Below, piece by piece: positions 1 through 60,210 of a stretch of 60,210 bases of DNA. The position numbers and the translations under genes are program-made. Location of the stretch: contig CAMWLJ010000007.1 of NCBI GenBank assembly GCA_947175055.1, forward strand, positions 1 through 60,210, in the 5' to 3' direction. Position 1 is the stretch's first letter. Every line of letters begins with the position of its first letter. The notes below the pieces were generated by a model that worked only from the letters and a program-made list of their open reading frames with translations, was not told the DNA's origin and did no database searches. Origin of the DNA: an uncultured Lachnospiraceae bacterium. Its GTDB lineage: Bacteria; Bacillota; Clostridia; Lachnospirales; Lachnospiraceae.

Positions 1-51
1 ACGCTCGATTATTTTGTTGTACTCCAAAACACGTAATACTTTACTATTCAT
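1..51 (-). CDS. mutS2: Endonuclease MutS2, N-terminal fragment (cut by window edge)
   Basis: Only the first 17 codons lie in the window, reading leftward from an ATG at 51: MNSKVLRVLEYNKIIER. This closely matches the usual N-terminus of clostridial MutS2 (M-N-x-K-x-L-x-x-L-E-[FY]-x-K-I-I-E), a MutS-like ATPase with a C-terminal Smr nuclease domain that acts on branched DNA or collided ribosomes. The domains that would prove it are outside the window, so the call rests on this short match. It lies 24 bp downstream of the Uma2-family gene on the same strand and may be co-transcribed with it. Confidence 0.55.
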   Translation of the reverse strand, partial: MNSKVLRVLEYNKIIER

Positions 52-75
52 GATACTTCTCAATCCTTATCAGGG

Positions 76-633
76 TTAATCAAGCCCCTCAAAAATATCC
101 TCCAGTTTCATTTTAATATGCGGAAATGCTTTGAGACATATCTCAGTCTCCGCGTTGTAATGCTCATCCTCTCTGTCACTCTGCAACATATAACTCTGTT
201 CCAGGACATATCTGCCTTCCGACAGGTAATAAATTTCGATAAAGCCCTGCGGTGACACGATCCAATACTCCTCCACACCCGCCGCCTCATAGATGTCTTT
301 CTTCTCCGCCTTATCCTTCTTCGCTGTAGAAGGACTCAGCGTTTCGACGATAAACTTAGGAACGCCGCTGTATGATCCACCCTTTAAATGGTTACGGTCA
401 CAGATCACCATGATGTCCGGACACACATAGTCATCATTCACCTCCGGATGATACTTGAAATCAAGGTTCTCCATGAAGACCAGGCAAAGACTGTTCTTTA
501 ATCCCTGCTTTATGATCGTATTAATATTATTATTGATAATCCCATGCCGATATCCCGGCGCCGGCAACATATCATAGAGCACTCCGTCTATTTTCTCGTC
601 TTTTCTGCGTTCAGATTCTGCCAGTCCCACCAT
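76..633 (-). CDS. Uma2-family (DUF820) PD-(D/E)XK nuclease-like protein
   Basis: This is a 185-aa protein with the Uma2 core: VCPDIMVICD (acidic PD position), then IVETLSPST with the family glutamate, and KKDIYEAAGVEEYWIVSP, the signature of the restriction-endonuclease-like fold. The open frame extends upstream to 702. I choose the ATG at 633 because it is preceded by AGGAAAGGAAGTGAC and the extra N-terminal residues are not family-like. Uma2 proteins are abundant but poorly understood, and nuclease activity is inferred from the fold only. No partner methylase or antitoxin is adjacent. Its upstream neighbour, the ClbS-like gene, is transcribed divergently. Confidence 0.8.
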   Translation of the reverse strand: MVGLAESERRKDEKIDGVLYDMLPAPGYRHGIINNNINTIIKQGLKNSLCLVFMENLDFKYHPEVNDDYVCPDIMVICDRNHLKGGSYSGVPKFIVETLSPSTAKKDKAEKKDIYEAAGVEEYWIVSPQGFIEIYYLSEGRYVLEQSYMLQSDREDEHYNAETEICLKAFPHIKMKLEDIFEGLD

Positions 634-728
634 GTCACTTCCTTTCCTGCAATAAATTGTAGCATACCATGATAAATTGCGAAAGACATATTTATCTGCC
701 ACAAAATATAAAGTCTGCCAATAAACCC

Positions 729-761
729 TGACATTAGGTGTCAGGATATGTGTGCTATCCT
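729..761 (+). promoter_or_regulatory. Operator/promoter copy 1 of the WYL-regulator motif
   Basis: The palindrome TGACA-TTAGG-TGTCA (729-743) is followed, after the 12 bases GGATATGTGTGC, by a -10-like TATCCT (756-761). The same layout recurs at 1507-1539 and 2452-2484. It sits about 70 bp before the ClbS-like start codon. No good -35 hexamer lies 17 bp before the -10, which hints at an activator-dependent promoter; that part is inference. Confidence 0.65.
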
Positions 762-832
762 TTCTTTAAAACAACCAATACGGCAGGCATTGCAAATGCA
801 AAACACATCAGAAAGACGGAGGTACAAACCTT

Positions 833-1372
833 ATGAGCAGACCAACTTCAAAAACGGACTTAATGGCCGCGGCAGCCGAAAATTATCAGAAACTGAACAC
901 CCTCATTGCCGGATTGACAGAGAAGGAACTTGCAGCCGAATTTGATTTCTCAGCGGATGAGAAGAAGAAGGAGGCACACTGGAAGCGCGATCAGAATCTC
1001 CGAGACGTCCTGATCCATCTGTATGAGTGGCATCAGCTTCTCTTAAACTGGGTACAGGCCAACCGGAACGGAGAGGAGAAGCCTTTCCTTCCCCGGCCCT
1101 ACAACTGGAAAACCTACGGTGAGATGAATGTCTTCTTCTGGAAAAAGCATCAGAATACCTCATTGGAAGAGGCAAAAGAGATGCTTGAGCAAAGCCACAG
1201 AGCAGTCATGCAGCTGGCGGAAACCTTCTCCAATGAGGAGTTATTTACGAAAGGCGTCTACAAATGGGTGGGTGGAAGCACATTGGGATCCTACTTTGTC
1301 AGCAATACATCCAGCCATTATGACTGGGCCATGAAAAAGCTGAAGGCGCATATCAAAAACTGCAAGAGGTAG
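833..1372 (+). CDS. ClbS/DfsB-family four-helix protein (DUF1706)
   Basis: This 179-aa protein matches the ClbS/DfsB family over its full length: N-terminal SRPTSKTDLMAAAAENYQKL, a middle RDVLIHLYEWHQLLLNWV helix, LPRPYNWKTYGEMN, and C-terminal SHYDWAMKKLKAHIK. In Escherichia coli ClbS is the self-protection protein of the colibactin pathway and hydrolyses the cyclopropane warhead; most other members have no known substrate. GGAGGT at 818-823 sits 9 bases before the ATG. No colibactin-type synthase is nearby, so a role in protection against a foreign electrophile is possible but unproven. It shares an operator motif with the regulator gene that follows. Confidence 0.85.
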   Translation: MSRPTSKTDLMAAAAENYQKLNTLIAGLTEKELAAEFDFSADEKKKEAHWKRDQNLRDVLIHLYEWHQLLLNWVQANRNGEEKPFLPRPYNWKTYGEMNVFFWKKHQNTSLEEAKEMLEQSHRAVMQLAETFSNEELFTKGVYKWVGGSTLGSYFVSNTSSHYDWAMKKLKAHIKNCKR

Positions 1373-1506
1373 CATCACACTCTCATTGACCCAGCGCCGC
1401 ATAAAGAATCGCGCCCTACGATCCCGAACCTGTCATATATTGTACACCTATGATTCCATCGCCTTTTCTGTCTTACATATATCAGTCTCCTGAAAATATC
1501 AAAACT

Positions 1507-1539
1507 TGCCAGGCCATGTCAGGATTTTTCTGGTATTCT
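1507..1539 (+). promoter_or_regulatory. Operator/promoter copy 2 (regulator's own)
   Basis: TGCCA-GGCCA-TGTCA (1507-1521), then 12 bases, then -10-like TATTCT (1534-1539). The spacing is identical to copies 1 and 3. It is about 20 bp before the regulator's ATG, so the regulator probably controls itself. Confidence 0.6.
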
Positions 1540-1557
1540 ATAATGGGAGGTGAGACA

Positions 1558-2454
1558 ATGTCAGACAGCCGTTTATTCAAAGTTTTATATTATCTTTTAG
1601 ACAAGGGACACGCTACGGCTCCTGAATTAGCTGCCGAATTTGAAGTTTCCCCAAGGACCATTTATCGTGACGTGGAAGCGCTAAGCGGTGCAGGCATTCC
1701 GATCTATGCCGAAACAGGAAGAAATGGGGGAATCTACTTATTGCAGGATTTTATTCTGGATCGGACAATATTATCCGAACAAGAAAAGCAGGATGTTCTT
1801 ACAGCGATCCAAAGCATTCTGGCTACAGGCTATATGGGCGGAAAGGAGATTCTGACAAAATTATCAGCGCTTTTCAACGTCAATACAGGAAACTGGCTTG
1901 AAGTAGATTTTTCTCGCTGGGGAAAATGTGCTTTTGATAACTCGAAATTTGAAAAATTAAAAACAGCAGTCATTCAGTGTAAAGAAATAAAGATCGTCTA
2001 TGAAAATACGAAGAGCGAAAGAAGTACACGAATCGTCCAGCCATTAAAACTGTCTTATAAATCAAAAGAATGGTATCTGAAAGCGTTTTGCACGGAAAGG
2101 CAGGATTTCCGGATATTCAAATTAAACCGCATAGTAGAGTTGGAATTATCAGAGAATACATTTATGCCAAGACCATATCCGGAGCAAACAAATGATCTGC
2201 AAAAGATGTGCTCCCGGATCGTCCTTCTGTTTTCAAAAGAAATGGCGTATCGTGTTTATGATGAATTTGACGAAACGCAAATCGAATATCAGGAAAACGG
2301 CGATCTGGTCGCCCGTGCTGAAATGCCAATTGATACATGGCTGATTGGTTATCTGCTTTCATTCGGGGCGCATGTTGAAATCATTGAACCAACCTGCCTG
2401 AAAGCTGTTTTAGCTGCACAGGCACAGGAAATCTATAAGAAAAATATATCTTGA
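1558..2454 (+). CDS. WYL-domain (YafY-like) transcriptional regulator
   Basis: This is a 298-aa regulator with an N-terminal HTH_11 domain (LFKVLYYLLDKGHATAPELAAEFEVSPRTIYRDVEAL, residues about 5-41), a linker ending ETGRNGGIYLLQDF, and a C-terminal WYL domain containing KEWYLKAFCTERQDFRIFKLNRI. WYL domains are thought to sense ligands. The open frame extends to 1450, but the ATG at 1558 has GGGAGGTGA directly before it and follows the probable -10 box, so I start there. Its stop codon lies inside operator copy 3. The flanking ClbS-like and GyrI-like genes carry the same operator and are the likely targets. Confidence 0.85.
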   Translation: MSDSRLFKVLYYLLDKGHATAPELAAEFEVSPRTIYRDVEALSGAGIPIYAETGRNGGIYLLQDFILDRTILSEQEKQDVLTAIQSILATGYMGGKEILTKLSALFNVNTGNWLEVDFSRWGKCAFDNSKFEKLKTAVIQCKEIKIVYENTKSERSTRIVQPLKLSYKSKEWYLKAFCTERQDFRIFKLNRIVELELSENTFMPRPYPEQTNDLQKMCSRIVLLFSKEMAYRVYDEFDETQIEYQENGDLVARAEMPIDTWLIGYLLSFGAHVEIIEPTCLKAVLAAQAQEIYKKNIS

Positions 2455-2484
2455 CATAGGGTGTCAGGATATATGTGTTATACT
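2452..2484 (+). promoter_or_regulatory. Operator/promoter copy 3 (before the GyrI-like gene)
   Basis: TGACA-TAGGG-TGTCA (2452-2466), then GGATATATGTGT, then TATACT (2479-2484). The regulator's TGA stop (2452-2454) is the first part of the palindrome. A second reading, with TTGACA at 2451 as a -35, would need a 22-bp spacer, which is too long for an ordinary promoter. Confidence 0.65.
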
Positions 2485-2518
2485 TATAGTAATTTTGATA
2501 AGATTGGAGGAATCGATA

Positions 2519-2953
2519 ATGCAAAGTGTAAGAATTTATGAAATACCCGCCTGTAAAATGGTTTCTTCCGGAACAGGTATGTTCGGAGAGGGAAAGTTCA
2601 ATCTGTTTGACGAATGGTTATCTTCGCAGGAACGCGGTCTGTTTCCAAAAGATTTCCTATATTGAGCAGGAGAGGGTTTTGTCTGGCTGTATATGTATGA
2701 AGATGGCATGAATGTTCCGGACGAATTTGAAATCATAGACTTCCCGGGCGGCCTTTATGCCGTAGCAACCGACATAGATCAAAAGACAGATAAGGAGCGT
2801 ATGGACACGGAGATCGATCAGTTTCTAAACGGGAACGGATTTGAGCGTGACGCATCACGTTCGGAACTGGGAAATATCATTACGTCACCCCTTGCGAAGA
2901 AAATAATGGGGAATGAGCAGATGGACTATTATATTCCGGTTAAAGCAAAATAA
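2519..2953 (+). pseudogene. GyrI-like small-molecule-binding protein, interrupted by in-frame TGA
   Basis: The reading frame starts at an ATG with GGAGG 8 bases upstream, runs 48 codons to ...FPKDFLY, meets TGA at 2663-2665, and continues in the same frame with AGEGFVWLYMYEDGMNVPDEF through to the stop at 2953. Both halves read as one GyrI-like or AraC-effector-binding domain of about 144 aa, so this is a single-base nonsense change (TGG to TGA would restore Trp) or a sequencing error, not a frameshift. The downstream half could restart at ATG 2693 but has no evident ribosome site. The gene carries operator copy 3 and was probably induced by the WYL regulator. Confidence 0.75.
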
Positions 2954-3073
2954 ATCCCGGTTTTTTGAATGAATCAAATACCCCGCTGCAGTCGCTAAAT
3001 GTCTGCAAGCAGCCACTTGGCTCGTTGCTCGCGGGAATAAAAACCAAGCGCAGCCGGGATCCGGAGGGTGATC

Positions 3074-3484
3074 ATGTACGAGAGAATGCTAAATAAGCAA
3101 GTTATTCCAACCGCAGAGGAAATGACCGCGTATTGTGCAGAAAATGCGGAACGTTTTTCCATGATAAACGATTGGCTGGCAACTACTTTTCACACGGAAC
3201 AGAAAGTGGTTTTCCCTTATGGCAATAAATACGGCTGGGGAATAGGACATTATAAAAAGAAAAAGCTTATGTGTAATATCTTTGCGGAAGCCGGTGCATT
3301 TACCGTTATGATGAGATTATCAGATGTACAATATGGAACGGTTTATGGGGAACTGAAAAAGTACACTCAGGAACATATTGACAATAAATATCCTTGTGGC
3401 GATGGCGGCTGGATCCATTATCGGGTTATCTGCCAGGAACATTATGAAGATATTAAGAAACTGTTAGAGGTAAAATGCTTGTGA
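3074..3484 (+). CDS. DUF3788 family protein
   Basis: This is a 136-aa soluble protein resembling DUF3788: a conserved N-terminus (MLNKQVIPTAEEMTAY), a central WLATTFHTEQKVVFPYGNKYGWGIGHYKKKKLMCNIF stretch, and a C-terminal GDGGWIHYRV. The function of the family is unknown; the fold may belong to small ligand-binding proteins. A GTG at 3068 is in frame, but it is too close to GGAGGG (3063-3068), so the ATG at 3074 is preferred. It lies among decayed genes and may be a surviving passenger of the island. Confidence 0.7.
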   Translation: MYERMLNKQVIPTAEEMTAYCAENAERFSMINDWLATTFHTEQKVVFPYGNKYGWGIGHYKKKKLMCNIFAEAGAFTVMMRLSDVQYGTVYGELKKYTQEHIDNKYPCGDGGWIHYRVICQEHYEDIKKLLEVKCL

Positions 3485-3524
3485 CAATCAGTCCTGCCAG
3501 AATTGAAACAGGAGGAAGGATACA

Positions 3525-3770
3525 ATGAATATACAACATCCGCAGGAAACTATTACTAAAACGTATGACTACAAGGGAATTATTGTTGAGTTGGTCGAAT
3601 GGAGCGACACTGTCTGGTGCGGAAAAGTCGGCTATGCAGACAATCATACCGATGAACCGAATGTCGAAAAGATCATGGAGGATTTCATGTCTGTCTCTGC
3701 CATACCGGACAGCCGTGAAGATAATTGGGATATCTGCATGAGTCTGAATTATCTTTCAGACGAACGGCCA
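3525..3770 (+). pseudogene. Effector-binding-domain protein remnant (5' part only)
   Basis: An ATG with AGGAGGAAGG upstream opens a frame reading MNIQHPQETITKTYDYKGII, then WSDTVWCGKVGYADNHTDEP and WDICMSLNYLSDERP. From memory this resembles the first half of AraC-type effector-binding (GyrI-like) domain proteins. After about codon 82 the frame passes into unrelated DNA that belongs to a HAD hydrolase in another frame, and it ends at 3866 with a basic nonsense tail. It is therefore a truncated gene joined to another at about 3770. Confidence 0.5.
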
Positions 3771-3771
3771 A

Positions 3772-4011
3772 CCGGCCGGCAGCGGCAAGGGAATCGGCGT
3801 GGAGAAGATCCTCGCCCATTTCCATCTGGACAGGCCGCAGGCTCTGGCCTTCGGCGACGGCAATAATGACTTGGAGATGCTGCAGGCAGTAGGCCGCGGC
3901 GTTGCCATGGGAAATGCCTCGGCACAGCTTAAGGAGGCCGCGAACGATGTGTGCGGCCATGTGGCCGACAACGGTATCTATCATTACTGCGCCGCTCATG
4001 GTTTATTATAG
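3772..4011 (+). pseudogene. Cof-type HAD phosphatase, C-terminal remnant
   Basis: Reading from about 3775 the frame gives AGSGKGIGVEKILAHFHLD, then ALAFGDGNNDLEMLQ and GVAMGNASAQLKEAANDVCG, ending IYHYCAAHGLL. GDGNND is HAD motif IV, and GVAMGNA is typical of the Cof/YkrA type of sugar-phosphate phosphatase. The first two thirds of the enzyme (motifs I-III and cap) are absent, so it cannot be functional. A GTG at 3799 could start an 70-aa peptide, but this is only the remnant. The sequence before it comes from a different gene. Confidence 0.75.
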
Positions 4012-4111
4012 TTAACGGCATTAGAAATTTCGTTTACTATATATCCTCACGGCTGATGAAATCCACAGCTTTGTGTAACCTTATGAAAAAGTATCCACAC
4101 TCTTTCGTTTA

Positions 4112-4120
4112 TGGTATAAT
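4112..4120 (+). promoter_or_regulatory. Extended -10 promoter of the orphan histidine kinase
   Basis: TGG-TATAAT (4112-4120) is a perfect -10 with an extended TGn motif, 31 bp before the kinase ATG at 4151. The -35 region is poor, which is usual for extended -10 promoters. Confidence 0.5.
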
Positions 4121-4150
4121 CTCGTAAGAAAGAAGAATGCGAGGTTCCCC

Positions 4151-5575
4151 ATGCGAAAGACCCTATATCTCAAATTAATACTTGCCTATATCATCTTCGG
4201 CCTGTTCGGTTTCGTGGTAGTGGCTACCTTCGTGGCCAATATGACGTTGGATCATCTGAAAAAAGAGCAGTCGGAAGCCCTCTACCGCGAGGCTACCTTT
4301 ATTGCCAACACCTACGCCACCGATCTGTACAAGAATGAGATCTCACTGGAAGCCGTCAAAGCACAGCTGGATGCGCTGGATGCTTACACGAATGCCATAC
4401 TCTGGATCATCAACCCGTCAGGCCGTCTTGTCCTGGATTCTTCTGCTCCGCTGGATCTGGAAAACGAGATAGTCATCGAGAATTTCGATTCCACGGTCAC
4501 TGCAGGCTCCAACTACGTTGTGGGAAATTTCTTCAATACATTTGAAGAAGACATGCTGAGCGTCTTCGCACCCATCACGGCCGACTATAAAGTCAAGGGC
4601 TACGTTGTGATCCACATGCCCATGGGTATCATACAGATGGAAGCCAACAGCCTGCTCACCATCTCTTACCTGATGCTGTTGATCCTATTCTTGCTGTCCT
4701 TGATCATTCTCATCTTTTTCACAGAGATCGTCTATATCCCACTGCGTAAGATCACGGAAGCGACGGAGCAGTATGCCAGCGGCAACATGCACTATGAGTT
4801 TAGTGTGGAAAGTGAAGACGAGATGGGATATCTGGCCGCCACACTGTCTTACATGGCCAGTGAGATCGCCCGCTCCGAAGACGACCAGAAGAAATTCGTG
4901 GCCAACGTATCCCACGATTTCCGCTCTCCGCTCACTTCCATCAATGGATATCTGGAAGCTATGATAGACGGCACGATCCCCCCGGAAATGCATGAGAAAT
5001 ATCTGTCCATCCTGTTAAACGAGACAGAGCGCCTGACCAAGCTGACCAACAGCCTACTGACGCTCAATAACCTGAATACCAAGGGAATCATGCTCAACAA
5101 ATCCGATTTCGACATCAACAATGTGATCCGCAATGTGGCTGCCTCCTTTGAAGGCACCTGCCGTGAGCGGACCATCGCCATTGAACTGGTACTGACCGGC
5201 GACGAAATGTATGTGTTCGCCGATATAGATAAAATCCAGCAGGTTCTCTATAACCTGCTGGACAATGCGATCAAATTCAGCCACCATGATTCCATCATCA
5301 AAATGGAGACTACGGAAAGGCACAACAAAATCTTCGTCAGCGTAAAGGATTCCGGTATCGGCATCCCGAAAGACGACCTGAAGCTGATCTGGGACCGCTT
5401 CTACAAATCCGACCTGTCACGCGGTAAAGACAAGAAAGGCACCGGACTGGGCCTCTCCATCACCAAGGAGATCATCCGCTCCCACGGCGAGAATATCAAC
5501 GTGATCAGCACGGAAGGCGTGGGCACGGAATTTATCTTCTCTCTTCCGAAGTCGGATGTAGAGGATGACGATTAG
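4151..5575 (+). CDS. Membrane sensor histidine kinase, orphan
   Basis: This is a 474-aa two-transmembrane kinase: TM1 at about residues 8-32, an extracellular sensor to about 170, TM2 (LLTISYLMLLILFLLSLIIL), and a HAMP linker. The HisKA box is FVANVSHDFRSPLTSINGY with the phospho-accepting His at residue 255, and the HATPase has N box LLDNAIKFS, G1 DSGIGIPKDD and G2 GTGLGLSITKE. No response regulator is adjacent; the gene upstream is a truncated HAD, so a partner may have been lost in the same rearrangement, or it may signal through a distant regulator. Its last 44 bp overlap the 3' end of trmL on the other strand. Confidence 0.9.
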   Translation: MRKTLYLKLILAYIIFGLFGFVVVATFVANMTLDHLKKEQSEALYREATFIANTYATDLYKNEISLEAVKAQLDALDAYTNAILWIINPSGRLVLDSSAPLDLENEIVIENFDSTVTAGSNYVVGNFFNTFEEDMLSVFAPITADYKVKGYVVIHMPMGIIQMEANSLLTISYLMLLILFLLSLIILIFFTEIVYIPLRKITEATEQYASGNMHYEFSVESEDEMGYLAATLSYMASEIARSEDDQKKFVANVSHDFRSPLTSINGYLEAMIDGTIPPEMHEKYLSILLNETERLTKLTNSLLTLNNLNTKGIMLNKSDFDINNVIRNVAASFEGTCRERTIAIELVLTGDEMYVFADIDKIQQVLYNLLDNAIKFSHHDSIIKMETTERHNKIFVSVKDSGIGIPKDDLKLIWDRFYKSDLSRGKDKKGTGLGLSITKEIIRSHGENINVISTEGVGTEFIFSLPKSDVEDDD

Positions 5576-6062
5576 TCCACTGCAGCCGGTGCAGCTCTCC
5601 TTCTGTCTGCATGCCGTGAAAATGATTCTGCCGCAGCGCCTCATACAACACGATCGCCACGGAATTCGACAGATTCAAAGACCGAATCTGATCCAGCATG
5701 GGAATACGAATGCAAGTCTCCTCATTTTCAAGCAGGATCTCCTCCGGTATGCCGCCGCTCTCCTTACCAAACATGATATAATCATCCGGCGCAAAATCCA
5801 CATCCGTATAGACTCTTCTGGCCTTGGTAGTAGCCATCCAGATTCTGGCCTGAGGATGCATCTGCTTGAATTCCACGTAATTCATATAGCGGGTGACATC
5901 CAAATGTTCCCAATAATCCATGCCCGAGCGTTTGATAGACTTCTCATCTAACCGAAAACCCAGCGGTTCGATCAGGTGGAGGCTCGTACCTGTTGCTACA
6001 CAAGTACGGCCAATATTCCCCGTATTTGCCGGAATCTCCGGCTGATGTAATATGATATGCAT
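5532..6062 (-). CDS. trmL: tRNA (cytidine(34)-2'-O)-methyltransferase TrmL
   Basis: This SPOUT methyltransferase methylates the ribose of the wobble nucleotide in leucine tRNAs. The 176-aa protein begins MHIILHQPEIPANTGNIGRT and carries the SAM-knot motifs MFGKESGGIPEEIL and IPMLDQIRSLNLSNSVAIVLYE, all typical of TrmL/YibK. Of several in-frame starts I choose the ATG at 6062 because GGGGG lies 5 bases upstream; 6065 is the alternative. The C-terminal residues (HPTSEERR) are encoded antisense to the end of the histidine kinase gene, a 44-bp tail-to-tail overlap. Confidence 0.9.
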   Translation of the reverse strand: MHIILHQPEIPANTGNIGRTCVATGTSLHLIEPLGFRLDEKSIKRSGMDYWEHLDVTRYMNYVEFKQMHPQARIWMATTKARRVYTDVDFAPDDYIMFGKESGGIPEEILLENEETCIRIPMLDQIRSLNLSNSVAIVLYEALRQNHFHGMQTEGELHRLQWTNRHPLHPTSEERR

Positions 6063-6215
6063 CATTACCCCCATACAGAAACCGCCATCGTTCTTCCACA
6101 TGGCGGTTCCTGCTTTAATCTCCCAATAGCTGTTCTGCAGCCTGCTCCATACTCCGAAAGTCCCACCATCTCTGCCTTGCTAAAGACTCCGGCGGTCTGT
6201 GCTGCTGCCTGTATT

Positions 6216-7385
6216 TTACTTCTCTGCCCGCAGCCTCTCCACAAAAGCCGCCAGCTTCCCGATCGCAACTTTCAGACTGTCCAAAGAATACGCATAGGAA
6301 ATCCTAAGATATCCTTCTCCACAGTCGCCAAATGCCGTCCCCGGCACCACAGCCACCTTCTCTTCCGCCAGGAATCTGCCCGCAAACTCGTCACTGGTCA
6401 TGCCAAACTCCTTAATGCACGGAAACACATAGAACGCTCCGAAAGGCTCAAAACATTCCAGACCCATCTCCTGAAAAGCATTCATCAAATAACGTCTTCT
6501 CTGGTTATAGGCCATCCGCATCTCCTTCACGTCATCATCCCCGTTGCGCAGTGCCTCCACTGCCGCATACTGACTCGTTGTCGGCGCGCACATGATGGCA
6601 TATTGATGAATCTTCGTCATCTGCTCCACGATCTCCCGCGGCCCGCAGGCATAACCCAGTCTCCATCCGGTCATAGCAAATGCCTTTGAGAAACCGTTGA
6701 TCAGGATCGTCCGCTCCTGCATACCCTCGATCTCCACGATCGAAACATGCTTCTCCTTATAGGTAAGTTCCGCATAGATCTCATCGGATATGACAAAGAT
6801 ATCGTGCCTGCGGATCACCTCCGCGATTGCCTCCAGATCCTTTCGCTCCATGATCGCTCCCGTAGGATTGTTCGGGAAAGGCAGGATCAGTACCTTCGTC
6901 TTATCTGTGATGGCGTCTTCCAGCTCCTGCGCCGTCAGACGGAACTCATTCTCTCCTTTTAACTCGATGATCACCGGCACACCGCCAGCCAACACCGCAC
7001 AGGGCTCATAGGAAACATAACTGGGCTGCGGAATCAGCACCTCTTCTCCCGGATTGATCATCGCACGTAGACCGACGTCGATCGCTTCCGAACCACCCAC
7101 CGTGACCAGCACTTCATGATTCGGGTCATATGTAACACCCTGTTTCCTCTTCGTATAATGGCAGATTTCTTCTTTCAATTCCTTCAAACCGGAGTTTGAT
7201 GTATAGAAGGTACGCCCCTTTTCCAGAGAATAAATGCCCTCGTCCCGGATATGCCACGGTGTATCGAAATCCGGTTCCCCGACACCCAGGGAGATCGCAT
7301 CCTTCATCTCAGTCACAATATCGAAGAATTTGCGAATCCCGGACGGTTTGATCTCTACTATCTTATCAGCTAACGGATTTCTCAC
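6216..7385 (-). CDS. Class I/II PLP-dependent aminotransferase
   Basis: This is a 389-aa fold-type I aminotransferase. It has SLGVGEPDFDTP near the N-terminus, PNNPTGAI, VISDEIYAEL (Asp/Tyr pairing with PLP) and the Schiff-base lysine in NGFSKAFAMTGWRLGYA. It resembles the aspartate/aromatic-type enzymes that clostridia keep with an Lrp-type regulator; substrate not determinable. It starts with GTG at 7385, overlapping the TGA of the Lrp gene (GTGA) with AAGGTGA five bases upstream, so translation of the two is coupled. Confidence 0.9.
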   Translation of the reverse strand: MRNPLADKIVEIKPSGIRKFFDIVTEMKDAISLGVGEPDFDTPWHIRDEGIYSLEKGRTFYTSNSGLKELKEEICHYTKRKQGVTYDPNHEVLVTVGGSEAIDVGLRAMINPGEEVLIPQPSYVSYEPCAVLAGGVPVIIELKGENEFRLTAQELEDAITDKTKVLILPFPNNPTGAIMERKDLEAIAEVIRRHDIFVISDEIYAELTYKEKHVSIVEIEGMQERTILINGFSKAFAMTGWRLGYACGPREIVEQMTKIHQYAIMCAPTTSQYAAVEALRNGDDDVKEMRMAYNQRRRYLMNAFQEMGLECFEPFGAFYVFPCIKEFGMTSDEFAGRFLAEEKVAVVPGTAFGDCGEGYLRISYAYSLDSLKVAIGKLAAFVERLRAEK

Positions 7386-7864
7386 GGTGTCACCTTCTCT
7401 CTTGTATCCTCGTATTTTTTCGTCAGAACCGTTCCATGATCCTTATACTTTTTGAGGATGAAATGCGTCGCCGTGCTCAGCACGGATTCAAGCGTAGACA
7501 GCTTATCCGATACAAAGCCCGAAATCTGTTTCAGAGATTTCCCCTCCAATGTCACCAGCAGATCATAACCACCGGAGATCAGATACACCGAATTCACTTC
7601 CGGATATTTATAGATTCTCTCTGCGATCTTATCAAAACCCTGTCCTCGCTGGGGTGTCACACGCACCTCGATCAGCGCCGACACTTTCTCTATGGAAGTC
7701 TTCTCCCAATCGATCATCGTATGATAGCCGCAGATAATCCCCTCTGCTTCCAATGCAGCCAGTTCATTTACCACATCTATCTCTTCCACACCCAAGATGA
7801 CTGCCAGCTCCTTTAAATCGATCCGGCTGTTTCTCTCCACGATCGCCAATAATTCTTCTCTCAT
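7382..7864 (-). CDS. Lrp/AsnC family transcriptional regulator
   Basis: This 160-aa protein has an N-terminal winged helix (ELLAIVERNSRIDLKELAVILG) and a C-terminal RAM ligand-binding domain (VSALIEVRVTPQRGQGFDKI ... VYLISGGYDLLVTLEG). It starts at ATG 7864 with GGAGGA four bases upstream; the longer frame to 7891 has no ribosome site. The four-base overlap with the aminotransferase suggests it senses an amino acid and controls that operon. Confidence 0.88.
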   Translation of the reverse strand: MREELLAIVERNSRIDLKELAVILGVEEIDVVNELAALEAEGIICGYHTMIDWEKTSIEKVSALIEVRVTPQRGQGFDKIAERIYKYPEVNSVYLISGGYDLLVTLEGKSLKQISGFVSDKLSTLESVLSTATHFILKKYKDHGTVLTKKYEDTREKVTP

Positions 7865-7919
7865 AATCTCCTCCATTTCTGCGCTGTTCATAGTCTTTGT
7901 CCAAACTGCGCTGATATCA

Positions 7920-8000
7920 ACTCGTATTTTTTTAATTTCGAGACGCCTTACGCCAAGGACGCGAGTAGAATTTCATAAATTGCTCATCAGAGAATTCATT
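7920..8000 (-). repeat. Stem-loop repeat, degenerate copy (between AIR-synthase-like gene and lrp)
   Basis: Read on the minus strand it contains GGTTGAATGAATT-loop-AATTTAT, the first hairpin of the dispersed family with the same CTCTGATGAGC loop seen at 12.5 kb, then a decayed second part (TAGAATTTCATA, ACTCGCGTCC). The first bases coincide with the last codon and TGA stop of the AIR-synthase-like gene. Here the terminal GCTTCGGAATGGAGG box is not recognisable. Confidence 0.6.
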
Positions 8001-9018
8001 CAACCTTGACCATATATATCTGATCCGTCTTCGCCCGATCCAGATACCGTTTCTCACCTTCATTATAGATCACCCGGTCGTTCCCGGCTGTCGTTCTTCC
8101 GATAACTGCCGCAGGAATTCCTTCCCGTGCCAGTACATCCACAAGCGCCTGCCCGTTATCCGTCACCATCAACAGGCACCCTCCCGACAACAACTCGTAA
8201 GGATTCAGCTCAAAAAATTCACAGATTTCTATCGTCTCCTGTTTTACCGGTATTTTCTTAAGATCGATCTCCAGTCCAACGCCTGCTCTCTGTGCCAGTT
8301 CCCACAAGGCTCCGAAGATCCCCCCTCTGGAAACATCATGCATCCCGCAAACGCCGGACTTCACGGCGGTGGCAGCCTCCGGTATCACGGACAGATATCT
8401 GTCATAGGCTGCCGCCTCATCGATCATACGAACCGGATATCTGGTGCACAGCTGTTCCCTGTACTGCGACGCCAGCCGTGCCGTACCTTCCAGCCCGATC
8501 CACTTACTGACCACGATGTCATGTCCTGCCTTGATTCCCCGCAGGCAACCGGCCCGTGCTGCCTCCCTTTTCCCCACACCGGTCACCGTCATCACCGCCC
8601 CGGCAACAGCAGGCGTTACCTCCGTATGTCCACCCAGAATCTGTACGCCGCATGCATCGCAGGTTCTTTCGGCCTGCTCCATCATATGCTGCAACTCCTG
8701 CTCCTCCGTCTTCTCCGGCAGCAGAATCGCCAGCATCACACCCACCGGCTGTGCACCGGCTGCGGCCACATTATTGAGAGCCATATGAATGGCATAAGTA
8801 CTGATCTTCTCTTTCGAAGCCGTGACCGGTGATGTAGAGAGCACGGTTTCATACTCGCACTCCCCGCCTGTTTCGACACGGTCACCTTGTGAAAAAGGTG
8901 CTAAAATGGCGCAGTCTTCCCCTACAGCTGCGCCACTTACCACTTCGTCCCTATGTGTCTTTATATATTTTAAGACAGAACGTCTCAACACGTTCTCCGA
9001 AATCTTTCCGTGTCTCAT
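7996..9018 (-). CDS. AIR synthase-related protein (HypE/PurM-like)
   Basis: This is a 340-aa ATP-binding protein of the PurM/HypE/SelD superfamily. It has an N-terminal VGEDCAIL (metal-ATP Asp), AIHMALNNVAAAGAQPVGVML, ILGGHTEVTPAV, a C-terminal GMHDVSRGGIFGALWELAQR, and NPYELLSGGCLLMV. It lacks the C-terminal PRVCGT-type cysteine tail of HypE and there are no hydrogenase genes nearby, so the substrate is unknown. The start at ATG 9018 follows GGAGGCAAGA, which belongs to the repeat element upstream; the longer frame simply translates that repeat. Confidence 0.85.
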   Translation of the reverse strand: MRHGKISENVLRRSVLKYIKTHRDEVVSGAAVGEDCAILAPFSQGDRVETGGECEYETVLSTSPVTASKEKISTYAIHMALNNVAAAGAQPVGVMLAILLPEKTEEQELQHMMEQAERTCDACGVQILGGHTEVTPAVAGAVMTVTGVGKREAARAGCLRGIKAGHDIVVSKWIGLEGTARLASQYREQLCTRYPVRMIDEAAAYDRYLSVIPEAATAVKSGVCGMHDVSRGGIFGALWELAQRAGVGLEIDLKKIPVKQETIEICEFFELNPYELLSGGCLLMVTDNGQALVDVLAREGIPAAVIGRTTAGNDRVIYNEGEKRYLDRAKTDQIYMVKVE

Positions 9019-9200
9019 TCTTGCCTCCATGCCGAAGCAGTTCTTTTGCGAAGGCCGCGAGCCAAATTTCAAATTTGGCTCTGCGATCTCGAGTTTGTGG
9101 CTCCGGCGCAAACTCGCAGTTGAAAAATCAGCACATCAGTGTGATTTTTCAACCTCACCTCCATGCCGAAGCAGTTCTTTTGCGAAGGCCTACGCTGAAC
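9019..9200 (-). repeat. Stem-loop repeat supplying the ribosome site (upstream of AIR-synthase-like gene)
   Basis: On the minus strand, in order: GGCCTTCGCAAAAGAACTGC and a first TTCGGCATGGAGGT box (9200 side); hairpin 1 GTTGAAAAATCA/TGATTTTTCAAC; hairpin 2 GAGTTTG/CAAACTC; hairpin 3 AGCCAAATTT-G-AAATTTGGCT; a second GGCCTTCGCAAAAGAACTGC; then TTCGGCATGGAGGCAAGA and the ATG at 9018. The box and its flank occur twice in one intergenic region. The architecture is the same as the 12.4 kb copy, with different but self-complementary stems. Confidence 0.8.
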
Positions 9201-9235
9201 TGTTACGATTCATTCCAGACTTTATGCTCTGCTCT

Positions 9236-10804
9236 TTACTGCGCAGGCGTCCCCTCCTGAGGCTGAGTCGGCTGCGCTTCCGGTGCCGGCTGCGCTCCTG
9301 CATCTGCGGGTGGCTGTGCCTGCCCCTCTGCTGCAGCCTGCGCTGCTGCCGCTTCTGCCGCCGCTGCATCGGCTGCCGCTTTATAAGCGCCTGCCACTGC
9401 CTTCACCTGATCCACACTGTTAGTCGCCACTGCTGCCATAATAGCATTGTAAGCACCTTCGTCTTCGGTAGCGATCCCTACCGTAGCGCTTCTCGGAGCT
9501 TTCATATAGGAACTGCTGTTGATCTGCTCCCGGCTCACTTCCACACCGTTCTCACGCACTACCTTCCATAGCTGTGCCTTGTACCCAATGTGTGCCGATT
9601 GTACGGAACAATACCCTACCGGTCTGGATGCATCCGTGTAGATCACCTCTGTATCCGGCGGGATCCTTTCCAGAACAACACTTTCATAAATCACTTCCCG
9701 ATTGCTGTCTCTTGTCTCCACACCGTAGATCGTAAAGGTGAGCTGCTTATCCGGCGTCGTATTTCCCTCTATATAGATAGGATACTCCATATTATTCTTA
9801 AACTTAAAATCCTTACCCGAAGACTCCGCGATCGCCGCATCTGCAGAAGGATCCACGTAGGTAACGATCATCGAATGATTGTATCGCTCCGTCACCTCCA
9901 GCTCAGACAGCAAGACCGCATTATATAAGGTAGTGGATACCTGACAGATCCCACCGCCCAGACTGTCTACCACCTGGCCGCTCAGATAGGAAGCTGCCAT
10001 ATAATACCCGTTCGCCTCCGAAAAAGGAGCCACAGCCTCATAACACGAAAACTCTTCTCCCGGGTATAAGGTGATCCCATTGATCAGATTGCATCCATTG
10101 ACCACATTCGCACTCCTGGCCCCGCCGGATGACGAATAGCTGGTGGTAAAAGTACCCAGCACATCTTTCACTTTCGCCAGTTCTTCCGCAGTCCCCATCG
10201 GTTCGGCCACCGTAACCGCCAGATCGATATCACAGGCTGCACCGCTCCACTCACTGACCAGATACCCATAGACCTCTTCCGTGGATGCCGCCGTATCGAT
10301 CACGATCCCCGGCTGCCCTTCTGTTACCTGAAAACCGGTCTCCGTCTTGACCAGGGACGCATTCACCGCCTCCTGATCATACTGTCCGGCATTCTCTTCG
10401 ATCAGCGTCCTGATCTTATTCTTATCGAAGTCAAAGCCGACTTCATATATTTTGTTCTGATATTCTAAATCCTTCAGTTCCTTATAACACTGCAATATGT
10501 CGCCGTCCCGGCCGAACCTGGCCGCTTCCTCCAGGATCTCCTCGTTCCCCCACTTCAACCCCAGTTCGGCTGCCGTCGTAACGATCGTCCCCTCATCAAC
10601 AGCGTGCAACGTGATCTGCGTATTCCCATAGGACTCCACATAGGATTCTATCATCTGTCTGGCCTCTTCAACCGTCATGCCGGACAGATCCATGTCATTC
10701 GCATAAATACCTGATTCAATTTTATCTCCTTTGGCATGTACCGGCATAGCAGCAGTAAACATTACCGTCATCATCACCGTAAATGCGACAGACCACTTTT
10801 TCAT
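9236..10804 (-). CDS. VanW family protein with signal peptide and G5-like domain
   Basis: This is a 522-aa exported protein. A signal peptide (KKWSVAFTVMMTVMFTAAMPVHA) is followed by a peptidoglycan-binding_4 type region (residues about 30-210), the VanW core (NGITLYPGEEFSCYEAVAPF ... GGGICQVSTTLYNAVL ... YNHSMIVTYVDPSADAAI), a G5-like segment near 385-450 (GYKAQLWKVVRENGVEVSRE), and a low-complexity Ala/Pro/Gln tail from about 468. No transmembrane anchor or sortase signal is visible, so it is probably secreted or wall-associated through its binding domains. VanW proteins are linked to the cell wall but their biochemical role is unclear. This is a long, multi-domain version. Confidence 0.88.
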   Translation of the reverse strand: MKKWSVAFTVMMTVMFTAAMPVHAKGDKIESGIYANDMDLSGMTVEEARQMIESYVESYGNTQITLHAVDEGTIVTTAAELGLKWGNEEILEEAARFGRDGDILQCYKELKDLEYQNKIYEVGFDFDKNKIRTLIEENAGQYDQEAVNASLVKTETGFQVTEGQPGIVIDTAASTEEVYGYLVSEWSGAACDIDLAVTVAEPMGTAEELAKVKDVLGTFTTSYSSSGGARSANVVNGCNLINGITLYPGEEFSCYEAVAPFSEANGYYMAASYLSGQVVDSLGGGICQVSTTLYNAVLLSELEVTERYNHSMIVTYVDPSADAAIAESSGKDFKFKNNMEYPIYIEGNTTPDKQLTFTIYGVETRDSNREVIYESVVLERIPPDTEVIYTDASRPVGYCSVQSAHIGYKAQLWKVVRENGVEVSREQINSSSYMKAPRSATVGIATEDEGAYNAIMAAVATNSVDQVKAVAGAYKAAADAAAAEAAAAQAAAEGQAQPPADAGAQPAPEAQPTQPQEGTPAQ

Positions 10805-10913
10805 AAAAAACCTGCCTTTCTAGAAATAAATAGCAACGATCCAAATCATCTTGAAGCATGAGCAGCAAACCACAAATTGCCCTGCTGTCAAATATATGTT
10901 ATTATTGAAGTAG

Positions 10914-11015
10914 CTAAAACGTCGCTGCAAAGAGCGGTACCACCATTGATAATACAAGAATGACTATGATTATGGAAGAAATGATCTTCTTTACTCTTCT
11001 GTTCATGTTAAACAT
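10914..11015 (-). CDS. 33-aa single-pass membrane miniprotein (Prli42-like architecture)
   Basis: The frame from ATG 11015 to TAG 10914 reads MFNMNRRVKKIISSIIIVIL followed by VLSMVVPLFAATF. It has a short basic N-terminus and one hydrophobic helix, and AGGAGGTACCGT stands directly before the ATG. Size, charge pattern and the L-S-x-x-x-P/T ending recall Prli42, the small stressosome-anchoring protein of Listeria and relatives, though the match is to architecture rather than to a proven motif. It is 109 bp upstream of the VanW gene on the same strand and could share its transcript. Confidence 0.6.
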   Translation of the reverse strand: MFNMNRRVKKIISSIIIVILVLSMVVPLFAATF

Positions 11016-11132
11016 ACGGTACCTCCTTCTTCCGCCTTGTATATAAAACTCTATCCTGTATGAATCATTAAAGTGATCAAAATGAATCATACAGTCGCAT
11101 ACTATTATAAGTTTACTGAAAGGATATTATAT

Positions 11133-11750
11133 ATGAATTTAGTATTTTTTGCAAGTGTTGCCACTCTCTCCGTTGCCATTGCCGTCAATATCCGCAAAAA
11201 CAAAAAGACTCAGGAAGCCATAGAACAAGATTTCTGGACAAGAGAGCGGGAAGCCAACAGTACCAGGCGCAAATCCCTGGACGATCTGGAGTATATCCAC
11301 ATTCCAGTAGAGCAGTTTCCCATGTCGCTGTTGCCTGACGTGCCCAAGGTCGAAGACTACAAGCAGATCGTTATGACATTAAAGGATCAGCCCGTCGTCA
11401 ATTTTACCGGCATCAGCAACACGGAACTGAAGCTTCGCTATGGAGCACCCAATATCGACCTTCTAACACAGTACGACCAGAATTATACGATCCTTGTCCG
11501 CACCCTGCAGCAATGGGCCCAGGCTCTTTACGATGCAGGCCATATTGACGAAGCTTGCCGGATGTTAGAATATGCCGTGTCCACGGGAACTGATATCAGC
11601 AGTACTTATCGTCTGTTGTGTCAGATCTATAAAGAACAGCAGACACCGGAGAAGATCGGTCATCTCTATCCGATTGCAGAAGTCCTGAATTCCGCTATGC
11701 AGAAATCTATCGTCCGTATTCTGCAAGAAGCAGATCGATCTGTCGACTAG
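11133..11750 (+). CDS. Membrane-anchored hypothetical protein
   Basis: This is a 205-aa protein with one N-terminal transmembrane helix (NLVFFASVATLSVAIAVNI) followed by a basic RKNKK and a cytoplasmic domain. The C-terminal part (LVRTLQQWAQALYDAGHIDEACRMLEYAVSTGTDISSTYRLLCQIYKEQ) has the spacing of one or two TPR-like helical hairpins. The function is unknown. The ATG at 11133 follows GAAAGGA; the frame extends to 11073 without a ribosome site. The last 44 bp overlap the 3' end of the exonuclease gene on the other strand. Confidence 0.65.
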   Translation: MNLVFFASVATLSVAIAVNIRKNKKTQEAIEQDFWTREREANSTRRKSLDDLEYIHIPVEQFPMSLLPDVPKVEDYKQIVMTLKDQPVVNFTGISNTELKLRYGAPNIDLLTQYDQNYTILVRTLQQWAQALYDAGHIDEACRMLEYAVSTGTDISSTYRLLCQIYKEQQTPEKIGHLYPIAEVLNSAMQKSIVRILQEADRSVD

Positions 11751-12423
11751 CTTCCCCACGGGACAGCCTGTCAATATCATAGTCTATTATCAGTTTATGT
11801 CTGTCTCTCAACTTATATAACTGTTCTTTTTGGGATACAGTGATCGGCGTATCCCTTTTTACATGATAGGACAGCGCCTTCGGTACAAAAAGGCTGCGCC
11901 TTCCTTCCACCGCCTCCTTCTCACAAAATTCCTCAGTCAGTCTCTGATATAGCTTTGCAGTAGCTTCCGCATCCCCCAACGCCCGATGAGCATTATGGAC
12001 AATATTGTAATGACTGCAGAGACAGCTCAGACTACGACTTTCCAGATCTGCCAAATATTTCCGCGCTATCTTCAACGTATCGATCCCGCTTCTCTCAAAA
12101 GACAGTTTCCTGTCAACAGCCGCCTTTTTGATAAAAGAATAGTCAAACAACACCCTGTGTCCCAACAGTACTTTATCCTCTGTCATTGCAAGCAGCCTGG
12201 GAAGTACTTCTTCTATCGCAGGCGCCTCTGACAACTGCTCGTCGCAGATTCCGGTAAGCGCGGTGATATGGTCCTCGAGTCTTCTGTTTGGATTAACAAA
12301 AGTCTCCCACTTCTCAACGATCCTGCTATCTTCTACTATCACGGCTCCGATCTCAATGATCTTATCTCTCTTAGGATTCAGGCCCGTAGTCTCCAGATCG
12401 ATGCACACATATGATTCTGTCAT
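11707..12423 (-). CDS. DnaQ-like 3'-5' exonuclease (DEDDh)
   Basis: The 238-aa protein has all three exonuclease motifs: ExoI CIDLETTGLNPKRDKIIEIG, ExoII around LLGHRVLFDYSFIKKA, and ExoIII HNAHRALGDAEATAKLY (the His and Asp of DEDDh). It resembles the proofreading exonuclease of PolC/DnaQ as a stand-alone protein, plus a C-terminal extension of about 60 aa (VSQKEQLYKLRDRHKLIIDY) that may bind nucleic acid. It starts at ATG 12423 after GGAATGGAGGTAAAT, which is the end of the upstream repeat. It overlaps the preceding gene tail-to-tail by 44 bp. Confidence 0.88.
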   Translation of the reverse strand: MTESYVCIDLETTGLNPKRDKIIEIGAVIVEDSRIVEKWETFVNPNRRLEDHITALTGICDEQLSEAPAIEEVLPRLLAMTEDKVLLGHRVLFDYSFIKKAAVDRKLSFERSGIDTLKIARKYLADLESRSLSCLCSHYNIVHNAHRALGDAEATAKLYQRLTEEFCEKEAVEGRRSLFVPKALSYHVKRDTPITVSQKEQLYKLRDRHKLIIDYDIDRLSRGEASRQIDLLLAEYGR

Positions 12424-12655
12424 ATTTACCTCCATTCCGAAGCGCTCTGCGCTGAGGACGCGAGCAGAATTTCAGATTCTGCTCTGCGATCAATAGAATT
12501 TGTGACGCTTCGGCACAAATTCTTGGTTGAAGAAATTGCTCATCAGAGAATTTATTCAACCTTACCTCCATTCCGAAGCAGTTCTTTTGCGAAGGCCGCG
12601 AGCCAAATTTCAAATTTGGCTCTGACTTCCATTCCAAAGCGTCAGCAAAATGCCG
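12424..12655 (-). repeat. Stem-loop repeat, most complete copy (upstream of exonuclease)
   Basis: On the minus strand: a small partial box near 12655, AGCCAAATTT-G-AAATTTGGCT, GGCCTTCGCAAAAGAACTGC, TTCGGAATGGAGGTAA; hairpin 1 GGTTGAATAAATT/AATTTCTTCAACC with loop CTCTGATGAGC; hairpin 2 AGAATTTGTG...CACAAATTCT; hairpin 3 AGCAGAATCTGAAATTCTGCT; then GCTTCGGAATGGAGGTAAAT and the ATG at 12423. Compared with the 9.1 kb copy, stems 2 and 3 differ at paired positions on both sides, so pairing is kept. Confidence 0.85.
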
Positions 12656-12803
12656 TTTCCTCTACAATATATTGTGCCTTTATTCGCTTTTCTACTTCCA
12701 TTCGTGATTTCTGTCCTTAAAATATTCTTTACATAATACCTTTATTATAAATTGGAATATTTCTTCCGGCAAATTCACCTACAATAATAGAAGGGTAAAG
12801 AGA

Positions 12804-13151
12804 ATGAAAACACGAATCAAAAAATTACGATTAGAGAAAAAATTATCACAGCAGGCTTTGGCGAAAGATTTAAATCTGAACCAATCCACACTGAGTAAGA
12901 TCGAATGTGGGATATCCACTCCGGATGCCTCCCTCGTATGCGATCTTTCACGCTTCTTTCATGTCTCTACAGACTATGTTTTGTATCTTGCCGAAGAACG
13001 TCTTAACGCAGATTTATTACTGGCAAACGACAAGTTCCACTTAAAAAAATATCGAAACCATATGTCTATGTATCAACAGTTAAGTCCCTGGCAGCAGAGG
13101 GCATGTGACAACTTTGTGCAAAATATGCTGGGACTCGACATACAACCCTGA
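12804..13151 (+). CDS. XRE-family helix-turn-helix regulator
   Basis: This is a 115-aa protein with an N-terminal Cro/CI-type HTH (KTRIKKLRLEKKLSQQALAKDLNLNQSTLSKIECGISTPDASLVCDLSRFFHVSTDYVLYL, residues 2-61) and a short C-terminal segment of unknown role. AGAAGGG lies upstream of the ATG. The neighbours on both sides are on the opposite strand, so it is probably a single-gene unit. Target unknown. Confidence 0.85.
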   Translation: MKTRIKKLRLEKKLSQQALAKDLNLNQSTLSKIECGISTPDASLVCDLSRFFHVSTDYVLYLAEERLNADLLLANDKFHLKKYRNHMSMYQQLSPWQQRACDNFVQNMLGLDIQP

Positions 13152-13294
13152 TCCCCATGACCAAATTGCAAAAACTTGTTTTGTATAGAAAATGCATTTC
13201 TATCAGATTGGCAGAGCAATCCCCATAAACCAGAAAGAACCACCTTCTTTTCTGCCAAAGCTGATCTACGCGTCGGTATTCATGCCGCGTGTCT

Positions 13295-13321
13295 AAAAGG
13301 CGAGATCGAAAGATCCCGCCT
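13295..13321 (-). terminator. Rho-independent terminator after galT
   Basis: On the minus strand: AGGCGGGATC-TTTC-GATCTCGCCT followed by TTT, a 9-10 bp stem with one mismatch. It lies 30 bp beyond the galT stop codon. Confidence 0.7.
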
Positions 13322-13350
13322 CATTTCTACTCTATTTTGATAAATGCGCC

Positions 13351-14856
13351 CTAGCAGTTCAAAGACTCTATAAATCTGTCGAATGCTGCCTGGCCTTCCT
13401 CGTTCCTCTTATACACGCCGGAATCCTCCAGCACCTGCATAAACACATTCCCGATCTCCTTATGGATGATATCCATTACCGTATCTTTATTGATCTGCGG
13501 ATACTTTGGCAGAAATTCTTCCACCCAATCGGCATGTTTCTCTAACAACTCATCCTTCCTAAGATCTGCCCCGGAAAGAATCGCCTCCGCCAGCTTCTCC
13601 ATCTCATCCTTCAATCTGGCAGGCAGTACCGCCAGACCCATCACCTCGATCAGACCGATATTCTCCTTCTTGATATGGTGCAGGTTCGCATGAGGATGAT
13701 ACACGCCCAGAGGATGTTCATCTGTCGTAATGTTATTGCGCAGCACCAGATCCAACTCGAACTTATCGCCTCGTTTCCTGGCGATGGGTGTGATCGTATT
13801 GTGGGGCTCTCCATCGGTCTCGGCAAAGATAAATGCCGCCTCATCACTGTAACCTCTCCACGCATTTAAGATCACGTCCGCCAACGCCACCAGCCTGCCA
13901 GAATCTGCGGCTGAGATTCGGATCACGGACATGGGCCAGTTCACGATCCCGGCTTCCACATCCTCAAATCCCTTGACCGTGAAGGTTCTCTCCACCTGTG
14001 CTCTCGCCATGGCAAACTCATAATGTCCGCCCTGGAAATGGTCATGGCTTAAGATAGAACCGCCCACGATCGGCAGATCCGCATTGGAACCCACGAAATA
14101 GTGCGGGAACTGCTTTACGAAATCAAACAGCTTGCAGAAGGTATCATGCTCGATCTTCATCGGGATATGCTGTGAATTGAACACTATGCAATGTTCATTG
14201 TAGTATACATAAGGAGAATACTGAAATCCCCAGCGGCTGCCATTGATCACCACCGGGATCACCCTATGGTTCTGTCTCGCCGGATGATTCACGCGCCCCG
14301 CATAGCCCTCATTCTCCATGCACAGCAGGCACTTCGGATAGCCGCTTTGCTTCGCAGTCTTGGCCGCCGCGATGGCCTTGGGATCCTTCTCCGGTTTGGA
14401 CAAATTGATGGTGATATCCAGATCGCCATACTTCGTGGCCGCGATCCACTTCTGATCCTTCTTGATCCGATATCTTCTAATATAATCCGTATCCTGGCTC
14501 AACTTATAGAAATAATCCGTCGCCTCCATCGGGCTTCTCTCATATCTGGTCTCAAACTCAGAGATCACCTCACTGGGCCTGGGCACCAGCATACTCATGA
14601 TCTTCGTGTCAAACAGATCCCGGTATACAATACTGTTCTCCGTCATGATGCCCTGCGCGTAAGCATAGTCCATCATCTGCGCCAGTACCTCTTCCAGTTC
14701 CTCCACACTCATGCTCACTTCTTCGCTGCATTCTTCCAACTCATCCAGCCGGAAAAGCTCCAGAAGCCTGTTGGTCGTATAAATCTTATCCGCTTCCGTG
14801 ATCAGGCCTGTCTGCAGCCCATATTGTACCAGTTGTCTAATATTTCTCTGTATCAT
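13351..14856 (-). CDS. galT: UTP/UDP-glucose--hexose-1-phosphate uridylyltransferase, class II GalT
   Basis: This is the Leloir-pathway enzyme that exchanges uridylyl groups between UDP-glucose and galactose-1-phosphate. It has 501 aa, the size of the class II (Firmicute) form. Active-site region SILSHDHFQGGHYEFAMARA contains the H-x-H histidines; GVYHPHANLHHIKKENIGLIEVMG is also family-typical. It lies 121 bp downstream of galK on the same strand and is followed by a terminator, so galK-galT is an operon. No galE is in the window. Confidence 0.93.
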   Translation of the reverse strand: MIQRNIRQLVQYGLQTGLITEADKIYTTNRLLELFRLDELEECSEEVSMSVEELEEVLAQMMDYAYAQGIMTENSIVYRDLFDTKIMSMLVPRPSEVISEFETRYERSPMEATDYFYKLSQDTDYIRRYRIKKDQKWIAATKYGDLDITINLSKPEKDPKAIAAAKTAKQSGYPKCLLCMENEGYAGRVNHPARQNHRVIPVVINGSRWGFQYSPYVYYNEHCIVFNSQHIPMKIEHDTFCKLFDFVKQFPHYFVGSNADLPIVGGSILSHDHFQGGHYEFAMARAQVERTFTVKGFEDVEAGIVNWPMSVIRISAADSGRLVALADVILNAWRGYSDEAAFIFAETDGEPHNTITPIARKRGDKFELDLVLRNNITTDEHPLGVYHPHANLHHIKKENIGLIEVMGLAVLPARLKDEMEKLAEAILSGADLRKDELLEKHADWVEEFLPKYPQINKDTVMDIIHKEIGNVFMQVLEDSGVYKRNEEGQAAFDRFIESLNC

Positions 14857-14977
14857 ACTTCCTCGCCTCTCCTATTCTTAAACGTGTCGTCTGCAGCCCT
14901 GTGTCCTATACGGAAGCCTCCGGATCGATCGCCTGCCGTCTATATGGCTGCCCCTGCGGATCTCGTCCATCTGCTGT

Positions 14978-16141
14978 TTACAGTCTGCGCGGTCCGTCTC
15001 CGATCTCCACCACATAGAAATCAGCCGTCTTGCCCACGCGTTCTATATATGCTGCACCGACCTTGTCCTTAAAGGTATCCACCGCCTCGTCACGCACGAT
15101 GCTCACGGTGCAACCGCCGAAGCCGCCGCCTGTGATGCGGGATCCGATCACACCATCCACCTTCCATGCTTCTTCCACCAGCACATCGATCTCCTCGCAG
15201 GATACCGCATAGTCGTCACGCAGCGATACATGAGAAGCATTCATCAGCTCGCCGAACAACTTTAAGTCATTGTTCTTCAACGCTGCCACCGCACGGATCG
15301 TCCTCTGGTTCTCATAAACCGCATGTTTCGCTCTCTTCACGCGCACCTCGCTCTTGATCGCACCCTTATGAGCCTCGAACTGTTCTTCGGTCAGGTCACC
15401 CAACCCCTTGATATCCACTACCGTCTGCAATTCTTCCAATGCCGTCTCGCACTCGCTTCTGCGTTCATTGTAAGCCGAATTGACAAGCGAATGCTTCACA
15501 TTGCTGTTAGTCACCACGATCTTCGCACCGTTCAGCACGAGCGGCGCATATTCATAAGACAGATCCGCCGTATCCAGGAAAATGGCGTTGTCCTTTTTCC
15601 CCATAGCGGAGGCAAACTGATCCATGATACCGCAGTTCATCCCGTTAAAATTATTCTCCGAATACTGGCCGATCTTCGCCAGCTCTACATTCGACACATC
15701 AAATCCATACAGATCCTTCAGCACATAACCGGTCACCACTTCTAAAGATGCGGAGGATGACAGTCCGGAACCATTGGGGATATTGCCATACAGCACGATA
15801 TCCAGCCCACGATCCATCTCCATGCCTCTTCCCGCAAAAGCCCACATAACTCCCTTCGGGTAATTAGTCCACTCTGCTTCCTTTGCCGGTGTCAGGTCAT
15901 CCAGGCTGCCCTCAACAACACCCAGCCTGTCAAAATTCATAGAGTAAAATGTTAACTTCCTGTCTGTCCTTTTCCGCGCGGCAACATAGGTGCCGATCGT
16001 CAATGCGCAGGGAAAAACATGCCCCCCATTATAATCCGTATGTTCCCCGATCAGATTCACACGTCCTGGCGCAAAATAAACATTGACGCCCTGTGTATCC
16101 CCATGCAGTTCCCCAAACTTCTTCAATACTTCTTCTTTCAT
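14978..16141 (-). CDS. galK: Galactokinase
   Basis: This 387-aa GHMP kinase phosphorylates galactose at C1. The signature is at the N-terminus (APGRVNLIGEHTDYNGGHVFPCA), the ATP loop is PNGSGLSSSASLEVVTGY, and the third motif is GSRITGGGFGGCTVSIV. It is the first gene of the galKT operon. The AraC-type regulator ends 204 bp upstream, and the gap holds a probable promoter with two TGTAACA direct repeats. Confidence 0.94.
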   Translation of the reverse strand: MKEEVLKKFGELHGDTQGVNVYFAPGRVNLIGEHTDYNGGHVFPCALTIGTYVAARKRTDRKLTFYSMNFDRLGVVEGSLDDLTPAKEAEWTNYPKGVMWAFAGRGMEMDRGLDIVLYGNIPNGSGLSSSASLEVVTGYVLKDLYGFDVSNVELAKIGQYSENNFNGMNCGIMDQFASAMGKKDNAIFLDTADLSYEYAPLVLNGAKIVVTNSNVKHSLVNSAYNERRSECETALEELQTVVDIKGLGDLTEEQFEAHKGAIKSEVRVKRAKHAVYENQRTIRAVAALKNNDLKLFGELMNASHVSLRDDYAVSCEEIDVLVEEAWKVDGVIGSRITGGGFGGCTVSIVRDEAVDTFKDKVGAAYIERVGKTADFYVVEIGDGPRRL

Positions 16142-16288
16142 TGAAATACCCTCCTATCTCTTATTCCTGTTTTGCGGCCTCTTAGCCACTGGCATTACCA
16201 CCGCATACAGTCGTTCATCCCGTATCCTTGACTTCTGTAAATATGTTATGAACTTATTGTTATCATATAAAAAAGTAACTATAACTTA

Positions 16289-16326
16289 AATATCCCATTG
16301 TTACACAAACCTGTCAAAATGTTACA
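16289..16326 (-). promoter_or_regulatory. galK promoter with AraC-type direct repeats
   Basis: Minus strand: TTGACA (16312-16317), 17 bp, GATATT (16289-16294). Two copies of TGTAACA (16320-16326 and 16299-16305) lie 21 bp apart, one just upstream of the -35 and one in the spacer. Same-face direct repeats two helical turns apart are the usual target of an AraC-family protein, and the gene for one is next door. Confidence 0.5.
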
Positions 16327-16345
16327 AAGGTATCCTGCGTATAGT

Positions 16346-17245
16346 TCATTTAAGACTGTTGATCTGGTTGATAAAGTCCTCCACCTCTTTCAGATATGCT
16401 TTATTGCGTCTCGTCTCCCCCTTCTGCATCTCTTTGCGGTAAGCCGTAGGAGACATCTTCTTCATCTGCCGGAAAGCTTTCGTGAACACGAGCGGATCAT
16501 GATAGCCGCAGGATAAAGCAATGCTCTCGATAGGCAGTGAAGTTAACTGCAGCAGTTCCATCGCCTTGGTTATGCGGAACGCCGTCAGGAACTGTTGCGG
16601 AGACATGCCCATGGAATTCTGGAAAAGCGTATACAGATAACTTCGGTTGATGCAGACATACTTCGCCACATCTGTCACCTTGATGGAATTGCAGTAATTA
16701 CTCTGTATAAAAGATACAGCCTTACGAACATAAGTATTCGCCCTGTCGGTTTCGTTCTTCTCCTCCATCTTGGTCCCCTCCGCAATGACGGATAAGAAGA
16801 TACCCAACTGTCCGTTGCGGCGCAGATCGTTGGACAGCCCAAAAGTGTTATGCTCCATCATATCCTTTACAATCTGATACAGCTGTTGTGAATCCTCCGA
16901 CCGAAAAACGGGCTGTCTCACAGACAGCCCGATATTCTTCACATATTCCGCCGCCTGAGTGCCGCTGAAGCCTACCCATACATAAGTCCACGGATCGCTT
17001 TCGTCTGCCTGATAGAATGCCAATTCATCGGGTGTGATCAAAAATCCGTATCCCGCTTCCAGAGGATACTCCTTTCCCCCGATGGAAAATCTTCCCTTCC
17101 CACTCAATATGTAATGAACCAGATAGTGTGGCTTCAGCGCCGGTCCGAAGCTGTGCAATCCCTCTGTCCGGGAAAGCCCGCAGCAGTTCACATACAGGCT
17201 GCCCGTCCGCTCCCCGGCAAATTCCAGTTTATATGCTTTCTCCAT
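16346..17245 (-). CDS. AraC-family regulator with cupin sensor domain
   Basis: The 299-aa protein has an N-terminal AraC-type cupin (HYLVHYILSGKGRFSIGGKEYPLEAGYGFLITPDE, residues about 40-75) and a C-terminal double HTH (VTDVAKYVCINRSYLYTLFQNSMGMSPQQFLTAFRITKAMELL ... YHDPLVFTKAFRQMKKMSPTAYRK). It resembles MsmR/RafR-type activators of sugar operons. It lies directly upstream of galKT in the same orientation and is its most likely regulator, sensing galactose or a galactoside. Confidence 0.88.
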   Translation of the reverse strand: MEKAYKLEFAGERTGSLYVNCCGLSRTEGLHSFGPALKPHYLVHYILSGKGRFSIGGKEYPLEAGYGFLITPDELAFYQADESDPWTYVWVGFSGTQAAEYVKNIGLSVRQPVFRSEDSQQLYQIVKDMMEHNTFGLSNDLRRNGQLGIFLSVIAEGTKMEEKNETDRANTYVRKAVSFIQSNYCNSIKVTDVAKYVCINRSYLYTLFQNSMGMSPQQFLTAFRITKAMELLQLTSLPIESIALSCGYHDPLVFTKAFRQMKKMSPTAYRKEMQKGETRRNKAYLKEVEDFINQINSLK

Positions 17246-17308
17246 AAAATATATGCCTTCTCATACCTAACTTGCGATCTTCCACATTCGCATACATCTA
17301 CACGATCT

Positions 17309-17893
17309 TTACTTTATAGTCTCACGCCACCGTATCGCGATCGCCTTACAGCCTTCATAATCAAACTTGTCCAATGCTGAGGCCAACTTTCTTCGATAGG
17401 GATCAAATTCATCCGACTCATACTCCGTAATCTTTGCAACAATCTCTTCTGCGCGGGCGGCATCATAGGCATCCAGGCTGGTCACAAGCCGTGTAAGAAG
17501 TTCTCCCACAACCTCCCGATCAAAGGGACGCTTTTCCTTCCCCGCTTCCTGTTCCTCCTTTGCACAATACGATCTGATCACGGGATATAACCCTCTATAA
17601 GCCGCCAGCAGATCCGGCGTCTTAATGCGGATCTGTTCCCACTCACATCTTTTCCCATGTTCCTCCAGCTCTTTCGCCTGATCGGAAAGCTCCTGTGCTC
17701 CGATGGTACGGGAAGTGCTTTTCAGTGAGTGCACTTCTATTGTAAAGGTCTCTATATCCTCCGCTGCCAGAGCCCGCTCTACTGCCTGCGCCTGTTCTTC
17801 AATGCCATCCGCATAATCCGTTAAGATCTCCCGGTACAGCTCTTCATCTTCACCGGCATATTGCAATCCTACAGTCTCATCGATTCCCCTCAT
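17309..17893 (-). CDS. HPt-domain phosphotransfer protein
   Basis: This is a 194-aa protein whose first half is an HPt domain: ILTDYADGIEEQAQAVERAL, then FTIEVHSLKSTSRTIGAQELS with the phospho-accepting His in HSLKSTS, and KELEEHGK. The second half is helical and unassigned. It starts at ATG 17893, overlapping the TGA of the receiver gene by four bases (ATGA), so the two are translated together. No kinase is adjacent, so the pair is an orphan phosphorelay segment. Confidence 0.82.
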   Translation of the reverse strand: MRGIDETVGLQYAGEDEELYREILTDYADGIEEQAQAVERALAAEDIETFTIEVHSLKSTSRTIGAQELSDQAKELEEHGKRCEWEQIRIKTPDLLAAYRGLYPVIRSYCAKEEQEAGKEKRPFDREVVGELLTRLVTSLDAYDAARAEEIVAKITEYESDEFDPYRRKLASALDKFDYEGCKAIAIRWRETIK

Positions 17894-18261
17894 CCCAACA
17901 CTTCCTCCATCTTGGCAAGCAGAGCCGCCTTCGCCACCGGCTTTACAAGATACCCTGCCGGATGCAGCGCCAGGCATTCACTGATCGTGTTCGCGTCCGT
18001 TTGTCCCGTGAGAAAAAAGACCGGGATGTTCTTCATCTCCACCCTGCTCTGAATATCCTTCAAAACAGCTGCCCCGTTATGGACAGGCATCAAATAGTCC
18101 AAAAGAATCAGGTCCGGCGTATATTTTGTCAGAAAATCCACCGCCGCCTTCCCGGAACTGACCAGCGTCACCTTATACTTCTCCTGTAAATAATAGCGAA
18201 GTGTCTTAAGCGTGACCGAATCGTCATCCACGATCAGAATATGCTGTCTTCTAACTTCCAT
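17890..18261 (-). CDS. Single-domain response regulator (receiver only)
   Basis: This is a 123-aa CheY-like receiver: acidic pocket ILIVDDDS, phospho-acceptor Asp in DLILLDYLMP, Thr in PVFFLTGQTD, and Lys in AGYLVKPV. There is no output domain. The ATG at 18261 follows GTAGGGCAT; the frame extends to 18333 but without a ribosome site. It is coupled to the HPt gene downstream, so it probably passes phosphate to or from that protein. Confidence 0.85.
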   Translation of the reverse strand: MEVRRQHILIVDDDSVTLKTLRYYLQEKYKVTLVSSGKAAVDFLTKYTPDLILLDYLMPVHNGAAVLKDIQSRVEMKNIPVFFLTGQTDANTISECLALHPAGYLVKPVAKAALLAKMEEVLG

Positions 18262-18472
18262 ATGCCCTACACCGCCTTTCCCTGTTATGGTCATCCAACC
18301 TATCCGATTCTTATATTCTTGTATCCTTGTCATCCATGCGGCCTGCCGGACGGTAAGCTGTGCATGATAGGATTTACTATAGATACAAGCCCTCTTATTT
18401 ATATTGTATCATTGTAATACCTGTCTTTCTATGTTTTTTTCAATTTAACCGGAAAATTTAAAATTTGTGGAA

Positions 18473-18501
18473 TTGACTTTTGGAACTTCATATGATAAGA
18501 T
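18473..18501 (+). promoter_or_regulatory. tRNA-Gly promoter
   Basis: TTGACT (18473-18478), 17-bp spacer, TAAGAT (18496-18501), about 30 bp before the mature tRNA 5' end. Confidence 0.6.
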
Positions 18502-18531
18502 ATGATTTGTTTGTAAGAAATATAGAATCAT

Positions 18532-18602
18532 GCGGGTGTAGTTCAATGGTAGAACACCAGCCTTCCAAGCTGGATACGTGGGTTCGATTCCCATCACCCG
18601 CT
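18532..18602 (+). tRNA. tRNA-Gly (anticodon UCC)
   Basis: This is a 71-nt cloverleaf. The acceptor arm GCGGGTG pairs with CACCCGC. The D arm is GTTC-AATGGTA-GAAC. The anticodon arm CCAGC-CTTCCAA-GCTGG has TCC as anticodon, and the T arm contains GGTTCGATTCC. CCA is not encoded and a T-run follows directly. It reads GGA glycine codons and stands alone, not in a tRNA cluster. Confidence 0.95.
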
Positions 18603-18744
18603 TTTTATTATGCCTAGAAAACGGGTAAAAACCGTTTACCGGATCTGCCTGGCAGCCTCGCAGCTCCGGATCAGTTTCATATACCATAAAGATAATGTGC
18701 CCTGCCGGTTACAGGAAAGGCACATTTTCCTTTCTAACTGTTTC

Positions 18745-20037
18745 TTATGTTGTTTCCTGTCTGGCTTGCTTAAGATATGCTTCCACATCCTGCCGCAGTT
18801 CATCCCACGCGCCCTCGTTCTCTGCATAGTACAGGGGACAAAGTTTCCCGCCACAGTCGTAATGTCTTAGGATATCTTCTGTAGACAGATCAAATTTGTC
18901 CAACAGCCACGCTAAAGTATGTACCAGAGTATCGTATGTTTCCTCGGTGAAGGAACCGTCATCGGACAGATAACAGCACTCAATTGATATAGAGTCTTCA
19001 TTCCTCGTCATCACTGCATAAGCCTGCTCATCAAAAGGAATGCACTGTATCAGTTCTCCCTCGTAACCGATGATCAGATGCGCACTGGCCGACCGCTCAT
19101 GCGTCATTGCCAGATTAGCAAAATAACTTCTGTTCTGCGCAGCCGAAGTACCCGGATTTGCCGTATAGTGGACGAAAATATTATTGATCTGGCCCAGCTT
19201 ATCTCCAGGCCTGGAATACTCATTGATTTCCAGAAGATCCTGTATCACTTCAGGCGGTGCGATCCCGGTATCGCTGTCGGCTTCCCTAAAAGTCTGCTCT
19301 TTCGTCACGGGAAGCTGTTTCTCCTCCTTTTCCCGATGCACCATCTGGTAAATCTGACCGGTTATAAAATAGATCAGAACAAGACATAGTACCATAAAAA
19401 ATACGATCATTGTCTTACTAAGAAGTTCTTTCCTGCGTCTTGCACGACGACGCCTGATAGATTGCACCGGACGTGCGCTGCCCCTGTATGCAGTCTGTGG
19501 ATCCCTACCAATAAAGCTAATCTCGGAGATGTCCCTTGTCCGGCTCGAGCGCCGTGATCTGGCTGCACCTTCGGCCCGCCGTGCGCTGCCGGCAGTCTTG
19601 CTCCTCGGCCTCGCTTCGTCCCGCCTCACCTCATACAGCCTTATACTGCTGCCCTCTCTGTTAGAGCCGCTTCTGCCGTGAGTCTCCTCACCCCGTCTGA
19701 CTCTCCTGTCGCTTCTGCTATAAGCTTCTCTATTCTGCCTGGCTCTTCTGTCGCCTCCGCTGTAGGCTTCTCTATCCTGCCTGCCTCTTCTGTCGCCTCC
19801 GCTGTAGGCTTCTCTGTCCGGACTGTTTCTCCTGCCTGCCTCGCTCTGTCTGATTCTCCCTGTATTTCTACCGGGCTCTCTCCCCGGCGCAGTTCGCCCG
19901 ACCTCTGCGCTTCGACTGTCTCTTCCGACATTGCGTCCACGGCCGCCTCTCTCACTTTTCCGCTTTTCCCTTTTTTCCCCTTCGTACAGCTCCCAAAGTT
20001 CAATATCCTGCTGCTGTCTTCTCTGCACCTGTCCCAC
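18745..20037 (-). CDS. Membrane-anchored N-acetylmuramoyl-L-alanine amidase with Arg-rich repeat N-terminus
   Basis: The 430-aa protein has three parts. Residues 1-200 are very rich in Arg, Gly, Ser and Glu and contain three 14-residue repeats (REAYSGGDRRGRQ-type). One transmembrane helix follows (KTMIVFFMVLCLVLIYFITG). The outer domain is an amidase_2 fold: NNIFVHYTANPGTSAAQNRS, SASAHLIIGYEGELIQCIPF, and ILRHYDCGGKLCP, where the His residues and a Cys are the likely zinc ligands. It should cleave peptide stems from peptidoglycan. It starts with GTG at 20037 after GAGGGG. The long basic N-terminal part would face the cytoplasm, which is unusual for this family. Confidence 0.83.
   Translation of the reverse strand: MGQVQRRQQQDIELWELYEGEKREKRKSERGGRGRNVGRDSRSAEVGRTAPGREPGRNTGRIRQSEAGRRNSPDREAYSGGDRRGRQDREAYSGGDRRARQNREAYSRSDRRVRRGEETHGRSGSNREGSSIRLYEVRRDEARPRSKTAGSARRAEGAARSRRSSRTRDISEISFIGRDPQTAYRGSARPVQSIRRRRARRRKELLSKTMIVFFMVLCLVLIYFITGQIYQMVHREKEEKQLPVTKEQTFREADSDTGIAPPEVIQDLLEINEYSRPGDKLGQINNIFVHYTANPGTSAAQNRSYFANLAMTHERSASAHLIIGYEGELIQCIPFDEQAYAVMTRNEDSISIECCYLSDDGSFTEETYDTLVHTLAWLLDKFDLSTEDILRHYDCGGKLCPLYYAENEGAWDELRQDVEAYLKQARQETT
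19706..19831 (-). repeat. Three 42-bp tandem repeats inside the amidase gene
   Basis: Units at 19706-19747, 19748-19789 and 19790-19831 share CTGTCGCCTCCGCTGTAGGC (plus strand) with few changes. They encode the three 14-residue Arg-rich repeats, so the frame is kept whatever the copy number. Confidence 0.8.
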
Positions 20038-20525
20038 TTGATTCCCCTCTTTTGTATCCCGTTCTATGCCTCTATGAAATGTTGTCTCTGCAGAAGCTTA
20101 CGCATTTTCATTGTCTGCGCTGTCGACACTACCCTCAGTAAACAAAGGAATACACGCCGTGTGTACCTTCGTTTACTGATAGTATCCTTATAGTATCAGA
20201 GAAATCTGTAAAGTTCCTCTAAAAGAGACTCTTCTATCTCTTTGATACATCTGTTTGCAGACTCTCGGAATCTTCTGTACCTGATCTTGTGAGATGATCT
20301 TGTCAGATGTACACAAATTTACAAAACGCCCATGGAACGTACATGAATGAAATCTGTGTGCCATTTAAGAAAAATTGATCGCAAAGGCAGGTCCAAAGAA
20401 GATTCCTGGAATCTACTCTTATATATTAGAGTCCACAAGTTAAGAAAATGTTTCATAAATCTTAAAATTTTTTTATTTTTTCCGATCATGCTCACATTAC
20501 GTATCTTTCTCACCAAAAGCATCCT
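20038..20525 (+). other. Intergenic stretch without recognised gene
   Basis: This is about 490 bp between the amidase start and the blaR1-like stop. Short frames here (for example minus-strand 20319-20522) have no ribosome site and no recognisable content. ATACAC-GCC-GTGTGTAC near 20150 is a small palindrome that could be an operator. I see no RNA gene. Confidence 0.5.
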
Positions 20526-22877
20526 TTAAAAAGCAAAATACTCATATGATGCACTCATGATCACACGCTGGTGCAGCTCTTCCAACCATGACCGCAGTTC
20601 TTCTCCGTCTAAATCCTTCCACAGACTGTCAAACCCCAGCCATTCCGTCAATTCTTCTCTATTGTATACCACCTCTTCTGACACGGAACCGTCTTCCTCC
20701 GTCAAAGTAAAAACACACTCTTCCAGATTTTCGATGGTAGCAAAGAGCATCACTCCGTCAAAGCGCAGCACATCGTAGTCAATATGCCGCGCCTCCGAGC
20801 TTCCTGCCAGCACATCACATATGACACGCAGAGACTTCTTCTGTGTATCACCGGTAGTCAGCTCTGTCTCGCCATAGGACACACCCTCCGGAAAGGGCAG
20901 CGCGCTCACCAATGCCACTACCGCCGAGGCATCGCCCAGATACTGTGTCGCATGCTCTGCCAGCGTCCCAAAAGTCTTCTCCGTTATGCCCCGGTTAACA
21001 CTGGTCACGATCACCTCACCGGCAGCATTCTTAAGTTCATTGTCAATGTAGTGCATTTCTTCCAGATTCTTCTCCTCTACCCCGGAAAAGTCCGCTGTCA
21101 GATAGATATAACAATCCGTAAGGCTCGGATTATAGGGAATACTCTTCGTTATGATCTTCTCCTCCGGCAGATAGACCGTAGTATCATCCGTTTCGTCAAT
21201 CGCTTCCTTCGGCAGATAAGGGGACGCTTCCTCATACGCCGCATCAGGAGCTGCTTCCTCATCCGGTATCATATAAGTCGTCTCATCCTCCGTATTACTG
21301 TCCGTCCCCGGCACACCGTTCGGCACGACTTCCGCTTCCTGCTCAACCTGCTGAGGTTCTTCTATGCCCCATTCATTCTTCCCGTCGAATGCAAAAGGCT
21401 TTTTCGTACTCTCATAAGATTCGTCTTCTTCCCATTCCGTCTTTCCGTCAAATGCAAAAGGGGCTTTCTCGCTGCTTTTCACAACTTCTTTGGCCGGCGT
21501 ATACTGATGCCGTACCACATTTCCTGTTGTAAGCCCCATATACTCCCGAAGCTGTCCGTTCTTTCCGTATGATCCTAAAGGCACCACTGACCTGCCAGCC
21601 TCCACCAGCGCTGCCGCTTCTTCATAGGAAACCGTACAGAACCTGCCCACTTCCTGGTCGGAGGCCACCTGATAGATGATCAGATCCTTAGCATTCCCCT
21701 CTTCCTCCGTATAGCCACTGATACCGGCGATGGAGTCCGGCAATTTGATCTGCTTATCTTCCGTCATCACATAAATCTCTCCACTTTCCCATGTACCCCC
21801 GGAAAACTGCGGACTATTTGTGAAGACAAATATGCAGGCCACCGCGATCAGGATCAGCACTGCCGTTACCGCTGTACCCACCACTCTGGGTTTCTCTGCG
21901 ATACAGCGTATCCGTTCTTTCACGCTCCTGCCCGATCCGGTCATGGTCGTAGCCGTGCAGGCAAGATCCGATAACCTTCCCTTTCCGGTAATGATAGAAA
22001 GCAGCGTTTTCCCATAACTGATACGCTCTTCCTCTCCTAACAGCAGCAGCGCCCCCTCATCGCAGGCAAGTTCACAGTCCCGCTTGGATAATATTGCCGC
22101 CGCCCAAACCAACGGATGGAACCAGTAACATAGCAAAAGCAGATTACGAAACAGCGACCAGAACCCGTCACCGTGCCTTTTATGGCAGATCTCATGGGTG
22201 AGTACATGACAAAAACTGTCTTCTTTCTGCGTAACATCCTCCGGCAGATAAACAGCCTCCAGTCCCGGCACCCCATACAGGCAAGGCGACACCAGCCCCT
22301 CCACCGTATATATCCTCACTCTGCGCAGACTTGTTAACACCTTCGGCTGCATCCTGCCCCTCATCTCTTCCGGCAGTAGGAATTCCCGTCGTTCCCTGCG
22401 CAGCTTACGCCAAAATCTTATATTGACTGCCGCCATCCACACCGCCATTGCACCCATACCGCCAAACCAGATCCAGTGCAGCACATCCAACCACGTAAAT
22501 CCGATACGCCCGGCAAGGAAAACACTCGTCGGCCCGTCAGCTCCACCCACGTATGTCATATCCTCTTCCATCACATTCTCCGCGATCTGTCCAGCGATGG
22601 GAGAATTCAGATTCAAAGTGAAACTGATCGGCTGCTCCAGACGTTCCGTGATATCTCCGAAATTGCCTTCAAACCTTTTCACCAGATCCATAATGCGCAA
22701 CTCCCCTATTTCTCCCAGTGAAAAATGGAGCAGCGCAGGCACCGGAACGATCAGCCGCACCGCCACCACAAGCCACAGAGCATACTGCAGCCTGTTACTG
22801 ATCTTGCCCTTGAAAAAGTGCCTGATCAGCATAACACTTAGAATCAAAACCGAAACTGTGATAATGATCTCTTTCAT
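20526..22877 (-). CDS. BlaR1-type M56 metallopeptidase sensor
   Basis: This 783-aa membrane protein has an N-terminal four-helix M56 domain with the zinc motif HEICH at residues 228-232 (LTHEICHKRHGDGFW) and CDEGALLLLGEEERISYGKTL. A transmembrane helix (VGTAVTAVLILIAVACIFVF) follows, then a long outer region carrying an internal duplication (PFAFDGKTEW and PFAFDGKNEW), an acidic linker, and a DUF4825-like end. BlaR1 proteins sense a wall signal and cut the BlaI repressor. There is no penicillin-binding sensor domain, so the signal is probably not a beta-lactam. ATG 22877 follows GGAGGTAAGT from the repeat element. Confidence 0.85.
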   Translation of the reverse strand: MKEIIITVSVLILSVMLIRHFFKGKISNRLQYALWLVVAVRLIVPVPALLHFSLGEIGELRIMDLVKRFEGNFGDITERLEQPISFTLNLNSPIAGQIAENVMEEDMTYVGGADGPTSVFLAGRIGFTWLDVLHWIWFGGMGAMAVWMAAVNIRFWRKLRRERREFLLPEEMRGRMQPKVLTSLRRVRIYTVEGLVSPCLYGVPGLEAVYLPEDVTQKEDSFCHVLTHEICHKRHGDGFWSLFRNLLLLCYWFHPLVWAAAILSKRDCELACDEGALLLLGEEERISYGKTLLSIITGKGRLSDLACTATTMTGSGRSVKERIRCIAEKPRVVGTAVTAVLILIAVACIFVFTNSPQFSGGTWESGEIYVMTEDKQIKLPDSIAGISGYTEEEGNAKDLIIYQVASDQEVGRFCTVSYEEAAALVEAGRSVVPLGSYGKNGQLREYMGLTTGNVVRHQYTPAKEVVKSSEKAPFAFDGKTEWEEDESYESTKKPFAFDGKNEWGIEEPQQVEQEAEVVPNGVPGTDSNTEDETTYMIPDEEAAPDAAYEEASPYLPKEAIDETDDTTVYLPEEKIITKSIPYNPSLTDCYIYLTADFSGVEEKNLEEMHYIDNELKNAAGEVIVTSVNRGITEKTFGTLAEHATQYLGDASAVVALVSALPFPEGVSYGETELTTGDTQKKSLRVICDVLAGSSEARHIDYDVLRFDGVMLFATIENLEECVFTLTEEDGSVSEEVVYNREELTEWLGFDSLWKDLDGEELRSWLEELHQRVIMSASYEYFAF

Positions 22878-23050
22878 ACTTACCTCCATTCCGAAGCGCC
22901 ACAAACTCTAACTGAACTTGTTCAGTTTGTTGAACTAAATTGCTCCTCAGAGAATTTATTCAACCTAATCCTCCATGCTTCCAACACCTGCAAATTTGGG
23001 CGTCAGCAAAAATTTATCTGCAAAATTTTATTCTTCCTATTCCCGGCCAT
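22878..23050 (-). repeat. Stem-loop repeats between blaI and blaR1 genes
   Basis: Two adjoining units are read on the minus strand. The distal one is of type 2: GCTGACGCCCAAATTTGCAG followed by GTGTTGGAAGCATGGAGGATTA. The proximal one has hairpin 1 GGTTGAATAAATT/AATTTAGTTCAAC, then ACAAACTGAAC-AA-GTTCAGTTAG with AGTTTGT, and GCGCTTCGGAATGGAGGTAAGT before the blaR1 ATG. Hairpin 3 is missing. Confidence 0.75.
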
Positions 23051-23096
23051 ATTGGAACTGCATCTCAACCTTGCTGCAAATGCTGTAGGGGCCTGT

Positions 23097-23468
23097 CTAT
23101 CCCTGCTTCCTTGCCTGCTCCAAAATATCATACAACTCCTGGATCTCCTGCTTGGACAAAGCCTGCTCTGCCACCATCGCATTCACCATCATGCCCAGGC
23201 TTCCCCGGTATACTTTTTGCAGAAAACCGCGCGTCTCCTGCATGGATACTTCCTCCCTGGACACCAGCGGGTAAAAGATCTTTGCCCTGCCGCCCTGCCT
23301 GTGCGCTACGGCCTCCTTTCTCTCCATCCGTCCCAGCATCGTGATGATGCTATGCTTATCCCAGCCCGTCTCCTTCTCTAAATGGGCCGTCAGCTCGGTG
23401 ATCGTACTCCCGCCGCTCTCCCATAGCCTGTTCATGATCTTCCATTCCCCGTCCGATAGATTGATCAT
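23097..23468 (-). CDS. BlaI/MecI/CopY-family repressor
   Basis: This is a 123-aa winged-helix protein: INLSDGEWKIMNRLWESGGSTITELTAHLEKETGWDKHSIITMLGRMERKEAVAHRQGGRAKIFYPLVSREE. It is typical of BlaI repressors, which are inactivated by cleavage by a partner M56 protease. It starts at ATG 23468 after GGAATGGAGGAAACG. The partner blaR1-like gene begins 220 bp downstream. A strong promoter and a palindromic operator lie upstream, so it probably represses its own operon. Confidence 0.9.
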   Translation of the reverse strand: MINLSDGEWKIMNRLWESGGSTITELTAHLEKETGWDKHSIITMLGRMERKEAVAHRQGGRAKIFYPLVSREEVSMQETRGFLQKVYRGSLGMMVNAMVAEQALSKQEIQELYDILEQARKQG

Positions 23469-23518
23469 CGTTTCCTCCATTCCGAAGCGTTTATTCTTCC
23501 TCTGTCCTTCCATTTTTT

Positions 23519-23536
23519 GGTATACAATCGTTTACC
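23519..23536 (-). promoter_or_regulatory. Probable BlaI operator
   Basis: GGTATACAATCGTTTACC is an 18-bp near-palindrome (arms GGTAnAC/GTnTACC) located between the -10 box and the blaI start. A half-site-like GGTATAC also occurs at 23561-23567 inside the promoter spacer. Confidence 0.6.
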
Positions 23537-23547
23537 TCTATAAGCGC

Positions 23548-23576
23548 ATATTACACCAAAGGTATACGCGTGTCAA
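23548..23576 (-). promoter_or_regulatory. blaI promoter
   Basis: Minus strand TTGACA (23571-23576), 17-bp spacer, TAATAT (23548-23553): close to the sigma-A consensus. Confidence 0.75.
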
Positions 23577-23606
23577 CCTTTTTGTCACACTAACCCTATA
23601 TGACAA

Positions 23607-23648
23607 AGAGAGGGGACTTACGCGATACACCGCGCTGATCCCCTCTCT
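23607..23648 (-). terminator. Stem-loop terminator between 23.7 kb gene and blaI promoter
   Basis: AGAGAGGGGA (23607-23616) pairs perfectly with TCCCCTCTCT (23639-23648); the loop contains a small GCG/CGC stem. On the minus strand it is followed by TTTG, so the T-run is weak. Confidence 0.55.
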
Positions 23649-23685
23649 GCTGTCCAGTCATTTCCAACTGCCTATATTTTATTCC

Positions 23686-24147
23686 TTACGGCATGGCGCC
23701 TCCGTATTTCTTGTATAATTCCTGCAATTTCCGGATATCTTCGTCAGAAACACTCTGTTCAAGATATTCCTGGACCTCCGCGATGGATTCGCTGTTAATG
23801 CCATCCCCCACGATCTCCATGCAGTCGGACAAAGTCTCGCTGTCGGCATACTTCTCGATGATCGCCTCAGCCTCTTTCTTATCCGTCTCCTCCATGTTAT
23901 CCACAATCTCTTTCGCTTTCTCGGCAGCCTGCGGATCGCCGGTGCTTTCCAAAGCCTTCTGAACAGCCTGCTCCATGACCGTTTCCGTCACCTTTTTGGT
24001 CACCGCGGACTTAATTCCGCCGGTTATTTTGTCTGTCGGGAAGACACCCTTCACCAGACCGATCAAAACGATCAGGCATATTAATATGAAAAAGCTGAGA
24101 AAAACAATTTTTCCCGTACCCTTTTTCCTTTTTACCCGTCTGCTCAT
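23686..24147 (-). CDS. Single-pass membrane hypothetical protein
   Basis: This 153-aa protein has a basic N-terminus (SRRVKRKKGTGK), one transmembrane helix (IVFLSFFILICLIVLIGLV) and a highly charged, probably helical outer or cytoplasmic domain with many Glu/Lys and the ending LQELYKKYGGAMP. I do not recognise the family. ATAGGGGATTAAT precedes the ATG. It follows ackA across a structured element of about 170 bp, so it may be the last gene of the ackA transcript. Confidence 0.65.
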   Translation of the reverse strand: MSRRVKRKKGTGKIVFLSFFILICLIVLIGLVKGVFPTDKITGGIKSAVTKKVTETVMEQAVQKALESTGDPQAAEKAKEIVDNMEETDKKEAEAIIEKYADSETLSDCMEIVGDGINSESIAEVQEYLEQSVSDEDIRKLQELYKKYGGAMP

Positions 24148-24164
24148 ATTAATCCCCTATTCTT

Positions 24165-24310
24165 GCTCAGTCTGCAAATTTGGGCGCAAGCACAAATTTG
24201 TGTGTGAAAAATCTGCGCGGAGAATGCCGTATTTCAGGCATTCTCTTAAACATTTAGCAGCTCTTAGGCTGCGTTCTTTGCTGCCTTAGAGTTGGTTAAT
24301 GTTTTTCTCA
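24165..24310 (-). repeat. Large structured element between ackA and the membrane protein gene
   Basis: It contains CAAATTTG-GGCGCAAGCA-CAAATTTG (as in the type 2 repeats at 22.98 and 38.83 kb), the perfect hairpin GAGAATGCC-GTATTTCA-GGCATTCTC, AGCAGC...GGCTGC, and an outer pair GTGTGAAAAA with TTTTTCTCACAC. The whole region can fold as one branched structure. It lacks the GCTTCGGAATGGAGG end. Confidence 0.65.
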
Positions 24311-24321
24311 CACTAATCCCC

Positions 24322-25518
24322 TTATTTTACCAGGCGCACGGTCTCCCTCGCGATCGCAAGCTCCTCGTCAGTAGGGATCACCATCACGGTTACCTTGGCC
24401 CCTTCATCGGACAAGATTACTTCTTCTCCGCGCAGCTTGTTCTTCTCAGGATCGATGTTCGTTCCCAGATAGCCGATGTACTTACCGACTTCCGCCCTCG
24501 CCATGGCGTTGTTCTCTCCCACACCGGCCGTAAACACGATCGCGTCAACGCCGTTCATGGCAGCAACATATGCGCCGATATATTTTGCCACGCGGTACCC
24601 GTAAGTCTCCAATGCTGTCTTAGCCGCTTCATTGCCGGCATCTGCCGCTTCGCCCAGATCACGGAAGTCGCTGGAAACACCGCCGGATAAGCCCAGCACG
24701 CCGGACTTCTTGTTACAGATACTGATCACTTCTTCCGCACTGATGCCTTCTTTCTCCGCAATGAAAGTAACGATCGCCGGATCCAGATCGCCGGACCTGG
24801 TTCCCATGATCAGCCCTTCAAGCGGTGTCAGGCCCATGGAAGTATCCACGGATCTGCCATGCAGCACTGCCGATATGGAAGCGCCGTTGCCCAGATGGCA
24901 TACGATGATCTTCAGATCCTTGATATCTTTACCGAGCAATTCTGCAGCCCGCTTGGAAACAAAATCATGGCTAGTGCCGTGGAAACCATAGCGGCGTACC
25001 TTATACTTCTCATAATAATCCAGCGGCAGACCATACAGATATGCCTTCTTCGGCATCGTCTGATGAAAAGCCGTGTCGAACACGCCCACCATAGGCACAC
25101 TCGGCATGATCTCCCGGCAGGAATTGATCCCGATCAGGTTGGCCGGATTGTGAAGAGGCGCCAGATCGTTACACTGCTCGATGGCCTCTAATACCTCATC
25201 ATCCAGCACCACCGAAGTGGCGAATTTCTCGCCGCCATGTACGATACGATGCCCCACCGCGTCGATTTCATCCAGAGACGCGATCACACCCACCTGCGGG
25301 TCCGTCAGCTTCTCGATTACCAGCTGCACCGCCTTCGTGTGGTTCGGCATATCCACCTCGCTCTTAACTTTCTCGCCGCCAGCCGGCTGGTGTACGATCG
25401 CGCTCCCGTCGATTCCGATCCTCTCACATAACCCTTTTGCCAGCACTTCCTCCGAATCACTGTTGATCAGCTGATACTTCAGCGAAGAAGAACCGCAGTT
25501 AATCACCAAAACATTCAT
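24322..25518 (-). CDS. ackA: Acetate kinase
   Basis: This 398-aa enzyme interconverts acetyl phosphate plus ADP and acetate plus ATP, the last step of acetate fermentation. Family signatures are [14 protein letters not shown] at the N-terminus, [33 protein letters not shown], and [13 protein letters not shown] near the C-terminus. No phosphotransacetylase gene is adjacent. The downstream gene is separated by a structured repeat. Confidence 0.96.
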
Positions 25519-25660
25519 TTACTTTTCAACCCCTTTACTTTATATTTTTAGCCAAAACAGGACATTTATATCATTGTAATCCAATCTGCCAAAAATTACA
25601 AAACATATCTTAGACTGATTGTCGCCTTTCAGGCGATCCGACAACCATTTCAGCGCCGTA

Positions 25661-27091
25661 TTAGTACGCTCTTCCCCAATAAACCATCTTCTTCGCAGGC
25701 TTGCCGCAGCACACACACACATCCCCGATCGTCTCCTGCTCGAAAGGCATACACCGGCTGGTAACTGCAAGTTCTTCCTTGATCTTATCCTCACATGCCT
25801 GATCTCCACACCACATCGCCTTCACAAAACCGGACTTCTCCGTAAACAGCCTGCGGAACTCTTCCATATTCTCTGCCGTATAGGTATGGGAATCCCTGTG
25901 CGCACGGGCACGCTCCAGCATTTCCGTCTGCATCTTCTCCAGGATCTCGCCCGCCTTCGTCTCCAATTCATCCAAAGACACCTCGATCTTCTCCCTCGTA
26001 TCACGACGGCAGATCACACACTTGTTAGCTTCGATATCCTTAGGCCCGATCTCCACACGAATAGGGATCCCACGCATCTCCTGCTCGGAGAACTTCCAGC
26101 CGGGACTCTTGTCTGCATCGTCCACTTTCACACGGAAACCGTTCAATTTGTCTCGCAGCTCATACGCCTTATCCAGCACGCCTTCTTTCTTCTGCTGGAT
26201 CGGAATGATCATGATCTGCACAGGCGCAATCCGGGGAGGCAGCACCAGGCCGGAATTGTCGCCGTGTACCATGATGAGTGCACCGATCAGGCGGGTCGTC
26301 GCACCCCAGGAAGTCTGATGCACATATTTCAGTGTATTGTCTTTATCCGTAAACTGAATACCGAATGCCTTCGCAAAACCGTCACCAAAGTTATGGCTAG
26401 TAGCAGACTGCAGCGCCTTTCCGTCATGCATCAACGCTTCAATGGTATACGTAGCCGTAGCGCCTGCAAATTTCTCCTTCTCTGTCTTCTGTCCCTTGAT
26501 CACAGGGATTGCCAGCACCTGCTCGCAGAAATCAGCGTAGACATTCAGCATCTGTACTGTCCTCTGCTCTGCTTCCTCAGCCGTAGCATGAGCGGTGTGT
26601 CCCTCCTGCCATAAGAACTCACGGCTGCGCAGGAATGGTCTTGTCTCCTTCTCCCAGCGCACCACCGAGCACCACTGGTTGCATACCTGGGGCAAATCGC
26701 GGTAGGACTGCACCACATTCTTATAATATTCACAGAAAAGAGTCTCCGACGTAGGTCTTACACAAAGCCGCTCCTGCAAAGGCTGCATACCACCATGCGT
26801 CACCCATGCTACCTCCGGTGCGAAACCCTCCACATGATCCTTCTCTTTATTCAGAAGACTTTCAGGAATAAACATAGGCAGATAAACGTTCTGTACGCCT
26901 GCCTTCTTAAACATAGCATCCATCTGCTGCTGGATCAGTTCCCAGATCGCATAACCCGCCGGCTTAAATACCATACATCCTTTGATGCTCGTGTAGTCCA
27001 GAAGTTCCGCCTTCTTGACCACGTCAGTGTACCACTGCGCGAAATCCTCTTCCATGGAAGTGATCGCTTCTACTAATTTCTTGTCAGCCAT
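25661..27091 (-). CDS. proS: Prolyl-tRNA synthetase, short (archaeal/eukaryote-like) type
   Basis: This 476-aa class II synthetase charges tRNA-Pro. Motif 2 is [19 protein letters not shown], motif 3 is [28 protein letters not shown], followed by the anticodon-binding domain (VQIMIIPIQ) and a C-terminal zinc-binding-like part with [14 protein letters not shown] and [18 protein letters not shown] ending in Tyr, as in the ProS type 3 family. The bacterial editing insertion is absent. It is preceded by a T-box leader with a proline specifier codon. Confidence 0.95.
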
Positions 27092-27145
27092 TCCTCTTCA
27101 TCCTTTCTTTACTGCTTTTCTTTACTGCAATAGAAATAAATTCCT

Positions 27146-27447
27146 ATACGCCAAAAAACGCCGGGATTTCCATCCCGAAAGGGACCGAAATCTCGGCGGT
27201 ACCACCCTAATTAACGCTTATGCGTTCCTCTTCTCCTACCGTTATCGCCGGTGCTACGCTGTGCTCGTCACACAGGACTCCAAGGCCGGTTCCGAACCTC
27301 TCCCGTAAAGACCTTCCACCATCGGTCCTCTCTCTGTCACGTTCCCTGTCCGTACTATTCTCTTCATCGTCACGTTTGATACTGCTTTCACCCCATATCA
27401 GCCTTGACACAAACGCCCTGGATAAAATGGGGCAAGTATAACTTTCT
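27146..27447 (-). ncRNA. T-box riboswitch leader, proline-specific
   Basis: The minus strand carries the T-box AGGGTGGTACCGCC (27195-27208), in which TGGT would pair with the tRNA acceptor end ACCA. Stem I includes the AGAGAG motif and GGTGGAAGG. The specifier region reads GGAA-CCG-G-CCTTGGAG (CCG at 27287-27289), the usual GAA-codon-purine layout, and CCG is a proline codon, matching proS downstream. Uncharged tRNA-Pro should stabilise the antiterminator and let proS be transcribed. Confidence 0.9.
27153..27198 (-). terminator. T-box-controlled terminator before proS
   Basis: Minus strand: CGCCGAGATTTC pairs with GAAATCCCGGCG (one mismatch), followed by TTTTTT (27153-27158). Its 5' arm shares bases with the T-box sequence, so terminator and antiterminator exclude each other. 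Confidence 0.85.
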
Positions 27448-27451
27448 ATAC

Positions 27452-27480
27452 ATTCTAGCCGCAAGACCGGGTTTTGTCAA
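27452..27480 (-). promoter_or_regulatory. proS promoter
   Basis: Minus strand TTGACA (27475-27480), 17 bp, TAGAAT (27452-27457), directly before the T-box leader. Confidence 0.8.
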
Positions 27481-27515
27481 CCGCTAAAAATCATGAAATT
27501 CACCTGAAATCCAAA

Positions 27516-28595
27516 TCAGCCACGAATGATAGCCATCTGCTCCCACTTCCGCTCCATGTCCGCAACAAGTGCCAGCTGTGTGCGGCAGCGATCCAGATTC
27601 TGCCCGTCGCGGGAAGTCTGATAATACGTATCCCCCTGCAGATAGTCCGTTAGAAATCTGATCCCCTGCTCTAATGTGATGGTCTTGGCACCCACCGGCA
27701 ACGTCTCTATCTCCTTAGCAGTCAGGCGCTCACCGCAGCCTTCCATAAATCCCTTGACATAAGCCTTATACAGCGGCAGCGACAAGGAAACCTTGCTCGT
27801 ATCCGGCTCGTCCTCCACCGCCGTATTGGCGCCGAAACGAATCGCATCCCCGAAATCATACGCCGTAAGCCCCGGCATGATCGTGTCAAAATCTACGATG
27901 CAGACTGCCTCGTAGGTCTCGGGATCCAGAAGGACATTGTTCAGTTTCGTATCATTGTGGGTAAGCCGCAAAGGCAGTTCTCCCGCCTTAAGCATGTCGG
28001 TAAGAATCTCCGTTTCCGCCTTCCGCTCCCTGATAAACTCAATCTCTGCGGCTGCCGATGCCACCCTTTGGCAGCAGTCTTCTTCCACTGCCTTCTCGAA
28101 TGCCTGGTAGCGTTTCGGCGTGTTATGGAAATCAGGGATCGTCTCATGCAGCGTCTGTGCCGGATAATCCGCCAGCTGCGCCTGAAATCTGCCAAATGCC
28201 AACCCGTTGGCATACAGCGCTTCCTCATTCTCCGCCTGATCTAAAGAGATCACATTGTCGATCAGCAGATAAACCCGCCAGCATCCGCCCTCGGCATCCT
28301 TATAATAGTATTTTCCATCCTGTGTCGGGATCGCCCGCATCGTTCCCCTTTCCGGGTCGCCTCCCTCGTTCGCTATCTGCCCGCGCAGATAAGCAGTCAC
28401 ATTCACGACGTTCTCCATCAATCCTTCCACATCCTTGAAGATGTCGGTATTGATCTTCTGCAGAACATACTGCTTTCCACCTGACGTCTCCACGGCAAAA
28501 GTGTGATTGATGTGCCCGCTTCCGTGGGGTTTAACAGACACGATCTCCTCCCCCGGAAAGAACTGCTGCAAAACCTCTCTTATTATTGTATCCAT
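27516..28595 (-). CDS. NahK-like N-acetylhexosamine 1-kinase (APH-fold sugar kinase)
   Basis: This 359-aa phosphotransferase matches Bifidobacterium NahK in length and in key segments: GSGHINHTFAVET near the N-terminus, YVLQKINTDIFKDVEGLMENV, catalytic LRLTHNDTKLNNVLLDPE, metal-binding IVDFDTIMPG, and FGDAIRFGANTAVEDE. NahK phosphorylates N-acetylglucosamine/galactosamine (and some galactose) at C1 in the lacto-N-biose/galacto-N-biose pathway, working with a class II GalT-like enzyme. Such a GalT lies at 13-15 kb here. Exact substrate is inferred. No lacto-N-biose phosphorylase is in the window. Confidence 0.78.
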   Translation of the reverse strand: MDTIIREVLQQFFPGEEIVSVKPHGSGHINHTFAVETSGGKQYVLQKINTDIFKDVEGLMENVVNVTAYLRGQIANEGGDPERGTMRAIPTQDGKYYYKDAEGGCWRVYLLIDNVISLDQAENEEALYANGLAFGRFQAQLADYPAQTLHETIPDFHNTPKRYQAFEKAVEEDCCQRVASAAAEIEFIRERKAETEILTDMLKAGELPLRLTHNDTKLNNVLLDPETYEAVCIVDFDTIMPGLTAYDFGDAIRFGANTAVEDEPDTSKVSLSLPLYKAYVKGFMEGCGERLTAKEIETLPVGAKTITLEQGIRFLTDYLQGDTYYQTSRDGQNLDRCRTQLALVADMERKWEQMAIIRG

Positions 28596-28644
28596 TTACC
28601 CGTTACCTCCTCTATCCGTTTTCTTGCTCTTTCTTCTTGGAATA

Positions 28645-30255
28645 TTATAACTTGAAATCTTGCTGTTCTCTTAAAATATACTCGCCCGTTCCCATCAGGA
28701 TAAAGATAAAGGGCGTGCACAATACCTGCTGATAACAGAAAAAATTATAACACATATATGACACGACTGCCGCTGAAATCCCCGTCAACATGAAATTTCT
28801 AGCCCTGCCGCGCAAAAATCTACAGGCAGCTGTCACATAAATACCCAAGTAAGATGCCGCCCCGAGAAGTCCGCCATTGATCAGGATATTCAGCCATTCG
28901 TTATGCACGTTAGTGAGCAGCTTCTTGCCCCATAGAAGAGTCACCTCTTCGCCATGATTAACCGTCACGTACCTGTTAAAGCAGTCGGGCCCCACCCCGA
29001 AGATCCTGTGGCGCGCGCTCTCCTGCGAGATCACCCTGCAGGCGAATTCCCAGATTCGTCCTCTGCCATTGCCCCATTCGTCCTCCCAATTCAAATAGGA
29101 GATCTCTGCCGCCTTGCCGGAAACCGCCTCCGGCAGCATCCCATGACTCTGTAGATAAATGACCGCCACCGCAGCAAGGATCAGTCCCGCCAGGATACCC
29201 GGCACTCCCCAACGCAGCCGGCAGATCACGGATGCAGGATAACGCCCGGCCATGTACAACACTAAAGTGACAGACAGACAAATTACCAACATCCCCCATG
29301 TCAAGCCGGAGTCCCACATCAGTTCCGTGACAAAGTCCGGTTCCAGTTCCGGATTAGGCTTTATCCGCATAAGCAGTCCCATGACTTTTCCCGCTGCAAA
29401 GAACATCGTCGATGCCGCCATAAAACGGCACAATATTTCTCTCTTTTCACAAGATACCATAAAAAAGACAATAAACATACCTGCCAGGGCAAAATAGGCG
29501 CTGTCACTGTTCTGCGTCACCAATGTGCAAAATCCGGTCAGCATATAAATACCGGAGATCACTCTCCACTTTCTATGCTCCGTATAAAGAAATACGCCCA
29601 TCCCTATCGGCAGCAGCACGACCAGAAAGGAGGCATACCACGTCGCCTGCCCAAGAGTAGACAAAAACTGTGCCTTCTGTTCATTCGTCAGTCCGTCATA
29701 GAATCCGATGGGATCGATCAGTAATCTGTGCAGGATACCGATACAAAATACCGCCGCCGCCACGATATAGAGCACCCCGAAGACAGTACGGTAATATTTC
29801 CCAAACCGGGAGAGGAACAGATACAGCAGGACAAAACTGAGCTGGGACATAAATCCCATGTTCCATCCGGCAGAGCCCCAAAGCGCGTCTTCATAGAATC
29901 CGCCGGAAATTACGGAAATACCCGTCAATACCAGATATGCGACCACGAAAATATCCGTGACCGACATCCGGATCCTCTTCGATTCCTTATGCGGCCTGCA
30001 TGTGATCATGCGGCTGATAAGATACACTGCCGCCAAGATCAAAAGCGTACTGAAGCTGCCGATCATGATCCTGCGGTACGCCTCAAACTTTGCATTGCCA
30101 ATCTTATGATAGCCGTCCTTCGCATACAACGGTACTACCACGCACACAACCAGCATCGCCGCAGCCAGCAGATATTCTATGATCTCTTTTATGACTTCTG
30201 TATGTAAAGTGTCTGCCTTCGTCCGTGTACGTTTTTTGACAATTTTATTATTCAA
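28645..30255 (-). CDS. O-antigen ligase/polymerase-family membrane protein, paralogue 1
   Basis: The 536-aa protein has about 12 transmembrane helices and the Wzy_C/O-antigen-ligase loop region GVGPDCFNRYVTVNHGEEVT ... LTNVHNEWLNILINGGLLGAASYLGIYV. Such proteins join or polymerise glycans on lipid carriers outside the membrane. The frame is open to a TTG at 30306; I favour the TTG at 30255, which has AGGTGAG seven bases upstream and lies eight bases inside the end of the preceding gene, giving translational coupling. It is a tandem relative of the upstream gene. Confidence 0.78.
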   Translation of the reverse strand: MNNKIVKKRTRTKADTLHTEVIKEIIEYLLAAAMLVVCVVVPLYAKDGYHKIGNAKFEAYRRIMIGSFSTLLILAAVYLISRMITCRPHKESKRIRMSVTDIFVVAYLVLTGISVISGGFYEDALWGSAGWNMGFMSQLSFVLLYLFLSRFGKYYRTVFGVLYIVAAAVFCIGILHRLLIDPIGFYDGLTNEQKAQFLSTLGQATWYASFLVVLLPIGMGVFLYTEHRKWRVISGIYMLTGFCTLVTQNSDSAYFALAGMFIVFFMVSCEKREILCRFMAASTMFFAAGKVMGLLMRIKPNPELEPDFVTELMWDSGLTWGMLVICLSVTLVLYMAGRYPASVICRLRWGVPGILAGLILAAVAVIYLQSHGMLPEAVSGKAAEISYLNWEDEWGNGRGRIWEFACRVISQESARHRIFGVGPDCFNRYVTVNHGEEVTLLWGKKLLTNVHNEWLNILINGGLLGAASYLGIYVTAACRFLRGRARNFMLTGISAAVVSYMCYNFFCYQQVLCTPFIFILMGTGEYILREQQDFKL

Positions 30256-31927
30256 TTTGTTGCTCACCTGTAATGTCTCCGTTTTCTCTTGCCAATCCTT
30301 CACCAATCCCCAGCACGATAAAGATATACGGGGTACTCAAAACCTGCTGAAAACTGACCATATTATGTACCGTATAGGCCAACAGCGCCATTGCACATGC
30401 ATATAAAAGCGGCTTCTTTCCTGCTTTTTTCATAAATCGCACAAAGGCCGTCACATAGATTCCCACATAGCACAAAAGGCCCAGCGCCCCTGTATTGATA
30501 AGGATTGTCAGCCACTCGTTATGGGCGTTGGTCAGCCTCAGATTTGCAAATTCGTCCCCCATTCTCTCCGCCAGCTTCGGTATATCATAGATATGATCTG
30601 CAAAGCAATCCGGCCCTACGCCGACGACCTTATGCAAAAGGTCCATTTCCCTGTAGGCATTCACACCACAGTTCCATGTAGCACCTCTGCCATTTCCCCA
30701 ATCGTCATCCGGGATCACTTTCAGATAGCCGTCACTTTCCACCACAAATCCTGTTTCACGGAAAGAAATGAGTCCGTCACCAGCAAACGTCCAGAAGATT
30801 CCAAGACTACCGGCAACCGCCGCCACGATCAGTATGTCCCGCAGTCGTTTCACTCTTTCAAGCCAAAGGTATCCGCCCTTATCCAGCAAGCGGACTGCCA
30901 GATAGCAGCCGATCAGCAGAAGCAGGAGCACTGCGGCAGCATCGCTGTCGATCAATATTCCCGTGATCCCGCGGCTCTCCCCCGGTCGTTCATTCCAATA
31001 ATTATAAGTAAACCCCGGCAATTCCTGCAGAAGCCTCCCGCCAAGACAGGCTGACGCAAAAATCATACCCACTTCCAGAAAACGGTACAGCTTCTTCTTA
31101 TCCCGCAATGACAGAATAAATACTGCCGGAAACATGACCAGATAAACAAGATATGCGCTGTTACTCCCCTGTGTGACACCGGACAGCATCGCAAGGAAAC
31201 TATACGCTCCTGCCAACACCCTGGTCACTCCCTGCCTGCCGCACCAATAAAGCATGATGCCGATCGGCGCCGTCACCGACCAGTATCCGCAGAACCAGTT
31301 GATATTTCCCAGCGTAGATATAAAAGTCTCGGTCTGCCCCTCCATCACGATCGGATAGACAGAATAACGGTTGCATATGCCCAGAAGGAAGACTGCCGCT
31401 GAAGCCAAAAGCCAAAGCCCCAGCCATCTGCCCACTTCAGTACTGGTGCTGTCTACTGCCTTGTCTTCACCCACCGCAATACTGCTGCCTGCTGTCCCGT
31501 ATCCGGCCACTGTTGCAGAGGCACTGTCCCTATGACAAAAGCAGCGCGAGAAGAAAAAATAGAGAAGTACAAACATGATCTGGCTCACGACGCCCATATG
31601 CCAGCCCTCTTCTCCCCACAAGGCATCCTCTTTATAATCGGAACACAGGTAAGACAACATCACCACCAGGCAGTACCCGTACGCAAACCAGTCCGTAACC
31701 GACATCTGACGATAATGCGTCATGATCCATTCTCTGTCCCGGCTCACCAGCGCCGCCAGCAAAACAACCGCACACAATACCGCCAGCGTGACCAGTGTCA
31801 CATTCCGGAAGAAATAGTACTTAACCTCCCCTATCCGCAAATATCCACCTGGGGCATATAAAGGATATACCACTGCCATTATAAAAAAGTACGCCGCAAG
31901 AATACCCTTACAGATTTTTTCCTTCAA
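30248..31927 (-). CDS. O-antigen ligase/polymerase-family membrane protein, paralogue 2
   Basis: This is a 559-aa multi-pass membrane protein with the same order of motifs as paralogue 1: an N-terminal VVYPLYAPGGYLRIGEVKYYFFR, MSVTDWFAYGY, KEDALWGEEGWHMGVVSQ, and VGVGPDCFADHI ... LTNAHNEWLTILINTGALGLLCYVGIYV. It begins with TTG at 31927; the ribosome site is weak. A segment with Ala/Thr/Val-rich linker near residues 145-170 is unique to this copy. No glycosyltransferases or flippase are adjacent, so the glycan substrate is unknown. Confidence 0.78.
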   Translation of the reverse strand: MKEKICKGILAAYFFIMAVVYPLYAPGGYLRIGEVKYYFFRNVTLVTLAVLCAVVLLAALVSRDREWIMTHYRQMSVTDWFAYGYCLVVMLSYLCSDYKEDALWGEEGWHMGVVSQIMFVLLYFFFSRCFCHRDSASATVAGYGTAGSSIAVGEDKAVDSTSTEVGRWLGLWLLASAAVFLLGICNRYSVYPIVMEGQTETFISTLGNINWFCGYWSVTAPIGIMLYWCGRQGVTRVLAGAYSFLAMLSGVTQGSNSAYLVYLVMFPAVFILSLRDKKKLYRFLEVGMIFASACLGGRLLQELPGFTYNYWNERPGESRGITGILIDSDAAAVLLLLLIGCYLAVRLLDKGGYLWLERVKRLRDILIVAAVAGSLGIFWTFAGDGLISFRETGFVVESDGYLKVIPDDDWGNGRGATWNCGVNAYREMDLLHKVVGVGPDCFADHIYDIPKLAERMGDEFANLRLTNAHNEWLTILINTGALGLLCYVGIYVTAFVRFMKKAGKKPLLYACAMALLAYTVHNMVSFQQVLSTPYIFIVLGIGEGLARENGDITGEQQIE

Positions 31928-32002
31928 TTTGCCGTCACATTCTCTCTATCAAAATATAAATACATAGTTTATCATAATCTAATGCCGTCTTTTCGTCAAA
32001 TC

Positions 32003-33037
32003 TTATTCCCGCTTCCATATCTCATAGATCACGATCAATGCCAGCGGTCCCTTGACGATCCCGCCCACACCGAACAGCTTCACCCCCGCATACACAGCCA
32101 TCAGCATAAAAACCGGGGCTATGCCCATCCGCTTACCGATCAGCTTCGGCTCAAGCAGCTCCCTGGTGACGATGCAGGCTCCGTACAATGCCAGGCATAC
32201 CACCGTCTGTATATACTGGCCGTTCAACAGCTGCCAGGCAGATAGCGGCACCAGTACGATCCCCGTGCCGATAAAGGGCAGCATATCCAGAAATCCGGCC
32301 AGCAATCCAAACAAAATGCCGCCTGGAATCCCAGCGATCCCCAATACCACACTGCACACTACACTGATAATGAGCAAGATCACTCCCTGCGCTTTCACAA
32401 AGGTAATGATATAGGATAGAACACCTTCCACCACGGACCAGACAACACTCAGCTCCTGGGATCTCTTTAATCGTTCCACCAGCCCTGCATACTCTTTTTC
32501 CAGCAAAAATGCCGCGATACACGTGATCGCCAGAAAACCGACCGTTGCAAAGACTCCCTTAAAGCAGTTATAAGAGGAAGACAAGATCTGCGGTACTACC
32601 TGTATCTGCACATTCTCCATGACTACCGTCATCTGCTCGATCAAATAAGTCTCTATCTGCTGCCCGTCCCAGCCAAATCTCCCGTCCAGGCCACCGCAAC
32701 ATTTATGAAAGAAAAATTCCAGCTGCTGCCCCACCTGCGTACAGAATTCCGGAAGCCCTGCCAGCTGCCTGCCGCCAAACAACATCACACACCACAGCGC
32801 TGCCACCACCAATACAAACAGCGGAAGGATAATGCCGATCGCTAGGAATTTCTTTTTGACAGGAATCTTCTTCTGGATACGCTCCAACAACGGATAACAC
32901 AGGCTGATCAGCAGAAATGCCAGGATAAAGGGCGCTGCCAGCGTAAAGAGATAGCGGAAGAAAAACCAGACGCCAACACAGATCACGCTCATCCGAATCA
33001 GTTTATTTTCCCAAAGTGTGTTAATTTCCTCCGCCAT
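32003..33037 (-). CDS. AI-2E family transporter (YtvI-like)
   Basis: This 344-aa integral membrane protein has the family pattern: two N-terminal helices, FLLISLCYPLLERI, a soluble middle part, AFLLEKEYAGLVERL, and a C-terminal bundle containing GIPGGILFGLLAGFLDMLPFIGTGIVLVP and EPKLIGKRMGIAPVFMLM. Members include AI-2 exporters, Na+/H+ antiporters and the sporulation protein YtvI; length and motifs are nearest to YtvI, but its exact role is not readable here. ATG 33037 is preceded by GGAGGAAATTAAC in reverse reading. A 15-bp tandem repeat lies just upstream. Confidence 0.82.
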   Translation of the reverse strand: MAEEINTLWENKLIRMSVICVGVWFFFRYLFTLAAPFILAFLLISLCYPLLERIQKKIPVKKKFLAIGIILPLFVLVVAALWCVMLFGGRQLAGLPEFCTQVGQQLEFFFHKCCGGLDGRFGWDGQQIETYLIEQMTVVMENVQIQVVPQILSSSYNCFKGVFATVGFLAITCIAAFLLEKEYAGLVERLKRSQELSVVWSVVEGVLSYIITFVKAQGVILLIISVVCSVVLGIAGIPGGILFGLLAGFLDMLPFIGTGIVLVPLSAWQLLNGQYIQTVVCLALYGACIVTRELLEPKLIGKRMGIAPVFMLMAVYAGVKLFGVGGIVKGPLALIVIYEIWKRE

Positions 33038-33053
33038 GCTGGTGTACCTTTCT

Positions 33054-33113
33054 TTGCTGTATTATTCGTTGCTGTATTATTCGTTACTGTATTATCTGTT
33101 GCTGTATTGTGCA
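33054..33113 (-). repeat. Four 15-bp tandem repeats upstream of the AI-2E gene
   Basis: TTGCTGTATTATTCG occurs exactly twice (33054-33068, 33069-33083), then TTACTGTATTATCTG (33084-33098) and TTGCTGTATTGTGCA (33099-33113). It starts 17 bp before the coding sequence, in the probable leader or promoter. Confidence 0.85.
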
Positions 33114-33171
33114 GTATCCTCTCTCAGATCGTAAAAACTACCTTTTGAGACTCTAATCCTATAAAGTGAAA

Positions 33172-33200
33172 AAGAAGCAGGATCTTAATCTCTGCTTCTT
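33172..33200 (-). terminator. Rho-independent terminator after the pseudouridine synthase gene
   Basis: Minus strand AAGAAGCAG-loop-CTGCTTCTT followed by TTT; a perfect 9-bp stem. Confidence 0.7.
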
Positions 33201-33246
33201 ACCTGTATTCTTTCTTATTATGTTTCATTTGGCGGTCATTATACCA

Positions 33247-34059
33247 CTATACTCTACTTTCGCCCGGAATCTTTTCCATTTCATTGAGCACTTCCGGAAA
33301 ATCCCCCATCTGAAAACACTTCCCTTCCGGCCTGATCCGAAATTCCATCCGCTTTCCGGTCACTGGATGAAAGAAGGAAAGCTGGTACGCACATAGGGCC
33401 ACTTCTTTGATCTGCAGCTGCTTTGAGATGCCGATCGTCTCCCCATCGGCGTATTTGTAATCCCCCAGCAGACTCATACCCGCGTGGCTCATCTGCACTC
33501 GGATCTGATGGTGCCTGCCGGTGTATAGGCGGATCCTGGCAAGCATAAGCTTACATCCGCCGGTTTCCCCGGAGTCTGCACCGATATCTACGTTTCCGCA
33601 CCCTTCCCAGTCTCCTGTAACTGCTGCTACATTTCTCTTTGCTATGATCTCATAATGCAGGAGCGCACGTTTCGCATCCTTCAACTCCGGTGGCACTATA
33701 GACGATGTATTTGTTCTGCCATCTTTACACAGATAATCCTCCAAGTCTCCCTGCATCTTAACGGTATGGCCGCAGACCACCGCATAATAGTATTTCTCCG
33801 TCTTCTCCCCGGTGATCTGACAGCTCAATCCGGCCGCAGCATTCTTATTCTTCGTCAATACGAGAATCCCCTCCACCGGCTGATCCAGACGATGGACGAT
33901 TCCGATGTACGGCACACCGCCTCCGGAACGTGACAGATAATTCCTGACCTCACTGACCATATCCGCCTGACCGACCCTGGAAGTCTGCGTGGCGATCCCA
34001 GCCGCCTTATGGCACACTATGATATCCTGATCCTCGTACAGAATCCTCTTCTGATTCAT
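33247..34059 (-). CDS. RluA-family pseudouridine synthase
   Basis: This 270-aa RNA-modifying enzyme contains the RluA signature IVHRLDQPVEGILVLTKN with the catalytic Asp in HRLD, plus KYYYAVVCGH and the C-terminal GRHHQIRVQMSHAGMSLLGDYKY. It isomerises uridine to pseudouridine in rRNA or tRNA; target not readable. The usual HRLDxxTSG is here HRLDQPVEG, the form common in a clostridial subgroup. No S4 domain is present. Confidence 0.88.
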   Translation of the reverse strand: MNQKRILYEDQDIIVCHKAAGIATQTSRVGQADMVSEVRNYLSRSGGGVPYIGIVHRLDQPVEGILVLTKNKNAAAGLSCQITGEKTEKYYYAVVCGHTVKMQGDLEDYLCKDGRTNTSSIVPPELKDAKRALLHYEIIAKRNVAAVTGDWEGCGNVDIGADSGETGGCKLMLARIRLYTGRHHQIRVQMSHAGMSLLGDYKYADGETIGISKQLQIKEVALCAYQLSFFHPVTGKRMEFRIRPEGKCFQMGDFPEVLNEMEKIPGESRV

Positions 34060-34130
34060 ATGCTCTCCGCTTTCCTACTTCTTAAAGTCTGTCCATCCTT
34101 CATGATTTTATTTCTTAAAATTGATGATAA

Positions 34131-34820
34131 TTATACTTTGAAACGATATCCAACACCCCAGATCGTCTCGATATACTGCGGCTTGGCAGTCTCAAATTCA
34201 ATCTTTTCCCGTATCTTCTTAATGTGCACTGTGACCGTGGCGATATCGCCAATGGAATCCATATCCCAGATTTCACGGAACAATTCTTCCTTGGAATACA
34301 CATGATTCGGATTCTCCGCGAGGAACGTCAGCAGATCAAACTCCTTCGTCGTAAAAATCCTCTCCTCTCCATTCACATAAACTCTTCTGGCGGTCTTGTC
34401 GATCTTAAGCCCTCTGATCTCAATGATATCATTGACCTTCTGGCTGCTGCCCACCAACCTGTCATAACGTGCCATATGCGCCTTAACTCTGGCTACAAGT
34501 TCCGATGGGCTGAAAGGCTTCGTCATATAATCGTCCGCGCCCAGTCCAAGACCTCTGATCTTATCTATATCATCTTTCTTGGCAGACACCATGATGATCG
34601 GTATATTCTTCTCCTCGCGGATCTTCTTACATACCTCAAATCCGTCCATACCCGGCAGCATCAGATCCAGGATCACCAGATCAAAATCTCCGGTCATAGC
34701 TGTCTCCAGCCCCTTATCTCCGGTATTCTCGATCGTAACCTCGAAATCGCTCAATTCAAGGTAGTCTCTCTCCAGATCTGCGATTGCCTCTTCATCTTCC
34801 ACGATTAAAATTTTACTCAT
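34131..34820 (-). CDS. OmpR/PhoB-family response regulator
   Basis: This 229-aa protein has a receiver domain (ILIVEDEEAIADLERDYLEL, phospho-Asp in DLVILDLMLPGMDG, Lys in DDYMTKPFSP) and a C-terminal winged helix (FTTKEFDLLTFLAENPNHVYSKEELFREIWD ... VTVHIKKIREKIE ... IETIWGVGYRFKV). It resembles VanR-like regulators. I take the ATG at 34820; an ATG at 34829 is also in frame. It lies 32 bp downstream of its kinase on the same strand. Confidence 0.9.
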   Translation of the reverse strand: MSKILIVEDEEAIADLERDYLELSDFEVTIENTGDKGLETAMTGDFDLVILDLMLPGMDGFEVCKKIREEKNIPIIMVSAKKDDIDKIRGLGLGADDYMTKPFSPSELVARVKAHMARYDRLVGSSQKVNDIIEIRGLKIDKTARRVYVNGEERIFTTKEFDLLTFLAENPNHVYSKEELFREIWDMDSIGDIATVTVHIKKIREKIEFETAKPQYIETIWGVGYRFKV

Positions 34821-34852
34821 GACCTTCATCCTTTCTCACCTATGATTATTCA

Positions 34853-36331
34853 TTATTGCTCCGGCGGCGCCTGATATTTCCGGATCACGAAATGCATACA
34901 CGTACCTTCCGTCTCTCTGCTGGTCGCCCAGATATAGCCCCCGTGATCCTCAATAATCTTCTTCACAATGGACAGCCCTATACCGCTTCCTCCCTTTGAG
35001 GAATTGCGGGAAGCGTCCGTACGGTAAAAACGTTCAAATACGTTAGGCAGGTCCTTGGCCGCTATCCCCATACCGTTGTCTTCTATCTCGACACGAATGG
35101 AATCCACTTCATCCAGGATGCGGATATCAATGATCCCCTGCTCCTTATCCATATACTTCACACTGTTGCCGATGATATTGCTGATGACCCGCTTCAACTG
35201 CTCCGGATCGGCGATGATCTGCGTGGATGGCTCCACCAGATCGTCATAATTGAGCTGTATATTCTTGGATTCCAGATCCAAACCCACTTCCTCCACACAA
35301 TCTCCGAAGTAATCCGCCACATTGATCCTGCGGAATGTATATGGAATCCTATTGTTGTCTATGCCGGAATACGTAGTCAGCTCATTGATCAGCCGATCCA
35401 TGTCATTGGCCTTATCATAGATCGTCTTAATATATTTGTTCATCTTCTCCGGTGTATCTGCCACGCCGTCCATGATCCCTTCCACATAGCCCTTGATCGC
35501 CGTGATCGGTGTTTTCAAGTCGTGAGAAATATTGCTCACCAGCTCTTTGTTCTTCTGCTCATGTTCAAATTTCTCATCCGTTGACTCTTTCAGCCGCAGC
35601 CGCATATCCTCATAATTGCGGTACAGCTCGCCGATCTCGCCCTTTTCCTCGGTGGTCAGCATATACTCCAGATTGCCCTCCGCGATATTCTGCATCGCAA
35701 TGTCCAGCTGATTGATCGGCGTAAAGATTCCCTTCTGGATCCACTGCGTCAACACAAGACTTGTAAAAACGAGTACCAGGATAAAGGCTATGATCATATT
35801 CCGCAATACTTTCTTGGAGATCAAAGAGCTTACGCCTGACACGATAAAGAAACTACCCTTGTCTCCGTCTGTAAACTCGAAATCGACCTGCTTGACCAGT
35901 TTCTTCATATCATTGTAATAATAGCCTGTCTCCATATACGGTATCTCATTCCCATGCTCAGGCAGCGTATTGAAGATCTTCCTGGCAGCAGTGTGGTTGC
36001 TCGTATAATAGACCGTATCACCTTTTCTGACAATGATATAGGAAAATTTGCTGTTAAGCTGTGCGCTGATCTCGTCAAGATATTCCTTATTCTCAAGTCT
36101 GGCCGGATCGTCCGCGATCTGTCTCTTTACCTCATGCAGAAGCTCTTCCGAGATCTGACTGTAATTCTCGATCGTATAAGTAAAAGGGATTCTATTCACA
36201 TCCAGAAGCCCGAACTCACCCTCCGCATCCTCTATGTGGCTGCCGACCAAAAGAAATGCGGCACAAGTCAACAGCAGTGGCAGCAGCACGATAACTACTG
36301 ATGTGACCATAAGTCTTGTTTTAAACTTCAC
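34853..36331 (-). CDS. HAMP-containing sensor histidine kinase
   Basis: The 492-aa kinase has TM1 (RLMVTSVVIVLLPLLLTCAAF), an outer sensor, TM2 (MIIAFILVLVFTSLVLTQWI), HAMP, a HisKA box (ELVSNISHDLKTPITAIKGY) and HATPase motifs (DNGMGIAAKDL, GSGIGLSIVKKI). It starts at GTG 36331, preceded by AAAGGGGTATTTTT; the longer frame to 36433 has no ribosome site. Partner of the OmpR-type regulator downstream. The signal is unknown; no transporter gene is attached. Confidence 0.9.
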   Translation of the reverse strand: MKFKTRLMVTSVVIVLLPLLLTCAAFLLVGSHIEDAEGEFGLLDVNRIPFTYTIENYSQISEELLHEVKRQIADDPARLENKEYLDEISAQLNSKFSYIIVRKGDTVYYTSNHTAARKIFNTLPEHGNEIPYMETGYYYNDMKKLVKQVDFEFTDGDKGSFFIVSGVSSLISKKVLRNMIIAFILVLVFTSLVLTQWIQKGIFTPINQLDIAMQNIAEGNLEYMLTTEEKGEIGELYRNYEDMRLRLKESTDEKFEHEQKNKELVSNISHDLKTPITAIKGYVEGIMDGVADTPEKMNKYIKTIYDKANDMDRLINELTTYSGIDNNRIPYTFRRINVADYFGDCVEEVGLDLESKNIQLNYDDLVEPSTQIIADPEQLKRVISNIIGNSVKYMDKEQGIIDIRILDEVDSIRVEIEDNGMGIAAKDLPNVFERFYRTDASRNSSKGGSGIGLSIVKKIIEDHGGYIWATSRETEGTCMHFVIRKYQAPPEQ

Positions 36332-36596
36332 AAAAATACCCCTTTTCTCTCGATTGCTCTTGTTGACAGTCCGTTGATCCTTTCTGTCCCGATATGAAAC
36401 AGACTCTATAAAACTATAAAAGCTTTTATACATACACTAATATATCATATTTTCTGCTGTAAGGAATAAAACATATCCGATAATCTTATAAAATATTTAT
36501 AAAATATTTCGGGAATCATCATATTTCATTGTGTAAAAATGCAACTCCACCTTTAAAAAGAATATTGATGATACCTCTGAAGCTACAATTTGATAG

Positions 36597-36625
36597 TTGA
36601 CAGATTCTTCCAGATTTGTTATATT
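36597..36625 (+). promoter_or_regulatory. perR promoter
   Basis: TTGACA (36597-36602), 17-bp spacer, TATATT (36620-36625). Confidence 0.75.
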
Positions 36626-36633
36626 TATCCCAT

Positions 36634-36652
36634 AATAGTAATGATTCCTATT
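36634..36652 (+). promoter_or_regulatory. Per/Fur-type box before perR
   Basis: AATAGTAATGATTCCTATT is palindromic in the form AATAG-n-AAT-n-ATT-n-CTATT, with the AAT-n-ATT core of Fur/PerR boxes. It lies between the -10 box and the ATG, a position suited to autorepression. Confidence 0.6.
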
Positions 36653-36666
36653 TTAAAGGAGTTGAG

Positions 36667-37056
36667 ATGGCACTCAAATACAGCAGACAAAGACAAGTGA
36701 TCAAAGATTTTCTGATGACTCGCAAGGATCATCCTACTGCCGATACGGTGTATATGAATGTCCGAAATGAATATCCTAATATCAGTCTCGGCACTGTATA
36801 CCGCAATCTTTCCCTGCTTGCAGATATCGGCGAGATTCAGCGTCTTCGTTTTGACGACGGGGTTGACCATTTTGACGCGGACACTTCCGCTCATTACCAT
36901 TTTGTCTGTACGCAGTGCGGACAGATCATCGACCTGAAAATGGACAGCCTCGATCATATCATAGATATGGCAGAAGCCGGATTTGCCGGGGAGATCCAGG
37001 GGTATGTCACATATTTCCATGGACTTTGCGGCAACTGCAAAAAAGTTAATTTGTAA
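36667..37056 (+). CDS. perR: Fur-family peroxide regulator PerR
   Basis: This is a 129-aa Fur-family repressor: winged helix SRQRQVIKDFLMTRKDHPTADTVY and NISLGTVYRNLSLLADIGEI; the regulatory metal site is in FDDGVDHFDADTSAHYHFVC, and structural zinc is held by CTQC and CGNC. The Asp-containing metal site and neighbouring reverse rubrerythrin and rubredoxin genes support PerR (peroxide sensing by histidine oxidation) over Fur. The start is at ATG 36667 after AAAGGAG; the frame begins earlier at 36616 but overlaps the promoter. Confidence 0.88.
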   Translation: MALKYSRQRQVIKDFLMTRKDHPTADTVYMNVRNEYPNISLGTVYRNLSLLADIGEIQRLRFDDGVDHFDADTSAHYHFVCTQCGQIIDLKMDSLDHIIDMAEAGFAGEIQGYVTYFHGLCGNCKKVNL

Positions 37057-37090
37057 AGCAAATTAACTTTGCGGGTTTTGCTTCGCAAAT
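37043..37090 (+). terminator. Inverted repeats at the end of perR
   Basis: AAGTTAATTTG-TAAAG-CAAATTAACTT (37043-37069) is a perfect 11-bp stem containing the perR stop codon in the loop, followed by TTTGCG...CGCAAA (37068-37090). It may act as a partial terminator between perR and the rubrerythrin gene; there is no strong T-run. Confidence 0.4.
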
Positions 37091-37195
37091 TCGAATATTA
37101 ATTTCTGGTCGTATTTCAAGATTGCGAACTGAGACAGGCATATTTTCTATGCAATGTCTTACAATATATTTCAAAAAGAAAAGGAGAACATGATT

Positions 37196-37735
37196 ATGAA
37201 ATTTGTATGTCAGGTATGTGGCTATGTACACGAGGGAGACGCTGCTCCGGAGAAGTGCCCGGTATGTAATGCACCCGCTGAGAAATTCACGGCACAGGGC
37301 GGTGAGATGGAATGGGCTGCTGAGCACGTTGTAGGCGTAGCGAAGGGCGTTAGCGAAGACATCATGGCTGATCTTCGTGCTAACTTTAACGGCGAGTGCA
37401 CAGAAGTAGGTATGTACCTTGCAATGGCTAGAGTTGCTCACAGAGAAGGCTATCCGGAGATCGGTTTGTACTGGGAGAAAGCTGCATGGGAAGAAGCAGA
37501 GCACGCTGCTAAGTTTGCGGAATTGCTCGGTGAAGTAGTGACAGATTCCACCAAGAAGAACCTGGAGATGAGAGTAGAAGCCGAGAACGGCGCTACCGCT
37601 GGTAAATTCGATCTGGCTAAGCGCGCTAAGGCTGCTAACCTGGATGCGATCCACGACACGGTTCACGAGATGGCTCGCGACGAGGCTCGCCACGGTAAGG
37701 CTTTTGCAGGTCTCTTAAAGAGATATTTCGGCTAA
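37196..37735 (+). CDS. Reverse rubrerythrin (N-terminal rubredoxin domain, peroxide reductase)
   Basis: The 179-aa protein has rubredoxin-like CxxC pairs at the N-terminus ([27 protein letters not shown]), then a ferritin-like diiron domain ([48 protein letters not shown] ... [17 protein letters not shown]). In ordinary rubrerythrin the rubredoxin part is C-terminal; this order is the clostridial reverse form that reduces hydrogen peroxide, and oxygen in some species, with NADH-linked electron carriers. ATG 37196 lies 9 bases after AAGGAG. It lies 139 bp downstream of perR and is probably in its regulon. Confidence 0.9.
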
Positions 37736-37928
37736 ATCTTATTTGGACGAGTTGGGTTTGCCCGAAAGATATTTGGGCGAAGCTGGCAGCTATCATTCGA
37801 TCGGTTATATCCCGCAGGCTTTGCTGTTCTGATAATTCTGCAATAATGGCCTGCGGAGAATACATAGACAAACAATAGACAGAATATTATCATACGACAT
37901 CATAAGAGAAGAACGGAGGACATTACTC

Positions 37929-38102
37929 ATGAAGAAATATTTTTGCAATCCTTGTGGCTATACATATGATCCTGAAAAGGGTGATCCGGAGCATGGCATC
38001 AAGCCCGGCACAGCATTTGAAGATCTGCCGGCTGACTGGTGCTGCCCTCTTTGCGGCGTGACAAAGGATATGTTCCAGCCCTGCATCGATAACTACAACT
38101 AA
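37929..38102 (+). CDS. Rubredoxin
   Basis: This is a 57-aa rubredoxin, [20 protein letters not shown] at the start and [17 protein letters not shown] near the end: the two CxxC pairs hold one iron. It carries electrons to the reverse rubrerythrin encoded 193 bp upstream. GGAGG lies before the ATG. A strong terminator follows 7 bp after the stop codon, closing the perR-rbr-rubredoxin set. Confidence 0.95.
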
Positions 38103-38109
38103 GACATGT

Positions 38110-38145
38110 GGGAGATAGAGATTAGTAAACTCTGTCTCCCTTTTT
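38110..38145 (+). terminator. Rho-independent terminator after rubredoxin
   Basis: GGGAGATAGAG-loop-CTCTGTCTCCC (one G-T pair) followed by TTTTT. Confidence 0.88.
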
Positions 38146-38170
38146 CAAATCTTCCGCCATATCTGCGCTT

Positions 38171-38797
38171 TCAGCATCCACTCTTCTCAATATCAGCAAG
38201 CCGATCTATAAAATAAAACATGCTCATCGATCCGGCATCCACATATCCAACAGATTTCTCAGCAAGATATCTGGCTCTTCCTTTCTTCGCCTGCATATTT
38301 TTCGTACTCTGTGCTCCTTCCAACGCGCGAAGCTTCACATGTTCCCATACTTCTTTATCTGTTTTTCCATCGCTCTCCTTAAAAGCTTCCACAGCAGCAT
38401 TTAGCGTGTCGACCAACGTCCGATCTCCAGGACTTGCACCTCCCGTAGTCATCACCACTTCAAGTGCCTTACTAAAATTATTTCTCCAATCCACAGTTGC
38501 AAGCGATTCTTTTCCCTCACTCGCCATAGCAAAACCCATAAATATCGAAGCAAAAATGGGACCGATCGCTCCGCCCATACTGTCCAGCACGGCATCGCCA
38601 CACTTTGTAAAGACATCTTCTACCGTCTCCATTGATTCATTCATGCTTTTCAGGACCCGTCTGAATCCTTGTTGAATACTGATACCATGGTCGCCATCCC
38701 CCACAAAACTATCAAGCTTACACAATTCATCACATCTGGAAATAAGATCTTTGGCTATCTCCGTCATTTCATATTGCAATTTGTCTTTATCAGTCAT
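38171..38797 (-). CDS. DhaL-type dihydroxyacetone kinase subunit (ATP-binding)
   Basis: This 208-aa protein has the DhaL nucleotide/magnesium site CDELCKLDSFVGDGDHGISI, AIGPIFASIFMGFAM, SPGDRTLVDTLNAAVEAF, and the C-terminal KGRARYLAEKSVGYVDAGSMS. Together with DhaK it phosphorylates dihydroxyacetone-type ketones. No PTS-type DhaM is present, so ATP could be the direct donor; that is inference. ATG 38797 is preceded by GGAGGTATTTT, the end of a type 2 repeat. It is the last gene of the sugar cluster. Confidence 0.87.
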   Translation of the reverse strand: MTDKDKLQYEMTEIAKDLISRCDELCKLDSFVGDGDHGISIQQGFRRVLKSMNESMETVEDVFTKCGDAVLDSMGGAIGPIFASIFMGFAMASEGKESLATVDWRNNFSKALEVVMTTGGASPGDRTLVDTLNAAVEAFKESDGKTDKEVWEHVKLRALEGAQSTKNMQAKKGRARYLAEKSVGYVDAGSMSMFYFIDRLADIEKSGC

Positions 38798-38880
38798 AAA
38801 ATACCTCCATGCTGCCAACACCTGCAAATTTGGGTGTCAGCACAAATTTGTCTGTGAAAAATTCATTTTTCACAGTATCA
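38798..38880 (-). repeat. Stem-loop repeat, type 2 (upstream of dhaL)
   Basis: Minus strand: CTGTGAAAAAT-GA-ATTTTTCACAG (perfect hairpin), then ACAAATTTGTGCTGACACCC, AAATTTGCAGGTGTTGGCAG, and GCATGGAGGTATTTT before the dhaL ATG. Nearly the same sequence occurs at 22.98 kb, and its middle part occurs at 24.18 kb. Confidence 0.8.
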
Positions 38881-38929
38881 TCCTTTCTGTTCACAGCACC
38901 TGTCAGTCCATCTTGTATGTCACCCCGGA

Positions 38930-39922
38930 TCACAGATATCTATCCGGGAGACTTTTGTTCAACCACTTCTTTATCTCATCGTCCAGACGTGCAACTGCCA
39001 ATATTACACCGCCCAATTCCTGTGTTCCACTGTTACCGGATGAGACAGAATAGATCCTGATCTTTTTTGATTCCAGATACCGAAAAACATCTTTATATAA
39101 TATATATAATTCTGTCCATGTCATGCCGCCAAGCCCTCTGATCGAGACAGCCAGTTCTTCTCCTTCTTCCACTTCCAGGTCCTGCAAAAGTACATCACAC
39201 ATGATCCGGGCAAGTTCCCGGCTGCGCGGCAACTTGATGCGTTTACCACTGCTTTCTCCATGTACACCAATTCCAAGTTCGATTTCATCTTCCGGCATTT
39301 CCATAATGGGCAATCCGCTGACAGGATGTATGGCACTTCTTATCCCTACACCGAAAGACCTTGTATATTGATTTGTTTTCTCCCCTACTCTGAGGATTTC
39401 CGAAACGTCTTCTCCCCATTCCGCCATCATTCCCATTACATTATATACACTTCCAATCGCTCTTCTGTCTCTTATACGTTCCTTAGGTGCAGATGCGACA
39501 TCATCGTATATAATATGCATTGATACATCTATTCCCTTCGCCTGCGCCATCTGAACCGCCAAACGGGAATTCAACACATCACCTGTATGATTTGTCACAC
39601 AGAGGAGGATTGGACTTCCATCGTCAATTTCCTGCAGTCCCCGCAAGATTCTGTTTGCCGCAGGTGCCGCAAAAATATCTCCAGGGATCCCCAGATCCAT
39701 TCCACCGGGTCTCACCGCCCCAGCTCCTGGCCCTTCGTGTCCGGAACCATATCCCATAGCCAGTTTCACCAGCCCCTTCGGCTTACTGTCTTTCTTCTGC
39801 CGTACGATTAGATTTGTCCCGGAAAGTTTCAGTACTCTTCCCGCTTCCGTGTACATTAGACTTTGTCCCTCTAATGCTTCTTCCACAAGACTGTCAAGAT
39901 TATTATATAATTTCTTTACCAT
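38930..39922 (-). CDS. DhaK-type dihydroxyacetone kinase subunit (substrate-binding)
   Basis: The 330-aa protein has DhaK features: YGSGHEGPGAGAVRPGGMDL, GDIFAAPAANRILRGLQEID, LLCVTNHTGDVLNSRLAVQMAQ, and LGIGVHGESSGKRI, which corresponds to the conserved GIHGEPG region. It is a divergent member: the usual GSGHEPxHAGYVGxGML loop is changed to GSGHEGPGAGAVRPGGMDL, so the substrate may differ from dihydroxyacetone. ATG 39922 follows GGTGA; a GTG at 39937 is the alternative. It is encoded with DhaL and a sugar isomerase/aldolase set. Confidence 0.85.
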   Translation of the reverse strand: MVKKLYNNLDSLVEEALEGQSLMYTEAGRVLKLSGTNLIVRQKKDSKPKGLVKLAMGYGSGHEGPGAGAVRPGGMDLGIPGDIFAAPAANRILRGLQEIDDGSPILLCVTNHTGDVLNSRLAVQMAQAKGIDVSMHIIYDDVASAPKERIRDRRAIGSVYNVMGMMAEWGEDVSEILRVGEKTNQYTRSFGVGIRSAIHPVSGLPIMEMPEDEIELGIGVHGESSGKRIKLPRSRELARIMCDVLLQDLEVEEGEELAVSIRGLGGMTWTELYILYKDVFRYLESKKIRIYSVSSGNSGTQELGGVILAVARLDDEIKKWLNKSLPDRYL

Positions 39923-39949
39923 ATCACATTTCACCACTTTCTATATATT

Positions 39950-40010
39950 TTGCTCCATTCCGAAGTGTCACAAACTCTAACTGAACTTGTTCAGTTTGTT
40001 AAACTAAAAA
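39950..40010 (-). repeat. Stem-loop repeat, decayed copy (upstream of dhaK)
   Basis: Minus strand: ACAAACTGAAC-AA-GTTCAGTT with AGTTTGTG, then CTTCGGAATGGAGCAAAA. It is nearly identical to the blaR1 copy at 22.9 kb, but the ribosome-site core is GGAGC and the dhaK start lies about 30 bp further on, so here it no longer provides the site. Confidence 0.7.
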
Positions 40011-40136
40011 GAAATTCTGATGCTGCCAGAAGAGCAGTTCCAGTTCCTATCATAAAATAATTTCCTCCCAGGTCCCGTGTCAGATAAATTCCAAATTCTG
40101 TCGGTCAAAATTCCTATTACCGGAATAAAGATAAAA

Positions 40137-41315
40137 TCATGAAAGGCAGAGCTCATAAATCTTCTTCGCATCTTCTCCATTCAACTGCATAAATCTACCT
40201 ATGCTGCCACCTCCCAAGATGACTGCGTGCTGTGCCATATAATCGATTTGGTCTGCCGCTATTCCTGCCTCCTCAAAGCTGACCGGCAAGCCCAGATCAT
40301 GGTAGAATTCTTTCGTTGCCTCAATACCATTTAAAGCCGCTTTGCCATCATCCGCCTCATCAATTCCAAACACTTCACGTGCATATCGGGCAAAACGATA
40401 TATGCACGAAGTATGGACATATTTCATCCATCCCGGTCCGACGATCGTCAATGTAGCCCCATGTGCCGTGTCATACAGTGCAGATATTTCATGACCCAAA
40501 CTATGGGTTGCCCAGTCCTGCGGCCGCCCAAGTCCTACCGTGTTATTATGCGCGATCGTTCCAAGCCACATGATCTCAGCCCGATCATCGTAATTCAACG
40601 GATCCTCCACCACTTTCCTGCCAAATGCAATGACCGCGCGCAGCATCCCCTCCGCTATGTAGTCCATACAGCCTATTTCTACAGGTGAGAAATACCTCTC
40701 TAAAATATGTACATACATGTCTGCAACTCCACAAGCAGTCAAATAAGGCGGCAGGGAGTAAGTCAGCTCTGGATTTTCAAATGCAATCACCGGACGTGTT
40801 ACAGGCGCTCCAATACTTGCCTTTACCATAGGTTCAATCTCATCGTTTGTAATGACCGCACCAGTGGACGATTCGCTGCCTGCAGCAGGATAAGTCAACA
40901 CTACCGCGATCGGTAACATTTTCTCTATTTCCTCCGGCATCTTTACCAGATCCCACACATCGCCATTATAATAAAAACCGACTCCGATAGCCTTGCAAGT
41001 ATCGATCACACTTCCACCACCGATTGCTAACAGAAAATCAATCTGTTCCTCCCGACATAATGCAATGCCCCTTTTTACCACGGACAGCCGGGGATTTGTC
41101 TGTATACCACACAGTTCAAACACTTCCAGCCCCTGATCACGCAACGACATCCTGATCTTATCCAACAGACCACTTTTCCTGATATGTCCACCCTGCCCAT
41201 AGACGATCAATACCCTCTGGCCTCCCAACCGACGTATGTCCTCACCAACGGAATCCTCCGCCCCCTTTCCAAATACGAATTCTGTATAATTATGATGCCT
41301 GAATTTCTGCAGCAT
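40137..41315 (-). CDS. Iron-containing alcohol dehydrogenase
   Basis: This 392-aa group III dehydrogenase has the nucleotide-binding LLAIGGGSVIDTCKAIG, the first metal ligands in TACGVADMYVHILERYF (Asp and His four apart), and the others in WATHSLGHEISALYDTAHGA (His residues 14 apart). It is closest in pattern to the butanol dehydrogenase/YqhD type. In this cluster it could reduce the short aldehyde released by the aldolase, as FucO does for lactaldehyde. Direction and substrate are inferred. Confidence 0.88.
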   Translation of the reverse strand: MLQKFRHHNYTEFVFGKGAEDSVGEDIRRLGGQRVLIVYGQGGHIRKSGLLDKIRMSLRDQGLEVFELCGIQTNPRLSVVKRGIALCREEQIDFLLAIGGGSVIDTCKAIGVGFYYNGDVWDLVKMPEEIEKMLPIAVVLTYPAAGSESSTGAVITNDEIEPMVKASIGAPVTRPVIAFENPELTYSLPPYLTACGVADMYVHILERYFSPVEIGCMDYIAEGMLRAVIAFGRKVVEDPLNYDDRAEIMWLGTIAHNNTVGLGRPQDWATHSLGHEISALYDTAHGATLTIVGPGWMKYVHTSCIYRFARYAREVFGIDEADDGKAALNGIEATKEFYHDLGLPVSFEEAGIAADQIDYMAQHAVILGGGSIGRFMQLNGEDAKKIYELCLS

Positions 41316-41342
41316 TTTATAGTTCCTCCTTTAATCGCTCTC

Positions 41343-42362
41343 CTACTGCTCCCCTTTTTCTTCTCTTTCACCTTCCATTATCTCTACCCTCATCTGTCCG
41401 TTAGGAAGATATTTGTGGGTGATCCAATTGCCGGTCACTTCATTAACAATACAGAGCCTATTTGCTTTAACCTCCATCTCAAACAAAAGCATCTTTTCCT
41501 TAGACGGAATATTCGGTGAGTGCATTACCATCATCAGAGTACCGTCAAACCGTCTGAAAAACATGGCGTGACCCCCATCCTGGGTAAAAAGCGGCTCCTC
41601 CTCCTGCAGCCATGGTCCCTGAATCTCTCCAGATAATGATCTGGCGTATCCTGTCGTATACGCAGTATCGGAATAGCTGGTCCAAACCATAAATAGTGTA
41701 CGGTCATCTGTCCGCAAAAGATAAGGCCCGTCTGTCACTCTTGCCCAACCCAGTTGAGGCTGATTCGCCGTATGTTTCCATAAACTGAAACAATCTTTCT
41801 TAAATTTCCACGGCGCTTCAGATGCCCTAAACAAAATCAACGGCTCCCCTATTGAATCCGAAAGATCCTCTTTCATTCGGATCGCCGCCATCTGTCCGTC
41901 CTGAACCTGCAGCCACTCATGGCAGAATACCATCCATGGATTTCCATCTTTATCTTCATACAGTGTTCCGTCCAGACAATGCCAGTCTGCCGGAGTAGCA
42001 GGTTTATTTACCATTGGGACAAAGGGGCCTTTCGGCGATTCCGATACCAGAAACTGGCATCCCCGATAGCCGCCCGGCGCGCGAAAAGAACTAATCGCAT
42101 AGTACTTCCCCCTCCAGAAATGACATTCCGGCGCCCAAAAGTCCAACGGTCCCCAGAAATCTTCATCCGGTACAAAGGCATGTGACGCTTCACTCCACCA
42201 GACAAGATCCTCGCTCTCTCTTACATTAATAGCGTTTGTTTTCTGTCCTGGTACCGGAAAACAATCATAAAGATAATACTTTCTTTCCTCAGCACAGGGT
42301 ACGATGCATATATCCCGCACATGAAGGTCCTTCACATGAATCAAGTTTTTACGCTCTTCCAT
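41343..42362 (-). CDS. GH43-like glycosidase, cytoplasmic
   Basis: This 339-aa protein has five-bladed-propeller family features: a first Asp in LHVRDICIVPCAEERKYYLY, FWAPECHFWRGKYYAISS, an Asp in WHCLDGTLYEDKDGNPWMVF, and WARVTDGPYLLRTDDRTLFMVWTSYS, where GH43 enzymes often have E-G-P as the general acid. There is no signal peptide, so it should act on imported oligosaccharides. Family members remove arabinose, xylose or related residues. The ATG is one base after the aldolase stop codon region boundary, with GGAGGAG inside the aldolase's last codons, so they are coupled. Confidence 0.75.
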   Translation of the reverse strand: MEERKNLIHVKDLHVRDICIVPCAEERKYYLYDCFPVPGQKTNAINVRESEDLVWWSEASHAFVPDEDFWGPLDFWAPECHFWRGKYYAISSFRAPGGYRGCQFLVSESPKGPFVPMVNKPATPADWHCLDGTLYEDKDGNPWMVFCHEWLQVQDGQMAAIRMKEDLSDSIGEPLILFRASEAPWKFKKDCFSLWKHTANQPQLGWARVTDGPYLLRTDDRTLFMVWTSYSDTAYTTGYARSLSGEIQGPWLQEEEPLFTQDGGHAMFFRRFDGTLMMVMHSPNIPSKEKMLLFEMEVKANRLCIVNEVTGNWITHKYLPNGQMRVEIMEGEREEKGEQ

Positions 42363-42363
42363 T

Positions 42364-43236
42364 TTAACTCCTCCTCATTTCTCCAAAATTATTATATCTG
42401 CCCAACAGACAGATCTTATCCATAAAATATTTCTCCATTGCCGGTCTTATTTCCTTGTCCAGAAAACCAGGACCACTTCTCATATGTCGTTTTTCGCTGA
42501 CCGCACTCTCCATCGCTGTCATCGCTTCCATATACATTTCTGTAGCAAGATTAACCTTACAGATACCATTCTCCACAGCCTCCGCAACCTGATCTTCCGG
42601 AATCAGACTTGTACCATGCAGCACTAACGGTGTCTTGACAGTCTCTGCCAGTTTCCTGAGTAAAGGAATATCCAGATCAGGCGTTTTTGCATAAACCCCA
42701 TGGCTATTGCCAATTGCCACTGCCAACAACTCTACTCCTGTTTCTTCCGTAAATTCCTTTGCCTGTCCAGGATCTGTATACTGCGACCGGTCCTGATAGT
42801 CTTTTACGTTACTCCCTACCCCCACATGTCCAAGCTCGGCCTCCACGATCACATCTGCCGCATGTGCCAATTCCACTACCTTTTTTGTTATTGTCACATT
42901 TTCTTCGTAAGGTCGATCTGACAGGTCGATCATGACAGAGTCAAACCCGGCAGCAATTGCCTCCTTGATCTCATTCAGATCTTTACTGTGATCCAAATGC
43001 GTGATCAGGGGAATCGAATACTTTTTATCTAGTATCCGCTTAAACCCGACAAATTCCTCAAAAGAAAGGAATTCCCTGAAATTCGGATAGTACATCAAGA
43101 AAAGTGGTGCATCATATTGTGCCGCCGCATGTGCTGCCCAATCCATATAGCTGTAACCGGCCGTATCATAAGCCGCGATCGCACGGTGCTCTTTCTGTGA
43201 TCTTTCCAGAATACTTTTAATCCGTTCTCTAGTCAT
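42364..43236 (-). CDS. Class II (zinc) ketose-bisphosphate aldolase family protein, KbaY/GatY/Fba-like
   Basis: The 290-aa protein has the class II aldolase metal ligands and motifs: PLITHLDHSKDLNEIKEAIAAGFDSVMIDLSDRPYEENV, VEAELGHVGVG, AIGNSHGVYAKTP, LVLHGTSLIPEDQV and GICKVNLATEMYM. It splits a phosphorylated ketose to dihydroxyacetone phosphate plus an aldehyde. The substrate is probably not fructose bisphosphate, since it sits with an aldose isomerase. ATG 43236 follows GAAAGGAAATAAG; the frame extends to 43311 without a ribosome site. Confidence 0.85.
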   Translation of the reverse strand: MTRERIKSILERSQKEHRAIAAYDTAGYSYMDWAAHAAAQYDAPLFLMYYPNFREFLSFEEFVGFKRILDKKYSIPLITHLDHSKDLNEIKEAIAAGFDSVMIDLSDRPYEENVTITKKVVELAHAADVIVEAELGHVGVGSNVKDYQDRSQYTDPGQAKEFTEETGVELLAVAIGNSHGVYAKTPDLDIPLLRKLAETVKTPLVLHGTSLIPEDQVAEAVENGICKVNLATEMYMEAMTAMESAVSEKRHMRSGPGFLDKEIRPAMEKYFMDKICLLGRYNNFGEMRRS

Positions 43237-43307
43237 TTTCTTATTTCCTTTCTCCCGCCATATATTTACATCCATATCTCCCACGATCGGCAGGCCAGTC
43301 ATAAGGA

Positions 43308-44684
43308 TCAAAATACATGATCATGGATGATCCCCATATATTTACATGCTTCATGAAAAACCGCTTTGTACGAACCATAGACTCCAGCTATATGATGAAT
43401 ATACGGTCCATACATTAGTTTGTCTTCCCATTTTCCCCAATCCTGCGTCTGGATCCATACATAATTTCCATCTGTTGCAGGCCCGTTCGTTGTCTCGCAT
43501 TCTTCAGCCAAAAGATAATACTCATCGTGATCTGTATCAAAACGTACCAACGTCAGTTCACCATTCTTAAGTTCATACTGCCCTTTACCGCTGTTCACAC
43601 ACGGCCTGTCTTTCGAGAGTACATAGGGAAACGGACCACAATGCCACAATAGTTCCGCATTATCATTCTGAGGATGTCGCACCGTAATATCCGCCAAGAA
43701 AGAAGGTGTTTCATACAACGCTGCGGCCTGTGCCAAAACCGATGATATCGCACCGTGAATGTCCGTTTCACACGCAACCGGAAGTCCCATCTGGGAAAGA
43801 TATCCGAAAGCAAAACACCCTGGCACTTTAAAATGGCTCCTCAAAAGGCTCCAACATTCGGATGCCACTGCACTGCACCGGTATTTTTCCGCCAGATCCT
43901 GAATCGCGAGCACTATTGCCGCCATGGACAGCTTTTCTATGTCATCCATTCCATTGATTGTCACTTTCTCATCCGACCACTTTTTCAAAAGCGCTTTGGC
44001 CATATCCTTCTCTTCTATGTAGTAATTAATCCTTGACACTATCTCCGTGCTTTCCACCGGCACCACATGAATTCCAAACCGCTCCAGAAGTTCCCCTTCG
44101 TTTACTTTGACACTCAGAAATTGCCTTGGACGCGTGCTTAATTGTAGGATACGTAGATTTCGGAATTGTTTGACCACACTGGCAACCTGAACAAACTGCA
44201 TGATACCTCGTTCCAGTTCCTCCGACTCCAGCCAACAGTTTCTTAAGTATGTATAAGGTATCCCGTACCGCATAAGAAGTCTGGTCGTGGCAAACAGGCC
44301 GCACTGGGTATCCGTAAGATTTTGCTCCCTTACCACCGTTGTCTCATCCGGTCTGCCGTCTCTTGGTCCCCAGATCAGAAGCGGAAGCCGAAGCATATTT
44401 GCAATTATTCCTACTGCCTCCTCCTGTCCAAAATTGGCATGCGGTACAAACAATGCATCTATCCTCTGTTCTAGGAAATATTCTGCCGCCTTCTCTGCTT
44501 CCTCTATTTCTGTTACCATTCCATCCTCCAACAGATGTTCTGCCCATATGCACTCTACGAATGGCATTTTTTCAAAAATACTTTTCAAGCGTGCCCGTAT
44601 CCGCACCCCATTCTCAGCCGCCATCTTTCTGGGAGGAAAAGAATCTCTTGCTGTAAGAATCACCCCTAGTCTAATTTTTTTCAT
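43308..44684 (-). CDS. L-fucose/L-arabinose isomerase-like protein
   Basis: The 458-aa protein resembles the FucI/AraA superfamily: an N-terminal Rossmann-like start (KKIRLGVILTARDSFPPRKM), LFVPHANFGQEEAVGIIANML, LLIWGPRDGRPDE, then a middle domain with ASECWSLLRSHFKVPGCFAFGYLSQMGLPVACETDIHGAISSVL (the Glu/Asp-rich metal site region) and a C-terminal DWGKWEDKLMYGPYIHHIAG. It should interconvert an aldose and ketose with a divalent metal. It is too divergent to name the sugar. It is the first enzyme gene after the transporter genes. Confidence 0.78.
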   Translation of the reverse strand: MKKIRLGVILTARDSFPPRKMAAENGVRIRARLKSIFEKMPFVECIWAEHLLEDGMVTEIEEAEKAAEYFLEQRIDALFVPHANFGQEEAVGIIANMLRLPLLIWGPRDGRPDETTVVREQNLTDTQCGLFATTRLLMRYGIPYTYLRNCWLESEELERGIMQFVQVASVVKQFRNLRILQLSTRPRQFLSVKVNEGELLERFGIHVVPVESTEIVSRINYYIEEKDMAKALLKKWSDEKVTINGMDDIEKLSMAAIVLAIQDLAEKYRCSAVASECWSLLRSHFKVPGCFAFGYLSQMGLPVACETDIHGAISSVLAQAAALYETPSFLADITVRHPQNDNAELLWHCGPFPYVLSKDRPCVNSGKGQYELKNGELTLVRFDTDHDEYYLLAEECETTNGPATDGNYVWIQTQDWGKWEDKLMYGPYIHHIAGVYGSYKAVFHEACKYMGIIHDHVF

Positions 44685-44750
44685 TCAATGTCTCCTTTCC
44701 GTCACAACATAGGTTGTCAATCATCCCTGCCCACTACTCTTTGAACTTAA

Positions 44751-45608
44751 TCACCCCTTGATACTGCCAATCGTTAAACCAGACACGAACGATCTCTGGA
44801 AAAAGAAAAAGACGATCATGATCGGAACAATCGCCAGAACCGCTCCCGGCATCAATACATCGTAGGCATTTCCATAGGGAGTCAGCAGGCTTGATAACCC
44901 AATCGGCAGCGTCAGTTTCTCGTTAGACTGCAGCACGATCAAAGGCCAAAGCACATTGTTCCAACTACCCATTGCACAGAAGATACCCATCGCTCCGAAA
45001 GATGCCCGCATCAACGGAACCATAATATTCCAATAAATTCTAAATTCACCACATCCGTCGATCCGTGCAGCATCCGCCAGTTCCTTAGGCAGACCGATCA
45101 CCGACTGCCGGAAGAAGAAAATCATAAACGGCGCCACCATTAAGGGCATGACTACGCCAAATCTCGTATCCAGTAATCGCATTCTGGCAACCAGTTGATA
45201 TAACGGCAAAATCAAAATTTCAAACGGCAGCATCATCAATATAAGATCCATGATCAAAAGCAGTCCTCTGCCTTTAAATTTATACATTCCCAGTCCATAT
45301 CCCACCAGAGAGGAAAAGAACAGGCCGCATACCGTCTGCATTAACATGATGCTAAGGCTGCTGAAATACCATTTCAGATAGACACCGCTCCTATACGCAA
45401 ACGCGATCACATAATTATCCAGTGACATTCTTGAAATATCGATCCGTAAACCCAACCCATATGAAATCAGGTCAGAAGAGGGGCGAAAGGAACCAACCAC
45501 CAGAAAATATAATGGTGCCAGAAAAATACAAGCCATACAGATCATGAAAACTGCAAACATATAATCCGCCGGTTTTCTTTTAATCCTGAGTTTTTCTCTT
45601 CTTCTCAT
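44751..45608 (-). CDS. Carbohydrate ABC transporter permease (MalG type)
   Basis: This is a 285-aa protein with six transmembrane helices and the EAA-like loop ELADAARIDGCGEFRIYWNIMVPLMRASFG that contacts the ATPase. It ends with RSFVSGLTIGSIKG, typical of CUT1 MalG-type permeases. It lies 4 bp after the partner permease gene. No ATPase gene is in the cluster, so a shared MsmX-type ATPase must serve it. Confidence 0.93.
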   Translation of the reverse strand: MRRREKLRIKRKPADYMFAVFMICMACIFLAPLYFLVVGSFRPSSDLISYGLGLRIDISRMSLDNYVIAFAYRSGVYLKWYFSSLSIMLMQTVCGLFFSSLVGYGLGMYKFKGRGLLLIMDLILMMLPFEILILPLYQLVARMRLLDTRFGVVMPLMVAPFMIFFFRQSVIGLPKELADAARIDGCGEFRIYWNIMVPLMRASFGAMGIFCAMGSWNNVLWPLIVLQSNEKLTLPIGLSSLLTPYGNAYDVLMPGAVLAIVPIMIVFFFFQRSFVSGLTIGSIKG

Positions 45609-45612
45609 CCTC

Positions 45613-46503
45613 TCAATCCTCCTCCCTGAACAACCCCAGGCATTTGAGCTGTATCAGATTGATGCTGCAGATAATGATCATCAATATAATACCGATTGCA
45701 GATGCCATTCCGAAATTCACCTTATTAAATCCCATCTGATACAGATAACGAGTCATCGTCAACCCGATATCTCCAGGCGTTGCCGTATTCCACAATGCAT
45801 AACTCTCAGTAAATACGGAAAATCCTCCCAGAATACTCATCGTTAATACGTAGATCAATGTAGGGCGGATGGACGGGATCGTAATATGCCGAAAAACCTG
45901 TATGTTATTTGCCCCATCGATTCTCGCCGCTTCTTTGAGTTCCTCCGGCACTCCCTGCAGCGCAGACAAAAAATAAATCATGGTCACTCCCGTCGAACGC
46001 CAACACGCCACAATGACCATCATAATATTACCGGTCATCTGCCCCTGCGTTAACCATGCAACGGGCTCCTCTATCAATCCCAACCCCATAGCGATCTGAT
46101 TCGCCAAGGAAGTTTCCAAAGAGCCAAACAACAACCGAAAAATAATACCGGCTATGATCGTTGAGGTAAGAACCGGCACAAAAATCGTACATCTCAGCAG
46201 ATTACGCATGGGTATATACCTGTTTAAAATCAATGCAAACATCATTCCCAGCATAAACTGGACCGAAGTGTTTAATACCGTATAAACTAGCGTGTTCCGA
46301 AGCGCCGTAGTAAAATGGTCTGTAAACAGATTCCTGAAATTTCTCATTCCGATAAATACGTTTTCTCCTGTCGGCCTGACATCCTGAAAACTCATCATGA
46401 TCGTCTTACAGAAAGGGTAGAGATAAATTACAAAAAAAGCGATGATAAACGGCAAACAGAAAAGATATGGCGCTATGTCTTTGGATTTCTTTCTGTGCTT
46501 CAT
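45613..46503 (-). CDS. Carbohydrate ABC transporter permease (MalF type)
   Basis: This 296-aa inner-membrane protein has six helices and the loop ELKEAARIDGANNIQVFRHITIPSIRPTLIY, the CUT1 EAA motif. It begins KHRKKSKDIAPYLFCLPFIIAFFVIYLYPF. It forms the channel with the MalG-type partner and takes sugar from the binding protein encoded 65 bp upstream. Confidence 0.93.
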   Translation of the reverse strand: MKHRKKSKDIAPYLFCLPFIIAFFVIYLYPFCKTIMMSFQDVRPTGENVFIGMRNFRNLFTDHFTTALRNTLVYTVLNTSVQFMLGMMFALILNRYIPMRNLLRCTIFVPVLTSTIIAGIIFRLLFGSLETSLANQIAMGLGLIEEPVAWLTQGQMTGNIMMVIVACWRSTGVTMIYFLSALQGVPEELKEAARIDGANNIQVFRHITIPSIRPTLIYVLTMSILGGFSVFTESYALWNTATPGDIGLTMTRYLYQMGFNKVNFGMASAIGIILMIIICSINLIQLKCLGLFREED

Positions 46504-46568
46504 AGATTTCCTCCTATTAAGAAAGGCGGCAGAGAAACATCCGCCTCCCTGCCGCCATGTTTCCGTTC

Positions 46569-47996
46569 CTATTCTTCCTGACTAGCCATCACAGACCTTA
46601 GCTCGTCTGCACATTCTTTCATAACGGTCGCCGGATCTTCCAGCTCTGAGAACAAGCGATAACACATAGTCTGTTTAACAATATCTGTGGCCTGTGCATA
46701 ACCGCTCGTGATATGAAGTCCCGGCATGCTCGCTAATGCTCTGTTTACCACATCATAGAAATCCTCACCGTAATATTCCATAGGAACTGAGTTTTCCGAT
46801 TTACTTAACTCCTCATAGACATCCGGACGTAAAGGATCTGTCATACCCTGAGAGCCATAATAGAGATTGGATTCATACGTCATATAAGTAAATTCGAGAA
46901 ACTCCTTTGCAAGCTCCGTTTTGTCTGATGTCTTCAGCACGCAGTGACAAGTTCCGCCCATACCGGTAGATGTATAACCGTCTTCACTCCACATCGGAAG
47001 TGTGGAAATGCGGAATTTACCTTGAATATCAGATACACTCTGTTTCAGGAAACCGCCCCACCACAAAGGATGATACACTGCCCCACAATTACCGCCACCA
47101 AAATATGCGTAACCTTCTTCAGAACAATTTGCGCCACCCGGAGCTACGATCGCGATCCCTTCTTTCAGAAGATTCTGCATCCAGGTCACTGTCTTAATAT
47201 TGATATCACTGTCCATCACCACATTGCCATCCGCATCAAACCAGTCGCCGCCCGCCTGCGTAATCAGCGTATACAATGCCCATACGTCAGAAACATCCCA
47301 CATGATAAAGGGCTTTCCCGTTTTCTCCTTGAGTATTTTTCCGTAATTCTCTACATCTTCATAGGTCTTGATATCATGGTAATCAATCCCGGCAGATTCC
47401 AAAAGTTCAGGATTGTAATAGGCTACCGCTGCTCCCACCTGACCATCAACCCCATAATAATGTCCTGCAGCAGCATAATTTTCGAATTTGGACATCAGCA
47501 GTTCATCTTTGTACTTCTCTACAAGATCGTCTATAGGCTCTAACATGATCTCATCTTCTGTGCCCTTCAGAAAATTCCCAATCTTGCCAATCTCAATTTC
47601 CGCCATATCCGGCGCGCCTTGTCCGGAATTCAATGCAATCAGAAGTTTGCTATGCATATCTTCAAAAGGATACACCTGCAGGTCTACCACGATCGGACGA
47701 TCTGGGTTCTGTTCATTCCATTGCCCTTCAAAACGGCGTATTGCTTCTTCCACATTGTTAAACGCCCAGTAAGTTAATGTAACCGGCTCATCCCAACTTT
47801 CCTCTTCTGTAACCGCCGCAGATTCTGTATTTTCTGTTACTTCCCCAGAATCCGAAATATCCCCGGCAGAACCCGCATCGCCTACATTGCCCGTATTTTC
47901 CTTTTGACCAGTATTACTGCCGCACCCAACTGCCAGTGTTCCCGCTATCGTAATTGCCAAACCGATCGACAGCATTTTCTTGAATCTTTGTTTCAT
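46569..47996 (-). CDS. Sugar-binding lipoprotein of the ABC importer
   Basis: The 475-aa protein has a lipoprotein signal (KKMLSIGLAITIAGTLAVGC with the lipidated Cys at about residue 25), a flexible Gly/Ser/Glu/Thr linker to about residue 65, and an SBP_bac_1 fold (VTLTYWAFNNVEEAIRRFEGQWNEQNPD, DMAEIEIGKIGNFLKG, GVDGQVGAAVAYYNPELLESAGI). Aromatic residues are abundant, consistent with an oligosaccharide ligand. It is the first gene of the operon, with AAGGAGGG before the ATG and a LacI-type operator in its leader. Confidence 0.93.
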   Translation of the reverse strand: MKQRFKKMLSIGLAITIAGTLAVGCGSNTGQKENTGNVGDAGSAGDISDSGEVTENTESAAVTEEESWDEPVTLTYWAFNNVEEAIRRFEGQWNEQNPDRPIVVDLQVYPFEDMHSKLLIALNSGQGAPDMAEIEIGKIGNFLKGTEDEIMLEPIDDLVEKYKDELLMSKFENYAAAGHYYGVDGQVGAAVAYYNPELLESAGIDYHDIKTYEDVENYGKILKEKTGKPFIMWDVSDVWALYTLITQAGGDWFDADGNVVMDSDINIKTVTWMQNLLKEGIAIVAPGGANCSEEGYAYFGGGNCGAVYHPLWWGGFLKQSVSDIQGKFRISTLPMWSEDGYTSTGMGGTCHCVLKTSDKTELAKEFLEFTYMTYESNLYYGSQGMTDPLRPDVYEELSKSENSVPMEYYGEDFYDVVNRALASMPGLHITSGYAQATDIVKQTMCYRLFSELEDPATVMKECADELRSVMASQEE

Positions 47997-48027
47997 AATT
48001 CGCCCTCCTTATATGGTTTTTGCTTTT

Positions 48028-48041
48028 ATTGAAATGTTTTA
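48028..48041 (-). promoter_or_regulatory. Operator O2 (leader of the sugar operon)
   Basis: Plus strand ATTGAAATGTTTTA, the exact reverse complement of the site at 48116-48129. It lies in the leader, just upstream of the ribosome site. The pattern TTnAAA-nn-TTTnAA is an imperfect palindrome suited to a LacI-family dimer. Confidence 0.55.
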
Positions 48042-48115
48042 TTATTATCACATGTTTTATGTTCAGTTTTTTGCATGATTCAGTTTATATGCTGAAAATT
48101 ATGCGTTTTTATAAT

Positions 48116-48129
48116 TAAAACATTTCAAT
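48116..48129 (-). promoter_or_regulatory. Operator O1 (start of the sugar operon transcript)
   Basis: Plus strand TAAAACATTTCAAT, located 13-26 bases downstream of the -10 box, where a bound repressor would block transcription. A third, less perfect relative (AAAAACATTTTAAA) is at 48340-48353 on the lacI side. Confidence 0.6.
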
Positions 48130-48141
48130 TTCTATATTCTC

Positions 48142-48170
48142 ATGATAGAACTAAAACAAAGCTATGTCAA
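48142..48170 (-). promoter_or_regulatory. Promoter of the sugar operon
   Basis: Minus strand TTGACA (48165-48170), 17-bp spacer, TATCAT (48142-48147). Confidence 0.72.
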
Positions 48171-48483
48171 TTAATTTTTTTCAATAAATATATTATTGTA
48201 CAATATTAATGGTTATATAAGTTATATTTTGTATATTTTGCACATTATATTTGTGATTTAGAATTTACATATTTAAAATATTTAAATTGTATTAGAATCC
48301 TTTACAATATAAATTTTGCCATCTATAGTTTTTACTATGGAAAAACATTTTAAAAGCGCTGGTAACGTTTTGCTTGTTTCTTATTTCTTTATTTGATATG
48401 ATGAAACTAATTAGATAAAATATCTTTAGAATTAAGCTACTTATGATTTTGCACAATAATACAACACAGAAACGGAGAAAAAC
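48171..48483 (+). other. AT-rich divergent intergenic region, sugar operon / lacI
   Basis: This is about 310 bp of strongly AT-rich DNA between the operon promoter and the lacI-type start. It holds the third operator-like site near 48345 and presumably the lacI promoter, but no -35/-10 pair stands out among the many AT-rich hexamers. A minus-strand frame across it (to 48555) runs antisense into the regulator and is not a gene. Confidence 0.5.
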
Positions 48484-49551
48484 ATGGTCACGATTCGAGA
48501 TGTAGCCAATAAAGCAGGTGTTTCCATCGCCACCGTCTCCAATGTTATCAACCACAACTGTAAAGTCTCAGAAGATACCTCACATAAGGTCTGGAATGCT
48601 ATTCATGAACTGAATTATATCCCTGACTATATTTCACGAGGCGCTAAATCTATCATGAGCAAGAGTATTGGCGTATTGATCGAAGATATTCAGCATCCTT
48701 ATACACAACCATCCCTCTTCATACACGGAATCAGCAACTGTTGCGAAGAAAAGAACTATCGTATGCAGTTGATCAATATGAACATCGGTGCATCCAGGAA
48801 TAACGATATCACCAGTGTAGATCTTAGAGTCGAGAAGAAATTGGCAGCAAGTATTCGGTCACTGGAAAAAAACAGTCTGCGAGGTGTTATTTATATTGCC
48901 ATCCATCCACGAAATATGGATTTCATGTTGAAACAGATCAACCTCCCTCTTCCAATCGTCATGGCATACTCTTTTTCCGACGGTGTCCCCTCTTTTATTT
49001 CCGACGATTTTCAGGGTGGACGTATTGCAACCGAATATTTAATTCAAAACGGACACACCAAAATTGGGCTTCTTTCCGGCCCCACCAACTCCTTTCCGGC
49101 TCATAAACGTTTTATGGCTTACCAGGAGGTTTTGATGGAGCACGGCCTCCCATTTAATCCAGCGTACTTTTATGCCGGCAATTGGTTCTATGAAGACGGT
49201 ATAAAAGCCTGCCAGTATTTCTGCTCCTTACCCGATCCTCCCACTGCCATCTTTGCAATGAACGATATTATGGCCTATGGGATTTTAAATTATGCACACG
49301 AGGCAAATATTCGTATTCCAGACGATCTTTCGGTAATCGGTTTTGACAATCTGGAAATGTCTTCTTATACTTACCCTCCTCTGACTACTGTGAAATTGCC
49401 CTTTTATGAGATCGGCTATCAGTCCGCAGCATCTTTAATACAGACGTTAGACAATCACGGTGAGCAACAGGGGACAAAACCCCTTATCCAGCCTATTGCA
49501 TGCAAGATCATTAACCGCCAGACCGTCAAAGACATTTCTGCCCCATCATAA
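48484..49551 (+). CDS. LacI-family transcriptional regulator
   Basis: The 355-aa repressor has an N-terminal HTH (VTIRDVANKAGVSIATVSNVINHNCKVSEDTSHKVWNAIHELNYIPDYISRGAKS) and a periplasmic-binding-protein-like sensor (SIGVLIEDIQHPYTQPSLFIHGI ... ISDDFQGGRIATEYLIQNGHTKIGLLSGP ... AIFAMNDIMAYGILNYAHEANIRIPDDLSVIGFDNLEMSSYTYPPLTTV). It is transcribed divergently from the sugar operon and is its likely repressor, released by a sugar or sugar phosphate. GGAGAAAAAC precedes the ATG. Confidence 0.92.
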   Translation: MVTIRDVANKAGVSIATVSNVINHNCKVSEDTSHKVWNAIHELNYIPDYISRGAKSIMSKSIGVLIEDIQHPYTQPSLFIHGISNCCEEKNYRMQLINMNIGASRNNDITSVDLRVEKKLAASIRSLEKNSLRGVIYIAIHPRNMDFMLKQINLPLPIVMAYSFSDGVPSFISDDFQGGRIATEYLIQNGHTKIGLLSGPTNSFPAHKRFMAYQEVLMEHGLPFNPAYFYAGNWFYEDGIKACQYFCSLPDPPTAIFAMNDIMAYGILNYAHEANIRIPDDLSVIGFDNLEMSSYTYPPLTTVKLPFYEIGYQSAASLIQTLDNHGEQQGTKPLIQPIACKIINRQTVKDISAPS

Positions 49552-49658
49552 TAACGTTTTTTCTTCTTTTGCTATTTTTGTTTATAGAGATTGTTTTATT
49601 CTATGATGTGAAACTATTAAGAAAATTTATATGCATCAGATTCCCGAAGGAGACAGCA

Positions 49659-49730
49659 ATGGCTAATCGTACACTATTTATCCAAGCGGCATATACAGAA
49701 ACACTTCAAACCGGCCCCCCTCCGCCCTGA
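49659..49730 (+). pseudogene. Possible truncated gene start (23 codons)
   Basis: GAAGGAGACAGCA precedes an ATG at 49659 that opens MANRTLFIQAAYTETLQTG and stops after PPPP at 49730. From 49678 on, this DNA is the 3' end of the opposing kinase gene. A good ribosome site with only a stub behind it suggests the start of a gene lost to a rearrangement; it could also be a chance frame. Confidence 0.25.
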
Positions 49731-51051
49731 TCTCCATCGCCCCGTGGTTGCGCTCCGCAATTTCTTTCATGCTCCTTAAACCGAAACCGTGATTCTCCTT
49801 GTCTGCTTTGGTAGTCGGCGGCAGCCTGTCTTTCCCTCTCTCCCACCTTCCCTCTACCCTGTCTTCGACAAAAACATGCGCTCCTCCATTATCATCACAA
49901 ATTCTTGCCGTTCCTGTCTGCGGGCTTTGGCGGTTCTCCACAACTTCCACCGGGTTCGTGACTTCCAGACAAAACAACCCCTTCCTTGCCCGGCTCTTCA
50001 CACGTACATACCTCTGTGCCTCAGGAAGGCGTCTGCAGGCTTCCACTGCGTTATCCAGCGCATTGGAAAAAAGTGCACAGATATCCGTTTTCTCAAAGGG
50101 AAGCTCTTTCGGAATATCAATCCTGGCCTCCAGCCGGATCCCATAGCGACTCATCTGCTCTTCCTTGACCGTGAGCACCGCATTGACGATCGGATCCGCA
50201 CAGTACCGCAGAGAACGGCTAAATGCACTGTCTTCCATCAGGCTTTTGATATAGTCTTCCCGCTGCGCTTCCGGCAGCGTGACCGCCACCGCCAGATGAT
50301 TGGCCAGATCATGTTTCAGCCGCCTTATGGCGAAATGCTGCTCTTCCATGGCCGCATAATAACTCTGGTTCACCTCTGCCAGCATATTCTGCTCTTCCAA
50401 CTGCTGCTGCCGCGCCAGAACGATGACCGCCTGGAACAGACCGATGAAAGACAACAGTGACAACAGGAGCAGCACAAGAATATTATACCCTTTAAAACCA
50501 TCCGGCATCTTCATCCAAATCCTCTCCTCCTCCGTCGTCGTCAGCAGAACCACACTGAGAACAATCCCAAAAGGTGTAGCATTCAGCAGCAAAATCAGTT
50601 TCCACAGACTATCGGAAAGATGATACTCTCTGTCCGGCGCATATTTTCCGATCGCCAGATACAGACACAGGGCAACAGACAGCGACAAAAGCCCTTCGAT
50701 GATCATACATGCTGTCGGATGATTCCACCTGACGTCAGTCGTTAAGACAAAATTATCCCGCAGCACATTAAAAGACAGAATGGTACTGGAATACATCAGC
50801 CCGATGGCCGCTTTCTTCCAGATACTTCCCTCACAGACAGCCCTGATCACAAGCAGAAAGAAAAGAACTGTCGGCAGAATATTTGCCCAGTCCCCCAAAT
50901 AAATAATCATCGCCAACAGCAGCAAGCAGCTTCCCCACAGGACAGCCTGCTTCCACCGCTTTTCCGATACGGCGATCAATTTCTTCATTCCCTGCAGCAG
51001 CAGATAAGCCGCCGCTCCATTTATTATGATAAACAAACAATTTATGATCAT
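49678..51051 (-). CDS. AgrC-like GHKL sensor histidine kinase
   Basis: The 457-aa protein has six or so transmembrane helices in the first 215 residues, then a cytoplasmic part with the phospho-His region HFAIRRLKHDLANHLAVAV, the N box DICALFSNALDNAVEACRRL and a C-terminal HGFGLRSMKEIAERNHGAM G box. This is the HPK10/AgrC type, which often senses peptides at the membrane. An insertion of about 45 residues (near 375-420) separates the ATP-site motifs. It lies 40 bp downstream of its LytTR regulator; no peptide precursor (AgrD) or AgrB gene is visible. Confidence 0.88.
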   Translation of the reverse strand: MIINCLFIIINGAAAYLLLQGMKKLIAVSEKRWKQAVLWGSCLLLLAMIIYLGDWANILPTVLFFLLVIRAVCEGSIWKKAAIGLMYSSTILSFNVLRDNFVLTTDVRWNHPTACMIIEGLLSLSVALCLYLAIGKYAPDREYHLSDSLWKLILLLNATPFGIVLSVVLLTTTEEERIWMKMPDGFKGYNILVLLLLSLLSFIGLFQAVIVLARQQQLEEQNMLAEVNQSYYAAMEEQHFAIRRLKHDLANHLAVAVTLPEAQREDYIKSLMEDSAFSRSLRYCADPIVNAVLTVKEEQMSRYGIRLEARIDIPKELPFEKTDICALFSNALDNAVEACRRLPEAQRYVRVKSRARKGLFCLEVTNPVEVVENRQSPQTGTARICDDNGGAHVFVEDRVEGRWERGKDRLPPTTKADKENHGFGLRSMKEIAERNHGAMEIRAEGGRFEVFLYMPLG

Positions 51052-51091
51052 TTCCCGTTCCTTTTTGTCAATCCCTCTTTATGTGCTGCGA

Positions 51092-51802
51092 TCAGCAGCC
51101 TCCCAGCATGAATCTGGCAATCTTCTTCATAGCCTCTTCTCTGTGGTTTCTGCTGCAGGGCAACTGACGGCCGCCCAACATGACCGCATCGCTGCCCAGA
51201 TGATCCACCCGGTCCGGATTCACCAGATAGCGTTGATGGATCCGCACAAACCGGCCGCCCAGCCGCGCTTCGATCTCGTCGAGCTTCGCATAGAAATAGT
51301 ATTCCCCCTGCTCCGTGACCAGCGTGACTATACGTCTGTCGGAACAGAAACAGAGGATATCCCGCAGCAGAAACCGCCACGTTCCGTCCGCATTCTTGAA
51401 GGAAAAGGTCTTATCCTCCTCCTGTTCCAATCGCATCCGCACCCGGCAAAGCACTTCCACCAGCTTCTGCGCCGTGACCGGTTTGATCATGTAATCCAGC
51501 GCACCCACACTATAGCCTTCAAATACAAACTCGCTGTAGCCCGTCAGAAAGACGATCATGATCTGCTCATCAAATGTCCTGATCTGCTTTGCCGTCTCCA
51601 TGCCGCTTAAACCCTTCATCTCGATATCCAGAAAGAGTAAATCCACCTCCCCCGGATGCTTTCTAAGCCACGATACGGCATTACTGCCGGCGGAAAACTC
51701 ATATACGATCTCTTCCTCTTTCTCCATAAGTGCCTTTTCCAGCTGAAAACGCAGCGCGTCTCTCGCATCCGCCTCATCATCACATATCGCGATCCGTAAC
51801 AT
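51092..51802 (-). CDS. LytTR-family response regulator
   Basis: The 236-aa protein has a receiver (MLRIAICDDEADARDALRFQ, phospho-Asp in VDLLFLDIEMKGLSG, Lys in GALDYMIKPVTAQ) and a LytTR DNA-binding domain (FSFKNADGTWRFLLRDILCFCSDRRIVTLVTEQGEYYFYAKLDEIEARLGGRFVRIHQRYLVNPDRV). LytTR proteins bind pairs of short direct repeats; such a pair lies 190 bp upstream. It starts at ATG 51802 after GGAGGAGAATTGC; the longer frame to 51874 lacks a ribosome site. Confidence 0.9.
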   Translation of the reverse strand: MLRIAICDDEADARDALRFQLEKALMEKEEEIVYEFSAGSNAVSWLRKHPGEVDLLFLDIEMKGLSGMETAKQIRTFDEQIMIVFLTGYSEFVFEGYSVGALDYMIKPVTAQKLVEVLCRVRMRLEQEEDKTFSFKNADGTWRFLLRDILCFCSDRRIVTLVTEQGEYYFYAKLDEIEARLGGRFVRIHQRYLVNPDRVDHLGSDAVMLGGRQLPCSRNHREEAMKKIARFMLGGC

Positions 51803-51990
51803 GCAATTCTCCTCCCTCTTCCATGAAGATCCGGTCAAACATATCGTTCTGTAACAATCCGGGATTTGCGGCATCCAGGCAAGTCCCTGTTCTCGTCACG
51901 CCATATAGCATCACCCGGGGAACAATTTCCTGTGTCTACATCTTACCATAACTAAATCCTCAAAGTACACTCCCACTCTTTTCCTCTCCT

Positions 51991-52023
51991 CCAAACTTTA
52001 CGGAGAATACCGCCAAACTTTAC
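51991..52023 (+). promoter_or_regulatory. LytTR-type direct repeats between regulator and ABC transporter
   Basis: CCAAACTTTAC occurs at 51991-52001 and again at 52013-52023, an exact 11-bp repeat with a 22-bp period. On the other strand each reads GTAAAGTTTGG, which fits the published LytTR half-site pattern [TA][AC][CA]GTTN[AG][TC] in eight of nine positions. Position between the divergent genes suggests control of the ABC transporter, the regulator, or both. Confidence 0.65.
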
Positions 52024-52143
52024 AAAACCCTCTTCCGCTCTCCAAAAATGACGATCAGATCCGCCATAATTGACACCTTACGGACCATACTTCGATTACG
52101 CGTGCTATTCTTTTAGCAGAATCAAAGAAAGTGAGGTAGCACT

Positions 52144-52881
52144 ATGTTATATGTCAAGAATCTATACAAATCCTATCAGACAGGAAAGAACAAATATCAA
52201 GTGTTAAACGGTGTCGATTTCTGTGTGGAAAAGGGGGAATTCGTGGCCGTCATGGGGCCTTCCGGCTCGGGGAAGACCACCCTTCTCAACTGTATTTCCT
52301 GCTATATCCCCTTCGATAAGGGAGAGATCACCATCGGCGGCACCAATTTGGCAGGCCTTGGCGATGCCGAATTGGCACATTTTCGAAATACACAGCTCGG
52401 TTTTGTCTTTCAGGATTTCATGCTCTTAGACGGGCTGACCATCCGTGAAAATATTCTGGTGCCGCGGATCGTACAGGGCGAAGTGTCCAGAGAGGCGGAG
52501 GAGCTCACCGACAGGCTGACGGCTCTTTTCGGCATCCAGCATATCTCGGCCAAGTACCCGGCCGAGATTTCCGGCGGTGAGAAACAGCGGGCGGCTGTGG
52601 CGCGCAGCCTGATCAACAATCCCTTGATCATCCTTGCGGACGAACCTACCGGCAATCTGGATTCCAAGTCCAGCCGCGCCGTGATCGAGAGCTTCGGGGA
52701 AGTAAAGAAACGCATGAACGCTACGATCTTTATGGTAACTCACGACAGCTTTGCGGCTTCCTTCTGCGACCGCGTAATCCTTCTAAAAGACGGTTCCATC
52801 TACCGCCAGCTGGAACGGCAGGGTGAGCGCGGACAGTTTCAGGATCAGCTGCTTATTGCGATCCGGGAAATGACGCAGTGA
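52144..52881 (+). CDS. ABC transporter ATPase (BceA-like)
   Basis: This 245-aa ATPase has Walker A GPSGSGKTTLLN, the Q loop FVFQDFMLLDGLTIREN, signature ISGGEKQRAAVARSL and Walker B LIILADEPTGNLDSKSS. It belongs to the MacB/BceA group that works with FtsX-type permeases, often in resistance to wall-active peptides. GTGAGGTAG lies before the ATG. The permease gene follows after 122 bp. The facing AgrC/LytTR pair and the direct repeats indicate the control. Confidence 0.92.
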   Translation: MLYVKNLYKSYQTGKNKYQVLNGVDFCVEKGEFVAVMGPSGSGKTTLLNCISCYIPFDKGEITIGGTNLAGLGDAELAHFRNTQLGFVFQDFMLLDGLTIRENILVPRIVQGEVSREAEELTDRLTALFGIQHISAKYPAEISGGEKQRAAVARSLINNPLIILADEPTGNLDSKSSRAVIESFGEVKKRMNATIFMVTHDSFAASFCDRVILLKDGSIYRQLERQGERGQFQDQLLIAIREMTQ

Positions 52882-53003
52882 TTCTGCCGCAACGTTACAG
52901 AGAACTCTTTTTGCACTACAGATCCTCGAAATCTTTTTGTGCTCACAAAGGCAGACACGTGTGAGATTCCGGGAATCTGTCACTATAATTCGGAGGTATT
53001 GAT

Positions 53004-55121
53004 ATGTCACAGACTTTAACCATGAAAAAAATGGAGCAGAGGCTGCAGCGGGCGGACCGGAAGCACGCGCATCTGTATCTGTTCTGTAATTTTACCGCTT
53101 TGATGATCATTTCCGCCTACTCGGGCATGATGCTGTCGCCGACGGTACAGACCACTTTTCCGCCGGGAGGGGACAGCCGCAAGCAGATGAATGCTATCTT
53201 TATATTGACATTGATCGGCTGCGTTGTGTTTGCCATCTATGCCGCCGGCCTCTTTTTCCGGCATAAATCAAGACAGCTGGGCATCCTGATGGCGCTGGGC
53301 GCTTCCAGGCAGAGGCTGATGCCGGGCTTATTCCGGGAAGTTCTGTTCTTAAGCGGCTTCTCCTGCACGGCGGGCATTCTGGCCGGATTTCCTTTTATCT
53401 GGATCATCTGGTCACTCTTCCGGCTGCTCCTCATTGACAGCTCGGATATGAGACTTTCCTTTGATCCCGTATGCCTGCTGATCTCCTTTGCATTTCTGCT
53501 GACGGTGGCCGCTTTTTCCTGTATCCTCGCCTGGCACTATCTGCGCAGAACCAATATCATGGAGGTCATCCGGGAGGAGCACATCAACGAACCCGTAAAG
53601 GAGCTCGGAAAATGGTGCGCGCCGGCGGGTTGTATCCTTCTTGCGGCCGGGCTTCTTCTGGGATACTGCACGCCCATTTTCTATTATTATAAGGTTCAGG
53701 CTCTGCCGCCTGTCTGGATGAACCTCCTCTATGCGCCGGCATTTGCAGGGCTTTATATGATCATGCTCCATGCCGTGGTCCACGGGTTTGGACGCCGTAA
53801 GCATGCTCCCTACAAGAATATCATCGCCCGGAGCATGATGAAATTTCAGGGAAAACAGACCGTAAACAATATGATTGTCGTTACGCTGCTGATTGCCAGC
53901 GCCTGTTTCGGCATCTTCTATGTCCCCATCCTGTCCATCGGCACGATCATGGAATATCATGCCCAGCCCTACGATTATTTCTATCACTACCGGGCCGACC
54001 AGACCTTGCCTGACAGGGAGGCCATAGAAACGCTCGCCGAGGAATACGGCCTGTCCTTAAAAGACTGGGGCGAATTCGACTATATCACGCTGGCATTTGG
54101 CGCCTTCTCCAGCATAATGGAGGAAGACGGCAAACACTGGCATGATGAATACATCCCCATATGCATAGAAAAAAGAGTCATCTCCGAAGACACGTGGAAC
54201 ACGCTCACCGGCGAAAATATAGATGTCCTCCCCGGCACTTACCTGTGTATCACCAATCAGGAGGAAACAGCCCTCTCCATAATCAGCAGCGCGAAACACA
54301 TCACCAATATGGTCACACGCACACAGATCTCCACCCAATATGCGGGTCTTCTCCATTACGACCTGATGACGGACATGCGCGGCTATTGTGTAGTGGACAA
54401 TACGGATTACGCACTGCTCTCGGAAGGCCTGACCGATGACTGGAAAGGCAGGATCGTATCCTTTAATGTGGACGGCAAAGACAGCTATCCCTTCGCCGAC
54501 GCCCTTTTTCACCACATGGTTTCCTGCTTTGATGAAAATTGCTTTACTGCCGTATACCACGATCGGATCACCACCATCAGGGCCGAAGAGCAGGGTATCG
54601 CAGACTGGCAGGCGTCCGATCCCATGATGCGTATTGACCCGGCCGAAGCAGATTCCCTCACCTTTCGCCAGAACTGGGAATATATACCCCGGTTCCGTAT
54701 TTTAAGCATAAACGATTTCCTGCTGTCCTCGTCCGTATTTTTGATGATGTTCCTGTTTATTTTCATTGTATGCATCCTGACGGTTCTGATCATCTGTTAT
54801 ACCCGCTGTCAGACCATCGCCTTAAACAACCGTTACATCTTCGACGATCTAAAGAAACTGGGTGCATCTCCCGGCTTCCTGGACAGGGAAGTGAGAAGCC
54901 AGTGCGGCAGTGTCTTCAGGGTGCCGGCTGTGGTGGCGCTGATCGCTGTCTACCTGTTTTTTATCCTGCTGCTGTATGGCAATGACGGGCAGCTCGTGTA
55001 CAGCGAGATCGTGTCGCTGGGGGCATGCCTTGGAATTGAGGCGGTGCTTAGCATTCTAATCTACGGGGTTTACCGGGTTACCGTGGCCGGGATCAGACAG
55101 AAGCTGGGCATATTCCTCTAA
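53004..55121 (+). CDS. FtsX-type ABC permease (BceB-like)
   Basis: This is a 705-aa permease with the first helix near residues 27-45, an FtsX domain (IFILTLIGCVVFAIYAAGLFFRHKSRQLGILMALGASRQRLMPGLFREVLFLSG), several further helices, a large outer domain of about 220 residues (about 320-560), and a second C-terminal FtsX-like domain (SVFLMMFLFIFIVCILTVLIICYTRCQTIALNNRYIFDDLKKLGAS). The large outer loop between helices is characteristic of BceB, which pulls lipid-II-cycle antibiotics off their target. GGAGGTATTGAT precedes the ATG. A strong stem-loop follows. Confidence 0.88.
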   Translation: MSQTLTMKKMEQRLQRADRKHAHLYLFCNFTALMIISAYSGMMLSPTVQTTFPPGGDSRKQMNAIFILTLIGCVVFAIYAAGLFFRHKSRQLGILMALGASRQRLMPGLFREVLFLSGFSCTAGILAGFPFIWIIWSLFRLLLIDSSDMRLSFDPVCLLISFAFLLTVAAFSCILAWHYLRRTNIMEVIREEHINEPVKELGKWCAPAGCILLAAGLLLGYCTPIFYYYKVQALPPVWMNLLYAPAFAGLYMIMLHAVVHGFGRRKHAPYKNIIARSMMKFQGKQTVNNMIVVTLLIASACFGIFYVPILSIGTIMEYHAQPYDYFYHYRADQTLPDREAIETLAEEYGLSLKDWGEFDYITLAFGAFSSIMEEDGKHWHDEYIPICIEKRVISEDTWNTLTGENIDVLPGTYLCITNQEETALSIISSAKHITNMVTRTQISTQYAGLLHYDLMTDMRGYCVVDNTDYALLSEGLTDDWKGRIVSFNVDGKDSYPFADALFHHMVSCFDENCFTAVYHDRITTIRAEEQGIADWQASDPMMRIDPAEADSLTFRQNWEYIPRFRILSINDFLLSSSVFLMMFLFIFIVCILTVLIICYTRCQTIALNNRYIFDDLKKLGASPGFLDREVRSQCGSVFRVPAVVALIAVYLFFILLLYGNDGQLVYSEIVSLGACLGIEAVLSILIYGVYRVTVAGIRQKLGIFL

Positions 55122-55143
55122 ATGTGATTTCTTACAGGAGCAA

Positions 55144-55186
55144 AAAGAGCTGTCCGTTTGCATAAGCAGCAAATTGACAGCTCTTT
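55144..55186. terminator. Bidirectional stem-loop terminator
   Basis: AAAGAGCTGTC (55144-55154) pairs perfectly with GACAGCTCTTT (55176-55186). On the minus strand it is followed by TTT, serving the TOPRIM-like gene; on the plus strand it closes the ABC operon but without a T-run. Confidence 0.7.
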
Positions 55187-55211
55187 CGCGTAACTCACCT
55201 TGTTTCCTACC

Positions 55212-55799
55212 TCAGTATATTCCCAGCACCTTGTATAAAGGTTCTAACTGCGTATGAACGCTCTGCACTATTCTATCAATATCCAGTCGTCCAACCATAC
55301 CATTACTCTTCATTCCCTTATAATACATCTTGTTTGCCTGTTTAAAAAGTTTTTTCAATTTATCATATCCATTGCCTCCGGATACTTTCGTTTTCCTTGA
55401 CAAACGAAGAAATGATATTATTCCGTCCACATCAAGCAAAAACCAGTCTTCAATAGAATGTTCCGCTCTTATGTGGATAACGTTTCGGACTCCATTCTCC
55501 TTAAAAGCAGCTTCTACTTCATCCCAGTTTATCGGAGGTTTGGGAGAGAGTTCAAAAACATCTGTGTCTCTACATAAAGCGACATTAAACTCACATTCCT
55601 CTCCATACTTAGGCTTTATTTCCTTTATAAACTTACGTAGAGCAATATTTTTAAATCCTCCGACACCTTTGACATTTTTACATTCTATGTTAATATCAAA
55701 TCTTCCATCTGCCCTCTTCTGCCTAGCATTTGATATTACACGTTTATAAAACTCAACTTCTGTATCTCCCTCAACAAATAATACAAGGCATTTACTCAT
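55212..55799 (-). CDS. TOPRIM-like protein, partner of the AAA ATPase
   Basis: The 195-aa protein starts SKCLVLFVEGDTEVEFYKRV, where VEGxTE is the TOPRIM-type glutamate motif, and has ALCRDTDVFEL with a DxD, then RAEHSIEDWFLLDVDGIISFL. This order (E, then DxD) and the size resemble the DUF4276/DUF4435 class of TOPRIM proteins encoded beside OLD/PARIS-like ATPases. It should be a nuclease effector. The ATG overlaps the last codons of the ATPase gene (ATGAGTAA), so it is translationally coupled. The DNA here is AT-richer than the flanks. Confidence 0.7.
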   Translation of the reverse strand: MSKCLVLFVEGDTEVEFYKRVISNARQKRADGRFDINIECKNVKGVGGFKNIALRKFIKEIKPKYGEECEFNVALCRDTDVFELSPKPPINWDEVEAAFKENGVRNVIHIRAEHSIEDWFLLDVDGIISFLRLSRKTKVSGGNGYDKLKKLFKQANKMYYKGMKSNGMVGRLDIDRIVQSVHTQLEPLYKVLGIY

Positions 55800-57078
55800 G
55801 TATATCACACTCCAGATAGTCTTCCCAATCACATTCCTCATCCGCCAGCATCGAAAACAGGTAATCTCCTATACTCATCTTAAAATCCGCAGCATCCTGT
55901 TGTAATAAACGCTGACCTGATTTTTTGAATTTATAAAACTCGGCAATCCCTGGTTGTCTGTTTATGCCTACATGTATCCATGAAGGCTCAAAATAACTCA
56001 CAACGTAAGGCGAGTGACTGGTTACGATTATCTTACAATCATCCAACAACTGACTGATTATTTGCACATAAGCCCGAAATAAACTTGGATGCACCGAATT
56101 CTCTGGTTCTTCGACTGCAATCAGAGAAACATTTCCTTCATTGGCCAAAATGATCCTCGCCAGAATCATAAACACTCTTTTTGCACCATCTGACATCATC
56201 GCAAAATCAATGGGGTATATTAAATTCTTATCTTTCACAAATAAGACGTATATGGCATTTGCTATTACAAACGGAGAATCGGCAGGTAATCTATCATTGT
56301 CTCCACCATTAAATTTGTATTGCTTAACAACAATGTCCTCAACATCAGGAAACAAATCTTTATATACTTCCTTCAACAGGGCAAATTTATCCGGATTTTT
56401 CTCCTGTAATTGATATATTACACGTGGAAGACTTTCTGCATCAACAGCCATGTCTTCTAAGCCTTTGCGAATAAATGGATCTGGCTGATAAAAACTCTTT
56501 GCATCCAGATTATTCTCCATATAGAATCTCATACTATTCATTTTTTTAATAATTACAGCATAAAACAATTCATCATATGCTCGAAGCTTATTTACAACCA
56601 GTTCCGCCGCCTCAACATTTATTTTGGATGAGCATCTGCCCGTTTCAGAACTTTTATATAATGTTGTCTGTCCTTCTCTGTTAATCAGCTGTGTATATTT
56701 CTGCCCCTTGTCTTCTGGCCTGATCTTCAAATATTCGGACACAATATATGGTTCCGTGCTCTCATCACTCTTCCAAACAAATTCATATCCATAAAGTACA
56801 CGATATTCAACATCATCCAGTTCAGTCAAAATCTCCATTTGAAATTTGTAGTTTCTGTTAACCATACATCTGTTCATTGGTATTAAATTCGAATTAGCCA
56901 TCATATCAGCCTTATCTTCCATTGTAGCTTTCATAAATGTCAAACCAAAATCAATGGCAGCAAGTACATTCGATTTGCCAAAATTGTTTAACGCCACTAA
57001 AGCTGTAATGTTATCGAAACCAATCTTAACATTTGACAGATTCTTGAATCCATCGATCAAAACCGCCTGAATTTTCAT
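55792..57078 (-). CDS. AAA family ATPase (OLD/AriA-like)
   Basis: This is a 428-aa ABC-like ATPase. Walker A is ITALVALNNFGKSNVLAAI, the signature-like motif is AMMSDGAKRVFMI, Walker B is VSLIAVEEPENSVHPSLFRAY, and the H-loop is IIVTSHSPYVVS. It is related to the ATPase half of OLD nucleases and to AriA of PARIS systems. The nuclease half is supplied by the separate TOPRIM-like gene downstream. It starts at ATG 57078 after AAAGGTGTTGCGAT; a longer frame to 57111 exists. The low-GC base composition suggests a horizontally acquired defence module. Confidence 0.85.
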   Translation of the reverse strand: MKIQAVLIDGFKNLSNVKIGFDNITALVALNNFGKSNVLAAIDFGLTFMKATMEDKADMMANSNLIPMNRCMVNRNYKFQMEILTELDDVEYRVLYGYEFVWKSDESTEPYIVSEYLKIRPEDKGQKYTQLINREGQTTLYKSSETGRCSSKINVEAAELVVNKLRAYDELFYAVIIKKMNSMRFYMENNLDAKSFYQPDPFIRKGLEDMAVDAESLPRVIYQLQEKNPDKFALLKEVYKDLFPDVEDIVVKQYKFNGGDNDRLPADSPFVIANAIYVLFVKDKNLIYPIDFAMMSDGAKRVFMILARIILANEGNVSLIAVEEPENSVHPSLFRAYVQIISQLLDDCKIIVTSHSPYVVSYFEPSWIHVGINRQPGIAEFYKFKKSGQRLLQQDAADFKMSIGDYLFSMLADEECDWEDYLECDIHE

Positions 57079-57232
57079 ATCGCAACACCTTTCCTTTTGT
57101 AGTGTATTCATACCATATCATCTTTTCTTTTAAAACGCAATATTTCTTTTCGTATTATTTTATTTTTATCCATTCTATTCTGTATTTATTCCACGAAATG
57201 CAATTTAAACTAATGTTACTTATATTCTTTCA

Positions 57233-57287
57233 GACAAAAACCTTACTGACTTCCGGTTATTTACATAGAAATCAATAAGGTTTTGTC
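57233..57287 (-). terminator. Long inverted repeat between two AAA genes
   Basis: GACAAAAACCTTA (57233-57245) pairs with TAAGGTTTTGTC (57276-57287), one bulge, 30-nt loop. It lies about 105 bp beyond the stop codon of the 57.4-59.1 kb gene. It could be its terminator or a leader structure of the ATPase gene; the surrounding 57.1-57.39 kb holds nothing else I recognise. Confidence 0.45.
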
Positions 57288-57391
57288 ATATCTTTCAATA
57301 TGAAAGTCTTGTCTGCTTCACTACTTACTTGTGATTGACCATCTTCCGGCGGCTGGCACACCACAGTATGCAGGCTAACCGGCATCAAAGC

Positions 57392-59119
57392 CTACTGCGC
57401 GATCAGCACCCTCTTGCCACAGAAAGCAAAGCCATACTTCCGGATCCGTTCCTCCGGAATCCCTCTGGCGATCAGGGCTGCCTGATAGTCCCGCTCCTCG
57501 ATCTGTTTTAAGGCGCTGCGTGCTGTTTCAGTCAGTTCCGTCTCCTCCGTATCCTGCACCTTGAACTCTATGATAATAGCATCTGGTGGAACATCTTTGT
57601 GCGGCGCGGCGTCTTTTCCCTGCAATGCCGCCGATGGTGCCAGGCTTCTGGGCTCTAACATCACATCATATCTGCCAAAACCGCTTTCCCTGTTGGACGT
57701 GATCACATACCTGTCCTCCAGTTCCACCATCAGTCCCAACACAAACCCATGGTAGAAGCGTTCCGGCTCTCCCTGCGGGCTTTTGCCCGTATCAAAGAAG
57801 CTGAACATTTCCATTGTCACACGGTTCATATACAGGTTCATCGCTTTCACGTCTCCAAGCAGCAATGCCTTAATGAAATCATTGTAATCATCATTCCACG
57901 CAAACCAGTCCTGAACCATATTGGCAAACATGATATGCACTTCTTTATTGGTCAGCGTCAGGTCATAATACATGCGCCCTGTTCTTTCCTCAAATACAGT
58001 GCCGACTACTTTCAGATAACCACTGGCAAGAAAAAGGCTCCAGACCGCATTCTTCTTCGCCGATAACTGGTCATAGACGATCTGTTCATCTATTTCCATA
58101 TGAAGCGTTCCGCCGTCAAGCAGATCTTCAAAAGCCTGCTTGACTTTCGGTTTACCCTCTCTGATCAGTTTTTCCACCAGACGATTGGCGCTGGTATTGG
58201 CCCAGTACGCACCGACTCTTCTTTCATCCAGGAAATTAATGATAGACCATGGGTTATAGATGTCCCTTCTTTCTCCAAAAGAAAATCCGTCATACCAGTC
58301 CTTTACCTTCTGCTTCTGATCAGACAGACCGTATTCCTCTAATACTGCAAAGACCTCCTCCTCTGTAAACCCGAAACAATCGGAATACTTCTTTGAGGTT
58401 GTAGTCACTACCTTCAAATTATTCAGATCAGAAAAAATCGACTCTTTGCTGACCCTCGTGATCCCTGTCATAATAGCGCGCTCCAGATACGGATTCGTCT
58501 TAAATGTCGCGTTAAACAGGCTTCTGGTAAAAGCGACCATCTCCCCCCAATACCCATTGACATACGCTTCCTGCATGGGTGTATCATATTCATCCAGAAG
58601 GATGATCGTTTTCTTTCCATAATATCTGCCGAGAAAATCAGAAAGCGCCCTCAGCGATGCCGCCGCCATGCTGTCTGACATATTTGCAGAAATGCTCCGG
58701 CAGAACGCTTTTTCTCTCTCATTGAGAAGGTCTCCGTTAAGCAGACGGTCATATTTATTGTACTGCTCCTCGATAGTTCTGCACATGCTTTCCCTTGCAT
58801 CCGCATAAGTGCTCTCTTTGACACCGGCAAAACTGAGAAAGATCACCGGATAAGTACCCTGCAGGTCTATGTATTTCTCACTTTCCCAGATCTTAAGACC
58901 ACAAAACAGATCCCCTCTGTCCTTATGATCCACAGAAAAGAATTTCTCCAGCATACTCATATTCAAGGTCTTTCCAAACCTTCTCGGTCTGGTGATCAGC
59001 GTCACGCCGTCCCCGCTTTCCCACCACTGGCGTATCAGATCGGTCTTGTCAATATAGAAATAGCCTTCCCGTCTGATCGTCTCAAAATCCTGGTTACCGA
59101 TACTTATCGTCCTTGCCAT
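57392..59119 (-). CDS. AAA-ATPase_like / PD-(D/E)XK nuclease family protein (DUF1703 type)
   Basis: This 575-aa protein has the AAA-ATPase-like part (DFETIRREGYFYIDKTDLIRQW, Walker A TRPRRFGKTLNMSML, IILLDEYDTPMQEAYVNGYWGEM, ITGITRVSKESIFSDLNNL) and a C-terminal PD-(D/E)XK domain (GRYDVMLEP ... PDAIIIEFKVQDTEE ... IEERDYQAALIARGI). These genes are present in many copies in gut anaerobes and their role is not established; a nuclease or defence role is inferred. The ATG at 59119 overlaps the end of a small frame upstream. Confidence 0.85.
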   Translation of the reverse strand: MARTISIGNQDFETIRREGYFYIDKTDLIRQWWESGDGVTLITRPRRFGKTLNMSMLEKFFSVDHKDRGDLFCGLKIWESEKYIDLQGTYPVIFLSFAGVKESTYADARESMCRTIEEQYNKYDRLLNGDLLNEREKAFCRSISANMSDSMAAASLRALSDFLGRYYGKKTIILLDEYDTPMQEAYVNGYWGEMVAFTRSLFNATFKTNPYLERAIMTGITRVSKESIFSDLNNLKVVTTTSKKYSDCFGFTEEEVFAVLEEYGLSDQKQKVKDWYDGFSFGERRDIYNPWSIINFLDERRVGAYWANTSANRLVEKLIREGKPKVKQAFEDLLDGGTLHMEIDEQIVYDQLSAKKNAVWSLFLASGYLKVVGTVFEERTGRMYYDLTLTNKEVHIMFANMVQDWFAWNDDYNDFIKALLLGDVKAMNLYMNRVTMEMFSFFDTGKSPQGEPERFYHGFVLGLMVELEDRYVITSNRESGFGRYDVMLEPRSLAPSAALQGKDAAPHKDVPPDAIIIEFKVQDTEETELTETARSALKQIEERDYQAALIARGIPEERIRKYGFAFCGKRVLIAQ

Positions 59120-59304
59120 ACTGTCGCGTCACCTCCAGTCGCGTCATTTTCTACACCTTCCATCACATTCACGATTACCTGTAAATATGACACCATCCTC
59201 TCAACCAAATACATCCCCATCACAACTAATCGGTCGGTATCTTTGATCATCGCGCCTGCCAAAGGATCCGTAATCCATTCATCCGCATATTGGTTATTGA
59301 AACT
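59104..59304 (-). pseudogene. Possible gene fragment upstream of the AAA/PD-(D/E)XK gene
   Basis: An open frame of 66 codons reads NNQYADEWITDPLAGAMIKD and on to MVSYLQVIVNVMEGVENDAT, ending at 59104 inside the start of the next gene. ATG codons exist inside (for example in GAMIKD) without a ribosome site. It could be the tail of a lost gene. I do not recognise it. Confidence 0.25.
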
Positions 59305-59452
59305 TCAACAAACCGGTTCCTCTGCTCTGCCAGGCGGAATCATGCCGGATCATAAAAGGATCCATTGCAGCAGGTGATTCGATATTTATCTCAATAATAT
59401 CAATCTTAATAAATGAATCTACTAATAATATAAACTTGATATCGCAATATAG

Positions 59453-59773
59453 TTACATAAGATCTTTGTCAACGCGCCCCTGACTTACCGAAGGCAGGTT
59501 ACTTAAATTATTCCCTTCGTCCCCGTCGGGAAGGGACTTCAAATATTCACTGTCGTTGCGGTGGGCGATGCCGACACCCTTGATCTCGCCGTTCTTAGCC
59601 ATTGCCACGCCATCCTCTTTCGAGACGGTGTTACCGTCTGAAAGCTGATACCCGGTAATGCGGCCGCTGCTTTTCACCAGCCCTACAATATCCCTGGCGT
59701 CGCTTTTTACTTCGGGAATCTCGTCAAGTGCGCTCATGGCCAGTTCCGGCCCAATCAATCGGTCTTCTCTCAT
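59453..59773 (-). CDS. DUF3892 family protein
   Basis: The 106-aa protein matches DUF3892: ITGYQLSDGNTVSKEDGVAMAKNGEIKGVGIAHRNDSEYLKSLPDGDEGNNLSNLPSV. These small proteins are common in clostridia; function unknown. The N-terminal part (REDRLIGPELAMSALDEIPEVKSDARDI) is also typical. AAAGGAGAGAGAACG precedes the ATG. It stands about 150 bp from the AAA/PD-(D/E)XK upstream region and is probably a separate unit. Confidence 0.8.
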   Translation of the reverse strand: MREDRLIGPELAMSALDEIPEVKSDARDIVGLVKSSGRITGYQLSDGNTVSKEDGVAMAKNGEIKGVGIAHRNDSEYLKSLPDGDEGNNLSNLPSVSQGRVDKDLM

Positions 59774-59964
59774 CGTTCTCTCTCCTTTTCTATTTTTTAT
59801 AGAATAAGGATTTCCGATCCGTTCCGATTTATACAGGCAGAAATTGACAATTACTGCCAGATATCATGCCGATTGCCGCCGGTCATTCCGTTCCGTATTT
59901 CATACAATACATCACGGCTATTCTATCACAAAGAAAGAAAAGTACAAACAAAAATCATCACATT

Positions 59965-60035
59965 TACCGCCATGCCGAAGCGTCACAAATTCCTGGTTGG
60001 ATAAATTGCTCATCAGAAAATTTATGCAGCCTTTA
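59965..60035 (-). repeat. Stem-loop repeat copy near the right edge
   Basis: Minus strand: GGCTGCATAAATT-loop-AATTTATCCAACC, then AGGAATTTGTGACGCTTCGG and CATGGCGGTAAATG. Hairpin 1 keeps the CTGATGAGC loop, and the ribosome-site core is changed to GGCGG. The ATG that follows opens only a 15-codon frame, so this copy serves no visible gene. Confidence 0.7.
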
Positions 60036-60040
60036 CGCGG

Positions 60041-60208
60041 TCAGCAGCAGACCATCCCCCGCACGCCATATCCGCCGCCGCAACAGCACAGATTGCACAT
60101 CATTTCCAGACAGCAGAGCTTCATACACAGATCACCTCCGCCAAAAGTCGGATATCCGTAGGAAGCCTGCCTTTGTCTGTACCAGCTGCCGCCGCTCTCC
60201 AACTGCTG
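60041..60208 (-). CDS. Cysteine-rich protein, C-terminal part (runs off right edge)
   Basis: The minus-strand frame is open from the window edge and reads QQLESGGSWYRQRQASYGYP, TFGGGDLCMKLCCLEMMCNL, CCCGGGYGVRGMVCC, stop at 60041. Nine of the last 29 residues are cysteine. Either this is the tail of a larger Gly/Tyr-rich protein or a 27-aa peptide starting at ATG 60124, which has GGAGGTGA seven bases before it. The family is unknown to me; metal binding or disulfide cross-linking is possible. Confidence 0.5.
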   Translation of the reverse strand, partial: QQLESGGSWYRQRQASYGYPTFGGGDLCMKLCCLEMMCNLCCCGGGYGVRGMVCC

Positions 60209-60210
60209 TA

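Follow-up and report, generated by a model that had tools for sequence, protein, structure and literature searches.

On the usual view, the position of small interspersed repeats within intergenic DNA is loose. REP/BIME repeats with RAYT, and IS200/IS605, are imperfect palindromes that insert in a fixed orientation and without target duplication. TD-2 RNA (RF03162, clan CL00124), whose name refers to Treponema denticola, is a structured RNA with three hairpins. The BOX, RUP and SPRITE repeats of Streptococcus pneumoniae are small interspersed modular hairpin repeats with tandem inner modules, and effects of BOX on downstream genes are reported in the accessible part of their description (PMC3049150). 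In the accessible part of a structured-RNA screen (PMC11109978), the mobile or repeat candidates are structured motifs with many copies per genome, inconsistent orientation and an association with transposases or integrases.

The repeats in the window (the whole 60,210-nt stretch of Lachnospiraceae DNA analysed) resemble BOX, RUP and SPRITE as small modular hairpin repeats with tandem units, and the screen candidates as structured motifs with many copies per genome. They differ from BOX, RUP and SPRITE in precise SD-to-start placement and in supplying a replacement Shine–Dalgarno sequence (SD), neither of which is mentioned in the accessible text (PMC3049150), and from the screen candidates, as described in the portion seen (PMC11109978), in their fixed orientation and in the misfit of the three enzyme families searched. 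TD-2 shares its hairpin order and the stems GAGTTT/AAACTC and TGAAAA/TTTTCA with the element. The TD-2 model aligned to a 351-nt element stretch with an E-value of 2.2e-5, but in antisense and at 43 bits against a cut-off of 48.7 (sense strand, 23.8 bits). The match is best on type 2 copies and leaves the fourth hairpin and the SD box outside the model, and TD-2 exceeded the Rfam gathering threshold in none of six genomes. No Rfam family reached its threshold on the copies searched, and tRNA was the sole match above threshold in the window. The repeats are real and form part of a large family, apparently without an established name.

Architecture and placement of the repeats

The full unit is about 130 nt long and consists of four hairpins (HP1–HP4) followed by an SD box, ATGGAGG-N-AA, that forms its 3' end. 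Its place is after the ribosome-binding site of a gene and ahead of the start codon, for which it provides a substitute SD. Two kinds of full unit (types 1 and 2), a short type 3 (HP1, one hairpin and the box) and a looser subtype (repeat D6) can be distinguished. In the consensus, HP1 carries a conserved TGAT loop and a bulged C. The consensus ends, compared by eye, are GGTTGAATAA and GGAATGGAGG and lack the terminal inverted repeats typical of MITEs. Two other candidates were rejected by eye: an element-encoded protein, since the type 1 consensus is open from TTG whereas early stops occur in type 2 and in the GTGTGA subtype, and a hammerhead-like CUGAUGAG in HP1, which is a hairpin loop without the GAAA core.

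Each of the window positions listed in the earlier note (7.95, 9.1, 12.5, 22.95, 24.2, 38.84, 39.98 and 60.0 kb) holds a minus-strand repeat (Table 1), although those at 24.2 and 38.84 kb belong to the looser subtype. Most copies directly precede a start codon, as had been noted; those at 7.95 and 39.98 kb are degenerate and do not provide the SD of the next gene. The solo box before blaI and the lack of a visible gene after the 60.0 kb copy are both as described there. The weaker minus-strand matches of covariance model R1 (both 5'-truncated and short type 3 units at 12565–12634 and 22883–22965, and those at 59967–60031, 7930–8005 and 38804–38875) score 24.9–34.1 bits, and the model also gives two weak plus-strand matches over the same palindromes. 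A 20-nt pattern with up to three mismatches occurs four times in the window against 0.01 expected, and this, together with the reversed-pattern control below, excludes a chance origin.

Table 1. Copies of the element and adjoining gene starts in the window (R1, covariance model)
Feature	Position	Strand	Remarks
Degenerate copy	7930..8005	-	R1 26 bits; following gene (start 7891) has a different SD
AIR-synthase-related gene, ATG	9018		5 nt past the 9024..9154 unit
Full unit, type 2, ends GCTTCGGCATGGAGG	9024..9154	-	R1 122 bits
Truncated unit, GGCCTTCGCAAAAGAACT and box	9158..9190	-	tandem, directly upstream of the 9024..9154 unit
Exonuclease gene, ATG	12423		5 nt past box of the 12429..12561 unit; Pfam RNase_T
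Full unit, type 1, HP1–HP4 and box GCTTCGGAATGGAGG	12429..12561	-	R1 160 bits
5'-truncated unit (HP3, HP4, box)	12565..12634	-	R1 34 bits; upstream tandem of the 12429..12561 unit
blaR1-like M56 peptidase gene, ATG	22877		after the 22883..22965 unit; Pfam Peptidase_M56
Short type 3 unit (HP1, one hairpin, box)	22883..22965	-	R1 31 bits
Looser subtype (D6)	22970..23025	-	immediately upstream of the 22883..22965 unit
Solo terminal box	23474..23488	-	before blaI-like gene (ATG 23468; Pfam Penicillinase_R)
Looser subtype (D6)	24154..24209	-	before gene starting 24147
Dak2 gene, ATG (Pfam)	38797		after the 38804..38875 copy
Looser subtype (D6), CAAATTTGTG...CAAATTTGCAG, end GCATGGAGG	38804..38875	-	R1 25 bits
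Dak1 gene, ATG (Pfam)	39922		about 30 nt past decayed box of the 39945..40008 copy
Degenerate type 3 copy, decayed box ACTTCGGAATGGAGC	39945..40008	-	repeat D10
Short unit, box GCTTCGGCATGGCGG	59967..60031	-	R1 27 bits; GTG 5 nt on opens 11 codons only

The exact end box GCTTCGG[AC]ATGGAGG occurs 97 times in the genome of the window, and the reversed pattern not once. The boxes divide into 48 on the plus and 49 on the minus strand and follow gene direction; the uniform minus orientation noted earlier is thus confined to the window. Of 163 near-boxes in this genome, 103 were examined: 86 lie 3–12 nt before a long open frame, eight precede a tandem unit and nine do neither, a distribution far from the random orientation and distance that would have spoken against a dispersed 5' leader carrying its own SD. 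The spacing is exactly 5 nt in 70 of the 86, whereas native GGAGG starts spread more broadly, with 5-nt spacing in 2/37 and 25/196 (both sets include the window). An ATG likewise follows GGAGG by 5 nt in 74 of 101 full-length copies; of 198 boxes in an element context, 44 lack an open frame of at least 50 codons at 3–12 nt. At this spacing the ATG within ATGGAGG shares the reading frame of the true start, which produces the spurious N-terminal extensions already suspected (e.g. ORF 11707–12435) and disturbs start-codon annotation.

The downstream products are mixed; by Pfam they include NusB, adenylate kinase, P5C reductase, a penicillinase repressor and glycosidases. Among 20 proteins scanned of the 82 found, no shared function of the kind that accompanies a riboswitch was evident. 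The element is therefore placed nearly to the nucleotide in the start sites of unrelated genes, including the housekeeping genes nusB and adk, and its SD is apparently the one those genes use.

Empty sites, flanks and tandem units

Left flanks were compared for 101 full-length copies, the majority fetched with an HP1 pattern. The left end is preceded by A at −2 in 97 copies and at −1 in 99. The 16 nt on the left include an SD-like match of at least 4 nt in 86 copies, compared with about 27% of 483 control windows; because the left flank usually holds another SD, the unit sits between an SD and the start codon. In 32 copies the flank is itself an ATGGAGG box, and some of these boxes are preceding units. 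Units stack, nine of the 101 full units being followed by another.

Among the site pairs listed, two are empty in a relative at 95–97% identity (L141/L222 and L189/L271), and the net gain of filled over empty site is GGTTGAA...GGAGGN plus AA. Further filled/empty pairs were seen at lower identity, and the 9024..9154 unit is missing from the orthologous sites of three genomes (G348, G370 and G328). As judged from these alignments, the empty sites indicate insertion. Both clean sites lie at A-tracts, so the exact ends are ambiguous, and the L141 site does not coincide with the beginning of the downstream gene.

We consider it probable that the repeat is a mobile (copy-inserting), non-coding element, about 130 nt long, which targets translation initiation regions and carries its own SD. 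Insertion would take place in one orientation, just 3' of the native SD and a few nucleotides upstream of the start codon, following an A-rich 'AA'. As the 3' end of the element is an SD, each event would move the native SD about 135 nt away and leave the start codon with a new one at a distance of 5 nt. The displaced SD would presumably fall inactive and the element's SD be used, so that the gene could remain expressed and the new SD could take another unit. Copying would be mostly by insertion and not by conversion, perhaps through a trans-acting recombinase for which the SD-like end is, at a guess, the attachment site. Should the copies affect initiation, a single element would have rewired translation at many genes in parallel throughout the gut Lachnospiraceae.

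The box-flanked copies bear on an alternative that we regard as unlikely, namely that the repeats spread passively, through homologous recombination or gene conversion from one SD box to another, without a dedicated enzyme and with hairpin-templated correction keeping the hairpins perfect. The base at −3 equals the first right-hand base in 45 of 101 copies against 34.5 expected (p 0.011). This excess is confined to box-left copies (21/32, p 0.005), as passive spread would have it; in the other 69 (p 0.35) a 3-bp target duplication is unsupported, and a 2-bp AA duplication is possible. Private mutations common to some tandem boxes (L136, L191) suggest duplication or conversion and point the same way. 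Left flanks such as aaggagctgaa, however, share little homology with the element outside the SD, and still the left end is precise; clean insertions are found at non-box sites.

Covariation and the RNA reading

Covariation of the four hairpins is very strong. In 58 of the 101 full-length copies aligned with MAFFT (set A1), 135 cells changed on both sides of a stem, compared with 31 after shuffling and at most 18 after sliding. The corresponding counts for 44 matches aligned to the covariance model, of which 31 come from 20 further genera (set A2), are 391, 101 and at most 37; the sets have a few copies in common, and the cells are not independent. The compensatory changes reported earlier are supported, and strong. 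The step from them to selection on RNA folding is a weaker one, since the stems do not favour G-U over A-C (64:70), unlike those of tRNAs (51:1, from three stems of 48 tRNAs of related genomes in the register printed by ARAGORN). This pattern is DNA-like and counts against a pure RNA reading; the earlier view of the element is in sum partly supported. Both the parity of A-C with G-U and the excess of transversion-type over transition-type double changes (33 versus 16) fit the templated correction proposed for passive spread.

The HP2 loop and the strand immediately preceding the SD covary (mean run 8.1 versus 5.6 when swapped; 0/2000 swaps as good). This pairing, predicted from covariation, is a pseudoknot competing with HP4: both covary and they are mutually exclusive. 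Its mismatches favour G-U (35:8). In the proposed mechanism, the choice between pseudoknot and HP4 would govern access to the SD.

These features raise the possibility, to our mind a doubtful one, that the element is instead a cis-regulatory RNA, either a riboswitch or a protein-binding leader, in which HP4 frees the SD and the pseudoknot releases the 5' strand of HP4 (CCTC), which can cover it. A conserved structure with an SD lies upstream of starts at a fixed place, as in a riboswitch, and the exclusive pairings with G-U-rich pseudoknot mismatches agree with such a role. Single folds divide: the SD is paired in L323, L341, L142 and the 9.1 kb copy and partly so in the 12.5 kb copy, but open in L016 and L030, the only two of seven. 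Pairing of anti-SD with SD was rejected as a conserved switch since it does not covary (563/2000 swaps equally good). The lack of G-U preference in the stems, the unrelated downstream genes and the variable presence at orthologous genes also speak against this reading.

Returning to the mobile element, the translation initiation region may itself be the attachment site. The element would home to SD-N-AA upstream of a start codon and, since its right end is the same SD-N-AA, re-create its own target while installing a bistable pseudoknot/hairpin switch before arbitrary genes. We think this extension rather improbable; if true, the copies would amount to translation leaders that are transposable, interchangeable and spread through the whole family.

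Distribution and candidate mobilisers

The covariance model detects the element in at least 52 of 77 genomes of the window's genus and at least 31 of 249 sampled genera of Lachnospiraceae, often with many copies per genome. These counts are floors, because at most 43 candidates were scored per genome in the genus and at most 13 in the family.

The Y1 transposase, IS110 and reverse transcriptase families, the three searched, are each missing from several element-rich genomes, which would also suit passive spread; on this comparison of presence and absence IS110 and reverse transcriptase were, like Y1, rejected as mobilisers. Eight element-rich genomes lack IS110, and G000 (2), G328 (3) and G348 (2) have it. 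RVT_1 is missing from G000, G348 and six others and present in G328 (1), G311 (1), G373 (2), G326 (3) and G362 (2). No transposase was found among ten proteins examined near copies.

Y1 was found in 5 of 13 genomes searched, and its distribution weighs on a further reading, that of a REP- or IS200/IS605-like element whose hairpins are recognised as single-stranded DNA and whose target resembles its right end, with one orientation and no duplication. The element is like REP/RAYT and IS200/IS605 in its palindromes and oriented insertion; its left target and right end are both SD plus N-AA, and the TGAT loop and bulged C of HP1 and the DNA-like stem mismatches would agree. The richest genomes, G000 (80.9% complete) and G328 (93%), nevertheless lack Y1, whereas G320 has 16 Y1 matches but only 6 model matches. 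We accordingly reject Y1 as the mobiliser and judge this reading highly improbable.

Viral spread was also rejected: a degenerate HP1 pattern matched 87 viral stretches, and the model matched none of the 80 of them that were listed (624 kb). Plasmid records gave no match to the element; phage records gave two unannotated scaffolds, with 65–68% of the query covered.

Copies and architecture of the leader unit

The repeat is a leader unit of ~129–141 nt, lengthened by optional inserts, that comprises four hairpins (HP1–HP4) and terminates in a Shine-Dalgarno (SD) box, ATGGAGG. Copies were found, each place being read, at every position reported for the window in the earlier note, all on the minus strand; the observation stands, and its extent exceeds what had been reported. 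A repeat search of the window clusters the copies (families D1–D7 and D10), and the pattern GAACTGCTTCGGNATGGAGG, allowing up to three mismatches, has 4 matches in the window against 0.01 expected. In the genome to which the window belongs (3.47 Mb, 225 contigs, 80.9% complete), the exact box GCTTCGG[AC]ATGGAGG occurs 97 times (48 plus, 49 minus) and the box with at most one mismatch 163 times. The reversed pattern is absent from this genome, both exactly and with one mismatch.

Leader repeats and other features of the window, and elements of the unit's structure
Feature	Window position	Strand	Description	Basis
Best window copy	12429-12561	minus	truncated unit adjoining upstream	
Second of the two best window copies	9024-9154	minus	truncated unit adjoining upstream	
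HP1			16-bp hairpin, TGAT loop, bulged C	alignment A1
HP2			10-bp hairpin, loop CCGAAGCGT or relative	alignment A1
HP3			12-bp hairpin, one bulge; loop may hold a nested hairpin	alignment A1
HP4			small hairpin, 3' end TTCGG, ATGGAGG directly after	alignment A1
Pseudoknot pair (HP2 loop / HP4 3' strand)			CCGAAGCGT/ACGCTTCGG	
Pseudoknot pair			CCGGAGCGT/ACGCTCCGG	
Pseudoknot pair			CCGCAGACG/CGTCTGCGG	
Pseudoknot pair			CTGAGCGA/TCGCTCAG	
Pseudoknot pair			GAGAACGC/GCGTTCTC	
Second leader repeat	22970-23025, 24154-24209, 38804-38859	minus	CAAATTTGTGCT...CCAAATTTGCAG	
Direct repeat D9	720-762 and 2443-2485		81% alike; palindrome TGACAT..GGTGTCA, then -10-like TATCCTT/TATACTT	

The compensatory stem changes described in the earlier note are present in excess. 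In alignment A1, built from 58 of the 101 full copies, 95.4% of cells across 46 pairs are paired and 20 pairs show double changes. The double-change cells number 135, whereas shuffling gives 31 and sliding the alignment no more than 18. Alignment A2, whose 44 matches include 31 from 20 genera other than the window's own, gives 97.1% paired cells and double changes in 39 of 46 pairs (391 cells compared with 101 shuffled and at most 37 slid). Single folds of seven copies have z-scores from -4.4 to -7.8. No covarying stem includes the SD, which is open in the single folds of two loci (L016 and L030) and wholly or partly paired in the other five. In A1, the A/C position of the box and the T/G at the base of HP4 change together (UA 42, GC 7, unpaired 9).

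Insertion sites and placement before start codons

The left end of the unit is sharply defined: among the 101 full copies, 97 carry A at -2 and 99 at -1. In 86 of them, the 16 nt to the left match AAGGAGGTGA over 4 nt or more, compared with ~27% of 483 control windows, and in 32 the left flank is itself an ATGGAGG box; given such SD-like left flanks, the unit therefore sits between an SD and a start codon. In two related genomes (G311 and G373; 15 places read), most copies begin with GTGTG or a close variant after SD..TA and end in GGAGATTA.

Two empty sites were identified in comparisons of related loci: L141 (genome G328) and L222 (G348), with both flanks 97% identical, read ttatagtAAAAAAtATG and ttatagtAAAAA/element/cAAAtATG, and L189 and L271, with flanks 95–96% identical, read gcggggagAAAAtGTG and gcggggagAAA/element/tAAAtGTG. 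The net gain at both filled sites is the unit plus AA. The next long frame begins ~67 nt beyond the L141 site, which is not at that start. In comparisons at lower identity, the element is missing from the window's AIR-synthase site in G348, G370 and G328; one gene has the main element in G328 but a looser, distantly similar subtype in the window's genome (L175/L024); and another locus holds a pair of units in G328 against a single one in the window's genome (L152/L065). The interpretation put forward in the earlier note, a mobile 5' leader that brings its own SD, is well supported; the regulation also suggested there is hypothetical. At L136 and L191, both boxes of one tandem carry the same private mutations, hinting at local duplication or conversion.

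Placement is non-random in orientation and distance. A box was assigned to a gene if a start codon followed within 3–12 nt and opened a frame that spanned 50 or more codons or extended past the locus edge. Among 103 of the 163 near-boxes in the window's genome, 86 precede a gene start, 8 another unit and 9 neither; such a start follows 201 of 761 other GGAGG sites and 2879 of 20000 random positions. Exactly 5 nt separate GGAGG from the start in 70 of the 86 gene-associated boxes; among native GGAGG starts, the same spacing is seen in 2 of the 37 from own loci and in 25 of the 196 from G348, G370 and the window, the window being in both sets. Across the genomes surveyed, 198 boxes with element context comprise 138 before a gene, 16 in tandem and 44 with no gene. 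ATG or GTG is nevertheless present at +5 in 26 of these 44, so that either a start-codon-like triplet is part of the target or short or decayed frames follow many of the no-gene boxes. Of 30 copies in other genera, 29 are followed within 15 nt by a frame of 50 codons or more, which in some cases extends past the locus edge. When the spacing is 5, the ATG within ATGGAGG shares the reading frame of the true start (window 12435 and 12423), so a start caller may add four codons (MEVN in this case).

The downstream genes share no common function among the 20 (of 82) proteins scanned and the window genes. Families include NusB, GH30, formyltransferase, AIR synthase, exonuclease, CAAX protease, nickel insertion, P5C reductase, glycosyltransferase, BlaI, apiosidase, adenylate kinase, MCP, ABC-2 and others; one scanned protein has no family.

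Pseudoknot and level of selection

The loop of HP2 has a complement in the 3' strand of HP4, directly before the SD. Over 34 distinct combinations, the mean complementary run is 8.1, compared with 5.6 when partners are swapped (2000 swaps, highest 6.6) and 3.7 with shuffled letters; the pseudoknot is absent from L340 (run 3) and L347 (run 2). It competes with HP4, whose own strands covary when Watson–Crick runs are scored, none of 2000 swaps doing as well; once G-U pairs are counted too, 175 of 2000 do. Calculated without loop cost, the bare duplex of the pseudoknot has an energy of -14 to -17 kcal/mol, and that of HP4 -4 to -9 kcal/mol. Pairing of CCTC with the SD shows no covariation (563 of 2000 swaps as good).

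Selection on RNA folding, as proposed in the earlier note, is supported only in part. Stem mismatches are divided about equally between G-U and A-C (43 and 53 in A1; 21 and 17 in A2), compared with 51 and 1 in three stems of 48 tRNAs from related genomes, and the element stems thus carry no mark of RNA selection. On our reading, stem perfection comes from a DNA-level process or hairpin-templated correction, or the stems decay neutrally after insertion. The pseudoknot, in contrast, favors G-U (14:5 in A2, 21:3 in A1), a ratio that differs from that of the stems with p 9e-5, the cells being non-independent; on the same reading, the sense RNA may matter for the pseudoknot.

Distribution, candidate mobilizers and other repeats

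In the scan of relatives proposed in the earlier note, a covariance model of the element (R1) detects it in 52 of the 77 genomes that represent the genus, with up to 43 candidates scored per genome, and, with up to 13, in 32 of 250 genomes across the family, which belong to 31 of 249 genera. No match at E 0.01 was found in 624 kb of viral DNA preselected by an HP1-like pattern. An HP1-pattern scan of named records yields 95 stretches, of which 84 are filed under Lachnospiraceae, 4 under 'Clostridiaceae bacterium', 1 under 'Clostridia bacterium' and 4 without a family; single stretches in Nostoc and Prochlorococcus are taken for chance.

Y1 transposase is absent from the window's genome (G000) and G328. 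IS110 is present in G000 (2), G328 (3) and G348 (2) and absent from G300, G304, G358, G362, G326, G311, G373 and G365. RVT_1 occurs once in G328 and 1–3 times each in G311, G373, G326 and G362, and is absent from G000, G300, G304, G358, G371, G060, G365 and G348. Read from presence and absence, none of the three occurs throughout the element-rich genomes, and each was rejected as the mobilizer on that ground. Ten proteins between or near neighboring copies include no transposase and are metabolic, sporulation or family-less proteins.

Only tRNA exceeds the Rfam threshold in the window. TD-2 RNA (RF03162) has its best matches on type 2 copies (full units like that at 9024-9154), in antisense and under the cut-off. 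An antisense match of 43 bits at L065:5208-5303 (minus) points to TD-2 as a possible relative whose strand was assigned oppositely. Among the titles and abstract openings listed by searches of the open-licence literature, none names the element or TD-2.

The second leader repeat bears only a distant likeness to the main element, and in two of its three copies a start codon follows an SD-like end, GGGGA or GGAGG. The D9 direct repeat looks like a shared operator. A further leader hairpin, GATTGAAAATTAAAATTTTCAATC, at L095, L157, L205 and L164, is possibly another subfamily; at L095 it is followed by CACAAACTCG arms and lies near SD-like sequence.
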